From an uncultured Bacteroidales bacterium (GTDB lineage Bacteria; Bacteroidota; Bacteroidia; Bacteroidales; UBA932), in assembly GCA_900321715.1 (NCBI GenBank), contig ONXC01000012.1, positions 1 to 60,883 of the forward strand: a stretch of 60,883 nucleotides of DNA, in the 5' to 3' direction. Shown piece by piece: positions 1-60,883 of this stretch. The notes under the pieces were generated by a model. The model was given only the letters and a program-made list of their open reading frames with translations, was not told where the DNA came from and made no database searches. Within the stretch, counting starts at the first letter, position 1; the number at the start of each line of letters is the position of its first letter. The position numbers were made by a program, and so were the translations under genes.

Positions 1-396
1 CATCACCTTGTTCTGTTTGGCGGTATATACTTCCCGGACTTCATCTCCCAATCCTCCGCCGCAGGGAAGCATCTTTTCCAACGGAAGCCAGCCCTTGAAT
101 TCTTCCCGGGCTTCCATGGAGAAAATACGGGTATATCCCCAGTCCCCCTCCTTTTTTGTAATGGTAAGCGGGATTGGATTGTTGTGTGGCCCGGTCCAAT
201 ACAGCAGACGGGCCTTTTTGTCAAATTCTTTGTATCCCGGTTTTGGGGAACAGGTTATATTCACAACCACAGGAGAGCCATCTGACGGCTCCTTGTGCAT
301 CTGAACGGGGTCATAGGTGATATACTTCTCAGCGCTTCCGCAGGAAGCAACCACCGTGGCTACAAATGCCAGGATAAAAGTCTTTAACAGTTTCAT
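1..396 (-). CDS. Lipoprotein, 3' end off the window
   Basis: The frame is open from an ATG at 394-396 to the left edge without a stop, so only the first 132 codons are seen. The product begins MKLLKTFILAFVATVVASCG, a lipoprotein signal with lipobox VASC, so it is probably an envelope lipoprotein. The mature part (SAEKYITYDPVQMHKEPSDG and onward) contains GYKEFDKKARLLYWTG and resembles no family I can name. It lies immediately downstream of a broken coding fragment on the same strand. Function unknown. Confidence 0.75.
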   Translation of the reverse strand, partial: MKLLKTFILAFVATVVASCGSAEKYITYDPVQMHKEPSDGSPVVVNITCSPKPGYKEFDKKARLLYWTGPHNNPIPLTITKKEGDWGYTRIFSMEAREEFKGWLPLEKMLPCGGGLGDEVREVYTAKQNKVM

Positions 397-406
397 AACT
401 TATAAA

Positions 407-523
407 TTAATTGCCCGTGCTGATGTACTGAAGGGCGCGGTCAAGCTGGGTGTCCTTGCCGGGGTTTACGTTCAGGAAAAGGGTGCAGTCATCTACGAAT
501 GCGCCGATCACGTACTCAATGTC
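407..523 (-). pseudogene. Orphan C-terminal coding fragment
   Basis: A 38-codon open stretch on the minus strand reads DIEYVIGAFVDDCTLFLNVN, then PGKDTQLDRALQYISTGN and a stop at 407-409. It has no start codon and is preceded in frame by a TAA at 524-526 inside a 19-bp tandem repeat. The composition is protein-like, so I read it as the surviving tail of a gene lost by deletion upstream. It ends 10 bp before the start of the next lipoprotein. Family not recognised. Confidence 0.4.
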
Positions 524-554
524 TTATTTGATGTCCAATGTCTTATTTGATGTC
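517..554. repeat. 19-bp tandem duplication
   Basis: Two perfect head-to-tail copies of CAATGTCTTATTTGATGTC lie at 517-535 and 536-554. They sit at the broken upstream edge of the orphan coding fragment, so they probably mark the deletion or slippage point. Confidence 0.8.
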
Positions 555-919
555 TCTTAAATTCATATCTCTCTGAATTAATTCAGGTACAAAGATAGTG
601 AATGTTAGTGATATTTCTAGAAGCACGGTAAGGCAGATGACAACGATTCTTCATATCCGTTTTTGCTAAGTATTTAATTATTAGCTATTTACGCAATTTA
701 CTCCCGGTGATTATGCTGGGAGCAAAACACATAAGTGGCTGTGTTACAACTATTTAAAGAAAACGGCATTTCTTCTCCAGTGCCCAAAACGGCAACAAGA
801 AGCACAATTACCTATCTTTAAAAGAATTGTCCGTTAGGTTTAAAGGAATTGTACCCGTGCCGATGGGGATGTTGTAGTACCTTTAACGCATAAATGGATA
901 TTATTTAATTAAAACCGAT
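555..919. other. AT-rich intergenic region
   Basis: About 365 bp without a credible gene on either strand. It separates the minus-strand lipoprotein remnants from the plus-strand gene at 920, so it should hold that gene's promoter. The only structured item I see is a pair of 14-bp direct repeats at 817-830 and 839-852. No clear TAnnTTTG box at close range was found. Confidence 0.5.
817..852. repeat. Two 14-bp direct repeats, possible operator
   Basis: TTTAAAAGAATTGT at 817-830 recurs as TTTAAAGGAATTGT at 839-852, a 22-bp period or about two helical turns. The pair lies about 70 bp upstream of the lipoprotein gene at 920. A tandem regulator-binding site is inferred from spacing only. Confidence 0.35.
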
Positions 920-2224
920 ATGAAAAAAGCGTATTTATTTTTGCTTCTGGCGGGCGTAATGTTTGCCTGCACCGCCCCTGTCCAGCCTGAACAAAAGCCT
1001 GACAACCAGGATGAGCAGAATCCTGGCGGAGACACAAACTCCGGAGACGACACCAATCCCGGAGGCGGCGACAAACCCGGTGATAACACTCCGGATTTCT
1101 CCCCCGAACCCTGGTATGAAACCAACTACTGGGAGCGTACAGACCGCGAGAAAATGGGCCTCAGGGGTCCTGTGAAGAGTTGGGTGGGTGTAAACTGGAG
1201 TTATCCTACCATTTATACATTCGACCGTGAGGGCCATCTTATTTCAGAAAGGAGTACCGGCAACGAAAAATGGGATAAACTTACCCTTTACACTTATGAC
1301 GATAAAGGCCGGCTCATAAAGTCCGAAAGTTGCACTCACGTAGGAAAGGATGAGAATGAACTGCCGGATTACAATCCTGCCAACAACCCCGATTATGATT
1401 GGGCCGGCCGTGAGGTTTATGAATTTGAATATAACAACCCTGGGAAATATGTACTTGTGAGTCCTGATATTAATGGCTTCCGTAGCCGTGGTTTCTGCTC
1501 CCAGGGAGACCCTCGCGAAAGTATTTCTCCTATCGTCAAGGATTTATCGGCCATCAAATACTACTATATCAATTACGCCTACGAATCAATCGGCCACATT
1601 GACACAGACTATATCTTTGAAGGAGACGTTATGTCCGTATATTCCCACTCCTACGACCGTGAGGTGGTAACAGACTGGATTATTGACGAATACACCCTGT
1701 ATGATGACGACGGTAATATCATAGGCGGCGGCTATTCCGGAAAACACGAAGGCGATATCATTCCCGAGACTATAAATGATTATACTCTCACAGGCTGCGT
1801 CTATAAGAATAATTACCCTTATTCCTTTATGGATGAGCGCTTTGGAGGTGTTACTTCAGTTACCTGGGCCGATAACGGTATGCCCCTAAGGATTGAAGGA
1901 ACTGACGGCATTACGGAATACTATCCCGGCAAGCGCCATATCAATATCAAGAAATGGACTTGTGCCCCCGGCAAGCCCGCAGACCTCCTTCTGGGTTTCT
2001 CTTACTGGTATGAATATACTATCGATGAGAATGAAGAGTATGCCGGTTATCACGAAAGCCTGATGGAGGACGACAGCCGCATCCGTGAATTCAAATGGTA
2101 CGACTACGTCTATGACAGTTATGGCAACTGGACGCAGTATACGTATGACCAAGAGGCTGTTTTCGCCGCAGGTACAGACGGAAAGAGCACCTACACCATC
2201 AAGCGACAGATAGAATACTTCTAG
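920..2224 (+). CDS. YD-repeat-like surface lipoprotein
   Basis: A 434-residue product with lipoprotein signal MKKAYLFLLLAGVMFAC (lipobox Cys17). A low-complexity linker of Pro, Gly, Asp and Asn follows (about residues 25-60), as in Bacteroidetes surface lipoproteins with a flexible stalk. The body has tyrosine-rich wrapped segments such as LYTYDDKGRLIKSES, LYDDDGNIIGG and YDSYGNWTQYTYD, which match the look of RHS/YD repeats. It is too short to be an RHS toxin and has no toxin tip. The next gene starts 25 bp downstream from its own promoter. Ligand unknown. Confidence 0.7.
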   Translation: MKKAYLFLLLAGVMFACTAPVQPEQKPDNQDEQNPGGDTNSGDDTNPGGGDKPGDNTPDFSPEPWYETNYWERTDREKMGLRGPVKSWVGVNWSYPTIYTFDREGHLISERSTGNEKWDKLTLYTYDDKGRLIKSESCTHVGKDENELPDYNPANNPDYDWAGREVYEFEYNNPGKYVLVSPDINGFRSRGFCSQGDPRESISPIVKDLSAIKYYYINYAYESIGHIDTDYIFEGDVMSVYSHSYDREVVTDWIIDEYTLYDDDGNIIGGGYSGKHEGDIIPETINDYTLTGCVYKNNYPYSFMDERFGGVTSVTWADNGMPLRIEGTDGITEYYPGKRHINIKKWTCAPGKPADLLLGFSYWYEYTIDENEEYAGYHESLMEDDSRIREFKWYDYVYDSYGNWTQYTYDQEAVFAAGTDGKSTYTIKRQIEYF

Positions 2225-2235
2225 CGGGAATTGCG

Positions 2236-2243
2236 TATCTTTG
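2236..2243 (+). promoter_or_regulatory. -7 box TATCTTTG of the propeller-AraC gene
   Basis: Bacteroidetes -7 consensus TAnnTTTG, ending 5 nt before the ATG at 2249. It lies 12 bp after the previous stop codon. The spacing favours 2249 over the upstream TTG at 2231 and predicts a leaderless transcript. Confidence 0.65.
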
Positions 2244-2248
2244 CCCTG

Positions 2249-3910
2249 ATGAAGTACCTGGGAGCCATAGTATCGGCCCTCATCCTTGTGTCCTGCATCC
2301 CGGAGGAAACTCCGGGGCAGGCGCTTGGAGAGGTGGACGGCGTGCCGCTTTACAAGATGACCGTAGAGCGGCTGCCGGACCTTCCAAAGCCCCGGGGCGG
2401 GCAGCACACGATGCTCCTTGGAGAAGAACTGACGGTCCTTGGCGGCATCACGGACGGATTTGTGCTGGAGCCCACCATTTGTTATCTTAAGGACGGCGCA
2501 TGGCACCAGGTCCCTATGAAATACCCCCACTACTACGGCTTCACAACCCTCCTCCAGGACGGCAGCGTGATGCTGGGAGGCGGCTGCTCGGAGAACTTCG
2601 GCATAGGCCAGAGCTGGGGCGTTGAGATATACAATCCCTCCACGCATACAACCAAGGCCGTGGGGATTATGGACCGGAAAAGGGCTGGGACATCGGCCTC
2701 AGTCTTATCTGACGGGCGGGTTGTCATTTCCGGCAACTGGTACGCCGAAGACGCCATTGAGATATATGAACCCGGCAAAGGGTTCTCCTTTATCAAGGAG
2801 CCGGCCGTTCAGCGCGCCTATCCGCACATCCTTCCCATTTCGCCGGACAACGCCCTTATCTTCAGTTCGGAAGACACCCACGGCAACTTTATGCAGGACA
2901 TCGTAGACCAGTTAAGCGGGGAACCCCTCACGGAACCCCTGCTGAAAGAGTGGAACATCCTGCCATATATGGTCAATCCTACATCGGCCGATGACATCAG
3001 GACGGGCGAATATGCGTATCTTCTTCCGGCCAGCCGCCAGGAAGACGGCCAGGCGGGCATCATCCGCATTTCCGACGGCCGCTTCAGCCTGCTGGAGACT
3101 GAGCACCCGCTGCCAGCGTCGCTGCCAGACGGAGAACCCCTTGTCTGGATGCACAGCCTGCAGGTAGACCGGGCCTCGCGGTCGGTCTGGATGTATGCAC
3201 TTTCCGGCAAAGGGCGCTTTGCTGCGGCAAAGATTGGCTATGATCCCATATTTGAAGGCGGAAAAGCCACGCTGGAGATGTTTCTGGCCGATAAACCCGG
3301 CGGCGGGTCCTTTTTCAACAACACCCCCAGGCTGCTTGAAGGAGGCCGGATTGTGCTTGCAGGAGGCGTATTGTCCGGCGCCCGGGACAACAGCAACTTT
3401 GAGGCAGCCGCCGAAGTATGGCTGTTCCATACTGCGGCGCCGGCAAAGGATGCTTCCCTCTGGTGGTGGATACTTTCCATAGCAGGTCTGGCAGCCGCAC
3501 TGGCCGCAGTATGGGCGTTCCAAAGAAAACGCCGGAATGAGAAGGAAGTTGAAGACCCGACCAAACTTGAAAGGAATGACCTCCAGACACGCATAACCGA
3601 CCTTGTTGAGGAAAAACAACTCTTCCTCATCAAGGATCTGAAGATTACGGATATCGCCCGGGAACTTGGCACAAATGCCACCTATATATCGGCCTGCATC
3701 AACGGCCAAATGGGCATTTCATTCCCGGAATTCATCTCAAGGTACCGGGTTGAATATGCCCTTAAACTGATGCAGGAGCACCCCGAAATGTCTTCAGTAG
3801 AGGTTTGGGAGGCGTCCGGCTTCAACAACGAGAAAACCTTCTTCCGGCGCTTCCGTTCGCAGACAGGTATGACCCCCGCCGAATGGAAAAAACAGAATCT
3901 AACTAAATAG
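2249..3910 (+). CDS. Membrane-anchored propeller-AraC regulator
   Basis: A 553-residue one-protein sensor. It begins MKYLGAIVSALILVSC, a signal or lipoprotein-type leader. About 390 residues of kelch-like repeats follow, with recurrent GG pairs (VLGGI, MLGGGCSE, VLAGGVLSG), typical of a beta-propeller outside the cytoplasm. One membrane segment, WWWILSIAGLAAALAAVWAF near residue 410, is followed by a basic stop-transfer RKRR. The last ~100 residues are an AraC-type HTH (DIARELGTNATYISACING; SSVEVWEASGFNNEKTFFRR). Inferred role: the propeller senses an envelope ligand and the HTH binds DNA. It overlaps the convergent SDR gene by 12 bp. Confidence 0.85.
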   Translation: MKYLGAIVSALILVSCIPEETPGQALGEVDGVPLYKMTVERLPDLPKPRGGQHTMLLGEELTVLGGITDGFVLEPTICYLKDGAWHQVPMKYPHYYGFTTLLQDGSVMLGGGCSENFGIGQSWGVEIYNPSTHTTKAVGIMDRKRAGTSASVLSDGRVVISGNWYAEDAIEIYEPGKGFSFIKEPAVQRAYPHILPISPDNALIFSSEDTHGNFMQDIVDQLSGEPLTEPLLKEWNILPYMVNPTSADDIRTGEYAYLLPASRQEDGQAGIIRISDGRFSLLETEHPLPASLPDGEPLVWMHSLQVDRASRSVWMYALSGKGRFAAAKIGYDPIFEGGKATLEMFLADKPGGGSFFNNTPRLLEGGRIVLAGGVLSGARDNSNFEAAAEVWLFHTAAPAKDASLWWWILSIAGLAAALAAVWAFQRKRRNEKEVEDPTKLERNDLQTRITDLVEEKQLFLIKDLKITDIARELGTNATYISACINGQMGISFPEFISRYRVEYALKLMQEHPEMSSVEVWEASGFNNEKTFFRRFRSQTGMTPAEWKKQNLTK

Positions 3911-4687
3911 CGCGCGGAATTTTTCAAGGCGCTTCATTACCTTGAAGACCAGCCAGTCCGGGAAATGGCGGAAAAATGGAATGGAGAGATGATTGATAAG
4001 CCCCGGCATACAGGTTTTCTTCTTCCTGAACATCCTCTTCAGGGCCTTTGACGCCAGTTTTTCAGGCGGAAGGCTTATGCCAAGGCGCACAAACAGGCGG
4101 CGAAGCTTTGGCGACAGCCCGTACAACCCCGTATCCACGGCTCCGGGAGTTGCCACGGTAACGCCAACGCCCATGGGCCTGAATTCATACCAGATGGACT
4201 TGGAGAAGCTGTAGATATACGTCTTGGTGGCAATATATGTATGGATGCCGGGGAATTCCATCCATCGGCACAGGGAAGACATATTGAGGATGTATCCGCT
4301 CTTTCTTTTACACATATCGGCCCCAAAGAGGCGGCAAAGACCGGTTACGGTCACAACGTGGAGCATGACCATAGCCTCAACCTTCTCCGGCGGAGTGTCA
4401 CAGAGGGCGTCGAAAAAGAAAAAGCCGGCGTTATTGATGAGGATGTCTATGGCAAGATCCTCCTTTTGGGCATAATCGTAGACAGTGCGGGCAGCATCCT
4501 CCCTGGCTAGGTCACAGTAGAAAGGCCAGGTCCTGACCCCGTAGGATTGGCTTATTTCCTTTGCTGCATCTTCCAGTTCCTTCACCTGATTGGAGACCAT
4601 CAGGATGTCACAGGAATAATCCCTGGCGAGAATGATTGAATACTGAAGGCCGATCCCGCTGCTTGCCCCCGTCACCAGAGCCGTCAT
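3899..4687 (-). CDS. Short-chain dehydrogenase/reductase
   Basis: 262 residues with the classical SDR signature: NAD(P)-binding TGASSGIG at residues 6-13, NNAG, catalytic Ser in NMSS and Tyr/Lys in YIATK. The hydrophobic, basic C-terminus (RMFRKKK onward) resembles membrane-associated SDRs acting on lipid-like or ketone substrates. It is the last gene of a three-gene operon: its ATG overlaps the stop of the upstream lipase by 4 nt, implying coupled translation. Substrate unknown. Confidence 0.9.
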   Translation of the reverse strand: MTALVTGASSGIGLQYSIILARDYSCDILMVSNQVKELEDAAKEISQSYGVRTWPFYCDLAREDAARTVYDYAQKEDLAIDILINNAGFFFFDALCDTPPEKVEAMVMLHVVTVTGLCRLFGADMCKRKSGYILNMSSLCRWMEFPGIHTYIATKTYIYSFSKSIWYEFRPMGVGVTVATPGAVDTGLYGLSPKLRRLFVRLGISLPPEKLASKALKRMFRKKKTCMPGLINHLSIPFFRHFPDWLVFKVMKRLEKFRALFS

Positions 4688-5907
4688 AATAAGTTGTTAA
4701 GTAAGGAAAGAATCTGTGAGGGGGCTATCCAGGGGCCGATTCCAAGGGTTGAGGATATCTTGGAGACGGAGTCCGTGAAAAAAGGCGCGGCACCCCAGAA
4801 ATGCGGAGCAAGGACACCGGGAATCTGCCGGAAGTTCTCTACCCGGGCATCCACGGTGAGGCCATGATTCTCAAGGAAACGAAGGAGGTTCTCCGTATTT
4901 ACCACGGGGACAACGTCATCGGCCTTGTTGTGAACCAGGGTAATGTTTTCATTGAGCCAGGGCGCCCATCCGCGGCAGAGTCTCTCACTGTCCATTGCCT
5001 TAAGGAACTTCCTGGATATCTCGCTGTCCGGATCCAGAAGCTCCGGGGTCACAAGGTCACTGAGACTGGTTGTCCCTATCAGTTCCCTCAGTTTAAGCGC
5101 GTTATAATCCCCGGATAAAAACCACTGGTCTATATGGCTCAGAAGTGGCTCCCTGAACATCTTTTCAAGCGGGATGCTCAGCTTATAGAACTCGTTATAC
5201 GCCAGTAGCACGCTTATTACGGTATCCGGCAGGGAAGCCACTCCGGATGAGACCAGAAAACGGTATGTGGCCGATACATCATACAGTCCGCCGCCAGCCA
5301 ATGTGCGGGTGAAACGAATCTCAGGGTGCTTCTGAGTAGCAATCTTAAGCGCGGCAACTGCCACCTGCCCGCCCTGGGAGTAACCAAGGTTGAATATAAC
5401 CTGGTCCCAGGAATAGCCCATATCGGCAAGAAGTGTCCTGGCGGCAATAAGGGCGTCAATGCTGGCTTCTCCGTTTGTATCGGCAAGACCGTAGGCCTGA
5501 TGCTTTCCCGCCGTTGCACCAAAGCCGTAATAGTCGGCCGATATTGAAATGAGACCGCTTCCCACCATCATCTTCTGGACGGTAAGTTCACCCTGGGAGG
5601 GGCATTCGTCGTTCACATAGATGGTGATGTGATTGTAGAGGAAAAGGCCCCTGGCGGGCTTCTCCGGGGTTATCTCATCTCCTATCACTATGGCTCCGGA
5701 CAGCGTTACAGGCTTACCGTAAGGGTCTTTGGACGGATACTCAAAGTTATAAGCCGTACAATTATTATCCTCATACCTTATGGTGTCTGTGATGCGGGCC
5801 GGCGGGAGATTCTGCGCCTGAACTTCCCCCTCGGGCGTAACAGGATTGGCGCGGCTACATGAAACCGCGCCAATTATAATAAGTGCAAATTTTAGAAGCC
5901 TCTTCAC
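4684..5907 (-). CDS. Secretory-lipase-like alpha/beta hydrolase lipoprotein
   Basis: 407 residues beginning with a lipoprotein signal (MKRLLKFALIIIGAVSC). Nucleophile elbow GYSQGG follows a conserved DYYGFG. A plausible acid is in VHNKADDVVP and a late His in LAPHFWG, giving a full alpha/beta-hydrolase triad as in the secretory lipase (LIP) family. The start is GTG at 5905-5907 sharing one base with the TAG of the nitroreductase gene (TAGTG), which decides the start and suggests translational coupling. Likely a surface or periplasmic esterase; substrate unknown. Confidence 0.85.
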   Translation of the reverse strand: MKRLLKFALIIIGAVSCSRANPVTPEGEVQAQNLPPARITDTIRYEDNNCTAYNFEYPSKDPYGKPVTLSGAIVIGDEITPEKPARGLFLYNHITIYVNDECPSQGELTVQKMMVGSGLISISADYYGFGATAGKHQAYGLADTNGEASIDALIAARTLLADMGYSWDQVIFNLGYSQGGQVAVAALKIATQKHPEIRFTRTLAGGGLYDVSATYRFLVSSGVASLPDTVISVLLAYNEFYKLSIPLEKMFREPLLSHIDQWFLSGDYNALKLRELIGTTSLSDLVTPELLDPDSEISRKFLKAMDSERLCRGWAPWLNENITLVHNKADDVVPVVNTENLLRFLENHGLTVDARVENFRQIPGVLAPHFWGAAPFFTDSVSKISSTLGIGPWIAPSQILSLLNNLL

Positions 5908-6527
5908 TACAGAGTTTTCACAATCTTGTCAAGGGGCTTCCGCTCTGAGTGAAGTTCCGTGGGACTGCCTTCTCCCTCTGCGGGATGACCTATTGCAAGG
6001 AGGGCATAGATGCCGTGACCCTGAGTTTCGGGAAGGGCCTCACGCACCTTGCTTGGATCGAAATCCCAAATCCACATATTTGCAAGGCCGGCATCCGTTG
6101 CCGTAAGCATAAGATGGGTAAGGAGAATAGCGGCATCTGTCTTGGCGGCATTCACGCCGTCGCTTTCACGCACCCAGGCCTCTTCATTGCGGCAGCCAAC
6201 GATAAGCACCACAGGGGCGCCATAGCAGGGGTGAACGGTGTGGAGGCGGGCCAGGGCTTCCTCGCTTTTGACAACCCAGATGCGGGTGGGCTGGTTGTTC
6301 CCGGCCGAAGGAGCCAGACGCCCTGCTTCAAGGATCATCTGAAGTTTTGACTCCTGAACCGGATAACTGCTGAATGAATGGCAGGAATACCGGCTTTCCA
6401 GGATTTGCATAAAGGCGTCGGAGCCATAGTGGTACTTTGTGATTTTGTTCTCCACGTCTGAGAAAGCAGCGCGGTTCTTGGTTTTGTCAACGTCGAAAAT
6501 CCGACTCAGTAGACTCTTCTTTGCCAT
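5907..6527 (-). CDS. Nitroreductase-family flavoprotein
   Basis: 206 residues. The nitroreductase fold is recognisable from ESRYSCHSFSSYPV near residue 45, APSAGNNQPTRIWVV (FMN-binding region) and the C-terminal ANMWIWDFDPSKV. Family members are FMN-dependent NAD(P)H oxidoreductases, usually dimers. It is first in the operon with the lipase and SDR; a TATATTTG box lies 28 nt upstream. Physiological substrate cannot be read from sequence. Confidence 0.9.
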   Translation of the reverse strand: MAKKSLLSRIFDVDKTKNRAAFSDVENKITKYHYGSDAFMQILESRYSCHSFSSYPVQESKLQMILEAGRLAPSAGNNQPTRIWVVKSEEALARLHTVHPCYGAPVVLIVGCRNEEAWVRESDGVNAAKTDAAILLTHLMLTATDAGLANMWIWDFDPSKVREALPETQGHGIYALLAIGHPAEGEGSPTELHSERKPLDKIVKTL

Positions 6528-6555
6528 ATGCTTTAGTGTATTGATTATCCGGTTA

Positions 6556-6563
6556 CAAATATA
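6556..6563 (-). promoter_or_regulatory. -7 box TATATTTG, nitroreductase operon
   Basis: TAnnTTTG on the minus strand, 28 nt before the ATG at 6527; a conventional leader for the three-gene operon. Confidence 0.5.
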
Positions 6564-6591
6564 CTTTTTTAGAGAAAGAAATCAAAACGCG

Positions 6592-7956
6592 CTATTTGAA
6601 CAGCGCCTTCACAAGGGCAGGGATATCGGCCACTTTCACTATCTCAATGCCCTCCGGCTTTGTATCAAAATGGGTGTACGAGCTCACGAAAATCTTCTTG
6701 AAACCCAGCCTGGCGGCCTCTACGGCACGCCTTGCGGCCTGGGAGACGGGGCGGATTTCTCCGCTGAGGCCAACTTCGCCGGCAAAGCAGATATCGGCCT
6801 TTATGGGGTAGTCAAAATTGGAGGAGAGCACGGCGCAGATGACGGCTAGGTCTGCGGCAGGGTCCGTGATTCTGAGGCCGCCGGCCATATTGAGGAACAC
6901 GTCCTTCTGGCCAAGTTTGAAGCCCGCACGGCGCTCCAGCACTGCCAGAAGCATATTGAGACGCCTAACGTCAAAGCCGGTGGCGCTGCGCTGGGCGGTT
7001 CCGTAGACGGCGCTTGATGCAAGGGCCTGCACCTCAAAGAGGAAAGGCCTGTTTCCGTCCAGCATGGCCGATATTGCCGTGCCGGAAAGGCCTTCCTCAT
7101 GCATGGGAATGAGCATCTCCGAGGGGTTTTCAACCTCCCTGAGGCCGGTACCGGTCATTTCAAAGACGGCCAGCTCAGAGGTGCTTCCAAAGCGGTTTTT
7201 GATGCTGCGGAGGACGCGATATGCCCCGCGGTTCTCACCCTCGAACTGCAGCACCACATCCACAATATGCTCCAGGATCTTGGGGCCGGCAATGGTGCCT
7301 TCCTTTGTTATATGGCCAATCAGGATTACCGGGATGCCGGAACCCTTTGCAAAGCGCAGAAGCTGCGCTGCAACCTCCTTGATCTGGCTCACGCTGCCGG
7401 CGGTGGAGTCCACCGTTTGGCAGTACATTGTCTGGACAGAATCCACTATCATGAGGTCAGGAGCCACCTCCTGGGCCTGCTTGAGGATTTCCGCCATGTC
7501 CGTTTCACTGTAGATGAGGCAGTTGGAGCAGTCTCCGCCAAGTCTGTCGGCCCTCATCTTAACCTGCTTTACAGACTCCTCGCCGGTGACGTAGAGAGTC
7601 TTCAGGTCTGGTCTTTTGAGGGGAAGCTGCAGGGAAAGGGTACTTTTGCCGATTCCCGGCTCTCCGCCCATGAGCACCAGGCTTCCTTTCACGATGCCAC
7701 CGCCAAGAAGGCGGTCCACCTCATGGCTGCCAAGGGACAGGCGGTCCTCCTGGGCCGTGGACACATCCTTTAGGGGCATTGGCTTTGCACCAGCGCCCGG
7801 GACGCTCACAGAGGCCTTTTTGCCCGTTACAACTTCCTTTTCCACCATAGTGTTCCACTCCCCGCAGGCGGGGCAGCGCCCCATCCACTTGGAGTACTCG
7901 TTTCCGCAATTTGAGCAGAACCACAGAGTCTTTGTCTTACTGCTTACTGTAGCCAT
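6592..7956 (-). CDS. radA: DNA repair protein RadA
   Basis: RadA/Sms, a RecA-like ATPase that promotes branch migration in recombination. Visible: N-terminal C4 zinc finger (CSNCGNEYSKWMGRCPACG), Walker A GGEPGIGKSTL, the RadA-specific KNRFG motif, and a C-terminal Lon-protease-like domain (GGLRITDPAADLAV). Start set at ATG 7954-7956 (MATVSSK), because a TATATTTG box lies 7 nt upstream; this gives 454 residues, the usual length. The longer version from 7974 would begin inside the promoter. Confidence 0.95.
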   Translation of the reverse strand: MATVSSKTKTLWFCSNCGNEYSKWMGRCPACGEWNTMVEKEVVTGKKASVSVPGAGAKPMPLKDVSTAQEDRLSLGSHEVDRLLGGGIVKGSLVLMGGEPGIGKSTLSLQLPLKRPDLKTLYVTGEESVKQVKMRADRLGGDCSNCLIYSETDMAEILKQAQEVAPDLMIVDSVQTMYCQTVDSTAGSVSQIKEVAAQLLRFAKGSGIPVILIGHITKEGTIAGPKILEHIVDVVLQFEGENRGAYRVLRSIKNRFGSTSELAVFEMTGTGLREVENPSEMLIPMHEEGLSGTAISAMLDGNRPFLFEVQALASSAVYGTAQRSATGFDVRRLNMLLAVLERRAGFKLGQKDVFLNMAGGLRITDPAADLAVICAVLSSNFDYPIKADICFAGEVGLSGEIRPVSQAARRAVEAARLGFKKIFVSSYTHFDTKPEGIEIVKVADIPALVKALFK

Positions 7957-7963
7957 ACAGACA

Positions 7964-7971
7964 CAAATATA
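7964..7971 (-). promoter_or_regulatory. -7 box TATATTTG of radA
   Basis: TAnnTTTG with 7 nt between box and ATG, predicting a leaderless or very short-leader radA mRNA. Confidence 0.6.
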
Positions 7972-7972
7972 C

Positions 7973-8007
7973 AAAAAATCCCGGGGCTTTCGCTCCGGGA
8001 TTTTGTT
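7973..8007. terminator. Rho-independent terminator
   Basis: Perfect 10-bp stem AAAATCCCGG/CCGGGATTTT with a 10-nt loop, flanked by A- and T-runs so it can work both ways. It ends the minus-strand gene at 8022 just before the radA promoter. Confidence 0.85.
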
Positions 8008-8021
8008 TTTGAAGGTGAAGC

Positions 8022-8273
8022 TTACTTCTTGATAGCCTCAACAGCTGCATCTGCGGCGGCGTTGATACCCTCAACGGCCTTCTCGGTGGCAGCGTCCTTA
8101 ACGGCCTCAACAGCCTCATTGGCAGCAGCCTCAACGGCGCTCTCTTCTTCGACAGCCTCGGTGGCGGCAGCCTCTGCGGGAGCGGCCTCGGACTTCTTGC
8201 TTGCGTTGTTACCGCAAGAAACTGCAGCAGCCATAAGGGCTACGATAGCAGCAGACATAAATACTTTCTTCAT
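8022..8273 (-). CDS. Small Ala/Glu-rich lipoprotein
   Basis: 83 residues: signal MKKVFMSAAIVALMAAAVSC (lipobox AVSC) followed by an Ala, Glu and Lys-rich sequence that would form a long charged helix. Such short helical lipoproteins are common in Bacteroidales envelopes and look like Lpp-type spacers; that comparison is by composition only. A TAATTTTG box at 8322-8329 gives a leader of about 48 nt, and it has its own terminator, so it is a separate unit. Confidence 0.8.
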   Translation of the reverse strand: MKKVFMSAAIVALMAAAVSCGNNASKKSEAAPAEAAATEAVEEESAVEAAANEAVEAVKDAATEKAVEGINAAADAAVEAIKK

Positions 8274-8321
8274 AGTACTAATTATTTAAAGTTAACTTTG
8301 GTGTCTTTACACTACTGGGCG

Positions 8322-8329
8322 CAAAATTA
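8322..8329 (-). promoter_or_regulatory. -7 box TAATTTTG of the small lipoprotein
   Basis: TAnnTTTG on the minus strand 48 nt before the ATG at 8273, in an AT-rich stretch. Confidence 0.5.
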
Positions 8330-8406
8330 TAATTAAATTTTTTAATATCAAAGATTTTTTTGAGAAAAGTGGCTGAGGTACAATATTTGAGACGACTGAC
8401 GGCGCT

Positions 8407-8802
8407 ATGAAAAAGACGAATCTCACATCAAAGGACTTAGTCAAGTATGAAAGCAACTACTCAGAAGGCGCTTTCTGGAACAAAGTCAAGAAGATAGCCT
8501 CAAGGGCCGGCATCAAGACAGTGTACTACGCCCTGGTGCTTTACTACACCCTTGCAGACCCCGCCACCCCCGCAAAATACAAGGCCGTAATAACGGGAGC
8601 GCTGGGTTATTTCATCCTTCCTTTCGATTTGTTACCGGACCTTCTCCCCTTCGCCGGCCTGGCCGATGACTGGGCGGCCCTTGTGGCGGCTGTAGCCTAT
8701 GTTGCATCGGCCATAACCCCTTCCATAAAAGAAAAAGCCCGCACCAAGGTGAATTCCTGGTTTGGGCATGTGGAGGATTCTTCGCTGGGGGACCTTCGTT
8801 AG
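8407..8802 (+). CDS. YkvA-family (DUF1232) membrane protein
   Basis: 131 residues. The central ALGYFILPFDLLPDLLPFAG, followed by DDWAALVAA, is the hallmark of DUF1232/YkvA proteins, with two hydrophobic segments about residues 60-105. Function of the family is not established. Its 3' end overlaps the convergent ispF gene by 4 nt. Confidence 0.85.
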   Translation: MKKTNLTSKDLVKYESNYSEGAFWNKVKKIASRAGIKTVYYALVLYYTLADPATPAKYKAVITGALGYFILPFDLLPDLLPFAGLADDWAALVAAVAYVASAITPSIKEKARTKVNSWFGHVEDSSLGDLR

Positions 8803-9278
8803 TCCTTGACAATAAGGGCCGAAGCCCATACCTCGCAGCCTTCGCATCGGCCCACAAAACCTAATTTCTCGGTGGTGGTGGCCTTTATGGACACATGGTC
8901 GGCCGATACTCCAAGGATGGGCGCTAGGGTTTCACGCATAGTGCCAATGTGCGGGGCCAGTTTGGGCCTCTGGAGAGCTATGGTGATGTCCACGTTGCCA
9001 ACTTTGTAGCGTCTGGTGTGGACCAGGTCCACTACCTTTTTCAGGAGGATCTTACTGTCCACCCCCTTCCATTCATCGGAAGTGTCCGGGAAAAGATGGC
9101 CGATATCTCCAAGCGCCAGGCACCCAAGAAGGGCATCACAAAGCGCATGGATGGCCACATCCCCGTCAGAGTGTGCCACAAAGCCGTTTTCCGAAGGGAT
9201 CTGCACGCCGCCAAGCCACATGGGCAGACCCGGCGCTATTGCGTGCACGTCATATCCGTTTCCTATTCTTATATCCAT
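8799..9278 (-). CDS. ispF: 2-C-methyl-D-erythritol 2,4-cyclodiphosphate synthase
   Basis: IspF cyclises CDP-ME 2-phosphate to MEcPP in the non-mevalonate isoprenoid pathway. Metal ligands are in GYDVH (Asp8, His10) and AHSDGD (His42 region); the C-terminal TTTEKLGFVGR is the cytidine-site signature. Start placed at MDIRIGNG (9278) because a TAACTTTG box ends 5 nt upstream; the longer version from 9302 would put the box inside the gene. 159 residues, normal for the family. Confidence 0.95.
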   Translation of the reverse strand: MDIRIGNGYDVHAIAPGLPMWLGGVQIPSENGFVAHSDGDVAIHALCDALLGCLALGDIGHLFPDTSDEWKGVDSKILLKKVVDLVHTRRYKVGNVDITIALQRPKLAPHIGTMRETLAPILGVSADHVSIKATTTEKLGFVGRCEGCEVWASALIVKD

Positions 9279-9283
9279 AGATG

Positions 9284-9291
9284 CAAAGTTA
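9284..9291 (-). promoter_or_regulatory. -7 box TAACTTTG of ispF
   Basis: TAnnTTTG with a 5-nt spacer to the ATG; it decides the ispF start and implies leaderless mRNA. Confidence 0.65.
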
Positions 9292-9324
9292 CGCCTTTTC
9301 ATTGATATTCCAACTCCACCCCTT

Positions 9325-9452
9325 TATTGTTCTCCCCTGGTGGTGCGAGCTAAATCGCTGGCTACTAAGCGTTTACAGAAGTGTCTACCAGAACTTATTC
9401 TGGTAGACACTTCTGTAACAACCTGATTGATAATTAATTAACCTCCACCACA
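9325..9452. repeat. Interspersed hairpin element, family 1, copy 1
   Basis: About 128 bp. The core is a perfect 21-bp inverted repeat (9373-9393 and 9398-9418) with loop CTTA, arms of the form TTACAGAA-GTG-TCTACCAGAA. Imperfect outer ends TTCTCCCC.TGGTGG and TTAACCTCCACCACAA are mutually inverted. Related copies lie at 11.4, 16.1 and 57.7 kb. No coding capacity. Confidence 0.9.
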
Positions 9453-9462
9453 AAAGCGGCCT

Positions 9463-9957
9463 CTAGAATGCGTAGATGACAATGTAGAACATCATCACGG
9501 CGGTGCAGATGAGTTTGGCGCCGGTTCCAAAGATAAAGCCCAGGAATGCTCCAAAGGCCGATTTCAGTGATGTTCCGGTATCTTTTCCTGCAAAGACAAG
9601 TTCTGCGATGAATGCTCCCAGCAGGGACCCCAAGATCATCCCAATAGGGGGATAGATAAGGCCCACGAAAAGACCTGCTATTGCGCCCCAGCCTCCGTAT
9701 TTACTGCCGCCGGTAAGTTTTGTGAAATATGCCGGGACAATGTAATCCAGAATACTGATTACAATCACAATACCAAGCCACACAAGGAGCAAGGTGGTAG
9801 AGAATGGTTCTCCGGCGGCATTGGTGCCTGAGCCCCAGATGTAAAGGAGCAGCATTCCAAACCAGCTGAGGGGCGGCCCGGGAAGGCCCGGAGCCACGCT
9901 GCCCACAATTCCTACTACGCCAAGAATGATGGCGGCTATTGCAATAAACGTTTCCAT
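9463..9957 (-). CDS. DUF456 membrane protein
   Basis: 164 residues with four to five hydrophobic segments and Gly-rich turns (GIVGSVAPGLPGPPLSW at the N-terminus, GLIYPPIGMILGSLLGAFI centrally), matching DUF456. Integral inner-membrane protein of unknown role. Its TATTTTTG box lies 4 nt before the ATG, back to back with the pepP promoter. Confidence 0.85.
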   Translation of the reverse strand: METFIAIAAIILGVVGIVGSVAPGLPGPPLSWFGMLLLYIWGSGTNAAGEPFSTTLLLVWLGIVIVISILDYIVPAYFTKLTGGSKYGGWGAIAGLFVGLIYPPIGMILGSLLGAFIAELVFAGKDTGTSLKSAFGAFLGFIFGTGAKLICTAVMMFYIVIYAF

Positions 9958-9961
9958 AGCA

Positions 9962-9969
9962 CAAAAATA
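9962..9969 (-). promoter_or_regulatory. -7 box TATTTTTG of the DUF456 gene
   Basis: TAnnTTTG 4 nt from the ATG at 9957. The plus-strand box of pepP begins only 5 bp away. Confidence 0.55.
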
Positions 9970-9974
9970 TTCAT

Positions 9975-9982
9975 TATCTTTG
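9975..9982 (+). promoter_or_regulatory. -7 box TATCTTTG of pepP
   Basis: TAnnTTTG 25 nt before the pepP ATG at 10008; divergent from and nearly abutting the box at 9962-9969. Confidence 0.6.
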
Positions 9983-10007
9983 ATGAAACAAAAAACGTGC
10001 AGAAACT

Positions 10008-11402
10008 ATGTTTGCAAAGGAAGTTTATGTAAGAAGGCGTGAAACGCTGCTTCAGAAAATGCGTGAGGCCGGGCAAAGCGGTCTTATTCTTTTTATAGGT
10101 AACGCAGAGGCCCCCGCCCAGTACCGGGACAATTGCTATAAATGGCGTCAGGACAGCACCTGGCTGTATTATTTTGGCCTGGACGAGCCCAATATGGCGG
10201 CTGTCCTTAGCATAGATTCCGGCAACCAGGCCATCTTTGCAAACGACGTTGACATTGATGATATTATCTGGATGGGACCACAGGAATCCGTGGCCTCAAA
10301 GGCTGCCTCGGTTGGTATTCTGAAGACCGCGCCTTATGACAATCTGGCAGGATGGCTCAAGGAAAACGTCAAGGGCCGCACCGTCCATATCATCCCTCCG
10401 TCCAGGTATTACAATACCCTCAAGCTTATGGAACTTCTTGGCTGCGCACGCGTAGACAAGAGGGTTTCAGAAGCCCTTGTGAGGGCAATAGTATCTCAGC
10501 GCCTTGTCAAGGAAGACATTGAGATAGCCGCCATTGACGAGGCCTGCGCCCTTGGCTATGAGATGCATTCCGTAGGCCGGGATTCCATCAAGCCCGGTAT
10601 CCTGGAGCAGGAAATTGTGGGTAAGATGGAAGGCGTAACCCTTTCAAAGGGCTGGGGCGTTTCTTTCCCCACCATCCTTACCCAGCACGGAGAAACCCTT
10701 CACAACCACCTTCACGACAAAATTATCGAGCCCGGAAAACTAATGGTCATTGATGCCGGTGCAGAGAGTAATCTCCACTACGCATCGGATTTCACCCGCA
10801 CGTATCCAACTTCCGGAAAGTTCACGGCCAGGCAGAGGGATGTATACCAGATTGTATATGAGTGCAATGAACTGGCATTCAGCCTTACAAAACCCGGCAC
10901 CACTTACCGTGACGTCCACCTTGCCGTAGCACGCAAGATGCTTGACGGCCTCCAGGCCCTGGACCTGGTCCACGGAGACCTTGACGAGATGGTTGCCTGT
11001 GGCATAGCTGGCCTGTTCCAGCCTCACGGCCTTGGACACAATATGGGCCTTGACGTGCATGATATGGAGGACCTTGGAGAGAATCTGGTAGGTTATGACC
11101 CGGACCAGACGCGTGCAAAGCAGTTGGGCCTTGGCTCTCTCCGTATGGCCCGCCGCCTTGTCCCTGGCCACGTAATCACCGATGAACCAGGCATTTACTT
11201 CATTCCTGCCCTCATAGAAAAGTTCAAGAAAGAAGGCCTTGGAAAGGACTTTGTGAACTACGCCAAACTTGAAGGTTACTATGACTTTGGCGGCATCCGC
11301 CTGGAAGATGACGTTCTGGTAACTTCCACCGGCGCCCGCCGTCTTGGTCCCAAGCGCCTTCCCATTGCTCCGGACGATGTTGAGGCCGCAATGGCAAAAT
11401 AG
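10008..11402 (+). CDS. pepP: Xaa-Pro aminopeptidase (M24B)
   Basis: 464 residues. Removes N-terminal residues preceding proline; dinuclear metal enzyme of the pita-bread fold. The ligand set is complete: Asp in VIDAGAESN and SDFTRTYP, His in QPHGLGHNMGLDVHD, Glu in TDEPGIYF and RLEDDVLV. The N-terminal ~170 residues are the typical aminopeptidase P domain. Stands alone between two repeat-bearing gaps, with its own promoter. Confidence 0.95.
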   Translation: MFAKEVYVRRRETLLQKMREAGQSGLILFIGNAEAPAQYRDNCYKWRQDSTWLYYFGLDEPNMAAVLSIDSGNQAIFANDVDIDDIIWMGPQESVASKAASVGILKTAPYDNLAGWLKENVKGRTVHIIPPSRYYNTLKLMELLGCARVDKRVSEALVRAIVSQRLVKEDIEIAAIDEACALGYEMHSVGRDSIKPGILEQEIVGKMEGVTLSKGWGVSFPTILTQHGETLHNHLHDKIIEPGKLMVIDAGAESNLHYASDFTRTYPTSGKFTARQRDVYQIVYECNELAFSLTKPGTTYRDVHLAVARKMLDGLQALDLVHGDLDEMVACGIAGLFQPHGLGHNMGLDVHDMEDLGENLVGYDPDQTRAKQLGLGSLRMARRLVPGHVITDEPGIYFIPALIEKFKKEGLGKDFVNYAKLEGYYDFGGIRLEDDVLVTSTGARRLGPKRLPIAPDDVEAAMAK

Positions 11403-11533
11403 TTTTGGTGGAGGTTAAATAGCTGTCAGTCAAATCATTACAAAAGTTTCTACCAGAACTTTTTCTGGTAGAAACTTTTGTAAACGCCTGACAGTAAACA
11501 CATTAAGCCCCACCGCAAGGGGAGAACAATAAT
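11403..11533. repeat. Interspersed hairpin element, family 1, copy 2
   Basis: Perfect 21-bp stem at 11438-11458 and 11463-11483 (arms TTACAAAAGTTTCTACCAGAA written as 20+1; loop CTTT), nested in a second pairing CTGTCAG/CTGACAG and outer ends GGTGGAGGTTAA and TTAAGCCCCACCGCAAGG. Lies between the convergent ends of pepP and tsaC. Confidence 0.9.
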
Positions 11534-11539
11534 AGGGGG

Positions 11540-12142
11540 TTATTTACGGATAATTTCAACCTCGCCGCGAAGGCCCAGCTTGATGATCTGGGAGGCGCGG
11601 CCGGTGCTCTGGGTATCCACGGACGGGGGCACCACAAAATCCACAGCATCCTTGATCTCCTGGGGAATCTCGGAGAAGCGCTGAGGCGTGGGATCTCCTG
11701 AGATATTGGCCGATGTACTCACCAGCGGACGGCCAAGTTTATAGGCCACCTGCTTGCACCAATCGGCCATAGGGATACGTATACCCACGCTTCCGTCCTC
11801 TGCCACGGCGTTCCAGGCAAGGTGCCAGCGGTCCCCGGGCTCTTCCGGTTTTCCTGCGATTGCAGCGGGGTAGATGATGGTCATGGGGGCATCGTTCACC
11901 TCCACAAGGTCTACGGCGATGGAAGGAATCTGCTTCACGTATTTTGCAACCATGTCAAGGTCGCTGGCAAGGAGCACCAGGGACTTTGAATCCGGACGGC
12001 GCTTGATCTCAAATATCTTGGCAACAGCTGCGGGATTTGTTGCGTCGCAGCCAAGGCCCCAGACAGTGTCTGTGGGATAAAGGATGGTGCCGCCTTCACG
12101 GAGTACGCGGAGGGCCTCACCTAGAATTTCTTCCGGCTTCAT
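11540..12142 (-). CDS. tsaC: Threonylcarbamoyl-AMP synthase family (Sua5/YrdC/YwlC)
   Basis: 200 residues. The YrdC fold is evident from GGTILYPTDTVWGLGCDA and KRRPDSKSLVLL, plus the Ser-rich LVSTSANISGDP. TsaC makes threonylcarbamoyl-AMP for t6A modification of tRNA. Last gene of the mutL operon; its start overlaps the EEP gene by 26 nt. A YciO-type paralogue of unknown function is the main alternative. Confidence 0.9.
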   Translation of the reverse strand: MKPEEILGEALRVLREGGTILYPTDTVWGLGCDATNPAAVAKIFEIKRRPDSKSLVLLASDLDMVAKYVKQIPSIAVDLVEVNDAPMTIIYPAAIAGKPEEPGDRWHLAWNAVAEDGSVGIRIPMADWCKQVAYKLGRPLVSTSANISGDPTPQRFSEIPQEIKDAVDFVVPPSVDTQSTGRASQIIKLGLRGEVEIIRK

Positions 12143-13184
12143 TGAACTGTACTATTACTGGATAATGGTCTGAAAATTTCACTTTGTCAATGCGATAACT
12201 TACCGCATCAAGGTCCCTGGGATAAAGGACGTAGTCAAGCCTGAGGAGCGGCCACAGGGCACTGTAGGTGGCCCCAAAGCCTTTCCCGGCCCTCATAAAA
12301 CTGTCTTTCCGGCCGCGGATGAGGCGGAAGTAGGTGTAGGACAGAGGGGTGTCGTTGAAGTCTCCGGCCACAATTGAATTGACAGGGGCGGAGTCTATGC
12401 CCCTGAGAACCTTTGCCACTTGCCGGGGACGCTCCGTGATGGAGCGGCGGAGTTTACGCTCCGTCTCCTCAACGTCCTTTTTCACAATACCGGGCAGGGA
12501 GATGTTGTAGCTCTCAAAATGGCAGTTGTATACGCGGAGGGTGGCGCTGTCAAGGGGGATATCGGCCCAGAGAGCCATGTTGGTAGACTTTTCAAAGTCT
12601 TCCTTCCCTTTGGCCGATGCCCGCCTCCTTGTGAGCGTGACGTTTCCGGCGCGCCAGTTCTTACCCGTGAGCATGTAATATTCTGCCATGTACCCCGGGA
12701 AATGCCTCCCCAGCCAGCCGTCTATGGAGATGCTCTCCGGGAGATAGAATTCCTGGAGGCAGATTATGTCTGCGTCAAGGGAATTGACATAGGCTGCAAC
12801 ATCTTCGGCCAGCTTCAGGCGGTCTTCGCCCTCGGGGCCGTGCCTGAAAAGCCCCACATTATATGAAACAACGGTGAGAGTGGGCTCCGGGGCATCTTTC
12901 GGGGCCGATATCTGGAAGTATCGGCCTGCAAAAAACAGCGACGGAAGAAGCGCCAGCGCAAGCACCAGACGCGTCCTTGAGCGCCGGACAAGGGCTATCA
13001 CAAAAAGGATGAGCGTGGCCGGAAGCACCACCGGATAGATAAGGCCGAAAAGGGTGAAGAACCAGGCCTTCTCCGGCGGCACGATGATGGAGAGATAGCC
13101 AAGCACAAGGAGCACCGTCAGCACCAGTGCCACGGTGCCGAACGAAAGGCTGGTAAACCAGTTGTGCTTCTTCTGTTTTGCCAT
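12117..13184 (-). CDS. Membrane-anchored endonuclease/exonuclease/phosphatase-family protein
   Basis: 355 residues. The N-terminal ~90 residues hold about three hydrophobic helices; the rest is an EEP domain with LQEFY, GDFNDTPLS and C-terminal SDHYPVIV, the usual metal and catalytic motifs. Family members cleave phosphodiesters; the membrane anchor suggests a periplasm-facing domain. ATG at 13184 shares its A with the TGA of the rhomboid gene, so it is preferred to the TTG at 13187. Confidence 0.85.
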   Translation of the reverse strand: MAKQKKHNWFTSLSFGTVALVLTVLLVLGYLSIIVPPEKAWFFTLFGLIYPVVLPATLILFVIALVRRSRTRLVLALALLPSLFFAGRYFQISAPKDAPEPTLTVVSYNVGLFRHGPEGEDRLKLAEDVAAYVNSLDADIICLQEFYLPESISIDGWLGRHFPGYMAEYYMLTGKNWRAGNVTLTRRRASAKGKEDFEKSTNMALWADIPLDSATLRVYNCHFESYNISLPGIVKKDVEETERKLRRSITERPRQVAKVLRGIDSAPVNSIVAGDFNDTPLSYTYFRLIRGRKDSFMRAGKGFGATYSALWPLLRLDYVLYPRDLDAVSYRIDKVKFSDHYPVIVQFNEAGRNSR

Positions 13185-13840
13185 CAATACCTGTAGAGTT
13201 TACCGCGCTTTTTCCAGTAAAGGATGGTGAGCCAGCCAAAGAGTGCGCCGCCAAGGTGGGCAAAGTGCGCCACACCCATCTGGGTGCCGGTAATTCCGGT
13301 GAGAAGTTCTATGCCGATGAATATTATCACCATCCACTTGGCATCCAGCGTGACAGGCGGGAAGATAAGGGTCATGCGGGCCTGAGGATACAGCATTGCG
13401 AAGGCTACCAGAACTCCGTAAACGGCTCCAGAGGCACCCAGGACATGGGGTATACTGTTGTAGATGTACTGCGGGTTTGTGCCGGGATATTCCTTTATGA
13501 GCTCCTGTACCTGGAGGAATTCTACCCCTGTGTGAAGGGCCACGGCGCCAAATCCGGTGATGGCGTAAAGGATGAGGAACTTCTTGGTTCCAAGGACACG
13601 CTCCACAACCATGCCGAACATGACCAGCGTGTACATATTGAAGAATATGTGGAAGAAGCCGTCGTGCATGAACATGTGCGTGAGAGGCTGCCACCAGCGG
13701 AAGTCCGTAGCAAGGGGAAAAGCCATGGCGAACGTGCCCTGCATGAAACTGCGGTTTATGAGCGTTGCCACAAACATTATAACGTTCACGTAAAGGAGGT
13801 TACGTGTTACGGGAGGGATGTTATCCAGGAATCTTGCCAT
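13184..13840 (-). CDS. Rhomboid-family intramembrane serine protease
   Basis: 218 residues with about six membrane segments. Catalytic Ser is in VLGASGAVYG (GxSG) and His in VAHFAHLGGALFGW; the TM2 region reads LTHMFMHDGFFHIFFNMYTL, with the family's HxxxN-type residues. Overlaps mutL by one base (TAATG) and the next gene by one base, so the operon is tightly coupled. Substrate unknown. Confidence 0.9.
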   Translation of the reverse strand: MARFLDNIPPVTRNLLYVNVIMFVATLINRSFMQGTFAMAFPLATDFRWWQPLTHMFMHDGFFHIFFNMYTLVMFGMVVERVLGTKKFLILYAITGFGAVALHTGVEFLQVQELIKEYPGTNPQYIYNSIPHVLGASGAVYGVLVAFAMLYPQARMTLIFPPVTLDAKWMVIIFIGIELLTGITGTQMGVAHFAHLGGALFGWLTILYWKKRGKLYRY

Positions 13841-15639
13841 TATTGGAATTTCTTTTCCAGCTCTTCCAGGGCTACTATGGAGATGATCTTTTTGCCGGAA
13901 GGGGTGTATTCGGGGTTGTCACTCTGCAAAAGGGCGTCCACAAGACGCTGGGCCTCAAGGGGGGAAGTGAGTTTATCACCTCCTGAGGCGCCCAGGATGG
14001 CGATTTTTCCAGCCATAGCCTGCTCCATAACGCCGGGAAGGGATGCTGAGTCGTCGGAGAGGATAAGGAGGAGGTTCCCAACCATTTCCTCCGCTTTACC
14101 GGGCTCTGCGCTGTAGCCTTCAGGAACGCCGTTCACAACTACGCTGTCGGGGCCGAAGGGCGCAATGTCAAAGCCCAGTTTACGGAGCGTTTCACTGTGG
14201 GCGTCAATTGTGAGCCGGCCTTCCACGCCAACTGTAACCGTAACGGGGAAAAGGGCCTGCTGGGACACATGGGAATCGGCCGTAAGAGCTTTCAGGAAAC
14301 GGTCGAAGAAGAGGCGCTCCCGTGCACGGCGGACGTGCACCGCCATAAGCCCAGTAGCGCTTTGGGTAAGGATGTATTTCCCCTGGACCACAAGGATCTG
14401 CTGGGTGGGAAGGGTGCGGTTCTCAAACAGCGCTCCGTAGTTCTGGGACTTCTCCACGTGGGTGGAGTAGGGCATGTCATGCCCGGCGCCGTATGCGTCA
14501 TGCCCGGCCTGGGAGGGCATCTCCATGAAGGGATCATAGTCCGGATCCAGGCCCACCGTGGGGGTGCTGGAAGGGGTATATTCCCTGAAACTTGTGCCGA
14601 TAACCGGCATCTCCCTGGCCTCAGGGTTGTCAAAGTCTATGTTGCCGGCGATGCTTGAGCGGCCCATGGCTTCCTTCACGGCGGCGAACACCGTCTGGAA
14701 GAGGAGCTGGTCTTCCTCGAACTTAATCTCGGCCTTGGTGGGGTGGATGTTCACGTCTATGCTGGCGGGATCCACGTCAATGTAGAGGAAGTACGATGGG
14801 GTTGTTCCCTCCGGAATCAGGTTCTCATAGGCTTTCATCACGGCCTTGTGGAGGTAGGGGCTGCGGAAGTATCGGCCATTGACAAAGAAGAACTGGTTGC
14901 CAAGGGTCTTTTTGGCGCTTTCCGGGCGGCCGGCGTATCCGCGGAGGGAGGCGATGGTTGTATCGGCCTCAATGTCCACTATGTCCCCGACAATTGCGGG
15001 GCCCAGGAGGTCCTGGATACGGAATTTGAAGCTTTTGGCGGGCTTTACCACGTGGATGTCACGACCGTTGTGGGTGAGGGTGAAACCTATGTCCGGGCGG
15101 GTGAGGGCGACCCTCTGGAATTCCTCAACTATATGCCTTAACTCTACATTGTCTGATTTCAGGAACTTGCGGCGGGCGGGGATGTTGAAAAAGAGGTTTC
15201 TCACCGCGATATTTGTGCCGATAGGGCAGGAGACTTCCTTTGTGCCCTTGTTCTCAGAGGCCGACATCTGCACTTCAACGCCGGCATCCTGGTCGGGGGT
15301 GCGGGTGCGGAGGGTTACATCGGCCACGGCGGCGATTGACGCCAGGGCCTCTCCCCTGAAACCGAAGGTAAGGATGTGATGGAGGTCTTCCGGGGTGGCG
15401 AGTTTACTGGTAGCGTGACGCTCGAAGCACAGCACTGCATCGTCAGGATTCATTCCGCTGCCATTGTCTATCACCTGGATGAGGGTGCGACCGGCATCGG
15501 TGACAATCACCTTCACGTCCGTTGCGCCCGCATCTACCGCATTCTCCATCAGCTCCTTAACCACCGAGGCTGGTCTCTGGACCACCTCCCCGGCAGCAAT
15601 CATATCGGCAATATTTTTTGGTAATATCTTTAGTTCCAT
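13840..15639 (-). CDS. mutL: DNA mismatch repair protein MutL
   Basis: 599 residues. GHKL ATPase domain: NAVDAGATDV, DNGSGM, ATSKL and FGFRGEALASI; C-terminal dimerisation domain from about residue 410. The linker (about 375-400) contains AGHDAYGAGHDMP, encoded by two copies of GTCATGCCCGG (14476-14486, 14497-14507) also found in a palindromic insert in dapF. First gene of the mutL-rhomboid-EEP-tsaC run. A weak -7-like AACGTTTG lies 5 nt upstream of the ATG. Confidence 0.95.
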   Translation of the reverse strand: MELKILPKNIADMIAAGEVVQRPASVVKELMENAVDAGATDVKVIVTDAGRTLIQVIDNGSGMNPDDAVLCFERHATSKLATPEDLHHILTFGFRGEALASIAAVADVTLRTRTPDQDAGVEVQMSASENKGTKEVSCPIGTNIAVRNLFFNIPARRKFLKSDNVELRHIVEEFQRVALTRPDIGFTLTHNGRDIHVVKPAKSFKFRIQDLLGPAIVGDIVDIEADTTIASLRGYAGRPESAKKTLGNQFFFVNGRYFRSPYLHKAVMKAYENLIPEGTTPSYFLYIDVDPASIDVNIHPTKAEIKFEEDQLLFQTVFAAVKEAMGRSSIAGNIDFDNPEAREMPVIGTSFREYTPSSTPTVGLDPDYDPFMEMPSQAGHDAYGAGHDMPYSTHVEKSQNYGALFENRTLPTQQILVVQGKYILTQSATGLMAVHVRRARERLFFDRFLKALTADSHVSQQALFPVTVTVGVEGRLTIDAHSETLRKLGFDIAPFGPDSVVVNGVPEGYSAEPGKAEEMVGNLLLILSDDSASLPGVMEQAMAGKIAILGASGGDKLTSPLEAQRLVDALLQSDNPEYTPSGKKIISIVALEELEKKFQ

Positions 15640-15672
15640 ATTTTCAAACGTTTCAGGTCACATCGTTGATTA

Positions 15673-15690
15673 CCGAGGGTGGCCATAGGT
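15673..15690. repeat. Vestige of palindromic element core
   Basis: CCGAGGGTGGCCATAGGT closely matches the left core block of the elements in ksgA, dapE and murB (CCGAGGGTGGCCAGAGGT). No arms or second half are evident; it sits in the 77-bp gap upstream of mutL. Confidence 0.45.
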
Positions 15691-15716
15691 CTTGGAGGGA
15701 ATGGGACCTTACACTA

Positions 15717-16028
15717 TTACAAAAGTTCAAAGAATTTGGCCATGAAAATGAGGACTGCCACAATGAGGATCAGGGTGATGATGGTGATGACAGTGTGGGC
15801 TGTACGCATGTCGGAGCGGGTTTTCATGTAGTTTCCGTTGCGGAAGGCGCCGCGGATGCTGCTGCCAGGGACGTACGTGCCATCCTTCCTGGCGGCCTCA
15901 TTACTGCCGTCAACGTCTCCGAACATTGCTTTTCGCTGCTCTTCCTCAGGATCATAGTAACGGGGCTTGTAGTTGAAAACCCTGTGCGGCTGATTCCCGA
16001 AGAATCCAAAATTGAACAGACTGGCCAT
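15717..16028 (-). CDS. Small protein with C-terminal membrane anchor
   Basis: 103 residues. A soluble, Arg/Tyr-rich N-terminal part (FNYKPRYYDPEEEQRKAMFG) is followed by one membrane segment near residues 78-98 (TVITIITLILIVAVLIFMA). I recall similar short proteins next to mutL in Bacteroidetes but cannot assign a role. Promoter TATTTTTG at 16052-16059. Confidence 0.75.
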   Translation of the reverse strand: MASLFNFGFFGNQPHRVFNYKPRYYDPEEEQRKAMFGDVDGSNEAARKDGTYVPGSSIRGAFRNGNYMKTRSDMRTAHTVITIITLILIVAVLIFMAKFFELL

Positions 16029-16051
16029 AGCTTTATTCTTTCTTTAACTTA

Positions 16052-16059
16052 CAAAAATA
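16052..16059 (-). promoter_or_regulatory. -7 box TATTTTTG upstream of the small membrane protein
   Basis: TAnnTTTG 23 nt before the ATG at 16028, with an AAAGAAAG-type purine-rich leader; possibly also drives mutL. Confidence 0.5.
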
Positions 16060-16117
16060 CCATTTTTTTGGCGGCTTTGCAACTGCGGCCCCGCTGACCC
16101 CTGCCACCCTCTTACAC

Positions 16118-16240
16118 TTCTCCCCTCGCGGTGGAAGCCAATGTGCTTGCTATCAGTTAGTTACAGATTCTTCTACCAGAAAAAGTTCTGGTAGAAACCC
16201 TTGTAACCGCCTATGTATCAAGAATTTAACCTCCACCCGC
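16118..16240. repeat. Interspersed hairpin element, family 1, copy 3
   Basis: 22-bp imperfect stem (16160-16181 and 16186-16207, about four mismatches, loop AAAG) around the conserved TTCTACCAGAA block, with the same outer ends (CTTCTCCCC and TTTAACCTCCACC). Lies between divergent genes and ends 16 bp before the comF -7 box. Most diverged of the four copies. Confidence 0.85.
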
Positions 16241-16255
16241 CTTCACGGGGTTTAT

Positions 16256-16263
16256 TATCTTTG
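16256..16263 (+). promoter_or_regulatory. -7 box TATCTTTG of the ComF-like gene
   Basis: TAnnTTTG with 5 nt to the ATG at 16269: predicted leaderless mRNA. Confidence 0.65.
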
Positions 16264-16268
16264 TTCCC

Positions 16269-16982
16269 ATGATACGTGAACTCACAGATCTGCTGCTGCC
16301 GCGGGAGTGCATTGTATGCGGCAGGCAGCTTGGAGCAAGGGAGGAGCAGCTGTGCATCTGGTGCGCCGCAGACCTTCCCCTTACCTACACGTGGGAACAG
16401 CCCCACAACATCATGGCCGACCGCTTCAACGCCACGCTGGAGCGCATAAGGGCGCCCGATGAGAAGATGGAGTACTCCTATGCGGCATCGCTTCTCTATT
16501 ACCACAATGAGAACCCCTACAAGCGTATCCCCCAGGCGCTTAAGTACGGAGGGAACATTGCAGCGGGCCGATGGTTTGCCTCTCTTCTTGGCACGGAGCT
16601 CTCCGGGGCTACTCATTTCAAGGACGTGGACACGGTGATTCCGGTGCCGCTTCACTGGCGGCGAAAGTTCAGCCGAGGTTACAATCAGGCAGAGGTGATT
16701 GCGGCGGAACTTGCCAGGTCCCTTGGCGCCAATCTCCGTACAGATGTCCTGAAAAGGGGCCGGAGCACCCACACCCAGACCACCCTGGATGCAGATCAGC
16801 GCCTCAAGAACATCAGCGGCGCCTTCCGGGTAAGGCACAGGATCCCCGCCAGGCATATCCTGGTGGTGGACGACACCTTCACCACCGGCGCAACGCTTTC
16901 CGAGTGCTGGATAACACTACGGAGAGCCCTTGGGCCCTCCGTAAGGATATCGGTTGCAACGCTTGCCATGGTAGAGGCCTAG
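16269..16982 (+). CDS. ComF-family phosphoribosyltransferase-like protein
   Basis: 237 residues. N-terminal zinc ribbon (CIVCG about residues 14-18, CIWC about 29-32) and a type I phosphoribosyltransferase domain ending in the PRPP motif ILVVDDTFTTGAT. Preceding VIPVPLHWRRKFSRGYNQ is the classic ComF signature. ComF proteins are linked to DNA uptake in competent bacteria, but most homologues are uncharacterised. Overlaps the convergent ATPase by 4 nt. Confidence 0.9.
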   Translation: MIRELTDLLLPRECIVCGRQLGAREEQLCIWCAADLPLTYTWEQPHNIMADRFNATLERIRAPDEKMEYSYAASLLYYHNENPYKRIPQALKYGGNIAAGRWFASLLGTELSGATHFKDVDTVIPVPLHWRRKFSRGYNQAEVIAAELARSLGANLRTDVLKRGRSTHTQTTLDADQRLKNISGAFRVRHRIPARHILVVDDTFTTGATLSECWITLRRALGPSVRISVATLAMVEA

Positions 16983-19012
16983 GCCTTCAGTGCACGCATG
17001 GCGTTGAGGACGGCAAGGACGGTTACGCCAACATCGGCAAAAACGGCCATCCACATGGTTGCAAGGCCCAAAGTGGCAAGCACAAGCACCAGGACTTTTA
17101 TGCCTATCGCAAACCAGATGTTCTCCTTGGCAATGCGTATTGTGCGGCGGGCAATGCCTATTGCCGTGGCAATCTTGGAGGGTTTGTCGTCCATCAGCAC
17201 AACGTCTGCGGCCTCGATGGCGGCGTCGGAGCCAAGGGCGCCCATCGCTATGCCGACATCGGCCCTGGTGAGGACGGGGGCGTCGTTGATGCCGTCGCCC
17301 ACAAATGCAAGCGTGCCCTGGGGAAGGAGCGCCTCAACGCGGGAGACTTTGTCGGCGGGAAGAAGCTGCGCATAGTACCGGTCCAGTTTCAGGGCCGATG
17401 CCACCGTCGCCGCCACGCTCTCCTGGTCTCCGGTGAGCATCACCGTCTCCTCAACGCCGGCGGCCTTCAGGGCTTCAATGGCGCTGGCAGAATCGTCCTT
17501 TATGCGGTCTGAGATGACTATGTGCCCGGCGTAGACGCCGTCTATTGCCACGTGGATGATGGTGCCGCTGTGATGGCAGGGGTGCCAGGCAGCGCCTTCG
17601 GCCTCCATGAGCTGGCTGTTGCCGACGGCTATCTTTTTGCCGTTCACAATGGCCCTTACTCCGTGACCGGCGGTTTCCTCAATGGAGCCAACCTCGCAGT
17701 CATCGGCCTCATCCGGGTAGGCGTTCCTAAGGGCCATCGCGATGGGGTGGGTGGAATGGCGCTCAACATGGGCGGCAAGGTGCAGAAGCTCCTTGCTGTC
17801 AATCACTTTCGGATGAACGGCGGTAACTTCAAAGACGCCTTCGGTGAGGGTGCCGGTCTTGTCGAATACTACGGTTTTTACCCGTGAGAGGGTGTCCATA
17901 AGGTTGGAGCCCTTGATGAGTATGCCCTTACGGGACGCTCCGCCAAGGCCGCCAAAGAAGGTGAGAGGCACGGAGATCACAAGGGCGCACGGGCAGGAGA
18001 CCACCAGGAACAGGAGCCCCCTGTAGATCCAGGTGACCCATTCTCCGGTGACAAGGCCGGGAATGACGGCCACCAGCACCGCCAGTGCCACCACTATGGG
18101 CGTGTAGATGCGGGCAAACTTTGTGATGAAACTTTCACTGCGGGACTTACTCTCTGCGGCATTCTCCACAAGGTCCAGGATCTTTGCGGCGGTGGACTCT
18201 CCAAAAGCCTTGGTGGTCTTTACGCGGAGTACGCCGGTGAGGTTTACGCAGCCGGAAAGGATTTCGCTGTCCGGGCCGATAGACCGCGGCACGCTCTCAC
18301 CCGTAAGCGCCACAGTATCAAGGCTTGAGGCGCCTTCAAGCACAACGCCGTCCATGGGCACTTTCTCTCCCGGCTGGATTAGGATGATCTCCCCGGGGGT
18401 GACTTCTTCCGGCTTCACCACGGTCAGTTCTCCGTCCCTTTCCACGCGGGCGCTGTCAGGGCGGATGTCCATCAGGTGCTCGATGGATTTACGGCTACGG
18501 CCTTCTGCCATCTCCTCAAAGAGTTCTCCCACCTGGAAGAACAGCATCACAAAGACAGCCTCCGGGAACTGGGATTCGGCCCCTGGCATAAAGCCGATGG
18601 CAAGGGCGCCAAGGGTGGCGATACTCATGAGGAAATCCTCGCTGAGTGCCTCTCCGTGAAGAAGTCCCTCGGCCGCTTCCTTCAGGGTGTCAAAGCCCAC
18701 GATGAGGTATGGCACAAGGAAAATGAGAAGGTGCTGCCACGTAGCCCAGGACGGGGTGTTCCGTTCAATGAGCCAGGCCGCGACAAGAAGCACTGAGGCA
18801 ACTATTATTTTGATAAGACGGCCGTGGCCCTCTTCTTCCTCATGGTGGTGATGATGATGATGCTCGTGACCGTGCTCACCATGGTCTTCGTGGTGGGCGT
18901 GGCACTCACAGTCATGGTCATGGTCGTGGTGCCCGTGGCTGTCACTATGATGGTGCTCTTCGTGGTGCCCGTGGCACTCGCACTCGTGGTCTTTATGATG
19001 ATGTTTTTCCAT
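16979..19012 (-). CDS. P1B-type heavy-metal ATPase with His-rich N-terminus
   Basis: 677 residues. Ion-transport motif CPC in VVSCPCALVISVP, phosphorylation site DKTGTLTEG, HP motif in STHPIAMALR and hinge GDGINDAP: a complete P1B pump. CPC with a His-rich tail favours Zn(II)/Cd(II)/Co(II) export (ZntA/CadA type). The first ~65 residues are almost entirely His, Glu, Asp, Gly and a few Cys, replacing the usual HMA domain. TACCTTTG promoter at 19034-19041. Confidence 0.93.
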   Translation of the reverse strand: MEKHHHKDHECECHGHHEEHHHSDSHGHHDHDHDCECHAHHEDHGEHGHEHHHHHHHEEEEGHGRLIKIIVASVLLVAAWLIERNTPSWATWQHLLIFLVPYLIVGFDTLKEAAEGLLHGEALSEDFLMSIATLGALAIGFMPGAESQFPEAVFVMLFFQVGELFEEMAEGRSRKSIEHLMDIRPDSARVERDGELTVVKPEEVTPGEIILIQPGEKVPMDGVVLEGASSLDTVALTGESVPRSIGPDSEILSGCVNLTGVLRVKTTKAFGESTAAKILDLVENAAESKSRSESFITKFARIYTPIVVALAVLVAVIPGLVTGEWVTWIYRGLLFLVVSCPCALVISVPLTFFGGLGGASRKGILIKGSNLMDTLSRVKTVVFDKTGTLTEGVFEVTAVHPKVIDSKELLHLAAHVERHSTHPIAMALRNAYPDEADDCEVGSIEETAGHGVRAIVNGKKIAVGNSQLMEAEGAAWHPCHHSGTIIHVAIDGVYAGHIVISDRIKDDSASAIEALKAAGVEETVMLTGDQESVAATVASALKLDRYYAQLLPADKVSRVEALLPQGTLAFVGDGINDAPVLTRADVGIAMGALGSDAAIEAADVVLMDDKPSKIATAIGIARRTIRIAKENIWFAIGIKVLVLVLATLGLATMWMAVFADVGVTVLAVLNAMRALKA

Positions 19013-19033
19013 AGATGATGTCGTTTTCTAATG

Positions 19034-19041
19034 CAAAGGTA
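19034..19041 (-). promoter_or_regulatory. -7 box TACCTTTG of the metal ATPase
   Basis: TAnnTTTG 21 nt before the ATG at 19012. Confidence 0.5.
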
Positions 19042-19104
19042 CCGGAAGGATTCTGCAACCGGGTTGCAAATGTCACAGGTCTTGTGGCATAGCAATAAAA
19101 TTGC

Positions 19105-19112
19105 TATATTTG
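19105..19112 (+). promoter_or_regulatory. -7 box TATATTTG of cdaA
   Basis: TAnnTTTG 7 nt before the first ATG at 19120. A TTG at 19082-19084 is suitably placed as the -33 element (20-bp spacer). Confidence 0.65.
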
Positions 19113-19119
19113 TAATCCT

Positions 19120-19938
19120 ATGATGAGTGTACTGGGAATATTTAGTTTTTTGAGCTTCGGGTGGGCGGATATCCTTGATATCCTGATGGTGGCCCTCATC
19201 ATCTTTTTCCTCATCAGAAGCATCAGAAAGGACTCCGGTATCCTCAACATAGTTCTCATCCTGGCGGTGCTGCTCATACTGCAGGCGCTGGTGAAGGCCC
19301 TCAACATGAGGATGATGAGCGCCCTCCTTGGGGCTCTCCTGGATGTTGGTGTGCTTGCCATCATCATCCTTTTCCAGCCTGAAATCCGTCACCTCCTAAA
19401 CCGCGTAGCCGTTCAGTCCGGCCTTTCCAGAAGGAGCGGAGAAATCTTCAACAAACTGATGGGCATCAAGGAGGAATCCATGGGCTCACAGTCCGTTGTA
19501 GAGCTCTCAGAGGCCGTGAGAGCCATGGCCGCAGAGAAAACCGGTGCCCTCATAGTGCTCCAGCACAAGAGTGACCTGGATGAGTACAAGGCCACCGGAG
19601 ATGCCTTTGAAGCGGAGATAAACCGCCGCCTCATAATGAACATCTTCTTCAAGAACTCTCCCCTGCATGACGGTGCAATGATAATCGTGGGAGACCGCAT
19701 TGTGGCCGCCCGCTGCCAGCTCCCCATGACCGCCAGAAGGGACATCCCCGCCCATTACGGCATGAGGCACCGTGCAGCCATCGGCGTAACTGAAGACACA
19801 GACGCAGACGTGGTTGTGGTATCAGAGGAAACCGGAAACGTGTCCTACGTCCACGGAGGAGAGATCCAGACAATAAAGAACATAGAAGAGTTAAGGTCCA
19901 TTCTGGCCCATACTCTATTAGCCAAGGAGGAAGCATAG
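19120..19938 (+). CDS. cdaA: Diadenylate cyclase CdaA (c-di-AMP synthase)
   Basis: 272 residues. Three N-terminal membrane segments (about 12-95) then a DAC domain with both catalytic motifs: DGA in SPLHDGAMIIVG and RHR in GMRHRAAIGV. It joins two ATP into c-di-AMP at the membrane. Two ATGs are adjacent; 19120 is used. mutS2 follows after 3 bp, so the two are probably co-transcribed. Confidence 0.95.
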   Translation: MMSVLGIFSFLSFGWADILDILMVALIIFFLIRSIRKDSGILNIVLILAVLLILQALVKALNMRMMSALLGALLDVGVLAIIILFQPEIRHLLNRVAVQSGLSRRSGEIFNKLMGIKEESMGSQSVVELSEAVRAMAAEKTGALIVLQHKSDLDEYKATGDAFEAEINRRLIMNIFFKNSPLHDGAMIIVGDRIVAARCQLPMTARRDIPAHYGMRHRAAIGVTEDTDADVVVVSEETGNVSYVHGGEIQTIKNIEELRSILAHTLLAKEEA

Positions 19939-19941
19939 GAA

Positions 19942-22455
19942 ATGATTGAGAGGCTGGAGGCAAAGCTTGGCTTTGATAAGGTTAGGGCCGATATAAGCGC
20001 CCGCTGCTGCACGGAATACGCTGCAGAAAGGGTTGAGACGGAGGAATTCTCCACCATCCCCGAGGAAATCCACAGAAGACATCTTCTCACTGACGAGATG
20101 CGCCTCATCCTCATGTTTGAGGAAAGCTTCCCCACTTCCGGATACATAGACGCCATCCCGTTCCTGGAACCTATCGGCAAAAATGCATCCATAGACCTCC
20201 TGTCTCTGGGAAAACTCCGAACCCTTCTGGACACCCTCCGCAAGGCCCTCCACTTCTTCCACACCGTCAAGGAAGGCATCTACCCCAACCTCCAGCACAT
20301 GGCGGCCGGCATCAGCGCCCCCGCAGAGGTAATGCAGCGCATAGACTCCATTCTGGACCGCCACGGGGAAATCAAGGACACCGCCAGCGATGAACTCTAC
20401 AAGATCCGCCGCAGCATAAAGGACAAGGAAATAAACGTTTCCAAGCGCATGAACGCCATCCTGAGGCAGGCGCAGCAGGAAGGATTTGCCGATGCCGATG
20501 CCTCCGTTGCAATAAGGGACGGCAAGATGCTTATCCCGGTTTCATCGGCCAAAAAAAGAGCCTTCCAGGGCTTTGTCTACGACGAAAGCGCAACCGGAAA
20601 GACCACCTTCATGGAGCCCGCAGAGATTGTGGCGCTGCAGAACGAGATATCTGAGCTGCACTTTGCCGAAACCCGTGAAATTGCAAAGATCCTCTATGAG
20701 TTCGCAGAGTTCCTGAGGCCGTTTGTGCCGGAGCTGATAAGCGGCGCGGAGTTTATCGGGGAGCTGGATTTCATCATGGCCAAAGCTAATGTTGCGCTTT
20801 CCTATGTTGCCGGAATGCCGGTTGTGAGTGAGGACGGCGCCCTCAGGCTCCGCAAAGCCCGCCATCCCCTCCTGGAAAGGTCCCTGAAGCGTGAGAAGAA
20901 GGCCATCGTGCCGCTTACGGTAACCCTCACGCCCCAAAAACGCATCCTCCTTATCTCCGGCCCCAACGCAGGCGGAAAGAGCGTGTGCCTCAAAACCACA
21001 GGTCTCCTTCAGTATATGTTCCAGTGGGGCATGCTCATCCCTACATCAGAAACGTCGGAGCTCCCGGTGTTTGACCGCATAATGGTGTCCATAGGAGACG
21101 ACCAATCCCTGGAAAACGACCTCTCCACGTACAGCTCCTTCCTCACGGACATGAAGGCCATGCTAAGTGTGGCCGATTCCAAGACGCTGGTGCTCATAGA
21201 CGAATTTGGCGGCGGAACTGAACCCGCAGCCGGCGGCGCCATAGCGGAAGCCATCCTGCATGAGCTTGACACCCGCGGTGCATACGGCGTAATTACCACC
21301 CATTATACCAACCTCAAACTGTATGCATCGGCCGCAGAATCCGGCGTCATAAACGGCGCAATGCAGTTTGACGCTGCCACGGTGGCGCCCCTCTTTGTTC
21401 TGGAGCAGGGCCTTCCGGGCTCGTCCTTTGCCTTTGAACTGGCCCGCAAGATGGGCCTTCCGGAAACCATAGTGCACGACGCAGAGGAGCGCGCCGGAGA
21501 GCAGTTTGTGGGCATTGAGAGGAACCTTCGGAAGATTGCCAGAAGCCGCCGCGCGCTTGATGAGAAACTTTCCAAGATCCGCGCTACGGACAAAACCCTT
21601 GAGGGCCTCACAGACCGCTATGAAAAGGAACTTGAGGAGATAAAGGAGATGCGCCGCCGCATCCTTGAGGAGGCCCGCGCAGAAGCGGAAAAGATAGTGA
21701 AGGAGGCTAACAAACGCGTGGAGGGAACCATCCGCGCCATCAAGGAATCACAGGCCCAGAAAGAGGAGACCAAAGCCGCCAGGGCAGAACTACAGGGCTT
21801 CCTTGGAGCCCTCGCAGAAGGCACCAGCAAACGGGAAAAGTACATTGACCGTAAACTCAAGGATGTCCAGGACCGCAAGGCCCGCGAAGACGCCCGCAAG
21901 AAGCGCCGCGCCGGCGGAGAAACCTTGAAGCAGATGGAGGAGGATGAGGAGCAGGCCCGCAAGGAGGCCGCCTTCCGCAGCGCTCCCCTCAAGGTTGGTG
22001 AAAAGGTCCGTATCAAGGAGAACGGAATGGTGGGAGAGGTTTCCAAGGTAAGCACCAAGGCGGTCACGGTAATTGTGGGCAATATCACCACAAAACTGCC
22101 CCTGGACCGCGTAGAGCGCATTACCGCAAATGAATACAAGGCAGTTGCCAAGGCTCCGGACCAGCGCCCCAGGCAGGTTTATGACACCTCCATTAGGGAG
22201 CGCAAGGCCAATTTCTCCACGGAACTAGACGTCCGCGGGGAACGCGTGACGGACGCCCTGGAAATTGTTATGAAATATGTTGACGACGCCCTTATGTTAG
22301 GCGTTCCTTCGGTGCGGATTTTGCACGGGAAAGGAACCGGTGCCCTGAGGGAGGAGATTCAGAAGTACCTGCGCACTGTGCCGGGAGTTGTATCGGCCCA
22401 GGACGAGCACGTACAGTTTGGCGGAGCCGGAGTCACCGTGGTTAAATTTGAATGA
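19942..22455 (+). CDS. mutS2: MutS2 family ATPase/endonuclease
   Basis: 837 residues. MutS-type ATPase core with Walker A GPNAGGKS near residue 342 and Walker B LVLIDEFGGGTEP; long charged coiled coil about 520-650 (EELEEIKEMRRR-like); C-terminal Smr domain with LDVRGERVTDAL and HGKGTGALR. No mismatch-recognition domain. Family members act on recombination intermediates or collided ribosomes. Downstream yraN starts 2 nt after the stop. Confidence 0.95.
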   Translation: MIERLEAKLGFDKVRADISARCCTEYAAERVETEEFSTIPEEIHRRHLLTDEMRLILMFEESFPTSGYIDAIPFLEPIGKNASIDLLSLGKLRTLLDTLRKALHFFHTVKEGIYPNLQHMAAGISAPAEVMQRIDSILDRHGEIKDTASDELYKIRRSIKDKEINVSKRMNAILRQAQQEGFADADASVAIRDGKMLIPVSSAKKRAFQGFVYDESATGKTTFMEPAEIVALQNEISELHFAETREIAKILYEFAEFLRPFVPELISGAEFIGELDFIMAKANVALSYVAGMPVVSEDGALRLRKARHPLLERSLKREKKAIVPLTVTLTPQKRILLISGPNAGGKSVCLKTTGLLQYMFQWGMLIPTSETSELPVFDRIMVSIGDDQSLENDLSTYSSFLTDMKAMLSVADSKTLVLIDEFGGGTEPAAGGAIAEAILHELDTRGAYGVITTHYTNLKLYASAAESGVINGAMQFDAATVAPLFVLEQGLPGSSFAFELARKMGLPETIVHDAEERAGEQFVGIERNLRKIARSRRALDEKLSKIRATDKTLEGLTDRYEKELEEIKEMRRRILEEARAEAEKIVKEANKRVEGTIRAIKESQAQKEETKAARAELQGFLGALAEGTSKREKYIDRKLKDVQDRKAREDARKKRRAGGETLKQMEEDEEQARKEAAFRSAPLKVGEKVRIKENGMVGEVSKVSTKAVTVIVGNITTKLPLDRVERITANEYKAVAKAPDQRPRQVYDTSIRERKANFSTELDVRGERVTDALEIVMKYVDDALMLGVPSVRILHGKGTGALREEIQKYLRTVPGVVSAQDEHVQFGGAGVTVVKFE

Positions 22456-22456
22456 T

Positions 22457-22831
22457 ATGAACGTTCTTAGAACCAGCAAGTTAGGAGAACTTGGAGAGCA
22501 GATGGCCTGCGATTTCCTGGAATCCCGCGGTCAGCACATACTGGACCGCAACTGGCGGGCCGGCCACCTGGAGATAGACATTGTGTCGGAGGGCCCGGAC
22601 GGCCTTCACTTTGTGGAGGTGAAAACCCGTAAGGCTCCTGTCACCACCACCATCTCAGACCAAGTTAATCCCGTCAAGCAGAAGAGGATATCGGCCGCAG
22701 CGCTAAGATACCTGAACGCAAAGCACATGTACGGCCAAGAAGTCTTCTTTGACGTTGTCTCCGTCACCGTAGAACAGCAGGAAACCCTTGTGAGGTATTT
22801 TCCCCAGGCCTGGATACCAATGTTTGTATAA
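22457..22831 (+). CDS. yraN: UPF0102/YraN nuclease-fold protein
   Basis: 124 residues from ATG 22457 (MNVLRTSK), placed right after the mutS2 stop; the longer frame from 22388 would run through mutS2. GELGEQMACDFLESRG, EIDIV and FVEVKTRK carry the Glu/Asp/Glu-x-Lys residues of this Holliday-junction-resolvase-like fold. Activity not established. Confidence 0.9.
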   Translation: MNVLRTSKLGELGEQMACDFLESRGQHILDRNWRAGHLEIDIVSEGPDGLHFVEVKTRKAPVTTTISDQVNPVKQKRISAAALRYLNAKHMYGQEVFFDVVSVTVEQQETLVRYFPQAWIPMFV

Positions 22832-22846
22832 CTAACCAACCACATA

Positions 22847-23617
22847 ATGAATAACCACAGATACTGTGTAATAATGGCCGACGGCAGCGGAAACCGCTCC
22901 CAGTACGCCCTTACATATAACAGATTTCAGGGCGTAGTGCCGGATGAGAACATCCTGGTGGTAACGCTGGCAAAGTACGCCGATGAAGCCAGGAAGGCTC
23001 TCCCTATGCTCCCTCCGGAGAACATCCTAAGGGAACCTTTCGCAAGAAAAACGGCCCCCTGCATGGCCCTGGCGGCATATACCATCCTTCTCCGTGACCC
23101 GGAGGCCGTGATAGTAGCCACCCCGTGGGACCTTGTGATCAGGGACGAATCCATGTTTGCAGAGACCGTCAATGACGCCTTTGCGTACGTTGAGGAGCAC
23201 GACGTCCTCATGACCCTTGGGATTGTCCCTAAATCGGCCGAAGTAAACTTTGGCTACATCCAGGTGAAGGAAGGCCGAAACGCCCATCTGATGGCCGGCC
23301 CCCTCAAAGTGAAAACCTTCACGGAAAAGCCTTCACAGGAACTTGCCGAGGTATTTATCCGCACCGGAGAGTTCTTCTGGAACAGCGGTATATTTATCTG
23401 GAAGGCCGATACAATTTGCCAGGAGCTGGAAAAGTACGTCCCTGAAGTGACGGAACTTTTCCGCGGCTGGAAGGAGCACATCCTGGAGCCCGCCTTTGTG
23501 GAAAGGGCCTACAGTGAATGCCCCAAGGTATCCCTTGACTACGGCGTCATGGAGCACACAGAACGCGCCTGGCTGTATCCGGCACGCTTCGGCTGGGCCG
23601 ATATAGACAGGATCTAA
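22847..23617 (+). CDS. Degenerate ManC-like nucleotidyltransferase homologue
   Basis: 256 residues. Most of it aligns by eye with mannose-1-phosphate guanylyltransferase: NRYCVIMA-type start, PPENILREPFARKTAPCMAL, VNFGYIQV, FTEKPS and FFWNSGIFIWKAD. The nucleotide-binding loop (family GGxGxRxxP...PKQF) is replaced by ADGSGNRSQYALTYNRF, about 15-20 residues shorter and without the Lys. The SDH substrate motif is WDL. The protein stops at FGWADIDRI, about 100 residues short of normal. Likely non-catalytic or decaying; overlaps the convergent DUF4249 gene by 4 nt. Confidence 0.8.
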   Translation: MNNHRYCVIMADGSGNRSQYALTYNRFQGVVPDENILVVTLAKYADEARKALPMLPPENILREPFARKTAPCMALAAYTILLRDPEAVIVATPWDLVIRDESMFAETVNDAFAYVEEHDVLMTLGIVPKSAEVNFGYIQVKEGRNAHLMAGPLKVKTFTEKPSQELAEVFIRTGEFFWNSGIFIWKADTICQELEKYVPEVTELFRGWKEHILEPAFVERAYSECPKVSLDYGVMEHTERAWLYPARFGWADIDRI

Positions 23618-24627
23618 TACGGCCATAACTGGTCCTCAAGCCTTATGGTTTTGTCGAAGGAATAGTTTATACTGAAAACGCCTATTCCGTTTTCGACATT
23701 GCTAGGCATTGTTATAGGTTCCGCCATAGGGTCCAAAAAGATCGAATTCACCGCATTGGCGGCTAGAAGATAAGCATATTCATCTTTTGACAAAGCTGCA
23801 AGGCGGAATCTTGCCTGATATGTAACATATTCTCCCGTTCCGGTTGTGGCCGGGATATAGCGACTCTCCTGAATCGGGATTACAAAACTATACGTTCCAT
23901 CCTCAAATAATTCATCTGAAAACACGTGGGACGAATTTGATACGGATGCGCCAAGAAATGGCAGTTCGCGCATTATTTCATCCGGGAAATGAATGGGGAC
24001 GTTCTTGAAAACGGGATCGTTTTCGTCAAACTCAATATAGTCTATATCCTTTTGTGCAATAAGTGTATCCGTTTTGATATCATGCGATTCGACATGAAGA
24101 CTTGGAGCATGGAATCTGAAATAGGATCGCTCTCCAGGAAAATCCTCTAATGATAATGTGACCGTATAATCTCTAGCAATATGTGAGGCACGGCCGTTTA
24201 TGTTCCTGAATGATTTATCTACAGAAACAGTATCCAGACGGACCCTTGGAGCCTGGGGGACAACGGATTTCGCCCTCATCTCTCTGTCAGGCATTTTCAC
24301 AAATAGTTCAACGTCGTCACCTTCTTCAAGCCTGACCGATAACGTATATTTTCTGAAAGTGGCACCACTACGACTAGTAACAGTCTCAAAAGCGTCGGTT
24401 TCTGCCTTAACGGAATCATTCACATGGCAACATACATTTATATCGCCATCTACTTCTTCTACTTTATATGCTCCGCTTTGGCAGATATAAACCGCGTGTT
24501 CCATATCTGATGCACTCCAAAGTGCATTGATCACAGGTATTTTATCGGCATCTGAAATGTCGTATTCCAAGTCTTGAACACACGATACTATAGATAATAT
24601 CAAAAAGAATGGTGGTATTCTTTTCAT
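23614..24627 (-). CDS. DUF4249 lipoprotein (TonB-receptor partner)
   Basis: 337 residues with signal MKRIPPFFLILSIVSC and early DKIPVINALWS, a DUF4249 hallmark. In Bacteroidetes DUF4249 genes sit directly after a TonB-dependent receptor, as here; the protein is thought to be an outer-membrane partner. ATG at 24627 lies 5 nt after the receptor stop. AT-richer than the core genes. Confidence 0.85.
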   Translation of the reverse strand: MKRIPPFFLILSIVSCVQDLEYDISDADKIPVINALWSASDMEHAVYICQSGAYKVEEVDGDINVCCHVNDSVKAETDAFETVTSRSGATFRKYTLSVRLEEGDDVELFVKMPDREMRAKSVVPQAPRVRLDTVSVDKSFRNINGRASHIARDYTVTLSLEDFPGERSYFRFHAPSLHVESHDIKTDTLIAQKDIDYIEFDENDPVFKNVPIHFPDEIMRELPFLGASVSNSSHVFSDELFEDGTYSFVIPIQESRYIPATTGTGEYVTYQARFRLAALSKDEYAYLLAANAVNSIFLDPMAEPITMPSNVENGIGVFSINYSFDKTIRLEDQLWPY

Positions 24628-24632
24628 CACAA

Positions 24633-26957
24633 CTAGAACTTGAACATATAACTGATTGAAGGCATAATCGGAAGGTATGTAATCTTCTTTATTACTATCT
24701 TTTTCTGATCATTGTTCCCGGTCTGATCCCTTAACATGAATACCAGATTGGGATTCATGGCATTATAAAGATTGTATACGCCAAATGCCCAATGGTTTTC
24801 TCCATGCCGGACTCTCCGCCTCAGATTAACGCTGACATTCAATGCATGGCTTGGCGGAAGATGATAATTGTTCCTTGAAGGATAATAATACGCCACATAG
24901 GCCAAATCATGCCCCACCCTGGCATCTTCTATTTGTTCTGCAACGTTCATATAGGCAACAGTCCGCTCCGGTAACGTTAACCATGCACCACTCATAAAAG
25001 ACCAGGAAGCGGAAATATCAATGTTCTTTGATAAGGTCCAGTCGGCATACATATTTATTACATGGCGACGGTCATATTTGAAGGGAAACCACTTCCCATT
25101 ATTAATATAGCCGTTTGAAAAGCATCTTTCTGTTTTGGACAACGTATAAGACATCCATCCCTTTACCGGCCCAACAGTTCTTTTCATACAGAATTCAAGC
25201 CCTCTGGAGCGTGAAAAACCCATTTCCACCAAAGATTCCCAACCGGCCTGTGACGCATACATTGACGCACCATCACGGTATTCAAGTACGTTTTGCGACA
25301 GTTTATAATATAATTCCACCGAAAATTCCCAGCCCGGCAGACCATCATAGTACATGCCGACGGAGCCGATATCAGTAACAACAGGCCTTATGCCGGAGGT
25401 GACGGGGACCCATATATCGGATGGCAAAGCAATACTGGAGGCTGACAGCTGGTGCACATATTGAGCCATGCGTGCATAACCGGCTTTAAGGGCAAGACCG
25501 AAAGGAAAACCCACCCTGGTGGAGAAACGGGGTTGAACCGAATGGTAAGTTGTGGGACCCGAGGTCATTATTACATATCTTAGCCCCGGGAGAACTGTCC
25601 ATCCCGGCAGTAGCATCATCTCGTCATCCAAGTACACAGCGGCTTCCATGCCCCTATATTCCGGACTCCTTGCAATATCGGCAAGAACATCCGTGGTTTC
25701 GTCCGACGAATTTGTAATAAAACGAGTTGAAGGTATAAAGAGGTGATATATAAGCGAGAGGCCCGCCTTTAAGTGATGTTTCGCCGACAATCTTCCGTCT
25801 AATTCAGAGGATGCAGAAAAATCCCTGATATATGAAGAGAACGAGGAGTCAAAAGTAGCAAGTGCTGATTCCGTATTATACTTTGCCTCGGAACCAAAAC
25901 GATTGAACGATAGCTGGCTGTTTAAGGACCATCGGCCGTCAAAGACGTGATGCCACCTAAGTGCCGCCACAGTATTACCCCACCGCATTTTTTCAGATGC
26001 CGCCTTATCATAGAAAAAGTCGTCCCGGCCGATAAAAAAGCTGGCGGAAACCTTGTCAGAATCTGAAAAGCGGTGAGTTATCTTTCCCGTCACATCATAA
26101 AACGAATAAGCAATTCCGGCCCGGGCCCACTTGAGAACAGGGGTTGCAAGTGCCGTATGCATAAGCCTCCCAGAAATGGAAAATGTGGTCTTACCCTTTA
26201 CAATGGGTCCCTCAAAATGCAACTTTCCTGACAGCAAACCAGCCCCGACCGTCCCGTGGAACCTGTTTTGATCTCCTTCCCTTGTCCTGACATCCACAAC
26301 GCCGGAGACACGGCCTCCATAATTAGCTGGGAAAGCGCCTTTATAAACCGTGACGTTTTTTACTGACTCTGGAGTAAAGGCAGAAAACATTCCCAGCATA
26401 TGCGAGACATTGTAAAGAGGAACGCCATCAAGGAGAAACATGTTCTCATCGGCACCTCCGCCACGAATAAAAAAACTTGACATTCCGTCTTCTCCTTGCT
26501 GTATGCCCGGCAATAGCTGAATAGTTTTTAGTATGTCCTGCTCTCCAAGAATTACTGGCGCTTTCCGCAAAACATCTGAAGTAATATTCATGGCGCCCAT
26601 TTGCGTGGCATCAAACCCCGTTTCTGACACAGCGACAACCCGCGACTCGCTCAATGCCTCACGCTGCTCAAGAGCAACGTTTATTGTCGTATCCCTTCGG
26701 AGCCGGATAGATATACTTTCACTCCGATATCCGGTATAATGATAGTTGAGGATTGCCTGGCCGGGATAAAGCGTTATCGCGTATCGGCCCTCGCTATCTG
26801 CCACTGTGCCCACGATGCCGGATATAATTTCCGCTGAAATCAGGGTCTCGCCGCTTGATTTGTCTGTAATATAACCGCTCACGGTCACTTGCTGTGCAAC
26901 AGCATGGACCGTGAGCAGCACGAATAATATTATTGCGTATAATCTATTCACGTTCAA
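24633..26957 (-). CDS. TonB-dependent receptor with carboxypeptidase-regulatory domain
   Basis: 774 residues. Signal peptide ending in HAVAQQ, then a carboxypeptidase-regulatory-like domain (VTVSGYITDKSSGETLISAE), plug domain about 115-230 (SFFIRGGGADENMFLLDGVP; YGGRVSGVVDVRT) and a beta-barrel ending with aromatic Phe (SISYMFKF). No SusD partner; DUF4249 downstream instead. Substrate unknown. Start overlaps the upstream small lipoprotein by 14 nt. Confidence 0.92.
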   Translation of the reverse strand: MNVNRLYAIILFVLLTVHAVAQQVTVSGYITDKSSGETLISAEIISGIVGTVADSEGRYAITLYPGQAILNYHYTGYRSESISIRLRRDTTINVALEQREALSESRVVAVSETGFDATQMGAMNITSDVLRKAPVILGEQDILKTIQLLPGIQQGEDGMSSFFIRGGGADENMFLLDGVPLYNVSHMLGMFSAFTPESVKNVTVYKGAFPANYGGRVSGVVDVRTREGDQNRFHGTVGAGLLSGKLHFEGPIVKGKTTFSISGRLMHTALATPVLKWARAGIAYSFYDVTGKITHRFSDSDKVSASFFIGRDDFFYDKAASEKMRWGNTVAALRWHHVFDGRWSLNSQLSFNRFGSEAKYNTESALATFDSSFSSYIRDFSASSELDGRLSAKHHLKAGLSLIYHLFIPSTRFITNSSDETTDVLADIARSPEYRGMEAAVYLDDEMMLLPGWTVLPGLRYVIMTSGPTTYHSVQPRFSTRVGFPFGLALKAGYARMAQYVHQLSASSIALPSDIWVPVTSGIRPVVTDIGSVGMYYDGLPGWEFSVELYYKLSQNVLEYRDGASMYASQAGWESLVEMGFSRSRGLEFCMKRTVGPVKGWMSYTLSKTERCFSNGYINNGKWFPFKYDRRHVINMYADWTLSKNIDISASWSFMSGAWLTLPERTVAYMNVAEQIEDARVGHDLAYVAYYYPSRNNYHLPPSHALNVSVNLRRRVRHGENHWAFGVYNLYNAMNPNLVFMLRDQTGNNDQKKIVIKKITYLPIMPSISYMFKF

Positions 26958-27546
26958 GATGGTACGTCAAATGAATGATGTGAATCTTCTTTGTCGTATA
27001 ATCATAAATAGGGAACTCCTCAAAATGAATATCCATGGTTTTCCCGTCAAATGACACTATTTCACCAGAGCCGAACAGTGCCCGTTCTATATGATAAGGA
27101 TCTTCTTCCGAAACGCCATCTGCCCACTTTATTGTATCGTCTGACTGAATGACACCATCGAATGACTGTCTCCATGTTTGAAGGTTAGTTGCAGTTGTTA
27201 CCTCCGTGGCTGCTGTATACGGGGGCATTACGGAGCCCGCATACATCGCTTGCAACTCCATAAGGAACGTAGCGGAAATTCTCTCTTCTGAAGATAAAGA
27301 GACTGTCACTCGCCCGGGTTTTACGTCAGTCGCAGTAGTCGTGCTCTTCCAAGCAAACTGATAGTAAACGTCATATGAGCTATTGCCGGTGTTGAACAAG
27401 TCGTATATGTCTTCCGTATCGGTAATCATATCTTTTACAATATATTTTCCGGAATACTTCGCGTTCAACTCATCATAACGATGTTGAGAATTATTACAAC
27501 ACGTAAACAGAAATGCCGTTAACAATAAAGGCAAAAAACGTTTCAT
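26944..27546 (-). CDS. Small lipoprotein of the TonB-receptor locus
   Basis: 200 residues: MKRFLPLLLTAFLFTCC gives a lipoprotein signal; the rest is acidic and beta-rich (DVKPGRVTVSLSSEERISAT; KTMDIHFEEFPIYDYTT). No family recognised. Overlaps the receptor gene by 14 nt and follows another small gene by 12 nt, so it belongs to the same operon. Confidence 0.75.
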   Translation of the reverse strand: MKRFLPLLLTAFLFTCCNNSQHRYDELNAKYSGKYIVKDMITDTEDIYDLFNTGNSSYDVYYQFAWKSTTTATDVKPGRVTVSLSSEERISATFLMELQAMYAGSVMPPYTAATEVTTATNLQTWRQSFDGVIQSDDTIKWADGVSEEDPYHIERALFGSGEIVSFDGKTMDIHFEEFPIYDYTTKKIHIIHLTYHLERE

Positions 27547-27558
27547 TAGTAAATCTTA

Positions 27559-27894
27559 TTAGTATACTTGTGATGGTATTATCATAAAATCAACAGCCCC
27601 TGTTGTATAGCGGAAAATTATACATCCCGGATCCGGAATATTGAGAATTATCGGATCGTTATAATGCACCCATACTTGACCTAACTCGTCATAAGTCGTT
27701 GTTCTTTCGCTTAACGCTGTCTGATTATAAGTATTCGTGTTTGTTATCCCTATCCCCCAACCAACTTTTATTTCATCACCGGAAACCGAAACATTTGTCA
27801 CGTATTCGTAATTGCCATTTTCATTTGAATAAGACGTAGTAGTCGAATCAAACTCTTGCACTTTAATTTTGTAACTGTAAAATAAGCAACACAA
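27559..27894 (-). CDS. Small protein, start probably frameshifted
   Basis: 111 residues from a TTG; no ATG in frame. Sequence (YSNENGNYEYVTNVSVSGDE and onward) is beta-rich and unrecognised. An ATG at 27936-27938 opens MLPLFLF and then stops; one extra base in the A6 or A5 run at 27917-27928 (plus strand) would join it to this frame as a hydrophobic leader running into LLLRTLCCLF. That looks like an intact signal peptide interrupted by a homopolymer indel, either real or a sequencing error. Confidence 0.5.
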   Translation of the reverse strand: MCCLFYSYKIKVQEFDSTTTSYSNENGNYEYVTNVSVSGDEIKVGWGIGITNTNTYNQTALSERTTTYDELGQVWVHYNDPIILNIPDPGCIIFRYTTGAVDFMIIPSQVY

Positions 27895-27916
27895 AGTTCT
27901 TAGTAATAATCCTCTT

Positions 27917-27928
27917 AAAAAAGAAAAA
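27917..27928. other. Homopolymer pair at putative frameshift
   Basis: A6-G-A5 on the plus strand (T runs on the coding strand) is the only place where one inserted base fuses the ATG at 27938 to the downstream open frame. Confidence 0.4.
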
Positions 27929-28031
27929 GTGGTAACATTTTTTTGCCGCTATGCGGCTAATAATCAGACAGATAACGACATGCAACGGTAACAATTTGAC
28001 CTTATCTTCTCTATCTCTCTGTTTTTTTTCC

Positions 28032-28039
28032 TAAATTTG
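28032..28039 (+). promoter_or_regulatory. -7 box TAAATTTG of the TPR regulator
   Basis: TAnnTTTG with 5 nt to the ATG at 28045: predicted leaderless mRNA. Confidence 0.6.
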
Positions 28040-28044
28040 GACCT

Positions 28045-29709
28045 ATGCTTAATGTGATGCGCAAACTTATCGTCTCAACAATTATGGGGGCTATACTCCT
28101 TATTTCCTGTGAACAAGGAGAACACGGTCTTATATATAATGCCGAAGCCCTTATACTTGAGCGCCCGGAAGAATCCTTTGAAATTTTGCAATCTGTAAGT
28201 CTGTCCAATTTAAAGAGCCCCAGACTGCGAGCTAAATATGCTCTACTAATGACTCAGGCCTTGGATAAAAATTACATTGATGTTTCTTCCGATTCCCTAA
28301 TTAGATTCGCGGTTGATTATTACGACGGAACAAACAACCACTATTATAAAATGCTCGCCTTCTATTATGAAGGAATAGTACTTCTGAATGCTCATTATCA
28401 CGCAGAATCCGCCATCTATTTTGAAAAAGCCATTAATGAAGCCTCTATTATTGATGACTATTTTTATATGGGGCTGTCAAACAGAGCGTTATCTCAAATT
28501 ATGAATGAAACTAACAATTATACCCAGGCAATTTTTTATGACGAACTCGCCATAAAGTGTTTTAAAAAATGCCAAAAAAATAATTATGAACAATACCAAT
28601 GGCTGGCCCTTTCTATAAACTGTTCAAATGACAAGCAGTACTCCAAGGCCATATCAATTTCAGATTCACTCATTTCAACCGTAGATTCAGAAACACTACG
28701 GGGGCGTTTTAAATTAGTTAAAGCGGAAGCTCTTATTGAATCCGGTCTCGGTGATTACGAGACCCCAATCAATATATACAGAAATATCAATCGAAATTTG
28801 TTTGAATTATCTGATTATTGTTTTTATGCTTTTGCTTTGGACAAAATGAATTTACGTGATTCATCCGACGCATATTTACACAATGCTTATCTGTTTTCAA
28901 GGGACCATATTGACTTCGCTGTAGTGCAGGTATTTAACGCAAGAATTGAACATAATAGGGCTCATTATAAGAATGCATATCGCCTACTGAGTGATGCAGT
29001 AGATGTTCAAGACTCCTTGACAAGAGAATTACTTCGGCAGTCAGTAAGTGTCGCACAAAAAGACTATTTCAATAAAGAAGCACAATATCTGGCTCTCAGA
29101 GCAAAGACCGCCAGACTATACGTGTTTATTGTAAGCCTAGCCTCTATCTTTGCCTTTGCCATTATTCTTTTTGGGATAATCCTTCGCCAAAGGAAGAAGG
29201 ATTCCATTATTAAAGACCAAATTACACAACTAGCTTTAGAAAAAGAAACGACAAATAAGTTGTACGCAGAAAAAGCGCATATTCTTGGAAGTCTGTTTAG
29301 CGAACGGATTGGACATCTTGACCGCCTTGCGATTGAGTACGTATCTGCTGAAACGCCTGAAGAAAAAGAGACTATTTTCAGAGAATATAAGCACAGATGT
29401 TCTTCGATTTTCAAAGATAAACTGATATTCAAATCTCTGGAAAATGATCTCAATAATCACTGCGATGCAATCATAAAGAAACTTAGAACCGAGATTCCTA
29501 CAATAAAAGAACGGCACCTAAATATAATCATATTGTTTTTTTCGGGAATACCTAATATTGTTGTTCAAGCTATTACAGGAAAACCTTCTCTTAAAGCTGT
29601 TGAAGTTGAGCGTTCGCGTTTTAGAAAAGCCATTCGCGAATCCGGGGCCGAACATACCCAAGTGTTTCTACAGATGCTAGACACGAAAACGCGGCAGCAC
29701 GGAGAGTAA
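28045..29709 (+). CDS. Membrane TPR transcriptional regulator (Bacteroidetes type)
   Basis: 554 residues. Lipoprotein-like leader (IMGAILLISC), then about 300 residues of TPR-like helices (MLAFYYEGIVLLNAHYHAES; SNRALSQIMNETNNYTQAIF), one membrane segment near 355-378 (LYVFIVSLASIFAFAIILFG), a coiled coil and a C-terminal helical domain with KAVEVERSRFRKAIR. This layout matches Bacteroidetes regulators that pair periplasmic TPRs with a cytoplasmic HTH-like output. AT-rich and divergent from the TonB-receptor operon, which it may control. Confidence 0.75.
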   Translation: MLNVMRKLIVSTIMGAILLISCEQGEHGLIYNAEALILERPEESFEILQSVSLSNLKSPRLRAKYALLMTQALDKNYIDVSSDSLIRFAVDYYDGTNNHYYKMLAFYYEGIVLLNAHYHAESAIYFEKAINEASIIDDYFYMGLSNRALSQIMNETNNYTQAIFYDELAIKCFKKCQKNNYEQYQWLALSINCSNDKQYSKAISISDSLISTVDSETLRGRFKLVKAEALIESGLGDYETPINIYRNINRNLFELSDYCFYAFALDKMNLRDSSDAYLHNAYLFSRDHIDFAVVQVFNARIEHNRAHYKNAYRLLSDAVDVQDSLTRELLRQSVSVAQKDYFNKEAQYLALRAKTARLYVFIVSLASIFAFAIILFGIILRQRKKDSIIKDQITQLALEKETTNKLYAEKAHILGSLFSERIGHLDRLAIEYVSAETPEEKETIFREYKHRCSSIFKDKLIFKSLENDLNNHCDAIIKKLRTEIPTIKERHLNIIILFFSGIPNIVVQAITGKPSLKAVEVERSRFRKAIRESGAEHTQVFLQMLDTKTRQHGE

Positions 29710-29744
29710 CATTATGATTTTTGCTTATTTAAACATTGAAGTAA

Positions 29745-29771
29745 CAAAAAAGCCCGAACAAAGTCGGGCGT
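29745..29771 (-). terminator. Rho-independent terminator of the Fic gene
   Basis: Stem GCCCGA/TCGGGC (29752-29757, 29764-29769), loop ACAAAG; on the minus strand followed by a run of T. It lies just after the fic stop codon. Confidence 0.85.
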
Positions 29772-29777
29772 AAATTA

Positions 29778-31073
29778 TTACATGGCAGAAAGATATGCCA
29801 TATATTTGTGAACGAGGTCGGAGGAAGACAAACTCCCTGATTCATACTGTTCATAATCAAGGCTGGAAATCCGTTCCCTGACCTCGGTGCCATCGTAGAC
29901 GGCAGTGAGATACTGGCCCCTTTCACCCGGTTTAACGCAAATATCCCGGAAATGCTTTATGAAATCATCGGCCTTCACATAATTGATGGCATATTCCACC
30001 TTCCGAGTCCTGCCGGGATAAGCTGATACGATGCCTTTATTTTCAAGGTCGGCAATATCCCTTAAGGCGGTATCAAGGGAGATAGCCCCCAGTCGGGACC
30101 AGTTTTGTGCAGTAAGCTTCGCCTCCTTGCCGTCCAAATAGATGTTCAGCACCTTCCTCTGCCTCTGGGAAAGCTCCACTCCTGAGAATTCACGCCAAAA
30201 TATTGATTTGTTCAGAATTCCGCTTAGCATTTCCATAGAACTGTCCAGGGCCCTGCCAAGGCATGCGATATACCATTCCAGCCAAGGGGTTATATCCCCG
30301 TCATAGCAGAAACGCTGTGTTTTTTCCAGAATGGCATAATAGTCTTTCTTCTCCCTCTCTATTTCCCGGGACATGCTGAAGAAACGACCTCTCCCTCCGT
30401 CTATCGCCGCCAGAGCCATATCTGCTATAGCCCGTCCAATACGACCGTTACCATCATCAAATGGATGTATGCTTACGAAAACAAGATGAGCTATGGCAGA
30501 CCGGATGATGTTGGAGATTCCAATCTCGTTATTGAACCAGTACATGAATTCTTCCATATAGTCGTTCACATCGGAGGCCGGCGGTGCCATATAATGGACT
30601 TTCTCACGCCCCATGGATCCGGAAATAACCTGAACGTCTCCACTCCGGTAGTTCCCCACCGTAATAGGATAAGATCCACTCCTCCCGGTGGGAAACAGGG
30701 CACTGTGCCAACCAAAAATGCGTTCCCGGTCCAGAGGGATGTTGCAATTGCGCGTTGCGTCCAGCATCATATCCACTACACCTTCCATATAATGCGTGGA
30801 AGTGCCGGTGGTCTGGATGTTTGTAACACCAAGGCGGCGAACTATGGAAGAACGTACATCGTCTGAGTTGAGATTAATTCCTTCTATGCGGAAAGAGGAC
30901 ACAATGTCCTGAGTAAGGATCTCTACGGAAGCGCCGGACCGGTCATCTTCCGCAAGGGAAGCAATCCGGCCATGGAGGAAACCAATACTGGTGCTAACTT
31001 TTTCGGCAAGAGCAGAAATCTTGTCTTTGTCCCAGTTGAAGAGCATCCAGTTGTATCTTTCGTATATCCACAT
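29778..31073 (-). CDS. Fic-domain protein with DUF4172 and C-terminal wHTH
   Basis: 431 residues. Active-site motif HPFDDGNGRIGRA near residue 205 is the full Fic consensus, so AMP or another nucleotide could be transferred to a target hydroxyl. N-terminal WIYERYNWMLFNWDKDKI matches DUF4172. The C-terminal ~110 residues look like a winged helix (AQNWSRLGAISLDTALRDIA). Its upstream gap carries repeated TTGCGAAT half-sites, suggesting autoregulation. Confidence 0.88.
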   Translation of the reverse strand: MWIYERYNWMLFNWDKDKISALAEKVSTSIGFLHGRIASLAEDDRSGASVEILTQDIVSSFRIEGINLNSDDVRSSIVRRLGVTNIQTTGTSTHYMEGVVDMMLDATRNCNIPLDRERIFGWHSALFPTGRSGSYPITVGNYRSGDVQVISGSMGREKVHYMAPPASDVNDYMEEFMYWFNNEIGISNIIRSAIAHLVFVSIHPFDDGNGRIGRAIADMALAAIDGGRGRFFSMSREIEREKKDYYAILEKTQRFCYDGDITPWLEWYIACLGRALDSSMEMLSGILNKSIFWREFSGVELSQRQRKVLNIYLDGKEAKLTAQNWSRLGAISLDTALRDIADLENKGIVSAYPGRTRKVEYAINYVKADDFIKHFRDICVKPGERGQYLTAVYDGTEVRERISSLDYEQYESGSLSSSDLVHKYMAYLSAM

Positions 31074-31086
31074 TGTTCACGCCGCT

Positions 31087-31156
31087 TATAATTCGCAACA
31101 AATATAGTTATTTGCGAATAAAATCCAAAATTTACTCGCAAAAGTTGCGAATTATA
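31087..31156. promoter_or_regulatory. Palindromic operator at the fic promoter
   Basis: Perfect 13-bp inverted repeat TATAATTCGCAAC (31087-31099) and GTTGCGAATTATA (31144-31156), with two more half-sites between (TTTGCGAAT near 31111, CTCGCAA near 31135). The left arm touches the -7 box TATATTTG at 31099-31106 (minus). Probably bound by the wHTH of the Fic protein itself. Confidence 0.65.
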
Positions 31157-31168
31157 ATTCTAAAAGTG

Positions 31169-33214
31169 TTAACGAAGGATATCGTTCAGGATGGAGCTCG
31201 CGGCCTCGCGGGCACCTTCGCCGGGGCCCTGGATCACCAGCGGGTAGGGGTGGAATGCACTGCGCACGATGATGGCGTTCTCCGTGCCCCTCAGGTAGTA
31301 TGCGGGGTGCTCCGGAGCCACGCTCCTTATGCCGATACCAGCTTCATATGCCTTGCCGTTTTTCCTTAGATACGCAACAAAGCGGAGGCGCTCGCCTTTG
31401 GCGCTAGCGGCATCGGCCTTCCTTGCAAGTTCCGGCTCATAGGCTTCAAGGGCGGCGTAGAAGTCCTCTACAGTGCCTTTGAAGGCATCGGCGGGGATGA
31501 CTGGTTCCACCTTTACATCTTTTTCTTCCAGCCGTACGCCGGCCTCACGGGAGAGGATGAGAAGTTTCCTTAGCGCATCCTTGCCGCCAAGGTCCATACG
31601 GGGATCGGCCTCAGTGAGACCGGCCTCCTGGGCACGTCTTACCATGCTTGCAAAGGATTCCCGGCCGGGGAGATAGTCCCCCAGAATCTGGTTGAGGGTG
31701 CAGGAGACAACGGCTTCTATGGAGGTTACTTCGTCTGAGCTATTGGCCCCGCGGGAGATGGATTCCAGGATGGGCAGGGCGGCGCCAACCGTGGTCTCAT
31801 AGCGAAGCGGAACCCCGTTTTCACGGGCGGCGGCGTGCATTGCGGCAAACTCCGGATACGGCACGGCGAAGGAGCGGCGGTTTGACGAAACCACCCCTAT
31901 TCCGGCCTCCAGGAGGTCTGTGTAGCGTTTGTAGAGAGTTTCTGAATTAGTGCAGTCTACAAACACAGAGCCTTTGGGAGCAACGTTGATTATGGCGTCC
32001 ACATATGAGCCCTGGGTATTGATTACGGGATGGCCTGTAAGGTCAATTCCGTAGCGCTTGCTGTTGGCCTTTCCAACTATCAGGAGGCGTTTTCCGGTGC
32101 GGGCCTCAACGTTCTCTGAGGCGCTCTTGATCATATTGTAAAGGGCGTGAGCAACGGCGCCGTCTCCGGCAATGAATAGGCCGATTTCCGCAGTAGGCAG
32201 TTCCTGGAAAAACGCCCTGTGAAGGGCCCGGAGGGCCTGCTCCAACACTTTCTGACGCACCTTTAGTTCTACGCCCGCCTCCGTCTCCTTGATGCTGAGG
32301 GCCGATATCCCTTCCTTCAGAAGAGCCTTTTCCGCCCTTGGCACGCCGTCATCGCCCTGGCCCACAACCGTGATTGTATCGGCCTCAGAAGCAACGCCAA
32401 TCCAGCCTTTAGGGCCTTCCTTACCGATGACAGTATACTTCCCTTCAGGGGCGAATGTGTTCTTGATTTCTATGTCTATGCCGGCTTCCATTGCGGGGGC
32501 CACGGTGGGCGCATAAAGCACCTTGGCACCGTGAGAGGCCATCTGGAGGGCGGCATTGTAGGTCATTGTGGGGATGGTTCGGGCCTGCGGAACCTGTTTT
32601 GGGTTGGCGGTCATTATGCCGGGGACATCCGTCCAGATCTGGAGGGATTCCGCCTTGACGGCTGCGGCATAAAGGGCGGCGCTGAAGTCCGAGCCTCCAC
32701 GGCCAAGGGTGCAGACTTTGCCTTCCCCGTCCTGGCAGATAAAGCCGGGAGCTATATAGATTTCCGCACCTTCCACGGCCTCTTTTATGCGTCTGTAGGT
32801 TTCTTCCTGATTGTCCTTTACAACAAGTTTTCGGGAGTCAAGCCACTTGGAATTGAAGCCTTCCTGCTGCAGTTTTGCGGCAAGGATGGTGGTGGAAAGA
32901 AGTTCCCCAAAGGTAACCTGCTCTTCCTTTGGTGTGACGGCAAGTTCACGGAAAAGGCCGTCAATCCGGGCCTGGATTTCGTCCCGTTCCTCTCCGGTAA
33001 AAAGGCGTTTCACTATGTCCTGATGGCGTTTTTGCATCTGGGCAATTGCCTTGGGACCGCCGTCCAGGAGAGCATCCGTGCAGCCGCTGATGGCGCTGGA
33101 AACAAGTATCACCGTACCTTTATCGGCCTCCTTTTCAACTATATCCAGGACCCTGGACATAGCCGTTGCGCTGGCTACGGAACTGCCGCCAAACTTTAAG
33201 ACCCTGTAACTCAT
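31169..33214 (-). CDS. thrA: Bifunctional aspartokinase/homoserine dehydrogenase, compact
   Basis: 681 residues. N-terminal aspartokinase (VLKFGGSSV at the start; IWTDVPGIMTANP) and C-terminal homoserine dehydrogenase (FIAGDGAVAHAL near 335; FVDCTNSETL; GGKDALRKL). The regulatory region between them is only about 80 residues, where ThrA of enterobacteria has two ACT domains in about 150 and totals about 820 residues, so one ACT may be lost. It supplies aspartyl phosphate for lysine and threonine. ATG overlaps the dapB stop by 4 nt. Confidence 0.92.
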   Translation of the reverse strand: MSYRVLKFGGSSVASATAMSRVLDIVEKEADKGTVILVSSAISGCTDALLDGGPKAIAQMQKRHQDIVKRLFTGEERDEIQARIDGLFRELAVTPKEEQVTFGELLSTTILAAKLQQEGFNSKWLDSRKLVVKDNQEETYRRIKEAVEGAEIYIAPGFICQDGEGKVCTLGRGGSDFSAALYAAAVKAESLQIWTDVPGIMTANPKQVPQARTIPTMTYNAALQMASHGAKVLYAPTVAPAMEAGIDIEIKNTFAPEGKYTVIGKEGPKGWIGVASEADTITVVGQGDDGVPRAEKALLKEGISALSIKETEAGVELKVRQKVLEQALRALHRAFFQELPTAEIGLFIAGDGAVAHALYNMIKSASENVEARTGKRLLIVGKANSKRYGIDLTGHPVINTQGSYVDAIINVAPKGSVFVDCTNSETLYKRYTDLLEAGIGVVSSNRRSFAVPYPEFAAMHAAARENGVPLRYETTVGAALPILESISRGANSSDEVTSIEAVVSCTLNQILGDYLPGRESFASMVRRAQEAGLTEADPRMDLGGKDALRKLLILSREAGVRLEEKDVKVEPVIPADAFKGTVEDFYAALEAYEPELARKADAASAKGERLRFVAYLRKNGKAYEAGIGIRSVAPEHPAYYLRGTENAIIVRSAFHPYPLVIQGPGEGAREAASSILNDILR

Positions 33215-33873
33215 AGCAGCTCTGAGAATTCGTGTACGCCACTCAGGCCTTCGGTTTTGAGGGCAGCCACCACAGCGCCCTTGGCAAAGCCTTCGCGGGA
33301 GAAGGCCTCGTGCCTCAGGGTTAGCTTGTCGCAGCCGGATGTGAGGGTGAGAGTGTGGATACCGGGGACTTCGCCTTCACGGATGGATGTGATCTCTGGC
33401 TTCTCCCCAAGGCACTTTTCTACCAGCTCACCCATTGATTTTGCCGTTCCGGAAGGGGCGTCAAGTTTGTGGATATGATGGATTTCCTCAATCTCAGGGG
33501 TGTAGCCGGCGCCTTTCAGGATTTCAGAGGCCTTGGTGATGGCAAGGTAGAGGGCATTAACGCCAAGAGAGAAGTTGGAAGCGTACACCATAGGGGTGCC
33601 GGCGTCAGTGAAGGCCTTGATAACATCGGCCTTGATGTCATTCCAGCCGGTTGTGCCGATGACCGCCGCCTTGAAGTTCTGCGCGATGAACGGGTAGTTC
33701 TTCCGGAATGCCTCAGGGGTGGTGAAATCAATGCACACGCACTCCTTTGCCACATCCTTAGGGGTGGCTGTAATGTCCTCGCTGGCCTGAACCAGTTCTA
33801 TGCCGCGGCTTTGCAGTTCCTTTTCCACCATATGGCCCATCTTGCCATAGCCGCTGATAACTACCTTAATCAT
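33211..33873 (-). CDS. dapB: 4-hydroxy-tetrahydrodipicolinate reductase
   Basis: 220 residues, short for DapB but with its core: N-terminal VVISGYGKMG, GTTGW, NFSLGVNAL and the catalytic EIHHIHKLDAPSGTA. Reduces HTPA to tetrahydrodipicolinate with NAD(P)H. Lies between dapE and thrA in the minus-strand lysine operon. Confidence 0.95.
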   Translation of the reverse strand: MIKVVISGYGKMGHMVEKELQSRGIELVQASEDITATPKDVAKECVCIDFTTPEAFRKNYPFIAQNFKAAVIGTTGWNDIKADVIKAFTDAGTPMVYASNFSLGVNALYLAITKASEILKGAGYTPEIEEIHHIHKLDAPSGTAKSMGELVEKCLGEKPEITSIREGEVPGIHTLTLTSGCDKLTLRHEAFSREGFAKGAVVAALKTEGLSGVHEFSELL

Positions 33874-33903
33874 TGCGTTTTTGCTATCTGTCCAACTATC
33901 AGT

Positions 33904-33952
33904 TTGTTACAACATTTACTCCAGTCATTTTTGCCTGGAGTAAAAGCCGCAA
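33904..33952. repeat. Short hairpin repeat, family 2, copy A
   Basis: Stem TTTACTCCAG/CTGGAGTAAA (33915-33924, 33935-33944) flanked by GTTACAAC-type ends. Lies in the dapE-dapB gap. Same plan as 39214-39260 and 46721-46763. Confidence 0.75.
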
Positions 33953-33953
33953 C

Positions 33954-35126
33954 TCATTTATTATCAATGTCTTGTAAAAAACGGCACATCTTCACATACT
34001 GTTCCACCGCTTTCTCAAGGTCCGCGGCAAGGACGTTCTCATTGTCACGGTGAGCCACCTTAATGCTTCCGGGGCCGCAGATGATCTTGTGGCCGAAGCC
34101 CGTGAGGTGTGGGGCGTCACTGCCAAACGCCACGGGAGCGCTCTCAAAGCCCGGCAGCGTCACGTACCGCGCCGGCACGTCTCCCCCGCGGGCCGTGACT
34201 GCTAGCAGGGGCGCAGAGGCCCTTTCCGGAGCATTTGCCCGGACAGGGTTGCGAAGCAACGCGGAGGAAAGGGCCTCAGGCGCCCCTGCCATCCAGTCCT
34301 GAACCGCCTGATGCGAAAGGAATGTGGTGCGGAAGTACAGCCGGCAGGTAAGCTCCGGTGAGAGGATGTTCTGGGGGTTGTCGGAGTGCAGCAGGCCGAT
34401 ATTCCACGTTGTCTCCCCCAGCTCAGGGTCAAGACCCCATTCAACGGCCTTCAGGGCATTGTAGAACTGGTTAAAGAGTTCTACTGCGCTTGTTCCACAC
34501 TGCGGATAACCGCTGTGGAACGCCTCTCCTGTAAACTTCAGATCATATGACAGAGTGCCCTTTGCTGCACTGACCATCTTATTGTCCGTGGGCTCTCCCA
34601 CAATGAGGAACGGCGCCTCAAAACCAGTTTTGGAAAACGCCTTGGCACCCCAGGAACCGGTCTCCTCCCCTGCCAGGATGAGCAGCCCGAAGCCCGTGCA
34701 TCCCTTTGCCTCCAACTCCTTGCAAGCCGTGTACATCGCAAAGATCTGTCCCTTGGCGTCACAGCTGCCCCGGCCGGTTATCCGGAGGGAAGTGACGTCT
34801 CTAAAACTCTGGCCACCCTCGGCCGGATAAGAGGGAGGGGCCCACCGCAGGTGGGAGGGGTCGCGTAGCGACGTTTGGGAGACGTCACTTCCCTCCGGTA
34901 ACTCCGGAAACTCGGGGGCAATGTACGGCGGAACGGTGTCCATGTGGGTGCAGAAGACCACGCTGGGGGTGCCCCATTTGAGGAAGAGGTTCAGGGTGCC
35001 GTCACCGACTTCCATAAGCTCCTTGGAGGGGGCATCGAGGTGGTCATTGAGCCACAGGGCCATTTCCCGCTCCTTGCCGGAAGTGGAATCAATGCTCAGT
35101 ATGTCTTTGAACAACTGCCAGTTCAT
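33954..35126 (-). CDS. dapE: M20 deacylase, probable succinyl-diaminopimelate desuccinylase, with in-frame insert
   Basis: 390 residues. Dinuclear-metal M20 ligands are present: CTHMDTVPP, GSCDAKGQ, LAGEETGSWG, GEPTDN and a late His in IKVAHRDN. M20 members include DapE and ArgE; DapE is chosen because dapA, dapB, dapD, asd and dapF are neighbours. Codons about 77-115 are a 39-codon palindromic insert placed just before the metal-binding GSCDAKG, which accounts for the excess length over typical ~350-residue relatives. Confidence 0.85.
   Translation of the reverse strand: MNWQLFKDILSIDSTSGKEREMALWLNDHLDAPSKELMEVGDGTLNLFLKWGTPSVVFCTHMDTVPPYIAPEFPELPEGSDVSQTSLRDPSHLRWAPPSYPAEGGQSFRDVTSLRITGRGSCDAKGQIFAMYTACKELEAKGCTGFGLLILAGEETGSWGAKAFSKTGFEAPFLIVGEPTDNKMVSAAKGTLSYDLKFTGEAFHSGYPQCGTSAVELFNQFYNALKAVEWGLDPELGETTWNIGLLHSDNPQNILSPELTCRLYFRTTFLSHQAVQDWMAGAPEALSSALLRNPVRANAPERASAPLLAVTARGGDVPARYVTLPGFESAPVAFGSDAPHLTGFGHKIICGPGSIKVAHRDNENVLAADLEKAVEQYVKMCRFLQDIDNK
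34782..34898. repeat. Palindromic coding insert in dapE
   Basis: 117 bp bounded by near-perfect inverted arms: CCGGAGGGAAGTGACGTCTC (34782-34801, continuing 6 nt with two mismatches) and its complement at 34873-34898. Core blocks TGGCCACCCTCGGCCGGATA and GTGGGAGGGG match the ksgA copy. Read as TSLRDPSHLRWAPPSYPAEG in DapE. Confidence 0.9.
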
Positions 35127-35136
35127 CGTTTCAATA

Positions 35137-35149
35137 CAATCTTAGTCAC
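35137..35149. repeat. CAATCTTAGTCAC repeat (family 3), single copy
   Basis: One 13-mer in the gap between asd and dapE; further copies at 41.6 and 50.7 kb. Confidence 0.7.
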
Positions 35150-35151
35150 AG

Positions 35152-36141
35152 CTACCCAAGCCAGCCGTTACGGAGCAGCACCTGCGCTATCTGGACGGCG
35201 TTTGTGGCTGCGCCTTTGCGGATATTGTCACTGACGCACCACAGATTGAGGCCATTCTCTACGGAAGGGTCTCGGCGGATGCGGCCGACAAATACATCGT
35301 CCTTCTCCCAGGCCGTTATGGGCATGGGATAAACGTTATTTGCAGGGTCATCCTGAATGACCACGCCGGGCATATCGGCCATAAGTTTTACGGCATCCGT
35401 CAGTTCAAAAGGCCTATGAAACTCCAGGTTCACGCTCTCCGAATGGCCTCCCTTTACGGGGACTCGGACGGTGGTGGCGGAAACGGCGATGGAAGGATCC
35501 CGGAGGATCTTTCTGGTTTCATTGACCATCTTCATTTCCTCCTTGGTGTAGCCGTCCGGGAGGAAGGAATCTATATGCGGAAGTACGTTCAGGAATATCT
35601 GGTGAGGGAATTTGGTGCCCTTGCCGCCTGCCATTTCTGCTTCAAGCTGCTCAATGCCTTTCTGGCCGGCGCCGGTGACGCTTTGGTAGGTGCTCACAAC
35701 TATACGCTTGATGCCATAGGCCTTATGAAGCGGCGCCAGGGGCAGGACCATCTGGATGGTGGAGCAGTTGGGGTTGGCGATGATGTGATCTGTGGGCTTA
35801 AGTACATCGGCATTAATCTCCGGCACAACCAGCGGCACGGAAGGGTCCATACGCCAGTAGGAGGAGTTGTCCACCACGTAGCAGCCTATCTCCGCAAAGC
35901 GCGGCGCCAACTGGGCCGATACAGCCCCTCCGGCAGAGAAAATGGCAAGGGCGGGCTTTCGGGAAATGGCTTCATCGGCACTCATAACCGTCCACTCCCT
36001 GCCCTGAAAACGCACTTTTTTGCCCCAGGAACGCTCAGAGGCAACGGGGAGAAGCTCCGTCACCGGGAACTCGCGTTCCTCAAGGACCTGCAACATCTTT
36101 GAGCCAACCAGGCCCGTTGCACCAACTACCGCTACAATCAT
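35152..36141 (-). CDS. asd: Aspartate-semialdehyde dehydrogenase
   Basis: 329 residues. NADP-binding VVGATGLVGSKML at the N-terminus, active-site Cys in NPNCSTIQ, catalytic His in GGHSESV. Reduces aspartyl phosphate to the semialdehyde, the branch point to lysine and threonine. 25 bp upstream of dapE in the same operon. Confidence 0.96.
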   Translation of the reverse strand: MIVAVVGATGLVGSKMLQVLEEREFPVTELLPVASERSWGKKVRFQGREWTVMSADEAISRKPALAIFSAGGAVSAQLAPRFAEIGCYVVDNSSYWRMDPSVPLVVPEINADVLKPTDHIIANPNCSTIQMVLPLAPLHKAYGIKRIVVSTYQSVTGAGQKGIEQLEAEMAGGKGTKFPHQIFLNVLPHIDSFLPDGYTKEEMKMVNETRKILRDPSIAVSATTVRVPVKGGHSESVNLEFHRPFELTDAVKLMADMPGVVIQDDPANNVYPMPITAWEKDDVFVGRIRRDPSVENGLNLWCVSDNIRKGAATNAVQIAQVLLRNGWLG

Positions 36142-36164
36142 TTCATGATTATTAAATGTTTCAC

Positions 36165-36203
36165 GTTACCCCCTCCCGAAACCCCTCCCCTCGGGGGAGG
36201 GAC
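36165..36203. repeat. GC-rich hairpin between dapD and asd
   Basis: Stem CCCTCCCC/GGGGAGGG (36183-36190, 36194-36201; loop TCG) preceded by a second CCCCCTCCC block. No T-run, so not a clear terminator; the sequence resembles the GGGAGGGG block of the palindromic inserts. Confidence 0.5.
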
Positions 36204-36980
36204 TTATCTTAACAAATCTTCTAAGTGAATACTGCCCTCCGTCTTGCTGTCACGGTACTTCACAATCACCGGGCAGTAAAGGTGAACGCCGCTCTCAAGT
36301 GGCTTGCCGCCGCGGACGATGGGCTTGGAGCCGCTCACAACCACAGCTCCGGCGGGGACCACTATGCGGCCATCGGCATTCCTCTTTATGAATTCATCCT
36401 TTGTTGCATCGTAGATGGCGGTAGATGAAGTGATTATGACACCGGAAGCAATCACTGCGCCCTCCTGGACGATTGTGCCCTCGTAGATACCGCAGTTGCC
36501 GCCGATGAACGCGCCGTCCTCTATGATTGTGGGAAGCGCGCCGGCGGGTTCAAGCACGCCGCCAATCTGCGTTGAGGCCGATATATGGATGTGCTTTCCC
36601 ACCTGGGCGCAGGAGCCGATGGTGACGTGGCTGTCAACCATAGTGCCTTCGTCTACATAGGCGCCCACGTTGACATAGGCCGGGGGCATTATGATGGAGC
36701 CGGGGGCCATATATGCGCCGCGACGGACGGAAGTGCCGCCGGGAACTATGCGGACGCCGTCACGGGCCTTGAACTGCCTTACCGGGAAGGTGTCCTTGTC
36801 AAAGAAGGGGAACTGTCCCTGGGACATTTCCTTTATGGCGCCAAGGCGGAAGCCCGCAAGGATGATTTCCTTTACCTCACGGTTTACCTGCCAAACGCCG
36901 TCTACTTTCTGTGCCACGCGGACTTCTCCCTTTTCAAGGGCGTCCATCAGGGCGTTGAATTGCTGAAGAGTTACGTCCAT
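36204..36980 (-). CDS. dapD: Tetrahydrodipicolinate N-succinyltransferase
   Basis: 258 residues. Left-handed beta-helix hexapeptide repeats (PGSIIMPPAYVNVGAYVDEG; AQVGKHIHISASTQIGG) with the DapD-specific MVDSHVTIGSCAQVG region. Transfers succinyl from succinyl-CoA, which defines the succinylase route here. Its ATG overlaps the TGA of dapA. Confidence 0.95.
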   Translation of the reverse strand: MDVTLQQFNALMDALEKGEVRVAQKVDGVWQVNREVKEIILAGFRLGAIKEMSQGQFPFFDKDTFPVRQFKARDGVRIVPGGTSVRRGAYMAPGSIIMPPAYVNVGAYVDEGTMVDSHVTIGSCAQVGKHIHISASTQIGGVLEPAGALPTIIEDGAFIGGNCGIYEGTIVQEGAVIASGVIITSSTAIYDATKDEFIKRNADGRIVVPAGAVVVSGSKPIVRGGKPLESGVHLYCPVIVKYRDSKTEGSIHLEDLLR

Positions 36981-37852
36981 CAGAAAAGGTCTTTCAGGGT
37001 TTGCTGTAAAAGGGCTTCCGTTGCCGCCGTAGCCCTAACCAAAGGCAATCTGAGGCTGTTTTCCATAAGGCCAAGCTGGGCCATTGCGGCCTTGGCGGGG
37101 ATGGGGTTGGGCTCCACGAAGAGCGCCTTGAAAAGGGGCTTAAGGCGGGCGTCCATCCTTGCGGCCTCATCAAATTTACCGGCCTCCAGGGCGTGGCTGA
37201 AATCGGCCATGGCGGAAGGGAAAACGTTTGAGGCCACGGAGATTACGCCATCGGCGCCTTGCTTCATAAGCTCAAGGGTGTCTTCGTCGTTGCCGGAAAG
37301 GAGCTTGAAGCCTTCCGGGCGGCCGGCCATGATCTTTAGGCTCTGCTCAATCTTGCCGGAGGCTTCCTTTATGCCGATGATATTGGGAACGTCCTTAGCC
37401 AGTGCCAGCACGGTTTCAGGCTCAATGTTGGAACCGGTGCGGCCGGGGACGTTGTACAGCACGATGGGCTTTTCCGTTGCCCCTGCCACGGCCTTGAAAT
37501 ACTCATACATACCCCTCTGGGGCGGCTTGTTGTAGAAGGGAACCACCACCAGGAAGGCATCGGCATCCTGCAGGAGGCGGATGTTGTCAAGGGTGCCCTT
37601 CACTGAATTGGAGCCCACACCGGCCATTACGGGACGGCCCTTTGCGTGCTGAAGCGTCACCTCCAGGACCTGGAGTTTCTCCGATTCAGAGAGGGTGGGA
37701 GTTTCACCTGTAGTCCCAAGGGGAACCAGGAAATCTATGCCGGTTTCTACCTGCCAGTCTACCGTGGCGGCAAAGGACTCATAGTCCACTTCCCCACCCT
37801 TGAACGGGGTGAGAAGCGCGGTGCCGCAGCCATGTAAGTCAAGTGCTTTCAT
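36980..37852 (-). CDS. dapA: 4-hydroxy-tetrahydrodipicolinate synthase
   Basis: 290 residues from ATG 37850-37852 (MKALDLHGCG). Schiff-base Lys in GIKEASGK, Tyr in VVPFYNKP, and VPGRTGSN. Condenses pyruvate with aspartate semialdehyde. The open frame continues upstream to 38809 through the divergent aminotransferase, but the TATTTTTG box 8 nt before this ATG and the family N-terminus fix the start. First gene of the six-gene operon. Confidence 0.95.
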   Translation of the reverse strand: MKALDLHGCGTALLTPFKGGEVDYESFAATVDWQVETGIDFLVPLGTTGETPTLSESEKLQVLEVTLQHAKGRPVMAGVGSNSVKGTLDNIRLLQDADAFLVVVPFYNKPPQRGMYEYFKAVAGATEKPIVLYNVPGRTGSNIEPETVLALAKDVPNIIGIKEASGKIEQSLKIMAGRPEGFKLLSGNDEDTLELMKQGADGVISVASNVFPSAMADFSHALEAGKFDEAARMDARLKPLFKALFVEPNPIPAKAAMAQLGLMENSLRLPLVRATAATEALLQQTLKDLF

Positions 37853-37860
37853 ACAAGATA

Positions 37861-37868
37861 CAAAAATA
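37861..37868 (-). promoter_or_regulatory. -7 box TATTTTTG of the dapA operon
   Basis: TAnnTTTG with an 8-nt spacer to the dapA ATG. Confidence 0.55.
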
Positions 37869-37923
37869 CAAAAAATCCCCGGAATAATATGAGCATCGGC
37901 AACACAACCCGGACAAAAATTGC

Positions 37924-37931
37924 TAACTTTG
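37924..37931 (+). promoter_or_regulatory. -7 box TAACTTTG of the aminotransferase
   Basis: TAnnTTTG with 5 nt to the ATG at 37937; excludes the start at 37889 and predicts leaderless mRNA. Confidence 0.65.
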
Positions 37932-37936
37932 CACCT

Positions 37937-39214
37937 ATGGATTATGAGCGCTATTTTTCGGCCGATGTCCCCTCGTTCCTGAGGTCTCCCGTACGTGAAA
38001 TCTTCCGCAAGGTGGATCTCCAGGCCATCTGTTCCTTTGCCGGAGGCTACCCCGCTGCGGTTACTTTCCCCACGGACCAGATCCCTGGCCTGGCTGCCGC
38101 CGTCTTGGAAAAATACGGCACCAGGGCACTCCAGTACGGTGCTACGCAGGGCGTTCCGGAACTCCGCGCCGCCATTGCCGCGCGCTATGGCGTTCCAGTG
38201 TCGCAGGTCCAGATCACCACTTCTTCCCAGCAGGGAATAGACGTGTGCTCCAGGGTTTTCCTTGACCCCGGAGACATAGTCCTTGCACAAAGTCCCGTGT
38301 ACCTTGGCGCCCTCCAGAGTTTCAGGGCGTACAGGGCGGAAGTGAGGGACATGCCCTCGGGGGCTTGTCCACCCCCGGACAAGTGTAGGGGGAGGGGCCC
38401 GCTGGCAGAGGGGGCGGAGGGCAAGCTTGCTTGGCCTACGGCACCTATGACAGTGGGAGGGGCCGGAACGAAGCGAAGCGAAGTGGAGTCCCCCGAGGGC
38501 ATGTCCCTCACTTCCGCCAAATTTATCTACGTTATCCCTGACTTCAATAACCCTACGGGAAAGACACTGACACTGGAGGAAAGAAAGGAGATTGTGGCCC
38601 TGGCCAGGGAACTTGATATCCTGATTGTTGAGGACAGCCCGTACCGTGAACTGCGTTACAGCGGAGAGACTCTTCCCACCCTCCGTGAACTGGCTCCGGA
38701 GCGGACGCTCCACCTTGGGAGCTTCTCCAAGATTTTTGCACCGGGGTTCAGGCTGGGATGGATTATCGGCCCGGAACCGCTTCTGGAGCAGATTTATGTG
38801 TGTAAGCAATGCCTTGACCTCTGCCCTCCGGTGCTGGACCAGTATATGGCGTGCGAGTTCCTCACTTCAGGCGCGCTTGATGCCAATCTGGTTAATACTA
38901 TTGCCGAGTACAAACGCCGGCGTGACCTTATGCTGGGTCTCCTTGAGAAGTATATGCCTGCCGGAACATCCTGGACGCACCCTGACGGTGGTCTCTTCCT
39001 CTGGCTCACACTTCCGGAAAGCATTGACACCGTGGCGCTTTACGACGAAGCACTATCGGCCGGCGTGGCGTACGTTGCCGGTTCCTTCTTCTACCCTGAC
39101 GGCAGCCACCGCAACACTATGCGCCTCAACTTCTCCTTCATAGAGGAGTCCAAGATGGAGCCGGGGATAAAACTTTTGGCAGCCGTTTTGGCTAAAGACC
39201 TGACTAATAAGTAG
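37937..39214 (+). CDS. PLP aminotransferase, probable diaminopimelate-pathway enzyme, with in-frame insert
   Basis: 425 residues, fold type I: PDFNNPTG, VEDSPYRELRY and PLP-Lys in SFSKIFAPGFRLGW. The sequence looks like the MocR/LysN-related branch. Context (dapD, dapE, dapF adjacent) points to the succinyl-DAP aminotransferase step (DapC role), which no other gene here covers; that is inference. About codons 133-194 are a palindromic insert between strand FRAYRAEV and FIYVIPDF, with no counterpart in the family. Confidence 0.85.
   Translation: MDYERYFSADVPSFLRSPVREIFRKVDLQAICSFAGGYPAAVTFPTDQIPGLAAAVLEKYGTRALQYGATQGVPELRAAIAARYGVPVSQVQITTSSQQGIDVCSRVFLDPGDIVLAQSPVYLGALQSFRAYRAEVRDMPSGACPPPDKCRGRGPLAEGAEGKLAWPTAPMTVGGAGTKRSEVESPEGMSLTSAKFIYVIPDFNNPTGKTLTLEERKEIVALARELDILIVEDSPYRELRYSGETLPTLRELAPERTLHLGSFSKIFAPGFRLGWIIGPEPLLEQIYVCKQCLDLCPPVLDQYMACEFLTSGALDANLVNTIAEYKRRRDLMLGLLEKYMPAGTSWTHPDGGLFLWLTLPESIDTVALYDEALSAGVAYVAGSFFYPDGSHRNTMRLNFSFIEESKMEPGIKLLAAVLAKDLTNK
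38335..38518. repeat. Palindromic coding insert in the aminotransferase
   Basis: Perfect 29-bp inverted arms at 38335-38363 and 38490-38518 (inner part GAGGGACATGCCCTCGGGGG). Inside: hairpin CTTGTCC/GGACAAG (38364-38383), then GGGAGGGGCC blocks and the GCGAAGCG run shared with other copies. 184 bp, longest of the family; frame stays open. Confidence 0.9.
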
Positions 39215-39260
39215 TTACAACTTTTACTCCCGCCGTTTTTGATAGGAGTAAATTGTGTAA
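39214..39260. repeat. Short hairpin repeat, family 2, copy B
   Basis: Stem TTTACTCC/GGAGTAAA (39223-39230, 39245-39252) with outer TTACAA/TTGTGTAA pairing, between the aminotransferase stop and dapF. Confidence 0.75.
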
Positions 39261-39279
39261 ATAATTAATAATCCGCAAG

Positions 39280-40209
39280 ATGACAAAAACGCCCCACATA
39301 TTCACCGGAGCAGGTAACAACTTCGTGGTCTATGACGGCCGGGAAGGCGGTATGGATGAGTACCGCCAGCCGGAGCGCATCCAGGCCCTTTGCCGTGAAT
39401 ACCGCACGGACGGCCTGATGATCCTTACGGAGGCCCCGGGCCAGGACTTTGGGATGGAGTTCTACAACCCTGACGGCTCCGGCGGAATGATGTGCGGCAA
39501 CGGAGGCCGATGCATAGTCGCCTTTGCCGATTACCTTGGCCTGAAATCCGCCTCAGAGGATGGTACGTGGCACTTCCTTGCCCCGGATGGAGAGCACACC
39601 GCGACGATTTTGGACAGGGCTCATACCTCCAAACCGTCGCTTCGCGACCCCTCCCATCCTGACGGATGGGCCCCTCCCTCTTACGTGGCCGAGGGTGGCC
39701 ACGGGTTTGGAGGCATAAGCCCTGCTCCAAAATGGACCGTGCGCCTCAAAATGATTGACGTCAAGGGCATAAGCAAGGCAAAGAACGGCTACTTCCTCAA
39801 CACGGGAACAAGGCACTACGTGGAGTTCCGGGACAATGTGGATGCCATTGATATTGAGCCAGAGGCCAAGCCCATAAGATGGGCCGATGAATTCCAGCCG
39901 GACGGCACCAACGTGAACTTTGTGGAGAAAACACCAGATGGCCTTAAGGTCCGCACTTTCGAGAAAGGTGTTGAGGGCGAAACCCTTGCCTGCGGCACGG
40001 GCCTCACCGCCAGCGCCATTGCGGCATACCACCACGGGATCCCCGATCAGGTCGGGGATGACGGAGAGCGTCATGCCCGGCCCCGACCGGGCATCTCCTA
40101 CCGCCTTCAATGCCGCCGCGGAGACTGGCTGGAAGTTGAATTCACCCCCTCCGGAGATGGTTTCATGGACGTTTTCCTCACCGGCCCCGCTGAACTTATT
40201 GAAAAATAA
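39280..40209 (+). CDS. dapF: Diaminopimelate epimerase with two in-frame inserts
   Basis: 309 residues, against about 265 normally. Both catalytic Cys are kept: MMCGNGGRC near residue 69 and LACGTGLTASA near 236. Converts LL- to meso-DAP. Two inserts explain the extra length: codons about 112-148 (SLRDPSHPDGWAPPSYVAEG, nearly the same peptide as in DapE) and codons about 254-272 (GIPDQVGDDGERHARPRPG). Both sit outside the active-site motifs. Confidence 0.95.
   Translation: MTKTPHIFTGAGNNFVVYDGREGGMDEYRQPERIQALCREYRTDGLMILTEAPGQDFGMEFYNPDGSGGMMCGNGGRCIVAFADYLGLKSASEDGTWHFLAPDGEHTATILDRAHTSKPSLRDPSHPDGWAPPSYVAEGGHGFGGISPAPKWTVRLKMIDVKGISKAKNGYFLNTGTRHYVEFRDNVDAIDIEPEAKPIRWADEFQPDGTNVNFVEKTPDGLKVRTFEKGVEGETLACGTGLTASAIAAYHHGIPDQVGDDGERHARPRPGISYRLQCRRGDWLEVEFTPSGDGFMDVFLTGPAELIEK
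39615..39724. repeat. Palindromic coding insert 1 in dapF
   Basis: Arms AGGGCTCATACCTCCAAACC (39616-39635) and its complement with two mismatches (39704-39723). The core between is the ksgA/dapE-type core in reverse orientation on the plus strand. Confidence 0.9.
40039..40094. repeat. Palindromic coding insert 2 in dapF (different family)
   Basis: Two adjacent hairpins: ATCCCCGA/TCGGGGAT (40039-40059) and ATGCCCGG/CCGGGCAT (40073-40094), joined by GACGGAGAGCGTC. The 15-mer GCGTCATGCCCGGCC is shared with the mutL linker. Confidence 0.8.
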
Positions 40210-40243
40210 TAACTCCCCTGTTTGAAATCTTCACTTCTTTTTC

Positions 40244-40251
40244 TATCTTTG
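40244..40251 (+). promoter_or_regulatory. -7 box TATCTTTG of the DUF3990/Xre pair
   Basis: TAnnTTTG 34 nt before the ATG at 40286; the palindrome at 40257-40274 covers the expected start of transcription. Confidence 0.6.
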
Positions 40252-40256
40252 CAAAA

Positions 40257-40274
40257 GTAACGTTATAACGTCAC
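40257..40274. promoter_or_regulatory. 18-bp palindromic operator
   Basis: Perfect core ACGTTATAACGT (40260-40271), extended by GT/AC outside one mismatched pair. It lies just after the -7 box, where an antitoxin-type repressor would block initiation. Confidence 0.65.
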
Positions 40275-40285
40275 AAATAAGCAAG

Positions 40286-40966
40286 ATGGAAAGCATTCTC
40301 TTTCACGGGTCCAACAAAATCATAAGCAATCCCACCAAGGCCGGCGGGAAGGTGCACAATGACTTTGGACAAGGCTTTTACTGCACCCCGGACATTGAAC
40401 TTGCAAGGGAATGGGCATGCACAGAGACTCCCACAGCCTTTGCCAACCATTACAGTTTCGAGCCAAGTTATACGCTTGAAGTATGTAATTTATCAGGCCC
40501 GGATTATCACGTCCTCAACTGGCTGGCCGTCCTTATGGTAAACAGAGTCTTTGAAACCAGCCACGGCATTCCCGCCGCCATCAAGAAATACATCATTCAG
40601 GAGTTTCTGCCGGATCTTTCCGGATACGACGTCATAAGGGGCTACAGGGCCGATGACTCCTACTTCCAGTACTCAAACCTTTTCCTTAGCGGCACCATCA
40701 GCCTTGAGGAACTAAGCCGCGCAATGCGTCTTGGAAATCTTGGTGAGCAGGTGTTCCTTAAAAGTGAGAAGGCTTTTGAGGCGCTGGTGTTCACCTCTGC
40801 AGAGATCGTTGACAGGGATGTGTATCTGGCAAAAAGGCTTGCCCGCGAGAGTAAGGCAAGGGATGCGTTTCAGAAGATAAAACACGGCCCTGAGGTATTT
40901 GACGGCATCTTCGCAATTGACGTTTACAGGAATAAAATGAAGAACGATGACCCACGCTTACGATAA
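40286..40966 (+). CDS. DUF3990 protein, putative ADP-ribosyltransferase-like toxin
   Basis: 226 residues. ILFHGSNKII at the N-terminus and DFGQGFYCTPDIELAREWA are the DUF3990 core; this family is related to ADP-ribosyltransferase folds, where the H-G and Y-x-T region would bind NAD. The C-terminal DGIFAIDVYRNK lacks a motif I can name. With an overlapping HTH gene and a palindromic operator this looks like a toxin-antitoxin toxin; activity is inference. Confidence 0.8.
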   Translation: MESILFHGSNKIISNPTKAGGKVHNDFGQGFYCTPDIELAREWACTETPTAFANHYSFEPSYTLEVCNLSGPDYHVLNWLAVLMVNRVFETSHGIPAAIKKYIIQEFLPDLSGYDVIRGYRADDSYFQYSNLFLSGTISLEELSRAMRLGNLGEQVFLKSEKAFEALVFTSAEIVDRDVYLAKRLARESKARDAFQKIKHGPEVFDGIFAIDVYRNKMKNDDPRLR

Positions 40967-41579
40967 AGAAATTATGCTGTCGGCCCGGGATAACCTTGCG
41001 GTCATGATTGACTACGCCGTCACCTGGAGCGGAATGGACCTCAGGGAGTTCTACAACCGTTGGCTGGGAAGCGGCATCCCAGAAATGTTTGGTATCGGCC
41101 ATCCTAAATTCACGCTTGGGATGAGCGGGATAGAACTAGCCGTAAGGGTGGTGGAAAACACCGGAGGCACGCTTGAGGTAGATCAAACGTATTCCTTCCC
41201 CTGGGAAGACTCCTCATTTTTCTGGACCGGCTGGGCGCTTTGCCAGTATCAGTGGTTCAGGGCCAATAGTTTCGCTTCAATAGACCGCGGCGGCCTGCCG
41301 ATAGAAAAGGTCCATCAGCTATTCAATCCTCTCCACGAGGCCGATATAACCAAGGTCTTTGAGGTTTTTGACTCCTGGTATCATCCCGAGCCCGTTTCCA
41401 TCAAGGAACTGAGAAAACTGAACGGACTTTCTCAGCAGGAACTGGCCGATAAATCCGGGGTTTCCATGAGGATGATTCGGGCCTACGAGCAGGGCAGCCA
41501 GCGCATTGGCAGGGCCGAGGCCTCGTCGGTCCTTAGCCTTGCCCGCGCGCTCCACTGCAATCCTGAGAGGCTGGTGTGA
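40947..41579 (+). CDS. Xre-type HTH protein with novel N-terminal domain, putative antitoxin
   Basis: 210 residues; starts 20 nt inside the DUF3990 gene. C-terminal residues about 150-208 are a clear Xre HTH (LRKLNGLSQQELADKSGVSM, then RMIRAYEQG). The first ~140 residues (LREFYNRWLGSGIPEMFGIG and onward) are unfamiliar and may neutralise or bind the DUF3990 protein. The gene order toxin first, antitoxin second is the one of RES-Xre modules. Confidence 0.8.
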   Translation: MTHAYDKEIMLSARDNLAVMIDYAVTWSGMDLREFYNRWLGSGIPEMFGIGHPKFTLGMSGIELAVRVVENTGGTLEVDQTYSFPWEDSSFFWTGWALCQYQWFRANSFASIDRGGLPIEKVHQLFNPLHEADITKVFEVFDSWYHPEPVSIKELRKLNGLSQQELADKSGVSMRMIRAYEQGSQRIGRAEASSVLSLARALHCNPERLV

Positions 41580-41591
41580 TTTCTGGCACTA

Positions 41592-41692
41592 ACCAAGTTA
41601 TTCAATCTTAGTCACGTTTTGGCCCTTATTCTTAACTAAGATCGTCACTGGAGACAATCTTAGTTACGTTTGGGGGCAGTTTTGTGACTTTG
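41592..41692. repeat. CAATCTTAGTCAC repeat cluster (family 3)
   Basis: CAATCTTAGTCAC at 41603 and CAATCTTAGTTAC at 41655, with an inverted ACTAAGAT between, forming an imperfect hairpin downstream of the Xre gene. The flanking TTATTCAATCTTAGTCAC (18 bp) is identical to the copy near 50671. Confidence 0.75.
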
Positions 41693-41791
41693 TTCGTAAA
41701 GAACAGGCCGGGGCCGATATTGTCATTGAGGAAGCCCTGAAGGAGAAGGGTCTTCTGTAGCCGCCATCTATCCCCTCCAGCGAAGGAACGA

Positions 41792-42871
41792 TTACTTCAA
41801 GCCAAGGGTATCCCAATTGTAGAAAACGCCTATATTTATGGACGTTGCATTCATCTCACCCAAATCTCTTGCAACGTAGGCGCGAATTCCAAGGCCGTGT
41901 TCCGTGGCATCAGAATTACGAAAGACGCGCCAAAACTTAAAGTGGGCTTCGGCGCCGCCAAGGACCACGAAATTTCCCAGGGTCTTATTATTATCGTCTT
42001 TCCCCTGCCTTGTCTGGACAAGCATACGTCCGGAAAGCCCCACAAAAGGCTTCAATGAGAAATAAGTACCGTCGTAAAACCGGTATCCGTATGTAAATCC
42101 AATATAATTATGGTTATATTCTTTTCCCTTCCGGAAAACCGCATCACCATAACTGTAATCATCAAGAATAGGACCGGTCCCGCCGTTTATTATGGTACCG
42201 AACTCATGCTGCTTGTACCCGAAAAAGAAATCCAGCATAATTCCGTGGGTCATTGCAAAAGTATTTGCAGCCTGCCCCAAAAACAGACTTCCGCTGTAAC
42301 CCACATTAAACGTCATAAGGAAAATCTTTTGGCTCTTTGTAATCTGAGGATAAGATATCTGGGCCAACTCTTCCGCAATTTTTCCGGAATGATAGGCAAC
42401 CATCGTGGAATCTGTACCGTCTTCGGTGTCCTCAACTATCTCTCTCCATCTGCTTTGATTCTGGTCACTGTAGAAAGCATAGAGCGCGTCTGCAGACCTT
42501 TTGTTATCTGTGCTGTACAGTTCCGTGAGCATCTTTCGGAAATACAGTTCATTGAGATCGAACAGGACCTGGTCATACGCAAGGGCGCAAGGATACATCC
42601 TTTCCAGATTGTGCCAGGAAAGGGATTTATCCATAGCAACCGCGGGCTTTGACACATACTGAACAGTGTTCCAGGACGGACGGGTCTTTTCAGAGTTTGT
42701 CAGCCAGCGGAAACTCAAGTTGCTGGTCCTGAAATCTTTGGGCGACTTGAAATTAAGATCGTCCCAAGTGAGAGGACCATCTGTCCAATAACGCATACTC
42801 TCCTCAAAACTCTGAGCAGAGAGGATGGTGCAGGATAAAGCAAAAATGACAAATAATGCTATACGTTTCAT
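41792..42871 (-). CDS. Secreted protein with DUF922-like start and barrel-like C-terminus
   Basis: 359 residues. Signal peptide ending ILSAQS; early YWTDGPLTWDDLNFKSPKDF resembles the LTWDDF motif of DUF922-like proteins. The C-terminal ~170 residues have alternating aromatic/Gly strands (NYIGFTYGYRFYDGTYFSL) as in a small outer-membrane barrel. ATG overlaps the murA stop by 1 nt. Function unknown. Confidence 0.7.
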   Translation of the reverse strand: MKRIALFVIFALSCTILSAQSFEESMRYWTDGPLTWDDLNFKSPKDFRTSNLSFRWLTNSEKTRPSWNTVQYVSKPAVAMDKSLSWHNLERMYPCALAYDQVLFDLNELYFRKMLTELYSTDNKRSADALYAFYSDQNQSRWREIVEDTEDGTDSTMVAYHSGKIAEELAQISYPQITKSQKIFLMTFNVGYSGSLFLGQAANTFAMTHGIMLDFFFGYKQHEFGTIINGGTGPILDDYSYGDAVFRKGKEYNHNYIGFTYGYRFYDGTYFSLKPFVGLSGRMLVQTRQGKDDNNKTLGNFVVLGGAEAHFKFWRVFRNSDATEHGLGIRAYVARDLGEMNATSINIGVFYNWDTLGLK

Positions 42872-44178
42872 TATGCTCTGGTAATATGTGCCCCGAGGGC
42901 GTTGAGGCGGCCCTCGATGTCCTCGTAGCCGCGGTCTATCTGTTCAATATTGTCTATTGTTGAGGTGCCGCGGGCGCTCATTGCAGCAAGTAGCATTGCA
43001 ATACCGGCGCGGATATCCGGACTCACAAGGCGGGCGGCCTTGAGGGTGATGCGGTGATCGTGGCCGATGACAACTGCCCTGTGGGGGTCGCAGAGAATAA
43101 TTTGGGCACCCATGTCTATGAGGCGGTCTACAAAGAATAGCCTTGATTCAAACATCTTCTGGTGGATGAGGACGCTTCCCTTGCACTGGGTAGCGACAAC
43201 CAGCATCACAGAAAGAAGGTCGGGGGTGAGGCCGGGCCAGGGAGCATCGGCCAGAGTCATTATGGAGCCGTCAAGGAAAGACTCAATCTCATAGGAGTCC
43301 TGGGCGGGGACGTAGATGTCGTCTCCCCTCTGCTCCAACTTGATTCCCAGGCGTTTGAAGGCGTCCGGGATAATTCCCAGGTCATACCAGGAGACGTCCT
43401 TGATGGTGATTTCACTCTGGCATATTGCGGCCATGCCGATGAAAGAGCCAACCTCAATCATATCCGGAAGGATCTTGTGCTCCGTGCCGCCGAGCTTCTC
43501 CACGCCGTGGACGCGGAGGAGGTTGGAGCCAACTCCGTCGATGAAGGCGCCCATGCGATTGAGCATCTTGCAAAGCTGCTGGACGTAGGGCTCGCAGGCG
43601 GCGTTGTAGATGGTTGTGGTGCCTTTTGCAAGCACTGCGGCCATCACTATGTTGGCGGTACCGGTGACGGAGGCTTCGTCTAGGAGCATGTATCGGCCCG
43701 TAAGACGGCCTTCAGAGGTAAGGTGGAACGCCCGGCGCTTAGGGTCATACTCCATATCTGCGCCAAGGTTACACATACCGTCAAGGTGTGTGTCAACCCT
43801 TCGGCGGCCGATTTTATCACCGCCCGGCTTAGGGAACCACGCGTGGCCGAAACGGCTGAGGAGCGGGCCGACGACCATCACGCTGCCGCGAAGTTTGGCG
43901 CACTTTGCAACAAACTCCTCCGTCTCAATGTAGGAGGTGTCCACTTCATCGGCCTGGAAAGTATAGGTGCCCTTGGAATGACGGGTGACTTTTACGCCCA
44001 TGTTCCTCAGGAGCTCTATGAGGTTCTTGACGTCAAGAATCTCAGGGATATTGGTCATTTTTACGGGCTCTGCCGTAAGGAGAACCGCACTGATGACTTC
44101 CAGCGCCTCATTCTTTGCGCCCTGTGGGGTGATGGTGCCGCTGAGCCTGTGGCCACCCTCTATGATGAATTTTGCCAT
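42871..44178 (-). CDS. murA: UDP-N-acetylglucosamine 1-carboxyvinyltransferase, Asp variant
   Basis: 435 residues. First committed step of peptidoglycan synthesis. Lys22 lies in PQGAKNEAL. The loop normally PGGCAIG is PGGDKIG, so Asp121 replaces the Cys115-equivalent that fosfomycin alkylates; Asp variants are active but drug-insensitive in other bacteria. I recall the same PGGDKIG in Bacteroides, so it is probably a lineage trait. Promoter TATCTTTG at 44196-44203. Confidence 0.96.
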   Translation of the reverse strand: MAKFIIEGGHRLSGTITPQGAKNEALEVISAVLLTAEPVKMTNIPEILDVKNLIELLRNMGVKVTRHSKGTYTFQADEVDTSYIETEEFVAKCAKLRGSVMVVGPLLSRFGHAWFPKPGGDKIGRRRVDTHLDGMCNLGADMEYDPKRRAFHLTSEGRLTGRYMLLDEASVTGTANIVMAAVLAKGTTTIYNAACEPYVQQLCKMLNRMGAFIDGVGSNLLRVHGVEKLGGTEHKILPDMIEVGSFIGMAAICQSEITIKDVSWYDLGIIPDAFKRLGIKLEQRGDDIYVPAQDSYEIESFLDGSIMTLADAPWPGLTPDLLSVMLVVATQCKGSVLIHQKMFESRLFFVDRLIDMGAQIILCDPHRAVVIGHDHRITLKAARLVSPDIRAGIAMLLAAMSARGTSTIDNIEQIDRGYEDIEGRLNALGAHITRA

Positions 44179-44195
44179 TTTTTACAGTTTATCCA

Positions 44196-44203
44196 CAAAG
44201 ATA
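44196..44203 (-). promoter_or_regulatory. -7 box TATCTTTG of murA
   Basis: TAnnTTTG 17 nt before the murA ATG. Confidence 0.55.
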
Positions 44204-44304
44204 CGTTTTTTCCGGAATAATTCATACGTATTGCGGATGGTCCGGGGATGTATTGGATTTTTGTGAGAATTGGATTAACTTTATTGGCATAAAATTTTTG
44301 ACAT

Positions 44305-44760
44305 ATGGCAAACATCAATGACTTCATTCAGAAGGCCGTCAGTGCGGCGGCAGGCAAAGTAGACATCCCTGCAAACATCAAGGACCAGGTTCTGGGCGGG
44401 CTTGGAGATTCCATCCTGGGTTCACTCACACAGACTGCTGCAAAAGCCGGTGGCCTGGATGAGATCAAGAGCCTTCTTACCGGAAAGACAGATGCTGCAA
44501 AGAGCGACATCACCGCTCTGGCAGGAGACCTCTTCACCAAGAATATCGTGAGTAAACTCAACCTTGGCTCACTGGCCCCGGCCCTTACGGCACTTATCCC
44601 CGGTATTATCGGCAAACTCTCCGGCTTTATCAAGGATCAGGACGGAGACGGGGACGTGGACATCAACGATATCCTCCTTTCCCTCAAGGGCGGCGCCGGC
44701 AGCGGCCTTCTTGGCGCTGCAACCAGCATCCTGGGCGGTTTGTTCGGCAAGAAAAAATAA
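44305..44760 (+). CDS. Gly/Ala-rich helical protein with one EF-hand-like loop
   Basis: 151 residues, no signal peptide. Repeated amphipathic stretches (ILGSLTQTAAKAGGLDEIKS) and a single Ca2+-loop motif DQDGDGDVDINDILLSL near residue 112, as in EF-hand or dockerin loops. Ends with a Gly-rich tail and KKK. 6 bp upstream of the SPFH gene, so probably co-transcribed. Family not recognised. Confidence 0.75.
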   Translation: MANINDFIQKAVSAAAGKVDIPANIKDQVLGGLGDSILGSLTQTAAKAGGLDEIKSLLTGKTDAAKSDITALAGDLFTKNIVSKLNLGSLAPALTALIPGIIGKLSGFIKDQDGDGDVDINDILLSLKGGAGSGLLGAATSILGGLFGKKK

Positions 44761-44766
44761 TATGAT

Positions 44767-45615
44767 ATGAAAAAGACCGGAGTTCTTGCAAAATCCTCCT
44801 GGATTGCACTTGCCGTAACTGTGGTTGTGATAGGCATCATGGCATCCTGCTGCACCACAATTGACTCTGCATCGGTTGGTATCAAGTTCAAGAAGTGGAG
44901 CTCCAATGCTGCCCTTAAGGGCGGTGTTGAAGGTACCTGCCGCGGTTGGGTGTGGTATAACCCCATCACGGAAAGTATCTTCGAGTACCCCACATACATC
45001 CAGCGTGTAACCTATGAGCCCTTCACCGTGAACCCTAAGGATGCGGCCATCTTCTCAATGACCCCCACCCTTGCATACCAGATAGATGAGGCTAAGGCCG
45101 TGGATATCTTCGTGAAGTACCGCAAACCGGTGCGCGAACTTGAGATGGGCTACATAAACACCTGTATCTTTGAGGCTTACCGTACCTGCGCCAACAACTA
45201 CACCTCTGATGAACTGATGGCCAACCGTGCCAAGTTTGAAAACGAGGTCCGCGCCAGGCTGGATGAGTCCATGAACCGCGAGGGCTTCATTGTCCGTGAG
45301 TTCACCACAAAGATTGACCCTCCGGCATCCCTTACTGCCGCCATCAACGCCAAGAACGAGGCCGTCCAGAACGCCCTCAAGGCAGAGAACAAGGTGAAGG
45401 AAGCAGAGGCCGAGGCCAAGATTGCCATTGCCAAGGCAAAGGGTGAAGCTGAAGCCCAGCGTATCCAGGGTGACGGTGAAGCCTACTACAACCGCGTAGT
45501 TGCCGCTTCCCTCAATGCACTGCTGGTTCAGCAGTACGCAATTGAGAAGTGGGACGGCAAACTTCCCACCTACAACGGCTCCAACGCGCTGCCGTTCATT
45601 AATCTGACAAAGTAG
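44767..45615 (+). CDS. SPFH/prohibitin-domain membrane protein
   Basis: 282 residues. One N-terminal hydrophobic segment (IALAVTVVVIGIMASCC) that also resembles a lipobox, then an SPFH domain (SVGIKFKKWS; RVTYEPFTVNPKDAAIFSMT) and an Ala/Glu/Lys coiled coil (AEAEAKIAIAKAKGEAEAQR). Such proteins form ring assemblies on membranes. Partner is likely the EF-hand-like protein just upstream. Confidence 0.85.
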   Translation: MKKTGVLAKSSWIALAVTVVVIGIMASCCTTIDSASVGIKFKKWSSNAALKGGVEGTCRGWVWYNPITESIFEYPTYIQRVTYEPFTVNPKDAAIFSMTPTLAYQIDEAKAVDIFVKYRKPVRELEMGYINTCIFEAYRTCANNYTSDELMANRAKFENEVRARLDESMNREGFIVREFTTKIDPPASLTAAINAKNEAVQNALKAENKVKEAEAEAKIAIAKAKGEAEAQRIQGDGEAYYNRVVAASLNALLVQQYAIEKWDGKLPTYNGSNALPFINLTK

Positions 45616-46695
45616 TTAGATGTGCTCAACCTCCGGATGGAGGGTGATGCCGTATTTGGATTCTATGGCCTGGATAACTTCGGTTTCCAGGCCTATGATT
45701 TCTTCCGGGGAAGCCTCCCCACTGGCGTTCACAATGACCAGCGGCTGATTCTTGAACACCTGGGCGCCACCAAGGCGCTTGCCCTTGAATCCGCACTGCT
45801 CAATCATCCATGCCGCCGGGACCTTGATCTGGTCCCCCACCTCAAAGTGCGGCACCTGGTAGTCCGGACCGTTGTCCTGACGGGCGATGTCTTTGATTCG
45901 TTCAAAGTGCTCCTTGCTTATCACCGGATTGCAGAAGAAACTTCCGGCCGATCCCGTCACCGCCGGGTCCGGCAGTTTTGCGTTGCGGATGTCGATGATG
46001 GTCTGACGGATAATCTGAGGGGTAAGGGTGGGCACCTCCCTCTTATCCGGCCGAGGGTGGCCAGAGGTTTGAGACAGTGTCTCTACACCCCTATCAGCAA
46101 GGGCCTTTCGGAGGCCACCGTAGTCCAGACGGGGCTGGGGATCACGGCTTAGGCGGTAGGTGACGGCCGTGATGATGAACCTGCCTTTCCACTCAGTTTT
46201 GAACTTGGAGGTACGGTAACCGTAAGCGCAGGTGACGGGGTCAATGTCCACAAACCGGCCTTCTACGCGGTCCCAGGCACGGATATCGGCAATGATGTCC
46301 TTGGCCTCAACGCCATAGGCTCCGATGTTCTGCACGGCGCTGGCTCCGCATTCCCCTGGGATGAGGGACAGGTTCTCCGGACCCCAGAGGCCTTCCGCGG
46401 CCGCCCACGCGCAGAAATCGTCAAAGACCGTTCCGGCGGGCAAGGTGACAAAGCACCCTCCGGCGGACGTGTCCACCCCCGGACACGGGTAGGGGGATGA
46501 TATGTGCAGCACGGTTCCGGGGAAGTCCTTGGTGAAAAGGAGGTTGGAGCCGCCGCCCATGACCATCACCGGCTGGGGCAGGGCGCCAAAGTCCATGGCC
46601 GCCAACTCTTCTTCCGACTCTATCTCAACGTACAGCGCGCATTTCACCTTCATCCGGAAGGTGTTGGGGATGGGGTAATTGGAGACCGTTTTCAT
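45616..46695 (-). CDS. murB: UDP-N-acetylenolpyruvoylglucosamine reductase with decayed inserts
   Basis: 359 residues from ATG 46695 (MKTVSNYPIPNTFRM); a start at 46725 is possible but lies in a hairpin repeat. FAD-binding GGGSNLLF, GECGASAVQNIGAYG, catalytic Ser in AGSFFCNP and final Glu in HPEVEH. Completes UDP-MurNAc after MurA. Two stretches look inserted: TSGHPRPDKREVP (about codons 208-222) and CPGVDTSAGG (about codons 70-76), both matching pieces of the palindromic elements. Confidence 0.94.
   Translation of the reverse strand: MKTVSNYPIPNTFRMKVKCALYVEIESEEELAAMDFGALPQPVMVMGGGSNLLFTKDFPGTVLHISSPYPCPGVDTSAGGCFVTLPAGTVFDDFCAWAAAEGLWGPENLSLIPGECGASAVQNIGAYGVEAKDIIADIRAWDRVEGRFVDIDPVTCAYGYRTSKFKTEWKGRFIITAVTYRLSRDPQPRLDYGGLRKALADRGVETLSQTSGHPRPDKREVPTLTPQIIRQTIIDIRNAKLPDPAVTGSAGSFFCNPVISKEHFERIKDIARQDNGPDYQVPHFEVGDQIKVPAAWMIEQCGFKGKRLGGAQVFKNQPLVIVNASGEASPEEIIGLETEVIQAIESKYGITLHPEVEHI
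46031..46072. repeat. Truncated palindromic element in murB
   Basis: Contains the left core block (CCGAGGGTGGCCAGAGGT and CTCTTATCCGG) but not the second half or matching arms; probably a decayed copy. Confidence 0.7.
46469..46486. repeat. Small palindrome in murB
   Basis: GTGTCC/GGACAC hairpin; its TGTCCACCCCCGGACA is shared with the aminotransferase insert. Confidence 0.6.
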
Positions 46696-46720
46696 TAAAC
46701 CGCTGATAATAAGGCGTTTA

Positions 46721-46763
46721 TACATTTTCCTCCCAGCAAAACAGCCAGGAGGAAAAGTTGTAA
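46721..46763. repeat. Short hairpin repeat, family 2, copy C
   Basis: Stem TTTTCCTCC/GGAGGAAAA (46725-46733, 46748-46756) with outer TACA/TTGTAA, between aspS and murB. Confidence 0.7.
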
Positions 46764-46770
46764 GTAATTG

Positions 46771-48546
46771 TTACTGAGCGTTTTGAGGAGAACGCAGAGA
46801 AATCTGCAGTTCATCCAGCTGCTCCTGGTCGATCTGGGACGGGGAATCTATCATCACATCCCTGCCCTGATTGTTCTTGGGGAAGGCGATGTAATCCCTG
46901 ATTGTGTCCTGACCACCCATGAGGGCGCACACGCGGTCAAAGCCGAAGGCCAGACCTCCGTGAGGCGGGGCGCCGAACTTGAAGGCGTTGATGATGAAGC
47001 CAAACTTGTACTCTGCCTCTTCGGGGCCGATTCCAAGGACTTCGAACATACGCTTCTGCATATCGGCATTATGGATACGGATGGAGCCGCCGCCTAGTTC
47101 GTTGCCGTTGAGAACGAAGTCATAGGCGTTGGCGCAGACGCGTTCAAGGTCTTCCTTGGCATTGCTGTAGAACCATTTTTCGTGCTCCGGCTTGGGGGCG
47201 GTGAAAGGATGGTGCATGGCGTAGAAACGCTGGGTTTCGTCGTCCCACTCAAGAAGCGGGAAGTCCACGATCCAAAGCGGGGCGAACTCGCGCGGGTTGC
47301 GGAGGCCCAGGCGGCCGCCCATCTCAAGACGCAGGACGCCCAGCATTGTCTGGGTCTTGCGCTTGGCGCCGCTCATCACAAGGATGAGGTCTCCGGGCTT
47401 TGCCTCTGCGGCGGCGGCGATGGCGGCAAGGTCATCGGCCCCGTAGAATTTGTCAATGGAACTCTTGAAGGAGCCATCGGCATTAACCTTTATGTAAATG
47501 AGGCCTTTAGCACCAACCTGGGGGCGTTTTACCCACTCTGTAAGCTCATCAATCTGCTTGCGGGTGTATTCCGCGGCGCCGGGAACGGCAATTGCGCCGA
47601 TATACTGGGCGTCGTCAAGAACGCCGAAGCCCTTGCCCTTTGCGGCGGAGGTGATCTCATGGATCTTCATGCCGAAGCGGACATCGGGTTTGTCCGAGCC
47701 GTAGTTATCCATTGCGTCGTACCAGCTCATACGTGGGAGAGGGTTGGGGATGTCTACGCCGAGGACGTTCTTGAAGAGTGTCCTCATCATGCCTTCAAAC
47801 ATGTTCAGGACGTCTTCCTGCTCCACAAAGGACATCTCACAGTCTATCTGGGTGAATTCCGGCTGGCGGTCTGCGCGAAGGTCTTCGTCACGGAAGCAGC
47901 GCACAATCTGGAAATAGCGGTCATAGCCGGCCACCATTAGGAGCTGCTTGAAGGTCTGGGGGCTCTGAGGAAGGGCATAGAACTGACCGGGGTTCATACG
48001 TGAAGGGACCACAAAGTCACGGGCGCCTTCCGGGGTGGACTTGATGAGATAAGGAGTCTCAATTTCCATGAAGCCCTTGGAGTCAAGATAGTTGCGGCAC
48101 TCGTGGGCCACCTTGTGCCTGAGGGCCAGGGCGCGCTGGAGCGGACCTCGGCGGAGGTCCAGATAACGGTACTTCATACGGAGGTCCTCGCCGCCGTCAC
48201 TTTCTTCCTCAATTGTGAAGGGCGGGGTAACGCTCTTGTTAAGGATATTTATGGCCGATAATTTAATCTCGATGTCACCAGTGGGCATCTTGGCGTTTTT
48301 GGCCTGGCGCTCTACAACCTCACCGGTGGCCTGGATCACGAATTCACGGCCGAGGGAGGTGGCGGTTTCCACAAGCTCTGCGGGGGCATCGGCCTCAACT
48401 ACAAGCTGCGTGATGCCATAGCGGTCACGGAGGTCAATGAATGTCATTCCGCCAAGTTTGCGGGCTTTCTGGACCCAACCGGCCAGGGTAACCTGCTGCC
48501 CTTTGTTCTCAATGCGGAGCTGCCCGCACGTGTGTGTTCTGTACAT
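46771..48546 (-). CDS. aspS: Aspartyl-tRNA synthetase
   Basis: 591 residues from ATG 48544-48546 ([16 protein letters not shown]). Class II motifs: [18 protein letters not shown] (motif 2 region) and [14 protein letters not shown] (motif 3), with the bacterial GAD insert. Its first 24 codons and start region are duplicated exactly 1.7 kb upstream. It now follows the small lipoprotein gene by 14 bp and no nearby TAnnTTTG box is seen, so expression probably depends on read-through from the promoter at 50282. Confidence 0.96.
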
Positions 48547-48549
48547 ATT
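48479..48549. repeat. 71-bp direct repeat, copy 1 (aspS 5' end)
   Basis: Identical over 71 bp to 50186-50256. Spans 3 nt upstream of the aspS ATG and its first 24 codons. Confidence 0.95.
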
Positions 48550-48560
48550 ATGTGTTTTAA

Positions 48561-48983
48561 TCAATTTGCGTTTTGTGTAATACTGATGGCTGCTCCGGTA
48601 TCGCAAAGATATGTTTGTATTCTTGCGTTCCTTTTAACACCTGTGTCATTATTTTCAACGAGTATATTCAGTAACAGGTTGGTCTCATCATAATCTATTG
48701 TAAGCCACTCAGCTTTGATTGTATCGTATAATGTCAAATGAGTGTCGGGATCTATTCCAGAGTAAGAAACACTTACAGTAACGTCATCGAAGTATATGGC
48801 GCTAATATCAAATCTTTTGTCACTTGATACCGTGATTACTTGTTCGTCAGAAGATAGATTAAAAGCATCTTGAGAGAGATGAATTCGATCCTCCTCCGGC
48901 ACCCGTCCTGCAGGAGGGCGACAGGCGGTAAATACTAGCACAAAAAAACAAGCGCAAATGAGATATTTGTTAATTTGTGTCAT
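48561..48983 (-). CDS. Small BACON-like lipoprotein beside C10 peptidase
   Basis: 140 residues: signal [13 protein letters not shown], then a beta-rich domain ([40 protein letters not shown]) resembling a BACON-type Ig fold. Overlaps the C10 peptidase gene by 14 nt. In Bacteroides, C10 peptidases often pair with small inhibitor-like or BACON-like proteins; an inhibitor or surface-partner role is inferred. Confidence 0.7.
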
Positions 48984-50253
48984 ATGTAATCACATAAAAA
49001 CTTTTAATAAAACTATATATATCATTTGGCAGAGTTCCAGGATCATAACTGGATAATCCAGAACGTTGTGACGGGTCAAAAATGCCAATATTGAAATATC
49101 CATCCCCTGCACCATACCAACCCCAATTGATGTGGTAGGTATTAACGTAATAGCCATCCACAACCCAAGCGTGTCCTTCATTATTACTTGTGGCTCCGCT
49201 GACGTATGCCGGATGCCCATAAAGTAATTGTTGGCTCACCTTTAAGCGAAGATCATTGTTGAAAGTGCAACCATAATGCAATTGTACGTTTGAATAACCG
49301 TAGTTTTGTAAAGTGATTTTTGCGCGGACATCATAAGCTCCAGATTCTCCTGGTGCATATGTTACGTTGCAATTACTGGGAGAGCCTAGCGCCTTCAAGA
49401 AATGAGCAACTTGATCAGCTCCCGACAGAGTGCCATTTGAGCCAGGGTGGGGATATGTCCTGACGGTTTTCATCTCTGACCAACTGCACGTCTCTCCGTC
49501 AAAAACCATTGTTGAAGAGTATTCTTCAAATGCCATTATCTGCGCAATGGCTGTTGGGACACAGCCCGTGGGACAATTTGTTGGCACATATTTGTCAAAC
49601 GGAGACCACTGTCCCCATTTAGTCATAAGGAGCGGCGAAACAATGCCGCCCGGGCCTCCTCCGCCGATTATTTCCCAATCGGGCGGCGCAATCACGTTTG
49701 CCATTCTCTCCATGGCCGCGGAAAGTAAAGCCTCGGGAATGAATGTGGTGTCACTGTCGTCCTCTACGACGGGAATATCTTCCATATTGTATGTATCGGC
49801 GTTAATTACTTGTTCGGCTTTGGAAAAATGGTTCAGGTTAAGGTGTCCTTTTTCAGTAAGGCACACAACGTCCATTCCTATTCTTTTGTTGGCCGACAAA
49901 ACGGCGTAACCACCGTCTTCTCCAAAATTGATGACGTAGAATATATCTCCAGTCAAGATAGTATTTGCCGATTTACAAGGTGTTGTCCTGACGGTAAATG
50001 AAGAGGTGTCGGCAAGATTCCATTCATTGCCGACTTTGGTTGCATTCAAGCCGTCAATAAACTCCTGAAGCGAATTAACAGCCTCGCTATAAGGTATTTG
50101 TTCTGAATAGCGTGGCTGCGCTGTGTCAGGCGTTTCTAATTTTTCAGCGCACGCAGAGCAGAACATTGCAAGAAACAAAAGACATCCGGCCAGGGTAACC
50201 TGCTGCCCTTTGTTCTCAATGCGGAGCTGCCCGCACGTGTGTGTTCTGTACAT
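48970..50253 (-). CDS. C10 (streptopain-like) cysteine peptidase lipoprotein with aspS-derived N-terminus
   Basis: 427 residues. Catalytic Cys in CPTGCVPTAIAQIM (about 230), His in NNEGHAWVVDGY (about 361) and NWGWYGAGDGYF: a complete C10 domain with a ~190-residue pro-region. The first 24 residues ([20 protein letters not shown], then LAG) are those of AspRS; the fused CLLFLAMFCSAC supplies the hydrophobic and lipobox part. The original start was evidently replaced. Promoter TAACTTTG at 50282-50289. Confidence 0.88.
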   Translation of the reverse strand: MYRTHTCGQLRIENKGQQVTLAGCLLFLAMFCSACAEKLETPDTAQPRYSEQIPYSEAVNSLQEFIDGLNATKVGNEWNLADTSSFTVRTTPCKSANTILTGDIFYVINFGEDGGYAVLSANKRIGMDVVCLTEKGHLNLNHFSKAEQVINADTYNMEDIPVVEDDSDTTFIPEALLSAAMERMANVIAPPDWEIIGGGGPGGIVSPLLMTKWGQWSPFDKYVPTNCPTGCVPTAIAQIMAFEEYSSTMVFDGETCSWSEMKTVRTYPHPGSNGTLSGADQVAHFLKALGSPSNCNVTYAPGESGAYDVRAKITLQNYGYSNVQLHYGCTFNNDLRLKVSQQLLYGHPAYVSGATSNNEGHAWVVDGYYVNTYHINWGWYGAGDGYFNIGIFDPSQRSGLSSYDPGTLPNDIYSFIKSFYVITYDTN

Positions 50254-50256
50254 ATT
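50186..50256. repeat. 71-bp direct repeat, copy 2 (C10 gene 5' end)
   Basis: Exact copy of 48479-48549. It includes start codon and codons 1-24 and is followed upstream by a promoter, so this may be the original aspS front end. Confidence 0.95.
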
Positions 50257-50281
50257 TTGAGTTTAGTTTTTTCAGAGTTCA

Positions 50282-50289
50282 CAAAGTTA
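50282..50289 (-). promoter_or_regulatory. -7 box TAACTTTG of the C10-lipoprotein-aspS unit
   Basis: TAnnTTTG 28 nt before the ATG at 50253; probably the ancestral aspS promoter. Confidence 0.55.
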
Positions 50290-50302
50290 GCAAAAAAATG
50301 CA

Positions 50303-50310
50303 TATCTTTG
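50303..50310 (+). promoter_or_regulatory. -7 box TATCTTTG of the small membrane protein
   Basis: TAnnTTTG 16 nt before the ATG at 50327, divergent from the box at 50282-50289. Confidence 0.55.
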
Positions 50311-50326
50311 GGAAAACTTTTAACCT

Positions 50327-50644
50327 ATGGCTTGTTTTGTAGCACCCCTTGTTCAGGCTATCGCCACCACCGCATACCGTAAAATAAGCAAGAAGCCCGT
50401 TCCGGCTTCCCTGAAAACCCTGGAAACCATGCTCTGGGGCGGTTCTGTGATGCTTATCGTAGACCACGTAATCAACGGAGAACTCACTTGGCAATTCCCC
50501 TTCTTCACCGCTCTGTCACAGACCGGCGGCGCCGCCCAGATGTGGCGTGAAATCCTCACCGTAGGTGTGCCCATGTGCCTTGTCATCACGGCCGTATGGG
50601 CAGTGTGGGCTCTTCTTGCCCGCCGCCGCAAAGCTGTTGCTTAG
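50327..50644 (+). CDS. Small membrane protein
   Basis: 105 residues with two or three hydrophobic segments (MLWGGSVMLIVDHVI; VPMCLVITAVWAVWALLA) and a basic tail RRRKAVA. Codon use is like the core genes. No family recognised. Confidence 0.7.
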   Translation: MACFVAPLVQAIATTAYRKISKKPVPASLKTLETMLWGGSVMLIVDHVINGELTWQFPFFTALSQTGGAAQMWREILTVGVPMCLVITAVWAVWALLARRRKAVA

Positions 50645-50670
50645 CGCCAGCCCGCTTTAGACCATCACTT

Positions 50671-50760
50671 ATTCAATCTTAGTCACAAATTACCCTAAAA
50701 ACGTGACTAAGATTGTCTTTCTATACAATCTTAGTCAAGAAATCGGCCCAAAACGTGACT
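50671..50760. repeat. CAATCTTAGTCAC inverted repeat cluster (family 3)
   Basis: CAATCTTAGTCAC (50674-50686) and its exact inverse GTGACTAAGATTG (50703-50715) form a 13-bp stem; another CAATCTTAGTCA at 50726-50737. Lies between convergent genes. Confidence 0.85.
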
Positions 50761-50783
50761 TTGACGGTACCGGATTTGGGAAA

Positions 50784-51695
50784 TTATGCCAGCAGGTTGG
50801 TGAGCGCCACAAAGTCCTCTACGGAAAGCTGTTCCGGGCGCTGGGAGAATACGGGCTGGGAGAGGAAGGCGGCTAATTCTTCGGCCGACCACCCTTCGCG
50901 AGTAGCTTTAGCAGCGGCAAGAGGCTTGAGGGGATTACGCATCATCTTCCGGCGCTGCCCAAAGGCCGTTTTCACAACGGTCTTGAATAGCTTTTCGTCG
51001 CAGCCAAGGTCTGTGCGGCCGTTGCGGCGCAGCCTTATCACGGCGCTCTCCACCTTGGGCGGGGGCGCAAAGCAGCCAGAGCCAACGGTAAATAGATATT
51101 CTATATCATACCAGGCCTGAAGAAGCACGCTCAGGATGCCATAGGTTTTGCTTCCGGGCTTTTCTGCAATGCGCTCTGCAACCTCCTTCTGAACCATTCC
51201 CACAACCTGCGGGATGTGGTCTTTGTGGTCCAGGACCTTGAAGAAAATCTGTGAGGAGATGTTGTAAGGGAAATTGCCAATTACGCAGAAGTCTCCGGGG
51301 AAGATCCGCTCCAGGGGAAGGGTGAGGAAATCGGCCTCCATAAGACGGCCCTGCATGCCCTGGAAATGCGTGAGAAGGTACTCTACGCTCTCCGTATCTA
51401 TCTCCACCAGCTTCAGATCAATGTCTTCTCTTTCCAGCAGGTACTGCGTAAGTACACCCATTCCCGGGCCAACTTCCAGGACCGGTACGGGCATATGTTC
51501 GCAAACCTCTGGCCACCCTCGGCCGGATAAGAGGGAGGGGCCCGCAGCCGAAGGCTGTGGGAGGGGCCGGAGCGAAGCGGAGGCGGTTTGCGAACATATG
51601 CCCGCACCGATCTCTAACGCATCAACTATGGCCCTAGCCACTTTCTGGTCTGTGAGGAAATGCTGCCCAAGGGCCTTTTTTGCTCTTACTTCCAT
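50784..51695 (-). CDS. ksgA: 16S rRNA dimethyladenosine transferase with in-frame insert
   Basis: 303 residues, about 40 more than usual. KKALGQHFLTD at the start, SAM-binding VLEVGPGMGVLTQ, NFPYNISSQIF (catalytic NxPY) and PPPKVESAV. Dimethylates two adjacent adenosines near the 16S 3' end. Residues about 31-69 are a 39-codon palindromic insert just before the SAM motif, with no counterpart in other KsgA proteins. TATCTTTG lies 4 nt before the ATG. Confidence 0.96.
   Translation of the reverse strand: MEVRAKKALGQHFLTDQKVARAIVDALEIGAGICSQTASASLRPLPQPSAAGPSLLSGRGWPEVCEHMPVPVLEVGPGMGVLTQYLLEREDIDLKLVEIDTESVEYLLTHFQGMQGRLMEADFLTLPLERIFPGDFCVIGNFPYNISSQIFFKVLDHKDHIPQVVGMVQKEVAERIAEKPGSKTYGILSVLLQAWYDIEYLFTVGSGCFAPPPKVESAVIRLRRNGRTDLGCDEKLFKTVVKTAFGQRRKMMRNPLKPLAAAKATREGWSAEELAAFLSQPVFSQRPEQLSVEDFVALTNLLA
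51488..51604. repeat. Palindromic coding insert in ksgA
   Basis: 117 bp with perfect 20-bp inverted arms CGGGCATATGTTCGCAAACC (51488-51507) and complement (51585-51604). Core shares TGGCCACCCTCGGCCGGATA and GTGGGAGGGGCCGGAGCGAA with the other copies. 39 codons, no stop in the ksgA frame. Confidence 0.93.
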
Positions 51696-51699
51696 ACTG

Positions 51700-51707
51700 C
51701 AAAGATA
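51700..51707 (-). promoter_or_regulatory. -7 box TATCTTTG of ksgA
   Basis: TAnnTTTG with 4 nt to the ksgA ATG: predicted leaderless. Confidence 0.65.
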
Positions 51708-51730
51708 AGAATAATTTTAAAGGGTAGAGG

Positions 51731-53659
51731 CTAGAACTGGAAGTAGATGAAGGACTGGAGGTCGGCGGTGATGAACTGGTAGAAGAAGATCACGATCAGG
51801 ACCACCACAAGGGCCATGACGGGCAGCGGAAGAGCGCTGAACGTGAGGCGGTAACGCCTCTTGAAGCGCTCCGGGAGCAAGTGGATGAGCATTCCCAGGA
51901 CAAAGAGGATGAGCACCGCACGGTGCTGGTGAATCATTGCCGGAACAAGGCCGATATCCCAGTGGGAGCCTATCTGGTTCACCATATTCTTGGCAGTGTT
52001 CCAGGCCTGCTCGTTGGCAAGGGCGGGATCCAGGTTAGAGCCGCTGCGGAAGAAAAGGCGGGTGAAAGTGATGAAGACAAATGTCTGGAAAATGTCCCAG
52101 GCGCTGGAAATCCACTTGGCGGCGGAAGACAGTTTAAGGGGCACCACAATGCCTTTAGACGTAAGTTCCGGGGCCGATGAAACCGTTTTCCAGCCGAAGG
52201 CCGCCCAGCGGTAGATGGTCTTGATGACCGTTCCCGCCAGGATTATCATGAGCCACACCAGGAAGAGGTTCCAAACCGGAGCGGGAGTCCAGACGGAAAG
52301 GGCCCATACCAGCAGCGTGAAAAAGCCCGCAATGGCGGTTTTGGCCAGCATGGAGCGCTTGGTCCAGATCTTATAAATCACCATCCCGATGCCGTTTAGG
52401 CCGCCCCAGATCATGAAATTCCAGCTTGCTCCGTGCCAGAGGCCGCCAAGGAGCATGGTGTTCATGGAGTTGATATTGGTGGTAATGAGTTTGCGGTCTC
52501 CTGGCTTACGCCATGCCCAAAGGCCGATAGCCCCCGCAATGACGGCAACCGCCACTGCAACCCACCAGCTGCCGCTGAGGAAAGAACCCACTACGGCTAC
52601 CGTGACAATGATAATATATGTGCCAGCACTGGCCGTACGGTTGCCTCCAAGGGGGATATAGAGGTAATCCCGCAGCCAGCGGCTGAGGGTCATATGCCAG
52701 CGGCGCCAGAAGTCCTGCGTATTGGGGGCCTTGTACGGGGAATTGAAGTTCTTGGGAAGGTAGAAGCCCATGAGCATCGCTACGCCGGTTGCAATGTCCG
52801 TGTAGCCGGAAAAATCGGCATAAACCTGGAGGGAATAGCAGAAGAGGGCCGATAAATTCTCAAAGCCGCTGTAAAGGAGCGGGTTCTCGAAGACTCGGTC
52901 GGCAAAATTCACCGCCATGTAATCGGCCAGGATGAGCTTCTTGAGGAGGCCGTTCATTATCCAGAAGATGGCAATGCCGAACCACCTGCGGGAGAGGTTG
53001 TAGGGCTTATGGAGCTGCTCCACAAACTCTACGGCGCGGACGATGGGGCCTGCAACCAGCTGCGGGAAGAAGCTGAGGTAGAAGCCGAAGTCCAGGAAAT
53101 TCTGGACCGGGGCAATCTTCCGGCGTTTGACGTCCACAATATAACTCACTGCCTGGAAGGTGAAGAATGAGATTCCAACCGGGAGGATAATGGCATCTAC
53201 GCGGAAAAGGGACGTGCCTGTGAGGGCGTTCAGGAACTCTCCAAGGACGTCGTGAACCTCGATGGACAGCCCGAAGAGGTTGTTCACAAAGTCCGTTATG
53301 AAGTACGCGTACTTGAAATAGGCAAGGACCCCAAGGTCTATCACAACGCTTAGCGCCGTGAGGGCCCGTCTCCAGCCTTCTTTTTTAAGCCGATACAGCC
53401 CCTTGGCCGCAAAGTAGTTGTACACTATCACAAACACAAGAAGCGCCAGGAACACGCCGCTTGTCTTGTAATAGAAGAAAAGGGACACCGCAAAGAGGAA
53501 GCCGTTGCGGAGGAGCACCTTGCTGTGGAACAGGGAGAACACCGCAAACACCAGCGCGAAGAACGCCCAGAAGTAGAACTGGGTGAAAAGCAGCGGGTGC
53601 GCCTGGTCAAAGGAGAACAGGCTCACGGCAAAGTCCCGTATGATGTCTGCCAGCGTCAT
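51731..53659 (-). CDS. MBOAT O-acyltransferase (AlgI/DltB-like)
   Basis: 642 residues, about a dozen membrane segments. MBOAT signatures DFWRRWHMTLSRWLRDYLYI and catalytic His in GGLWHGASWNF. Such proteins pass acetyl groups across the membrane to a periplasmic SGNH partner. Overlaps the SGNH gene by 4 nt; last of a three-gene operon. Polymer target unknown. Confidence 0.93.
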   Translation of the reverse strand: MTLADIIRDFAVSLFSFDQAHPLLFTQFYFWAFFALVFAVFSLFHSKVLLRNGFLFAVSLFFYYKTSGVFLALLVFVIVYNYFAAKGLYRLKKEGWRRALTALSVVIDLGVLAYFKYAYFITDFVNNLFGLSIEVHDVLGEFLNALTGTSLFRVDAIILPVGISFFTFQAVSYIVDVKRRKIAPVQNFLDFGFYLSFFPQLVAGPIVRAVEFVEQLHKPYNLSRRWFGIAIFWIMNGLLKKLILADYMAVNFADRVFENPLLYSGFENLSALFCYSLQVYADFSGYTDIATGVAMLMGFYLPKNFNSPYKAPNTQDFWRRWHMTLSRWLRDYLYIPLGGNRTASAGTYIIIVTVAVVGSFLSGSWWVAVAVAVIAGAIGLWAWRKPGDRKLITTNINSMNTMLLGGLWHGASWNFMIWGGLNGIGMVIYKIWTKRSMLAKTAIAGFFTLLVWALSVWTPAPVWNLFLVWLMIILAGTVIKTIYRWAAFGWKTVSSAPELTSKGIVVPLKLSSAAKWISSAWDIFQTFVFITFTRLFFRSGSNLDPALANEQAWNTAKNMVNQIGSHWDIGLVPAMIHQHRAVLILFVLGMLIHLLPERFKRRYRLTFSALPLPVMALVVVLIVIFFYQFITADLQSFIYFQF

Positions 53660-54813
53660 CTGTACTCCATTATTGCGTCAAAGAGAAGGTCCCCGATGAG
53701 GCGGTAGCCGGCGGGGGTGAAATGCACACGGTCTCCCTGCATAAGGCCGGCCTCTTTCCAGGCGTCGGAGGAGCCGTAGCCGCCCATAACCTCATACATA
53801 TCCCAGAACACGCCGTCAAATTCATCGGCCAGTTCACGGAAGGCCTTTTCAACGTCTGAGGTATGCGGGTTCACGTGTTTTCCCTTGTAATAACTGTCGT
53901 TGATGCCGGAAAAGAGCACGGCGCAGCGGGGATTCACGTCCCGCACCTGACGGAGTAGAAAGCGGTAGTTTTCCTTGAATCGGCGGGAATCAAAATCGTG
54001 GCCCTGGATATCGTTGATGCCGATAGAGAATATCACAAGGTCCGGCATCACGCGGGAAAGGTCCTCGGCCCAATGGGAGCACTTGGCCCATGAAGAGGTG
54101 GATGCACCGTTGATTCCGGCCTCGCTGTAGGTGAAGCCGCCGCCGGTGCGGTCAAGGTAGAGACCGCGAAGGGTGTATCGGCCCTCTCCTTTGAAGAAGA
54201 CCTGCAGCCAGTCCGTGTAGTACGGGAGGTCGAAATGGGTGTACTGGTGGCCTTTGACGCCATAAACAGTGTCCCGGCCCTGAAGCAGGAGGACGGGCTC
54301 CATCTCCCCTTCCCCAAGGACGTCCACGCGGTTGAAGGCGTAGCTCTGGCGGAGCACGGGACCGCCGTTACGGGCAAGGTCTACGGCTACGCGGGAGGCG
54401 GTGTCCTTCACCTCTGCGGCAATGCCGGTGAGGCCGAGGTCAGAGCCATCGGCCTTTATGCAATTGTGGGATTCCCAGAGGCCGGAGTATGAGGTTGTGT
54501 AGCTGACGGGGGTGTTGGTAAGGGCGGCCGCGAAGGGGAAAACCAGGCCCCTGCCGCCGTCAAGGCCGTATCTTAAAGACAGGAAGCGGGTGCGGAGGCG
54601 GTCACTCCAGGTGCCGCCCTGGACGTGGGAGCCACCAACGTGGAGCACCCTTACGTCTCCGGTGCCCCAATGCACAAGGGAGTCCAGCTTTTGCCTGAAG
54701 GCGGTAAAGGAGGCCGACTCCCCCTCAAGCCCGCGCGGAATGAGCACGGGAGGGCGCTGGGCTGCGCACGGCACTGCCATGGCAAGGAGGACTATAAGGA
54801 GGAGACGCTTCAC
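53656..54813 (-). CDS. SGNH/GDSL-hydrolase-fold periplasmic protein
   Basis: 385 residues with a signal peptide (LLLIVLLAMAVPCAAQ). SGNH blocks: VGGSHVQGG, SIGINDIQG and DRVHFTPAGYRLIGD. Partner of the MBOAT protein; presumed O-acetyltransferase or esterase acting on a cell-surface glycan. Confidence 0.87.
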   Translation of the reverse strand: MKRLLLIVLLAMAVPCAAQRPPVLIPRGLEGESASFTAFRQKLDSLVHWGTGDVRVLHVGGSHVQGGTWSDRLRTRFLSLRYGLDGGRGLVFPFAAALTNTPVSYTTSYSGLWESHNCIKADGSDLGLTGIAAEVKDTASRVAVDLARNGGPVLRQSYAFNRVDVLGEGEMEPVLLLQGRDTVYGVKGHQYTHFDLPYYTDWLQVFFKGEGRYTLRGLYLDRTGGGFTYSEAGINGASTSSWAKCSHWAEDLSRVMPDLVIFSIGINDIQGHDFDSRRFKENYRFLLRQVRDVNPRCAVLFSGINDSYYKGKHVNPHTSDVEKAFRELADEFDGVFWDMYEVMGGYGSSDAWKEAGLMQGDRVHFTPAGYRLIGDLLFDAIMEYR

Positions 54814-56192
54814 TTGACCAGGCGGTAATAATCGTAATAGGTAAGGAGGGAATTGGAGAGGGCGTCTCCAACCTTCTGGGCGCCGGCGGGGGTGAAGTGG
54901 ATGTAATCAGGCCCGGCGTAAGGGGGATTGTGCTTAACCCACTGACCCATGGAGTTCTCCCCTCCCATCATGCGGAAGAGGTCCCAGTAGGCTGCGTCGT
55001 TCCTGAGGGCCGTGGCCTTGAGGGAATCCACAAGTTCCGGGAGGCGGGGCCAGGTAACAATGCGGCCGCCCACGCTCTTTCCCATATCGGACGGGCCGAT
55101 AAAGAGGATGCGGGCATCCGGGGCAACCTCATGGAAGTACTGGATCTGGGCCTCTATCTGCTCCTGGTACTGCTCGATGACCTTGGTGTTACGGACCACA
55201 GGCATGTAATTTCCGCCAAACTGGAGGATGATGAGACTGGCGTCCATCATTTCCAGGCAATCGGCCATAAGAGGCTTGTTGATGCGGGTGAAAATGGTGC
55301 CTGAGCAGCCCCTGAGGGGGATGTTGTCTACCTGGACGCCGGAATCAGGATCGGCCGATATGCCGTAAATTTCCGCGTTGCCGCTGAAGCGGAGAACCGC
55401 TTTCTGGACTGGCCGGCCAAAGTGCCAGGTGACTTTGTGAAGCCCGCTCTCGCCAACTTCCTCTACGGGAACGGGGCGGAGGGTATCCGACACGGCTTTG
55501 ACGGAGAATCCGCCGCTGGGGCGTCCGTAGAGGACGGTGACGGCCTCAAAGCTGTGGACGCCTTCACGGGCGTTCTTGTTGCTGGTGGAACGAAGGGTTA
55601 CGGTGCCGCCGCCGGTGAGCGTAACCACCTGGGCCAGAATGCCGTAGCGGCTATGACCGGCGCGGACGGTGGTGGAGTCTCCGTACATGGTGTACTGGAC
55701 AAAACCGCCATTTGCAGCCTTGGAGATACTGGCCGACGGAACGTTGCTGAGAGCCGGGAAAAGGCCGGTGCCGTTGCCGCCGAACCTTGCCTGGAGATCC
55801 TGACGGAGGTCCTGGGAAATGCGGTCAAGTTCTATCTGGGAGTCTCCGTAGTGGACTACGCGGCTGAGACCCTTTTTCTCAAAGTCCTTGAAGACGGGGC
55901 GGAAAAAGTTTATGTCATCCCCTGGAAGATAGATGCGGTCAGGGTTTTCCGTGAAGAATTGCCTGTAGTACTCCAGGGTATCCTGCTTCATCTTGAAACG
56001 GGCCTGAACGGCATTGAGGACGGAGTCTACGTCTACCTTGGTCTCATTTGCATCCCTCAGGGTTGCCTGCATATTGGAGAAACGCAGGGTGAGCGGCCCG
56101 GCGGCGATGCCATCGGCCGGCATAACCAGCCACAGCACGCCCAGGGCGGCGAAAACGCTGAGAAGGAATATGAGTACCTGACGGGCTTTCAT
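54810..56192 (-). CDS. Second SGNH-fold periplasmic protein
   Basis: 460 residues from ATG 56190-56192 (MKARQVLIFLLSVFAALGVL, an uncleaved or signal anchor). Motifs HYGDSQIELDR, LQFGGNYMP and DYIHFTPAGAQ. The open frame to 56510 runs backwards through pheS and is rejected; TAACTTTG lies 8 nt before this ATG. First gene of the O-acetylation operon, 4-nt overlap with the next. Confidence 0.87.
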   Translation of the reverse strand: MKARQVLIFLLSVFAALGVLWLVMPADGIAAGPLTLRFSNMQATLRDANETKVDVDSVLNAVQARFKMKQDTLEYYRQFFTENPDRIYLPGDDINFFRPVFKDFEKKGLSRVVHYGDSQIELDRISQDLRQDLQARFGGNGTGLFPALSNVPSASISKAANGGFVQYTMYGDSTTVRAGHSRYGILAQVVTLTGGGTVTLRSTSNKNAREGVHSFEAVTVLYGRPSGGFSVKAVSDTLRPVPVEEVGESGLHKVTWHFGRPVQKAVLRFSGNAEIYGISADPDSGVQVDNIPLRGCSGTIFTRINKPLMADCLEMMDASLIILQFGGNYMPVVRNTKVIEQYQEQIEAQIQYFHEVAPDARILFIGPSDMGKSVGGRIVTWPRLPELVDSLKATALRNDAAYWDLFRMMGGENSMGQWVKHNPPYAGPDYIHFTPAGAQKVGDALSNSLLTYYDYYRLVK

Positions 56193-56200
56193 AAGGGGTA

Positions 56201-56208
56201 CAAAGTTA
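56201..56208 (-). promoter_or_regulatory. -7 box TAACTTTG of the O-acetylation operon
   Basis: TAnnTTTG 8 nt before the ATG at 56192; divergent from the pheS box 14 bp away. Confidence 0.6.
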
Positions 56209-56221
56209 CGCAAAAAATGGT

Positions 56222-56229
56222 TATCTTTG
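56222..56229 (+). promoter_or_regulatory. -7 box TATCTTTG of pheS
   Basis: TAnnTTTG 21 nt before the pheS ATG at 56251. Confidence 0.6.
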
Positions 56230-56250
56230 CAAGTTATTAAAATTAACGCA

Positions 56251-57285
56251 ATGAAAGAAGCCATTGAAAGAATATTCAAAGAGCTGGATGAACTGAAAGC
56301 CACCAGCCAGAAAGAGGCCGAAGAAGCCCGTATACGTTTCCTTGGAAAGAAAGGTGAAATCACGGCCCTTATGGACGAGTTCCGTAACATTGCCCCGGAA
56401 CTCAAGAGGGAGTACGGCAAGAAGCTCAATGAACTCAAGCAGTACACCATTGCAAAGATAGAGGAATTGAAGGCCTCCGCAGAGACCGCAGCCGTGGCCG
56501 ATTCCCCCAAGGAGGATCTTTCAATGCCCGGAGACGCTTTCCCGCTGGGTTCGCGTCATCCCGTTTCCATTGTCCGTCAGCAGATTGTGGATATCTTCCG
56601 CAAGTTTGGATATGACGTGGCAGAGGGTCCTGAGATTGAAGACGACTACCACGTTTTCGAGGCTCTGAACTTCCCGCCCAATCACCCCGCGCGTGAGATG
56701 CAGGACACCTTCTTCGTGAGCACCGGCCACCTCAATCCGCTCCTTCTCCGCACCCACACTTCTTCCGTGCAGGTGCGCACCATGGAAACCCAGCCGCTGC
56801 CCATCCGCGTGGTGTGCCCCGGCCGCGTTTTCAGGAACGAGGCAATATCGGCCCGCGCGCACTGCATCTTCCATCAGGTAGAAGGACTGTACATTGACAA
56901 GGACGTCACGTTCGCAGACCTTAAGCAGGCCATCCTGCTGTTTGCCCGCGAGATGTTTGGTGCCGATACCCAGATTCGTATGAGGCCCTCCTACTTCCCG
57001 TTCACGGAGCCTTCCGCAGAGGTAGACGTTTCCTGCAACATCTGCAAGGGAAAGGGCTGCAACATCTGCAAGGGCACCGGCTGGCTGGAAATCATGGGCT
57101 GCGGCATGGTAGATCCAAACGTCCTCAAGGCCAGCGGAATTGATCCTTCCCAGTACTCCGGATTCGCATTCGGTATGGGCGTTGAGCGTATCGCAATGCT
57201 CAAGTGGCAGGTCAACGACCTCCGCCACTACTTTGAGAACGACATGCGCTTCCTCTCAGAGTTTGCCACCGCCACGGAAGTGTAG
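56251..57285 (+). CDS. pheS: Phenylalanyl-tRNA synthetase alpha subunit
   Basis: 344 residues from ATG 56251 (MKEAIERIFKEL); a start at 56227 would overlap the -7 box. N-terminal coiled coil, then class II catalytic core: HPAREMQDTF, LLRTHTSSVQ, RVFRNEAI and GFAFGMGVERIAML. A CNICKGKGCNICKG cysteine stretch sits in the core. pheT is not adjacent. Confidence 0.96.
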   Translation: MKEAIERIFKELDELKATSQKEAEEARIRFLGKKGEITALMDEFRNIAPELKREYGKKLNELKQYTIAKIEELKASAETAAVADSPKEDLSMPGDAFPLGSRHPVSIVRQQIVDIFRKFGYDVAEGPEIEDDYHVFEALNFPPNHPAREMQDTFFVSTGHLNPLLLRTHTSSVQVRTMETQPLPIRVVCPGRVFRNEAISARAHCIFHQVEGLYIDKDVTFADLKQAILLFAREMFGADTQIRMRPSYFPFTEPSAEVDVSCNICKGKGCNICKGTGWLEIMGCGMVDPNVLKASGIDPSQYSGFAFGMGVERIAMLKWQVNDLRHYFENDMRFLSEFATATEV

Positions 57286-57299
57286 TTTCCGGGGGGGGG

Positions 57300-57344
57300 T
57301 GACAGAACATAACGTCGCAGGTGACAGAACATAGCGTCGCAGGT
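57300..57344. repeat. 22-bp tandem repeat after pheS
   Basis: Two units of GTGACAGAACATA(A/G)CGTCGCAG, following a run of nine G. They start an array of GTCGCAGGT words. Confidence 0.85.
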
Positions 57345-57474
57345 CTGAAAAAATGGTCGGACCTGCGACACTTTTTGGCTTCAGTGGCCGATTTGCGTCG
57401 CAGGTGACGCCAAAAACACAGACCTGCGACACTTCACCTCCGGACCAGCGACGGTTTGGCCCCGGACCCGCGAC
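57314..57474. repeat. GTCGCAGGT array with two hairpins
   Basis: GTCGCAGGT or its inverse at 57314, 57336, 57361 (inverse), 57397 and 57422 (inverse), plus two variants (ACCAGCGAC, ACCCGCGAC). 57336-57369 forms a perfect 10-bp stem followed by ACTTTTTGG, which may terminate pheS; 57397-57430 forms a second. Confidence 0.8.
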
Positions 57475-57557
57475 AATGGCACATCCATGATGTCTTGGGG
57501 CAATGATTCACATGTTTTCAGCCGTTTTTGCGTTATTCGTTGCCCTATAAGCGGAGG

Positions 57558-57691
57558 GGAGGTGTTGGTGGCAAAACCTGTAGCCGCCCGCGGCTTCATG
57601 AGCGGGAGGGGCCCAGAGCCTGCGCGAAGCGCGGCGAATGGGAGGGACGAAGTGAGCGAAGCGAACGAAGGGTTTTGACATCAATACCTCC
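57558..57691. repeat. Intergenic palindromic element
   Basis: Arms of 21 bp (57558-57578 and 57671-57691, 18 matches) around a core with GGGAGGGGCCC and GAAGTGAGCGAAGCG. Same plan as the coding inserts but outside any gene. Confidence 0.8.
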
Positions 57692-57722
57692 CGCAGCGAC
57701 AAGGGGCAACGAAAACGGCAAT

Positions 57723-57848
57723 TGGTGGAGGTTAAGTGGTTGACACACAGCGTATTACAGAATAGTCTACCAGAAAAAATTCTGGTAGACTATTCTGTAA
57801 ACGATTAACAGTGAGCACTTTAGCCCACACCACAAGGGGAGAACTATT
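57723..57848. repeat. Interspersed hairpin element, family 1, copy 4
   Basis: Perfect 21-bp stem (57755-57775 and 57780-57800, loop AAAA), arms TTACAGAA-TAG-TCTACCAGAA; ends GGTGGAGGTTAA and TTAGCCCACACCACAAGG. Between convergent pheS and hppA. Confidence 0.9.
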
Positions 57849-57879
57849 GGGGGCATAGTTCCTCCGCAGAGGAGAAAGG

Positions 57880-60066
57880 CTAGTGCAGCATCACGGTGAG
57901 GCCAGCCATGACTATGGAGACCATGCTCATGAGTTTGATGAGGATGTTGAGGGAAGGGCCGGAGGTGTCCTTGAAGGGGTCTCCCACGGTATCGCCCACC
58001 ACGGTGGCGTGGTGGCTGGAGGAGTTCTTGCCACCAAAGTGGCCTTCCTCAACGAACTTCTTGGCATTGTCCCAGGCGCCGCCGGAGTTGGCCAGGAAGA
58101 TGGCCAGCACGAAGCCTGCGCCAAGGCCGCCGGCAAGGAGGCCGATAACACCTGCAGGGCCAAGGATGACACCAACAAGCATGGGAACGATGATGGCAAG
58201 GAGGGACGGGAAGATCATCTCGTGCTGGGCAGCCTTGGTGGAGATGCGGACGCAGCTGGTGTAATCCGGGCGCTGTTTTCCTTCAAGGATGCCGGCTATC
58301 TCACGGAACTGGCGGCGTACCTCGATGACCATCTTCTCTGCTGCACGGCCAACTGCATTCATGGTGAGACCGCAGAAGAGGAATGCCATCATTGAGCCGA
58401 TGAAAATGCCCACCAGAACCATGGGGTTCATGAGGGTGATGTCATAGTGCTCCACAATATCGGTGATGCTGCCGTGTGCAAGACGAGTGAATTCCTCCGC
58501 CATTTCGCCGCCCTTTGCTGCAAGGTGACCAAAGCCGATCTTAATCTCCTCAATGTAGGACGCCAGGAGGGCCAGGGCCGTAAGGGCTGCGGAGCCGATG
58601 GCAAAGCCCTTACCGGTTGCGGCGGTGGTGTTGCCAAGGGAGTCAAGGATATCGGTCTTTTCACGTACGGAAGGATCCAGTTCACTCATCTGGGCGTTGC
58701 CGCCGGCGTTGTCGGCGATGGGGCCGTAAGCATCAGTTGCAAGGGTGATTCCAAGGGTTGAGAGCATGCCCACAGCGGCAATGGAGATGCCGTAGAGGCC
58801 CATACTCAGAGTTTCAACGCCAAAGTGGAAGCCGGTTGCAAAGCCGTAGGCCAGAAGGATGGCAACTGCAATTGTGACCACGGGAACGGCGGTGGAAATC
58901 ATGCCAAGGCCAACACCGTTGATGATGACGGTTGCTGGGCCTGTCTGGGCGCTCTCGGCCAGTTTCTGGGTGGGCTTGTAGGAGTGAGAGGTATAGTATT
59001 CGGTAATTTTGCCGATAACTACTCCCGCCACAAGGCCGCTGACCACGGAAAGGGCCATCTGCCACCAGTTGGGGAAGCCAAGGATGTAGAACACGCCGAA
59101 GGAAACCAGGGCGATGAGGACGGCCGCAAGGTTGGTGCCGCGGCTGAGGGAACCAAGGAGGTCCTGCAGCGAAGCGCCTTCCTTTGTACGTACCACGTAA
59201 ATACCTAAGATTGAGAGGACTACGCCAATTGCCGCAATCATCATAGGGGCAAGGATAGCCCTCATCTGGACGGCGGTTCCGTCTCCAAAGAAGGCCGATG
59301 CTCCAAGCGCCATGGTGGCAAGGATGGAGCCGCAGTAACTCTCATAGAGGTCTGCGCCCATACCGGCAACGTCACCCACGTTGTCACCCACGTTATCGGC
59401 GATGGTGGCGGGGTTGCGGGGATCGTCCTCGGGGATGTCCTGCTCAACCTTACCAACGATATCGGCCCCAACATCCGCGGCCTTGGTGTAGATGCCGCCG
59501 CCCACACGGGCGAAGAGGGCCTGGGTAGATGCGCCCATTCCGAAGGTGAGCATGGTGGTGGTGATCACCACAAGGTTCTGGGCCTGCGTGGGCTCATAGA
59601 ATATCTTGAGGATGCTCCACCAGATGGCGATGTCCAGAAGGCCCAGGCCCACCACGGTAAGGCCCATGACGGCGCCGCTGCGGAAGGCTATCTTAAGGCC
59701 GGAATTGAGGCTTCGCATTGTTGCATTTGCCGTACGGGCCGATGCATAAGTTGCGGTTTTCATGCCCACGAAGCCGGCAAGGCCGCTGAAGAAGCCGCCG
59801 GTAAGGAATGCGAACGGCACCCAGGGGTTCTGAACGCCGAAACCGTATGCCAGCACGGCAAACAGGGCGGCCAGGACTATGAATACGATGACGACTACTT
59901 TGTACTGCTGTTTAAGGTACGCCATTGCGCCCTCACGCACATACTGTGCGATTTCTTTCATAGTTACGGTTCCTTCACTCTCCCTCATCATCTGACGGAA
60001 GAAAATCCACGCAAAGAGCAGGGCCAGTACTGCCGCTGCCGGAACCAGATAAAAAAGATAGGTCAT
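57880..60066 (-). CDS. hppA: Membrane-bound pyrophosphatase
   Basis: 728 residues with about 16 membrane segments. Substrate-site motif [20 protein letters not shown] and C-terminal [26 protein letters not shown] has Ala at the position that marks K+-dependent enzymes (Lys in K+-independent ones). It couples PPi hydrolysis to H+ or Na+ export; Bacteroides relatives pump Na+, so ion choice is left open. Confidence 0.96.
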
Positions 60067-60080
60067 TTATAAAGGTTTAG

Positions 60081-60883
60081 TTAGTTGTAGTAGAAATAGG
60101 CGGTCTTTTCCTCTCCCCACACCCTCTTGCCGGTGCTTTTCAGGACGGCATAGGCCTGATACGTCATGGTTTGTACCACGTCTTCAAAATACCAGGTCCT
60201 GTAGTCTGTAAACGTACCGTCAGCGGTGTTGGTCCACTTCCAAGATTTGCTTCCTTCCTTGAAACCTATTTCCGATGTCTGGGACGTCGAGTAGTAACTG
60301 AAGGTGGCGTCAAGTTGCGCGGAGAAAGGATAATACTTGCTATCATATGTAACGCCGTAGGCTAAATTGGATACGCTGAACCCTTCCGTAACGGCGTATG
60401 TCTGGATATAATTGCTCTCATCCGAATAGATCACAGAACCATCCTGGAGACGGGCGTAGGCCCTGTAATAGAACATTTGGCCGGGGCTCATGGGGATGTA
60501 GCCCTGCATAGTGCTTGACGTTCCTGCTATGGCAACTTTGTAGTCGTTCACCGTAGGTACTTCCGATGTGCCGTAACAGAATCCCCTTTCTGTACAGCCG
60601 TCAAAACTGCCTTCCTTGAGGACTGCCTTAACATAACCGCCTTCCTTGGTGTTGGACGTGGGATAACCATCCAGTTCAAGAGAAAGAAGGGATTGGGTAG
60701 CTATTTCAAAAAGCTCACTATAATATGCCGTTCCGTCCGACGTGACAAAGAATGCCCTGCATTTGTAAGTGGTGTTTGGGGTTAAACCTGTCAAGGTAAT
60801 AGGGCCAGACTCTCCATATCTTACATCTGCCACATTGTCTCCGATATCCGGCGTGCGGACCGGATTGCAGCAAAGACCATATC
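60081..60883 (-). CDS. Fibronectin-type-III-like surface protein, 5' end off the window
   Basis: Open from the right edge to a stop at 60081; at least 266 codons. Repeats of the form LTGLTPNTTYKCRAFFVTSD and GFCYGTSEVPTVND, then YYRAYARLQDG, match FN3-like repeats of Bacteroidales surface lipoproteins. C-terminal ~90 residues differ (TMTYQAYAVLKSTGKRVWGE). Upstream of hppA on the same strand with a 14-bp gap. Confidence 0.75.
   Translation of the reverse strand, partial: YGLCCNPVRTPDIGDNVADVRYGESGPITLTGLTPNTTYKCRAFFVTSDGTAYYSELFEIATQSLLSLELDGYPTSNTKEGGYVKAVLKEGSFDGCTERGFCYGTSEVPTVNDYKVAIAGTSSTMQGYIPMSPGQMFYYRAYARLQDGSVIYSDESNYIQTYAVTEGFSVSNLAYGVTYDSKYYPFSAQLDATFSYYSTSQTSEIGFKEGSKSWKWTNTADGTFTDYRTWYFEDVVQTMTYQAYAVLKSTGKRVWGEEKTAYFYYN

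Follow-up and report, generated by a model that had tools for sequence, protein, structure and literature searches.

RPE-like palindromic elements of rumen-type Bacteroidales with a common core and stems that follow the insertion site

Constant termini, recognised by the element's enzyme, are the usual hallmark of mobile DNA. The closest analogy to the elements considered here is provided by the Rickettsia and Wolbachia palindromic elements (RPE/WPE), which the passages dealing with them in PMC3767692 and PMC10969869 describe as palindromes of about 100-150 bp inside unbroken open reading frames, located in solvent-exposed parts of the proteins, different groups having inserted at identical gene sites. 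Perfect inverted repeats within working genes, as seen in the Bacteroidales element, are also described for Nematomorpha mitochondria in a section of PMC6649704; there, both arms encode conserved protein, whereas the Bacteroidales insert occupies loops and its core is mobile. According to passages of PMC8604942, template switching between inverted repeats yields arm homogenisation and spacer inversion, in coding DNA, and the templated creation and repair of stems, with new perfect stems arising by reverse-complement copying, is argued in parts of PMC8794818. Copies of the Bacteroidales element have their middle in common, while the sequence of the ends depends on the site. As close relatives offer, at the same loci, sites that are empty, cores that are flipped and host sequence that is partly copied, two questions become testable: can the ends of a mobile element be built by template switching during replication, and how do palindromic inserts give proteins new peptides?

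The window analysed here is a stretch of 60,883 nucleotides (contig ONXC01000012.1) from a metagenome-assembled genome (MAG) of an uncultured Bacteroidales bacterium. A first-pass annotation had claimed inserts with inverted arms and common core blocks in ksgA, dapE, dapF and an aminotransferase gene; all four were found, with arms of 26-29 nt and 82-100% identity, and the common blocks are present in the window. An A-type core is carried by the inserts in dapE (34782..34898, minus strand; arms 34782-34807 and 34873-34898, 26 nt, 92%), dapF (39608..39731, plus strand; arms 39608-39635 and 39704-39731, 28 nt, 82%) and ksgA (51480..51612, minus strand; arms 51480-51507 and 51585-51612, 28 nt, 93%), and a B-type core by the aminotransferase insert (38335..38518, minus strand; arms 38335-38363 and 38490-38518, 29 nt, 100%). 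A copy with a further core type lies between genes downstream of pheS (57558..57691, minus strand), its imperfect arms spanning about 57558-57578 and 57670-57691.

The element comprises about 115-190 bases (117, 124 and 133 nt in the window, and 184 nt for the longer B-type). One strand is able to form an outer stem of approximately 25-30 bp around three short hairpins, which are joined by the constant C-rich linkers CCCCTCCC and GGGCCCCTCCC. Folding was run on single-stranded DNA for the dapE, dapF and ksgA inserts, the aminotransferase insert being too long, and gave z = -7.4, -8.0 and -7.2, with 0/200 dinucleotide shuffles folding as well for each of the three. The opposite strand of the linkers contains four G runs in 126 of 130 cores. 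If, as considered below, the element has no ends of its own, the C-rich linkers could adopt a four-stranded structure at which the fork stops, setting off a template switch.

Searching the genome with the core, as had been suggested for collecting more copies, placed block GGCCGAGGGTGGCC at 17 and block GGGCCCCTCCC at 26 positions, compared to one position for each reversed control, and the core is present at 29 loci in the MAG of the window. Among GTDB genomes, at least 118 stretches contain the exact core, and rumen-type Bacteroidales MAGs account for nearly all of these; the titles of 118 core loci name Bacteroidales or Bacteroidia with the sole exception of one Lachnospiraceae MAG, and all genomes compared were MAGs. 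Open frames span 85 of the 133 scorable copies, the insertion genes being unrelated, and 49 of these 85 have a length not divisible by three, a point against the explanation preferred below. The remaining 48 copies, about one third, lie outside any open frame, and no shared gene context was seen. The places occupied are loops of core enzymes and short gaps between genes. We regard this hairpin family, with its common middle and its site-following stems, as a large family of RPE-like palindromic elements, for which no description was found in the open-access papers searched. The analogy with RPE drawn in the first-pass annotation was kept; like RPE/WPE as described in the above passages, the element is short and palindromic, lies in frame inside unrelated genes and reuses its sites. 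It differs in belonging to another phylum, in having a common core with hairpins on C-rich linkers, and in an outer stem that is site-specific and may hold host bases, a property not claimed in the RPE passages of PMC3767692 and PMC10969869.

The stem was found to follow the site and not the core. Stem identity was 0.48 in 246 pairs of unlinked copies whose cores agree to at least 90%, versus 0.45 for random pairs, while 15 orthologous pairs reached 0.71. At a core identity of at least 0.95, stems were 0.79 identical in nine orthologous pairs versus 0.48 in 49 other pairs, the pairs not being independent. In 121 directed comparisons of the same site, both genomes having element-like sequence there and arms scoring at least 15 (the stretches fetched from genome G325 contributed none), arm identity was at least 0.85 in 57, below 0.7 in 59 and between these values in only five. 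This bimodal distribution argues against a gradual compensatory drift of the arms. Locus-specific arms, as reported before, are real, but the arms do not differ completely from locus to locus: over 132 copies (156 before the removal of arm scores below 14, contig-edge copies and duplicate arms) they show a degenerate consensus, roughly GGRGGGTATnTnTTCnnAAACC, which holds across genera. Its only strongly fixed end is AAACC/GGTTT, so that about 5 nt are constant and the family has no long fixed terminal repeat. Some unlinked copies share arms, with identities up to 0.95 over 19 nt (L070/L144, L064/L152), which suggests that inner arms sometimes travel.

Four close relatives (G341, G342, G325 and G318) supply empty sites, positions at which insertion has recurred, and three loci whose core is flipped inside the same stem. 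The claim that relatives lack the inserts was borne out at dapF, where the protein of G325 aligns in two pieces omitting query residues 114-148, and at ksgA, where G342 has an empty site of 16 nt; a short KsgA loop such as HGGLPT was present in six of 20 genus members whose loop was readable by text pattern, out of 30 fetched. It did not hold for the aminotransferase, where the loop is not empty in the closest four: G341, G342 and G325 contain 46-58 nt of other sequence and G318 about 200 nt, with TGGACCAGGTCCA palindromes in G341 and G318 (the text pattern read this loop in seven of 30 proteins). At the ksgA site, G341 carries an element with other arms, and at the dapF site the core is reversed in G342 and G318. 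Unrelated cores at the same site, which had been named as evidence against the earlier reading, were encountered at dapE, where G341 and G342 hold another core type; we take this to mean that a tolerant loop was entered more than once. The proteins probably tolerate the insert because variable loops hold it. The host loops vary in length among relatives.

In an alignment of 41 of the 54 eligible copies, 94.4% of cells were paired compared to 64.4% after shuffling. Such strong covariation in stem and hairpins would be expected of a structured RNA selected for pairing and maintained by compensatory substitutions. Covariation by itself is no proof of a functional RNA, however, and we consider this explanation very improbable. 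The 984 stem cells include 401 changed on both sides, 37 unpaired and only four G.U, although choosing the arms by Watson-Crick scoring biases against G.U; the non-pairs are mostly not G.T. Few G.U pairs are predicted by templated copying, not by stepwise RNA compensation. Against an RNA also speak the same-site stems, which are nearly identical or else unrelated, the 48 copies outside open frames without a common gene context, and an Rfam search of 11 loci, which gave no family match near the element and one sub-threshold match (E 0.076) 1.4 kb from a core.

Our preferred explanation, to which we assign a probability of roughly 0.55, is that these are small non-autonomous palindromic mobile elements of rumen-type Bacteroidales, RPE-like, in which template switching keeps the stem perfect and builds part of it. 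Entry into a site would perhaps depend on a single-strand enzyme of the HUH/Y1 type; afterwards, a template switch at the hairpin during replication would copy one side onto the other. Such a switch would make the two arms perfect, could flip the core, and could extend the stem into the host flank, which would be copied to the opposite side. Marks expected of this process were observed: the core is reversed within an unchanged stem at L014, L007 and L020, which corresponds to spacer inversion in constant arms, and at L007 one species carries changes on both arms, as in arm homogenisation. These features resemble the homogenised arms and the inverted spacer in coding DNA (passages of PMC8604942) and the new perfect stems (parts of PMC8794818); in the cases known from these passages, template switching acts on existing short repeats, whereas here it would act on a mobile element and extend it.

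In some stems, the outer 5-20 nt of one arm are host sequence, and the opposite side carries an inverse copy. The left arm of the aminotransferase insert (plus strand) consists largely of the host codons AEVRDMP, to which AEVREIP of G318 and AEVQEIP of G341 are homologous, both relatives lacking this element, and the host-like outer part of this stem measures 13-20 nt; at murB in G342 and G318, 13 nt of the stem are the LTPQI codons of the host. Across 17 arms, 4.22 of the outer 8 nt match an element-free relative compared to 2.41 by chance (0/20000 shuffles as high), and after dropping five comparisons with a possible remnant in the relative, 3.64 versus 2.39 (13 arms, p 0.0002). In a strict form of the idea put forward in the first-pass annotation, the element would be the core alone, and each insertion would take one host flank of about 25-30 nt as an arm, the second arm being an inverse copy made through hairpin priming or a template switch during insertion. 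This form accords with the decoupling of arms from cores, with the matching outer bases, with a GC content of the arms that correlates weakly with that of the flanks (Spearman 0.20, p 0.02, 130 copies), and with a host-like stretch that, at the aminotransferase and at L029, runs up to the fixed GGGGG end of the B-type core; at L029, G318 has 25 of the 26 nt of the left arm but neither core nor right arm. We nevertheless find it unlikely as a rule. The L029 remnant could be left over from an older insertion; the one-sidedness at the aminotransferase is not clean because the "copied" side also resembles G342 (6/8) and G325 (5/8); and the inner arms follow the degenerate consensus. Moreover, the 25-nt arm is absent from the empty or near-empty sites (L001 in G341, L038 in G342, L164 in G000 and G318, ksgA in G342), which leave no room for it.

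Insertion of the core into the centre of older palindromes would likewise yield unique arms and a common core. We give this idea hardly any credence, given that core-free palindromes (arms of at least 13, loop 3-14) number only 37 in 1,077,633 bases, are mostly terminator-like, and do not occur at empty sites. Regarding nearby DNA as the source of the arms, no third copy of an inner arm was seen within 3-8 kb around the loci; the best match of 21 nt averaged 13.8, compared to 13.8 for the arms of other loci, and copying from this range was rejected. Template switching as favoured above accounts for the upkeep and extension of the stem, but not for new inner arms where empty sites have none. 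It is possible, though doubtful, that the element has no ends of its own, only the core being carried and the stem being built at each insertion, with one arm made or taken first and the other copied by template-switching replication.

If a Y1/RAYT transposase moved the element, as in the case of an ordinary MITE or one of REP type, the arms would be its own and free stem positions would drift under compensation. Like MITE and REP elements, the Bacteroidales element is short, non-autonomous, structured and present in many copies, and Y1 transposase domains were detected in all seven genomes searched; the fixed AAACC/GGTTT ends, the consensus across genera and the arms common to some unlinked copies fit as well. 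However, none of the 20 Y1 loci in these genomes is flanked by the element (a core lies closer than about 1.5 kb in just one of them, some 0.8 kb past the gene), which speaks against a direct tie to Y1/RAYT genes, and these searches found no transposition machinery for the element. Target duplication was not recognised by eye at eight sites side by side, and in place of the family-wide terminal inverted repeats typical of MITEs only about 5 nt are fixed. Given further that ortholog arms are nearly unchanged, yet unrelated between near-identical cores, we judge this explanation to be quite unlikely.

In favour of the preferred explanation, inverse copying of host DNA also occurs in an element-free setting: in G325, CTATTGGATC comes after ATGATCCAATAG, a conserved gene end. 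Two further pieces, additional to the inserts listed in the first-pass annotation, were observed in murB of the window, namely a broken A-type copy with one arm missing (46026..46085, plus strand) and a fragment similar to hairpin 3 of the B-type core (46465..46497, minus strand).

The inverted arms and shared core blocks that the first-pass annotation described are present in the window sequence as it had reported. Each copy reads, in order, an arm ending in AAACC, hairpin 1, CCCCTCCC, hairpin 2, GGGCCCCTCCCTCTTA, hairpin 3 (NNNGGCC GAGGGT GGCCNNN) and an arm beginning with GGTTT. The linkers are common to the B-type core of the aminotransferase insert and to further core types; the first occurs in 121 of 130 distinct cores, while the constancy of the second is partly by construction because it belonged to the search pattern used to collect cores. 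Four G runs lie on the opposite strand in 126 of these cores, and four-stranded DNA is a speculation drawn from such base runs. In a set of 132 copies, the two arms pair by Watson-Crick rules at 0.83-0.99 through position 24, save 0.80 at position 23, and less well beyond it (0.55 at position 28, 0.30 at position 30). The 41 aligned copies had 94.4% paired cells; shuffling lowered this to 64.4%, and slid controls did not exceed 43.5%. Their 984 outer-stem cells contained 401 double-side changes, 2 one-side changes, 37 unpaired cells and 4 G.U pairs; G.U is thus nearly absent, in copies picked by Watson-Crick score and therefore biased against it.

The window is contig C9 of a MAG (2.04 Mb, 29 contigs, 80.6% complete) in which 29 loci, several of them broken, contain either linker GGGCCCCTCCC or the core of hairpin 3. 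Half elements were seen at L019, L013 and L039 of G000, with an identical truncated core in L019 and L039. At least 118 stretches of the species-level genome collection contain CTCCCTCTTANNNGGCCGAGGGTGGC, the exact core; they are titled as Bacteroidales/Bacteroidia MAGs mostly from ruminant sources, with one Lachnospiraceae exception among the matches listed. Contig CADBFP010000056.1 of a Lachnospiraceae MAG (L142), which holds the exact core, may be misbinned. Within the family of the window's organism, 15 of 199 genomes and 4 of 25 genera had a core match with at most 2 mismatches.

Arm sequence goes with the site. When copies with cores at least 90% identical were compared over 19 inner-arm positions, the 15 orthologous pairs agreed at 0.709. 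The 246 unlinked pairs reached 0.478, with 0.463 for the 15 of them whose two copies share a genome, against 0.452 in 3,000 random pairs. Counter-evidence comes from a few unlinked copies sharing arms (up to 0.95) and a weak correlation of arm and core identity (Spearman 0.12, 8,541 unlinked pairs).

Four close relatives, G341 (RGIG3360, genome of L168), G342 (Tb.RUG.384, genome of L153), G318 and G325, match the window at about 70-96% over long stretches. The ksgA site is empty in G342 and has the same core with different, perfectly paired arms in G341; the dapE site holds a different core type in both. At dapF, G342 and G318 carry a reversed core with only partly similar arms, and G325 has no element. 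In the same-site survey (63 copies, 217 directed comparisons), 96 partners lacked the element and 121 had element-like sequence, with arm identity of at least 0.85 in 57, below 0.7 in 59 and intermediate in 5. Among those 59, cores were reversed in 32, alike in 23 and unclear in 4, as expected from independent insertions. Ten comparisons had a site length of at most 20 nt, and the core was reversed between unchanged arms at L014, L007 and L020. L006 and L010 of G000 are hybrids, the left half resembling G342 and the right half G341, as if by recombination between two alleles of the site, though possibly through assembly error. The ksgA, dapF and aminotransferase loops of genus members also hold other palindromes, of the TGGACCAGGTCCA, CCCGGCCCCGACCGGG and ATCCTGAGGA types, and are hot spots for several palindrome families.

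The proposal that one arm is host sequence and the other its copied inverse fits the outer part of the arms at some sites only. The aminotransferase arm GGCGGAAGTGAGGGACATGCC encodes AEVRDMP, where G318 and G341, which lack this element, have AEVREIP and AEVQEIP, and six further genus members with a readable loop have YRA[EQD]V. On the right the same sequence returns as a perfect inverse, at a place where relatives have other residues before KFIY; yet the outermost 8 nt of this right arm also match G342 (at 6) and G325 (at 5). By eye, the outer 13 nt of a B-type element in murB of G342 and G318 are host codons of LTPQI, and smaller cases occur at L017, where 7 host nt in the arm are the end of the upstream gene, at L061 and L016 and, in G342, at L008. 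Host-like arm sequence at L029 and L114 is similar in G318, possibly a remnant of an older copy. The outer 8 nt of 17 arms matched element-free relatives at 4.22 versus 2.41; with five possible-remnant comparisons removed, the values were 3.64 versus 2.39 (13 arms, p 0.0002). For inner arms the proposal failed at L001, L038, L164 and ksgA, where relatives have almost no sequence at the site, so that these arms were not prior host DNA at those places. No third copy of inner arms was found nearby, and inner arms retain a degenerate consensus, also in copies of other genera. The L164 site of G325 holds no element whatever, and there CTATTGGATC comes after the gene end ATGATCCAATAG; inverse copying of host DNA therefore occurs in the genus by itself.

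The copying may proceed by template switching at a hairpin. Both signatures of the element, homogenised arms and an inverted spacer, are described in PMC8604942 for template switching in yeast coding DNA, and PMC8794818 makes the template-switch argument about stems. The RPE (PMC3767692, PMC10969869) is the nearest element, a likeness in manner of working and not a claim of identity. No enzyme linked to the element was found among the Y1 domains and loci of the genomes searched.

Y1/RAYT-like genes at L367, L378, L380 and L382 lie within about 1 kb of TGGACCAGGTCCA palindromes and are a possible partner of that family. A second, unrelated palindrome family within dapF (40036-40098) reads GIPDQVGDDG...HARPRPGIS; it is longer in G325 and missing from G341 and G342. 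Terminator-like palindromes of a single kind (TTACA..TCTACCAGAA), each perfect over 21 bp and with a 4-nt loop, occur at 9373-9418, 11438-11483 and 57755-57800, and partly inverted repeats starting TATTCAATCTTAGTCA lie between genes (41599-41664, 50670-50760). Finally, an 82-nt near-identical repeat (96%; 48476-48557 and 50183-50264) makes the start of aspS also open a second ORF on the minus strand (48970-50253), which presumably resembles a secreted C10-type peptidase.
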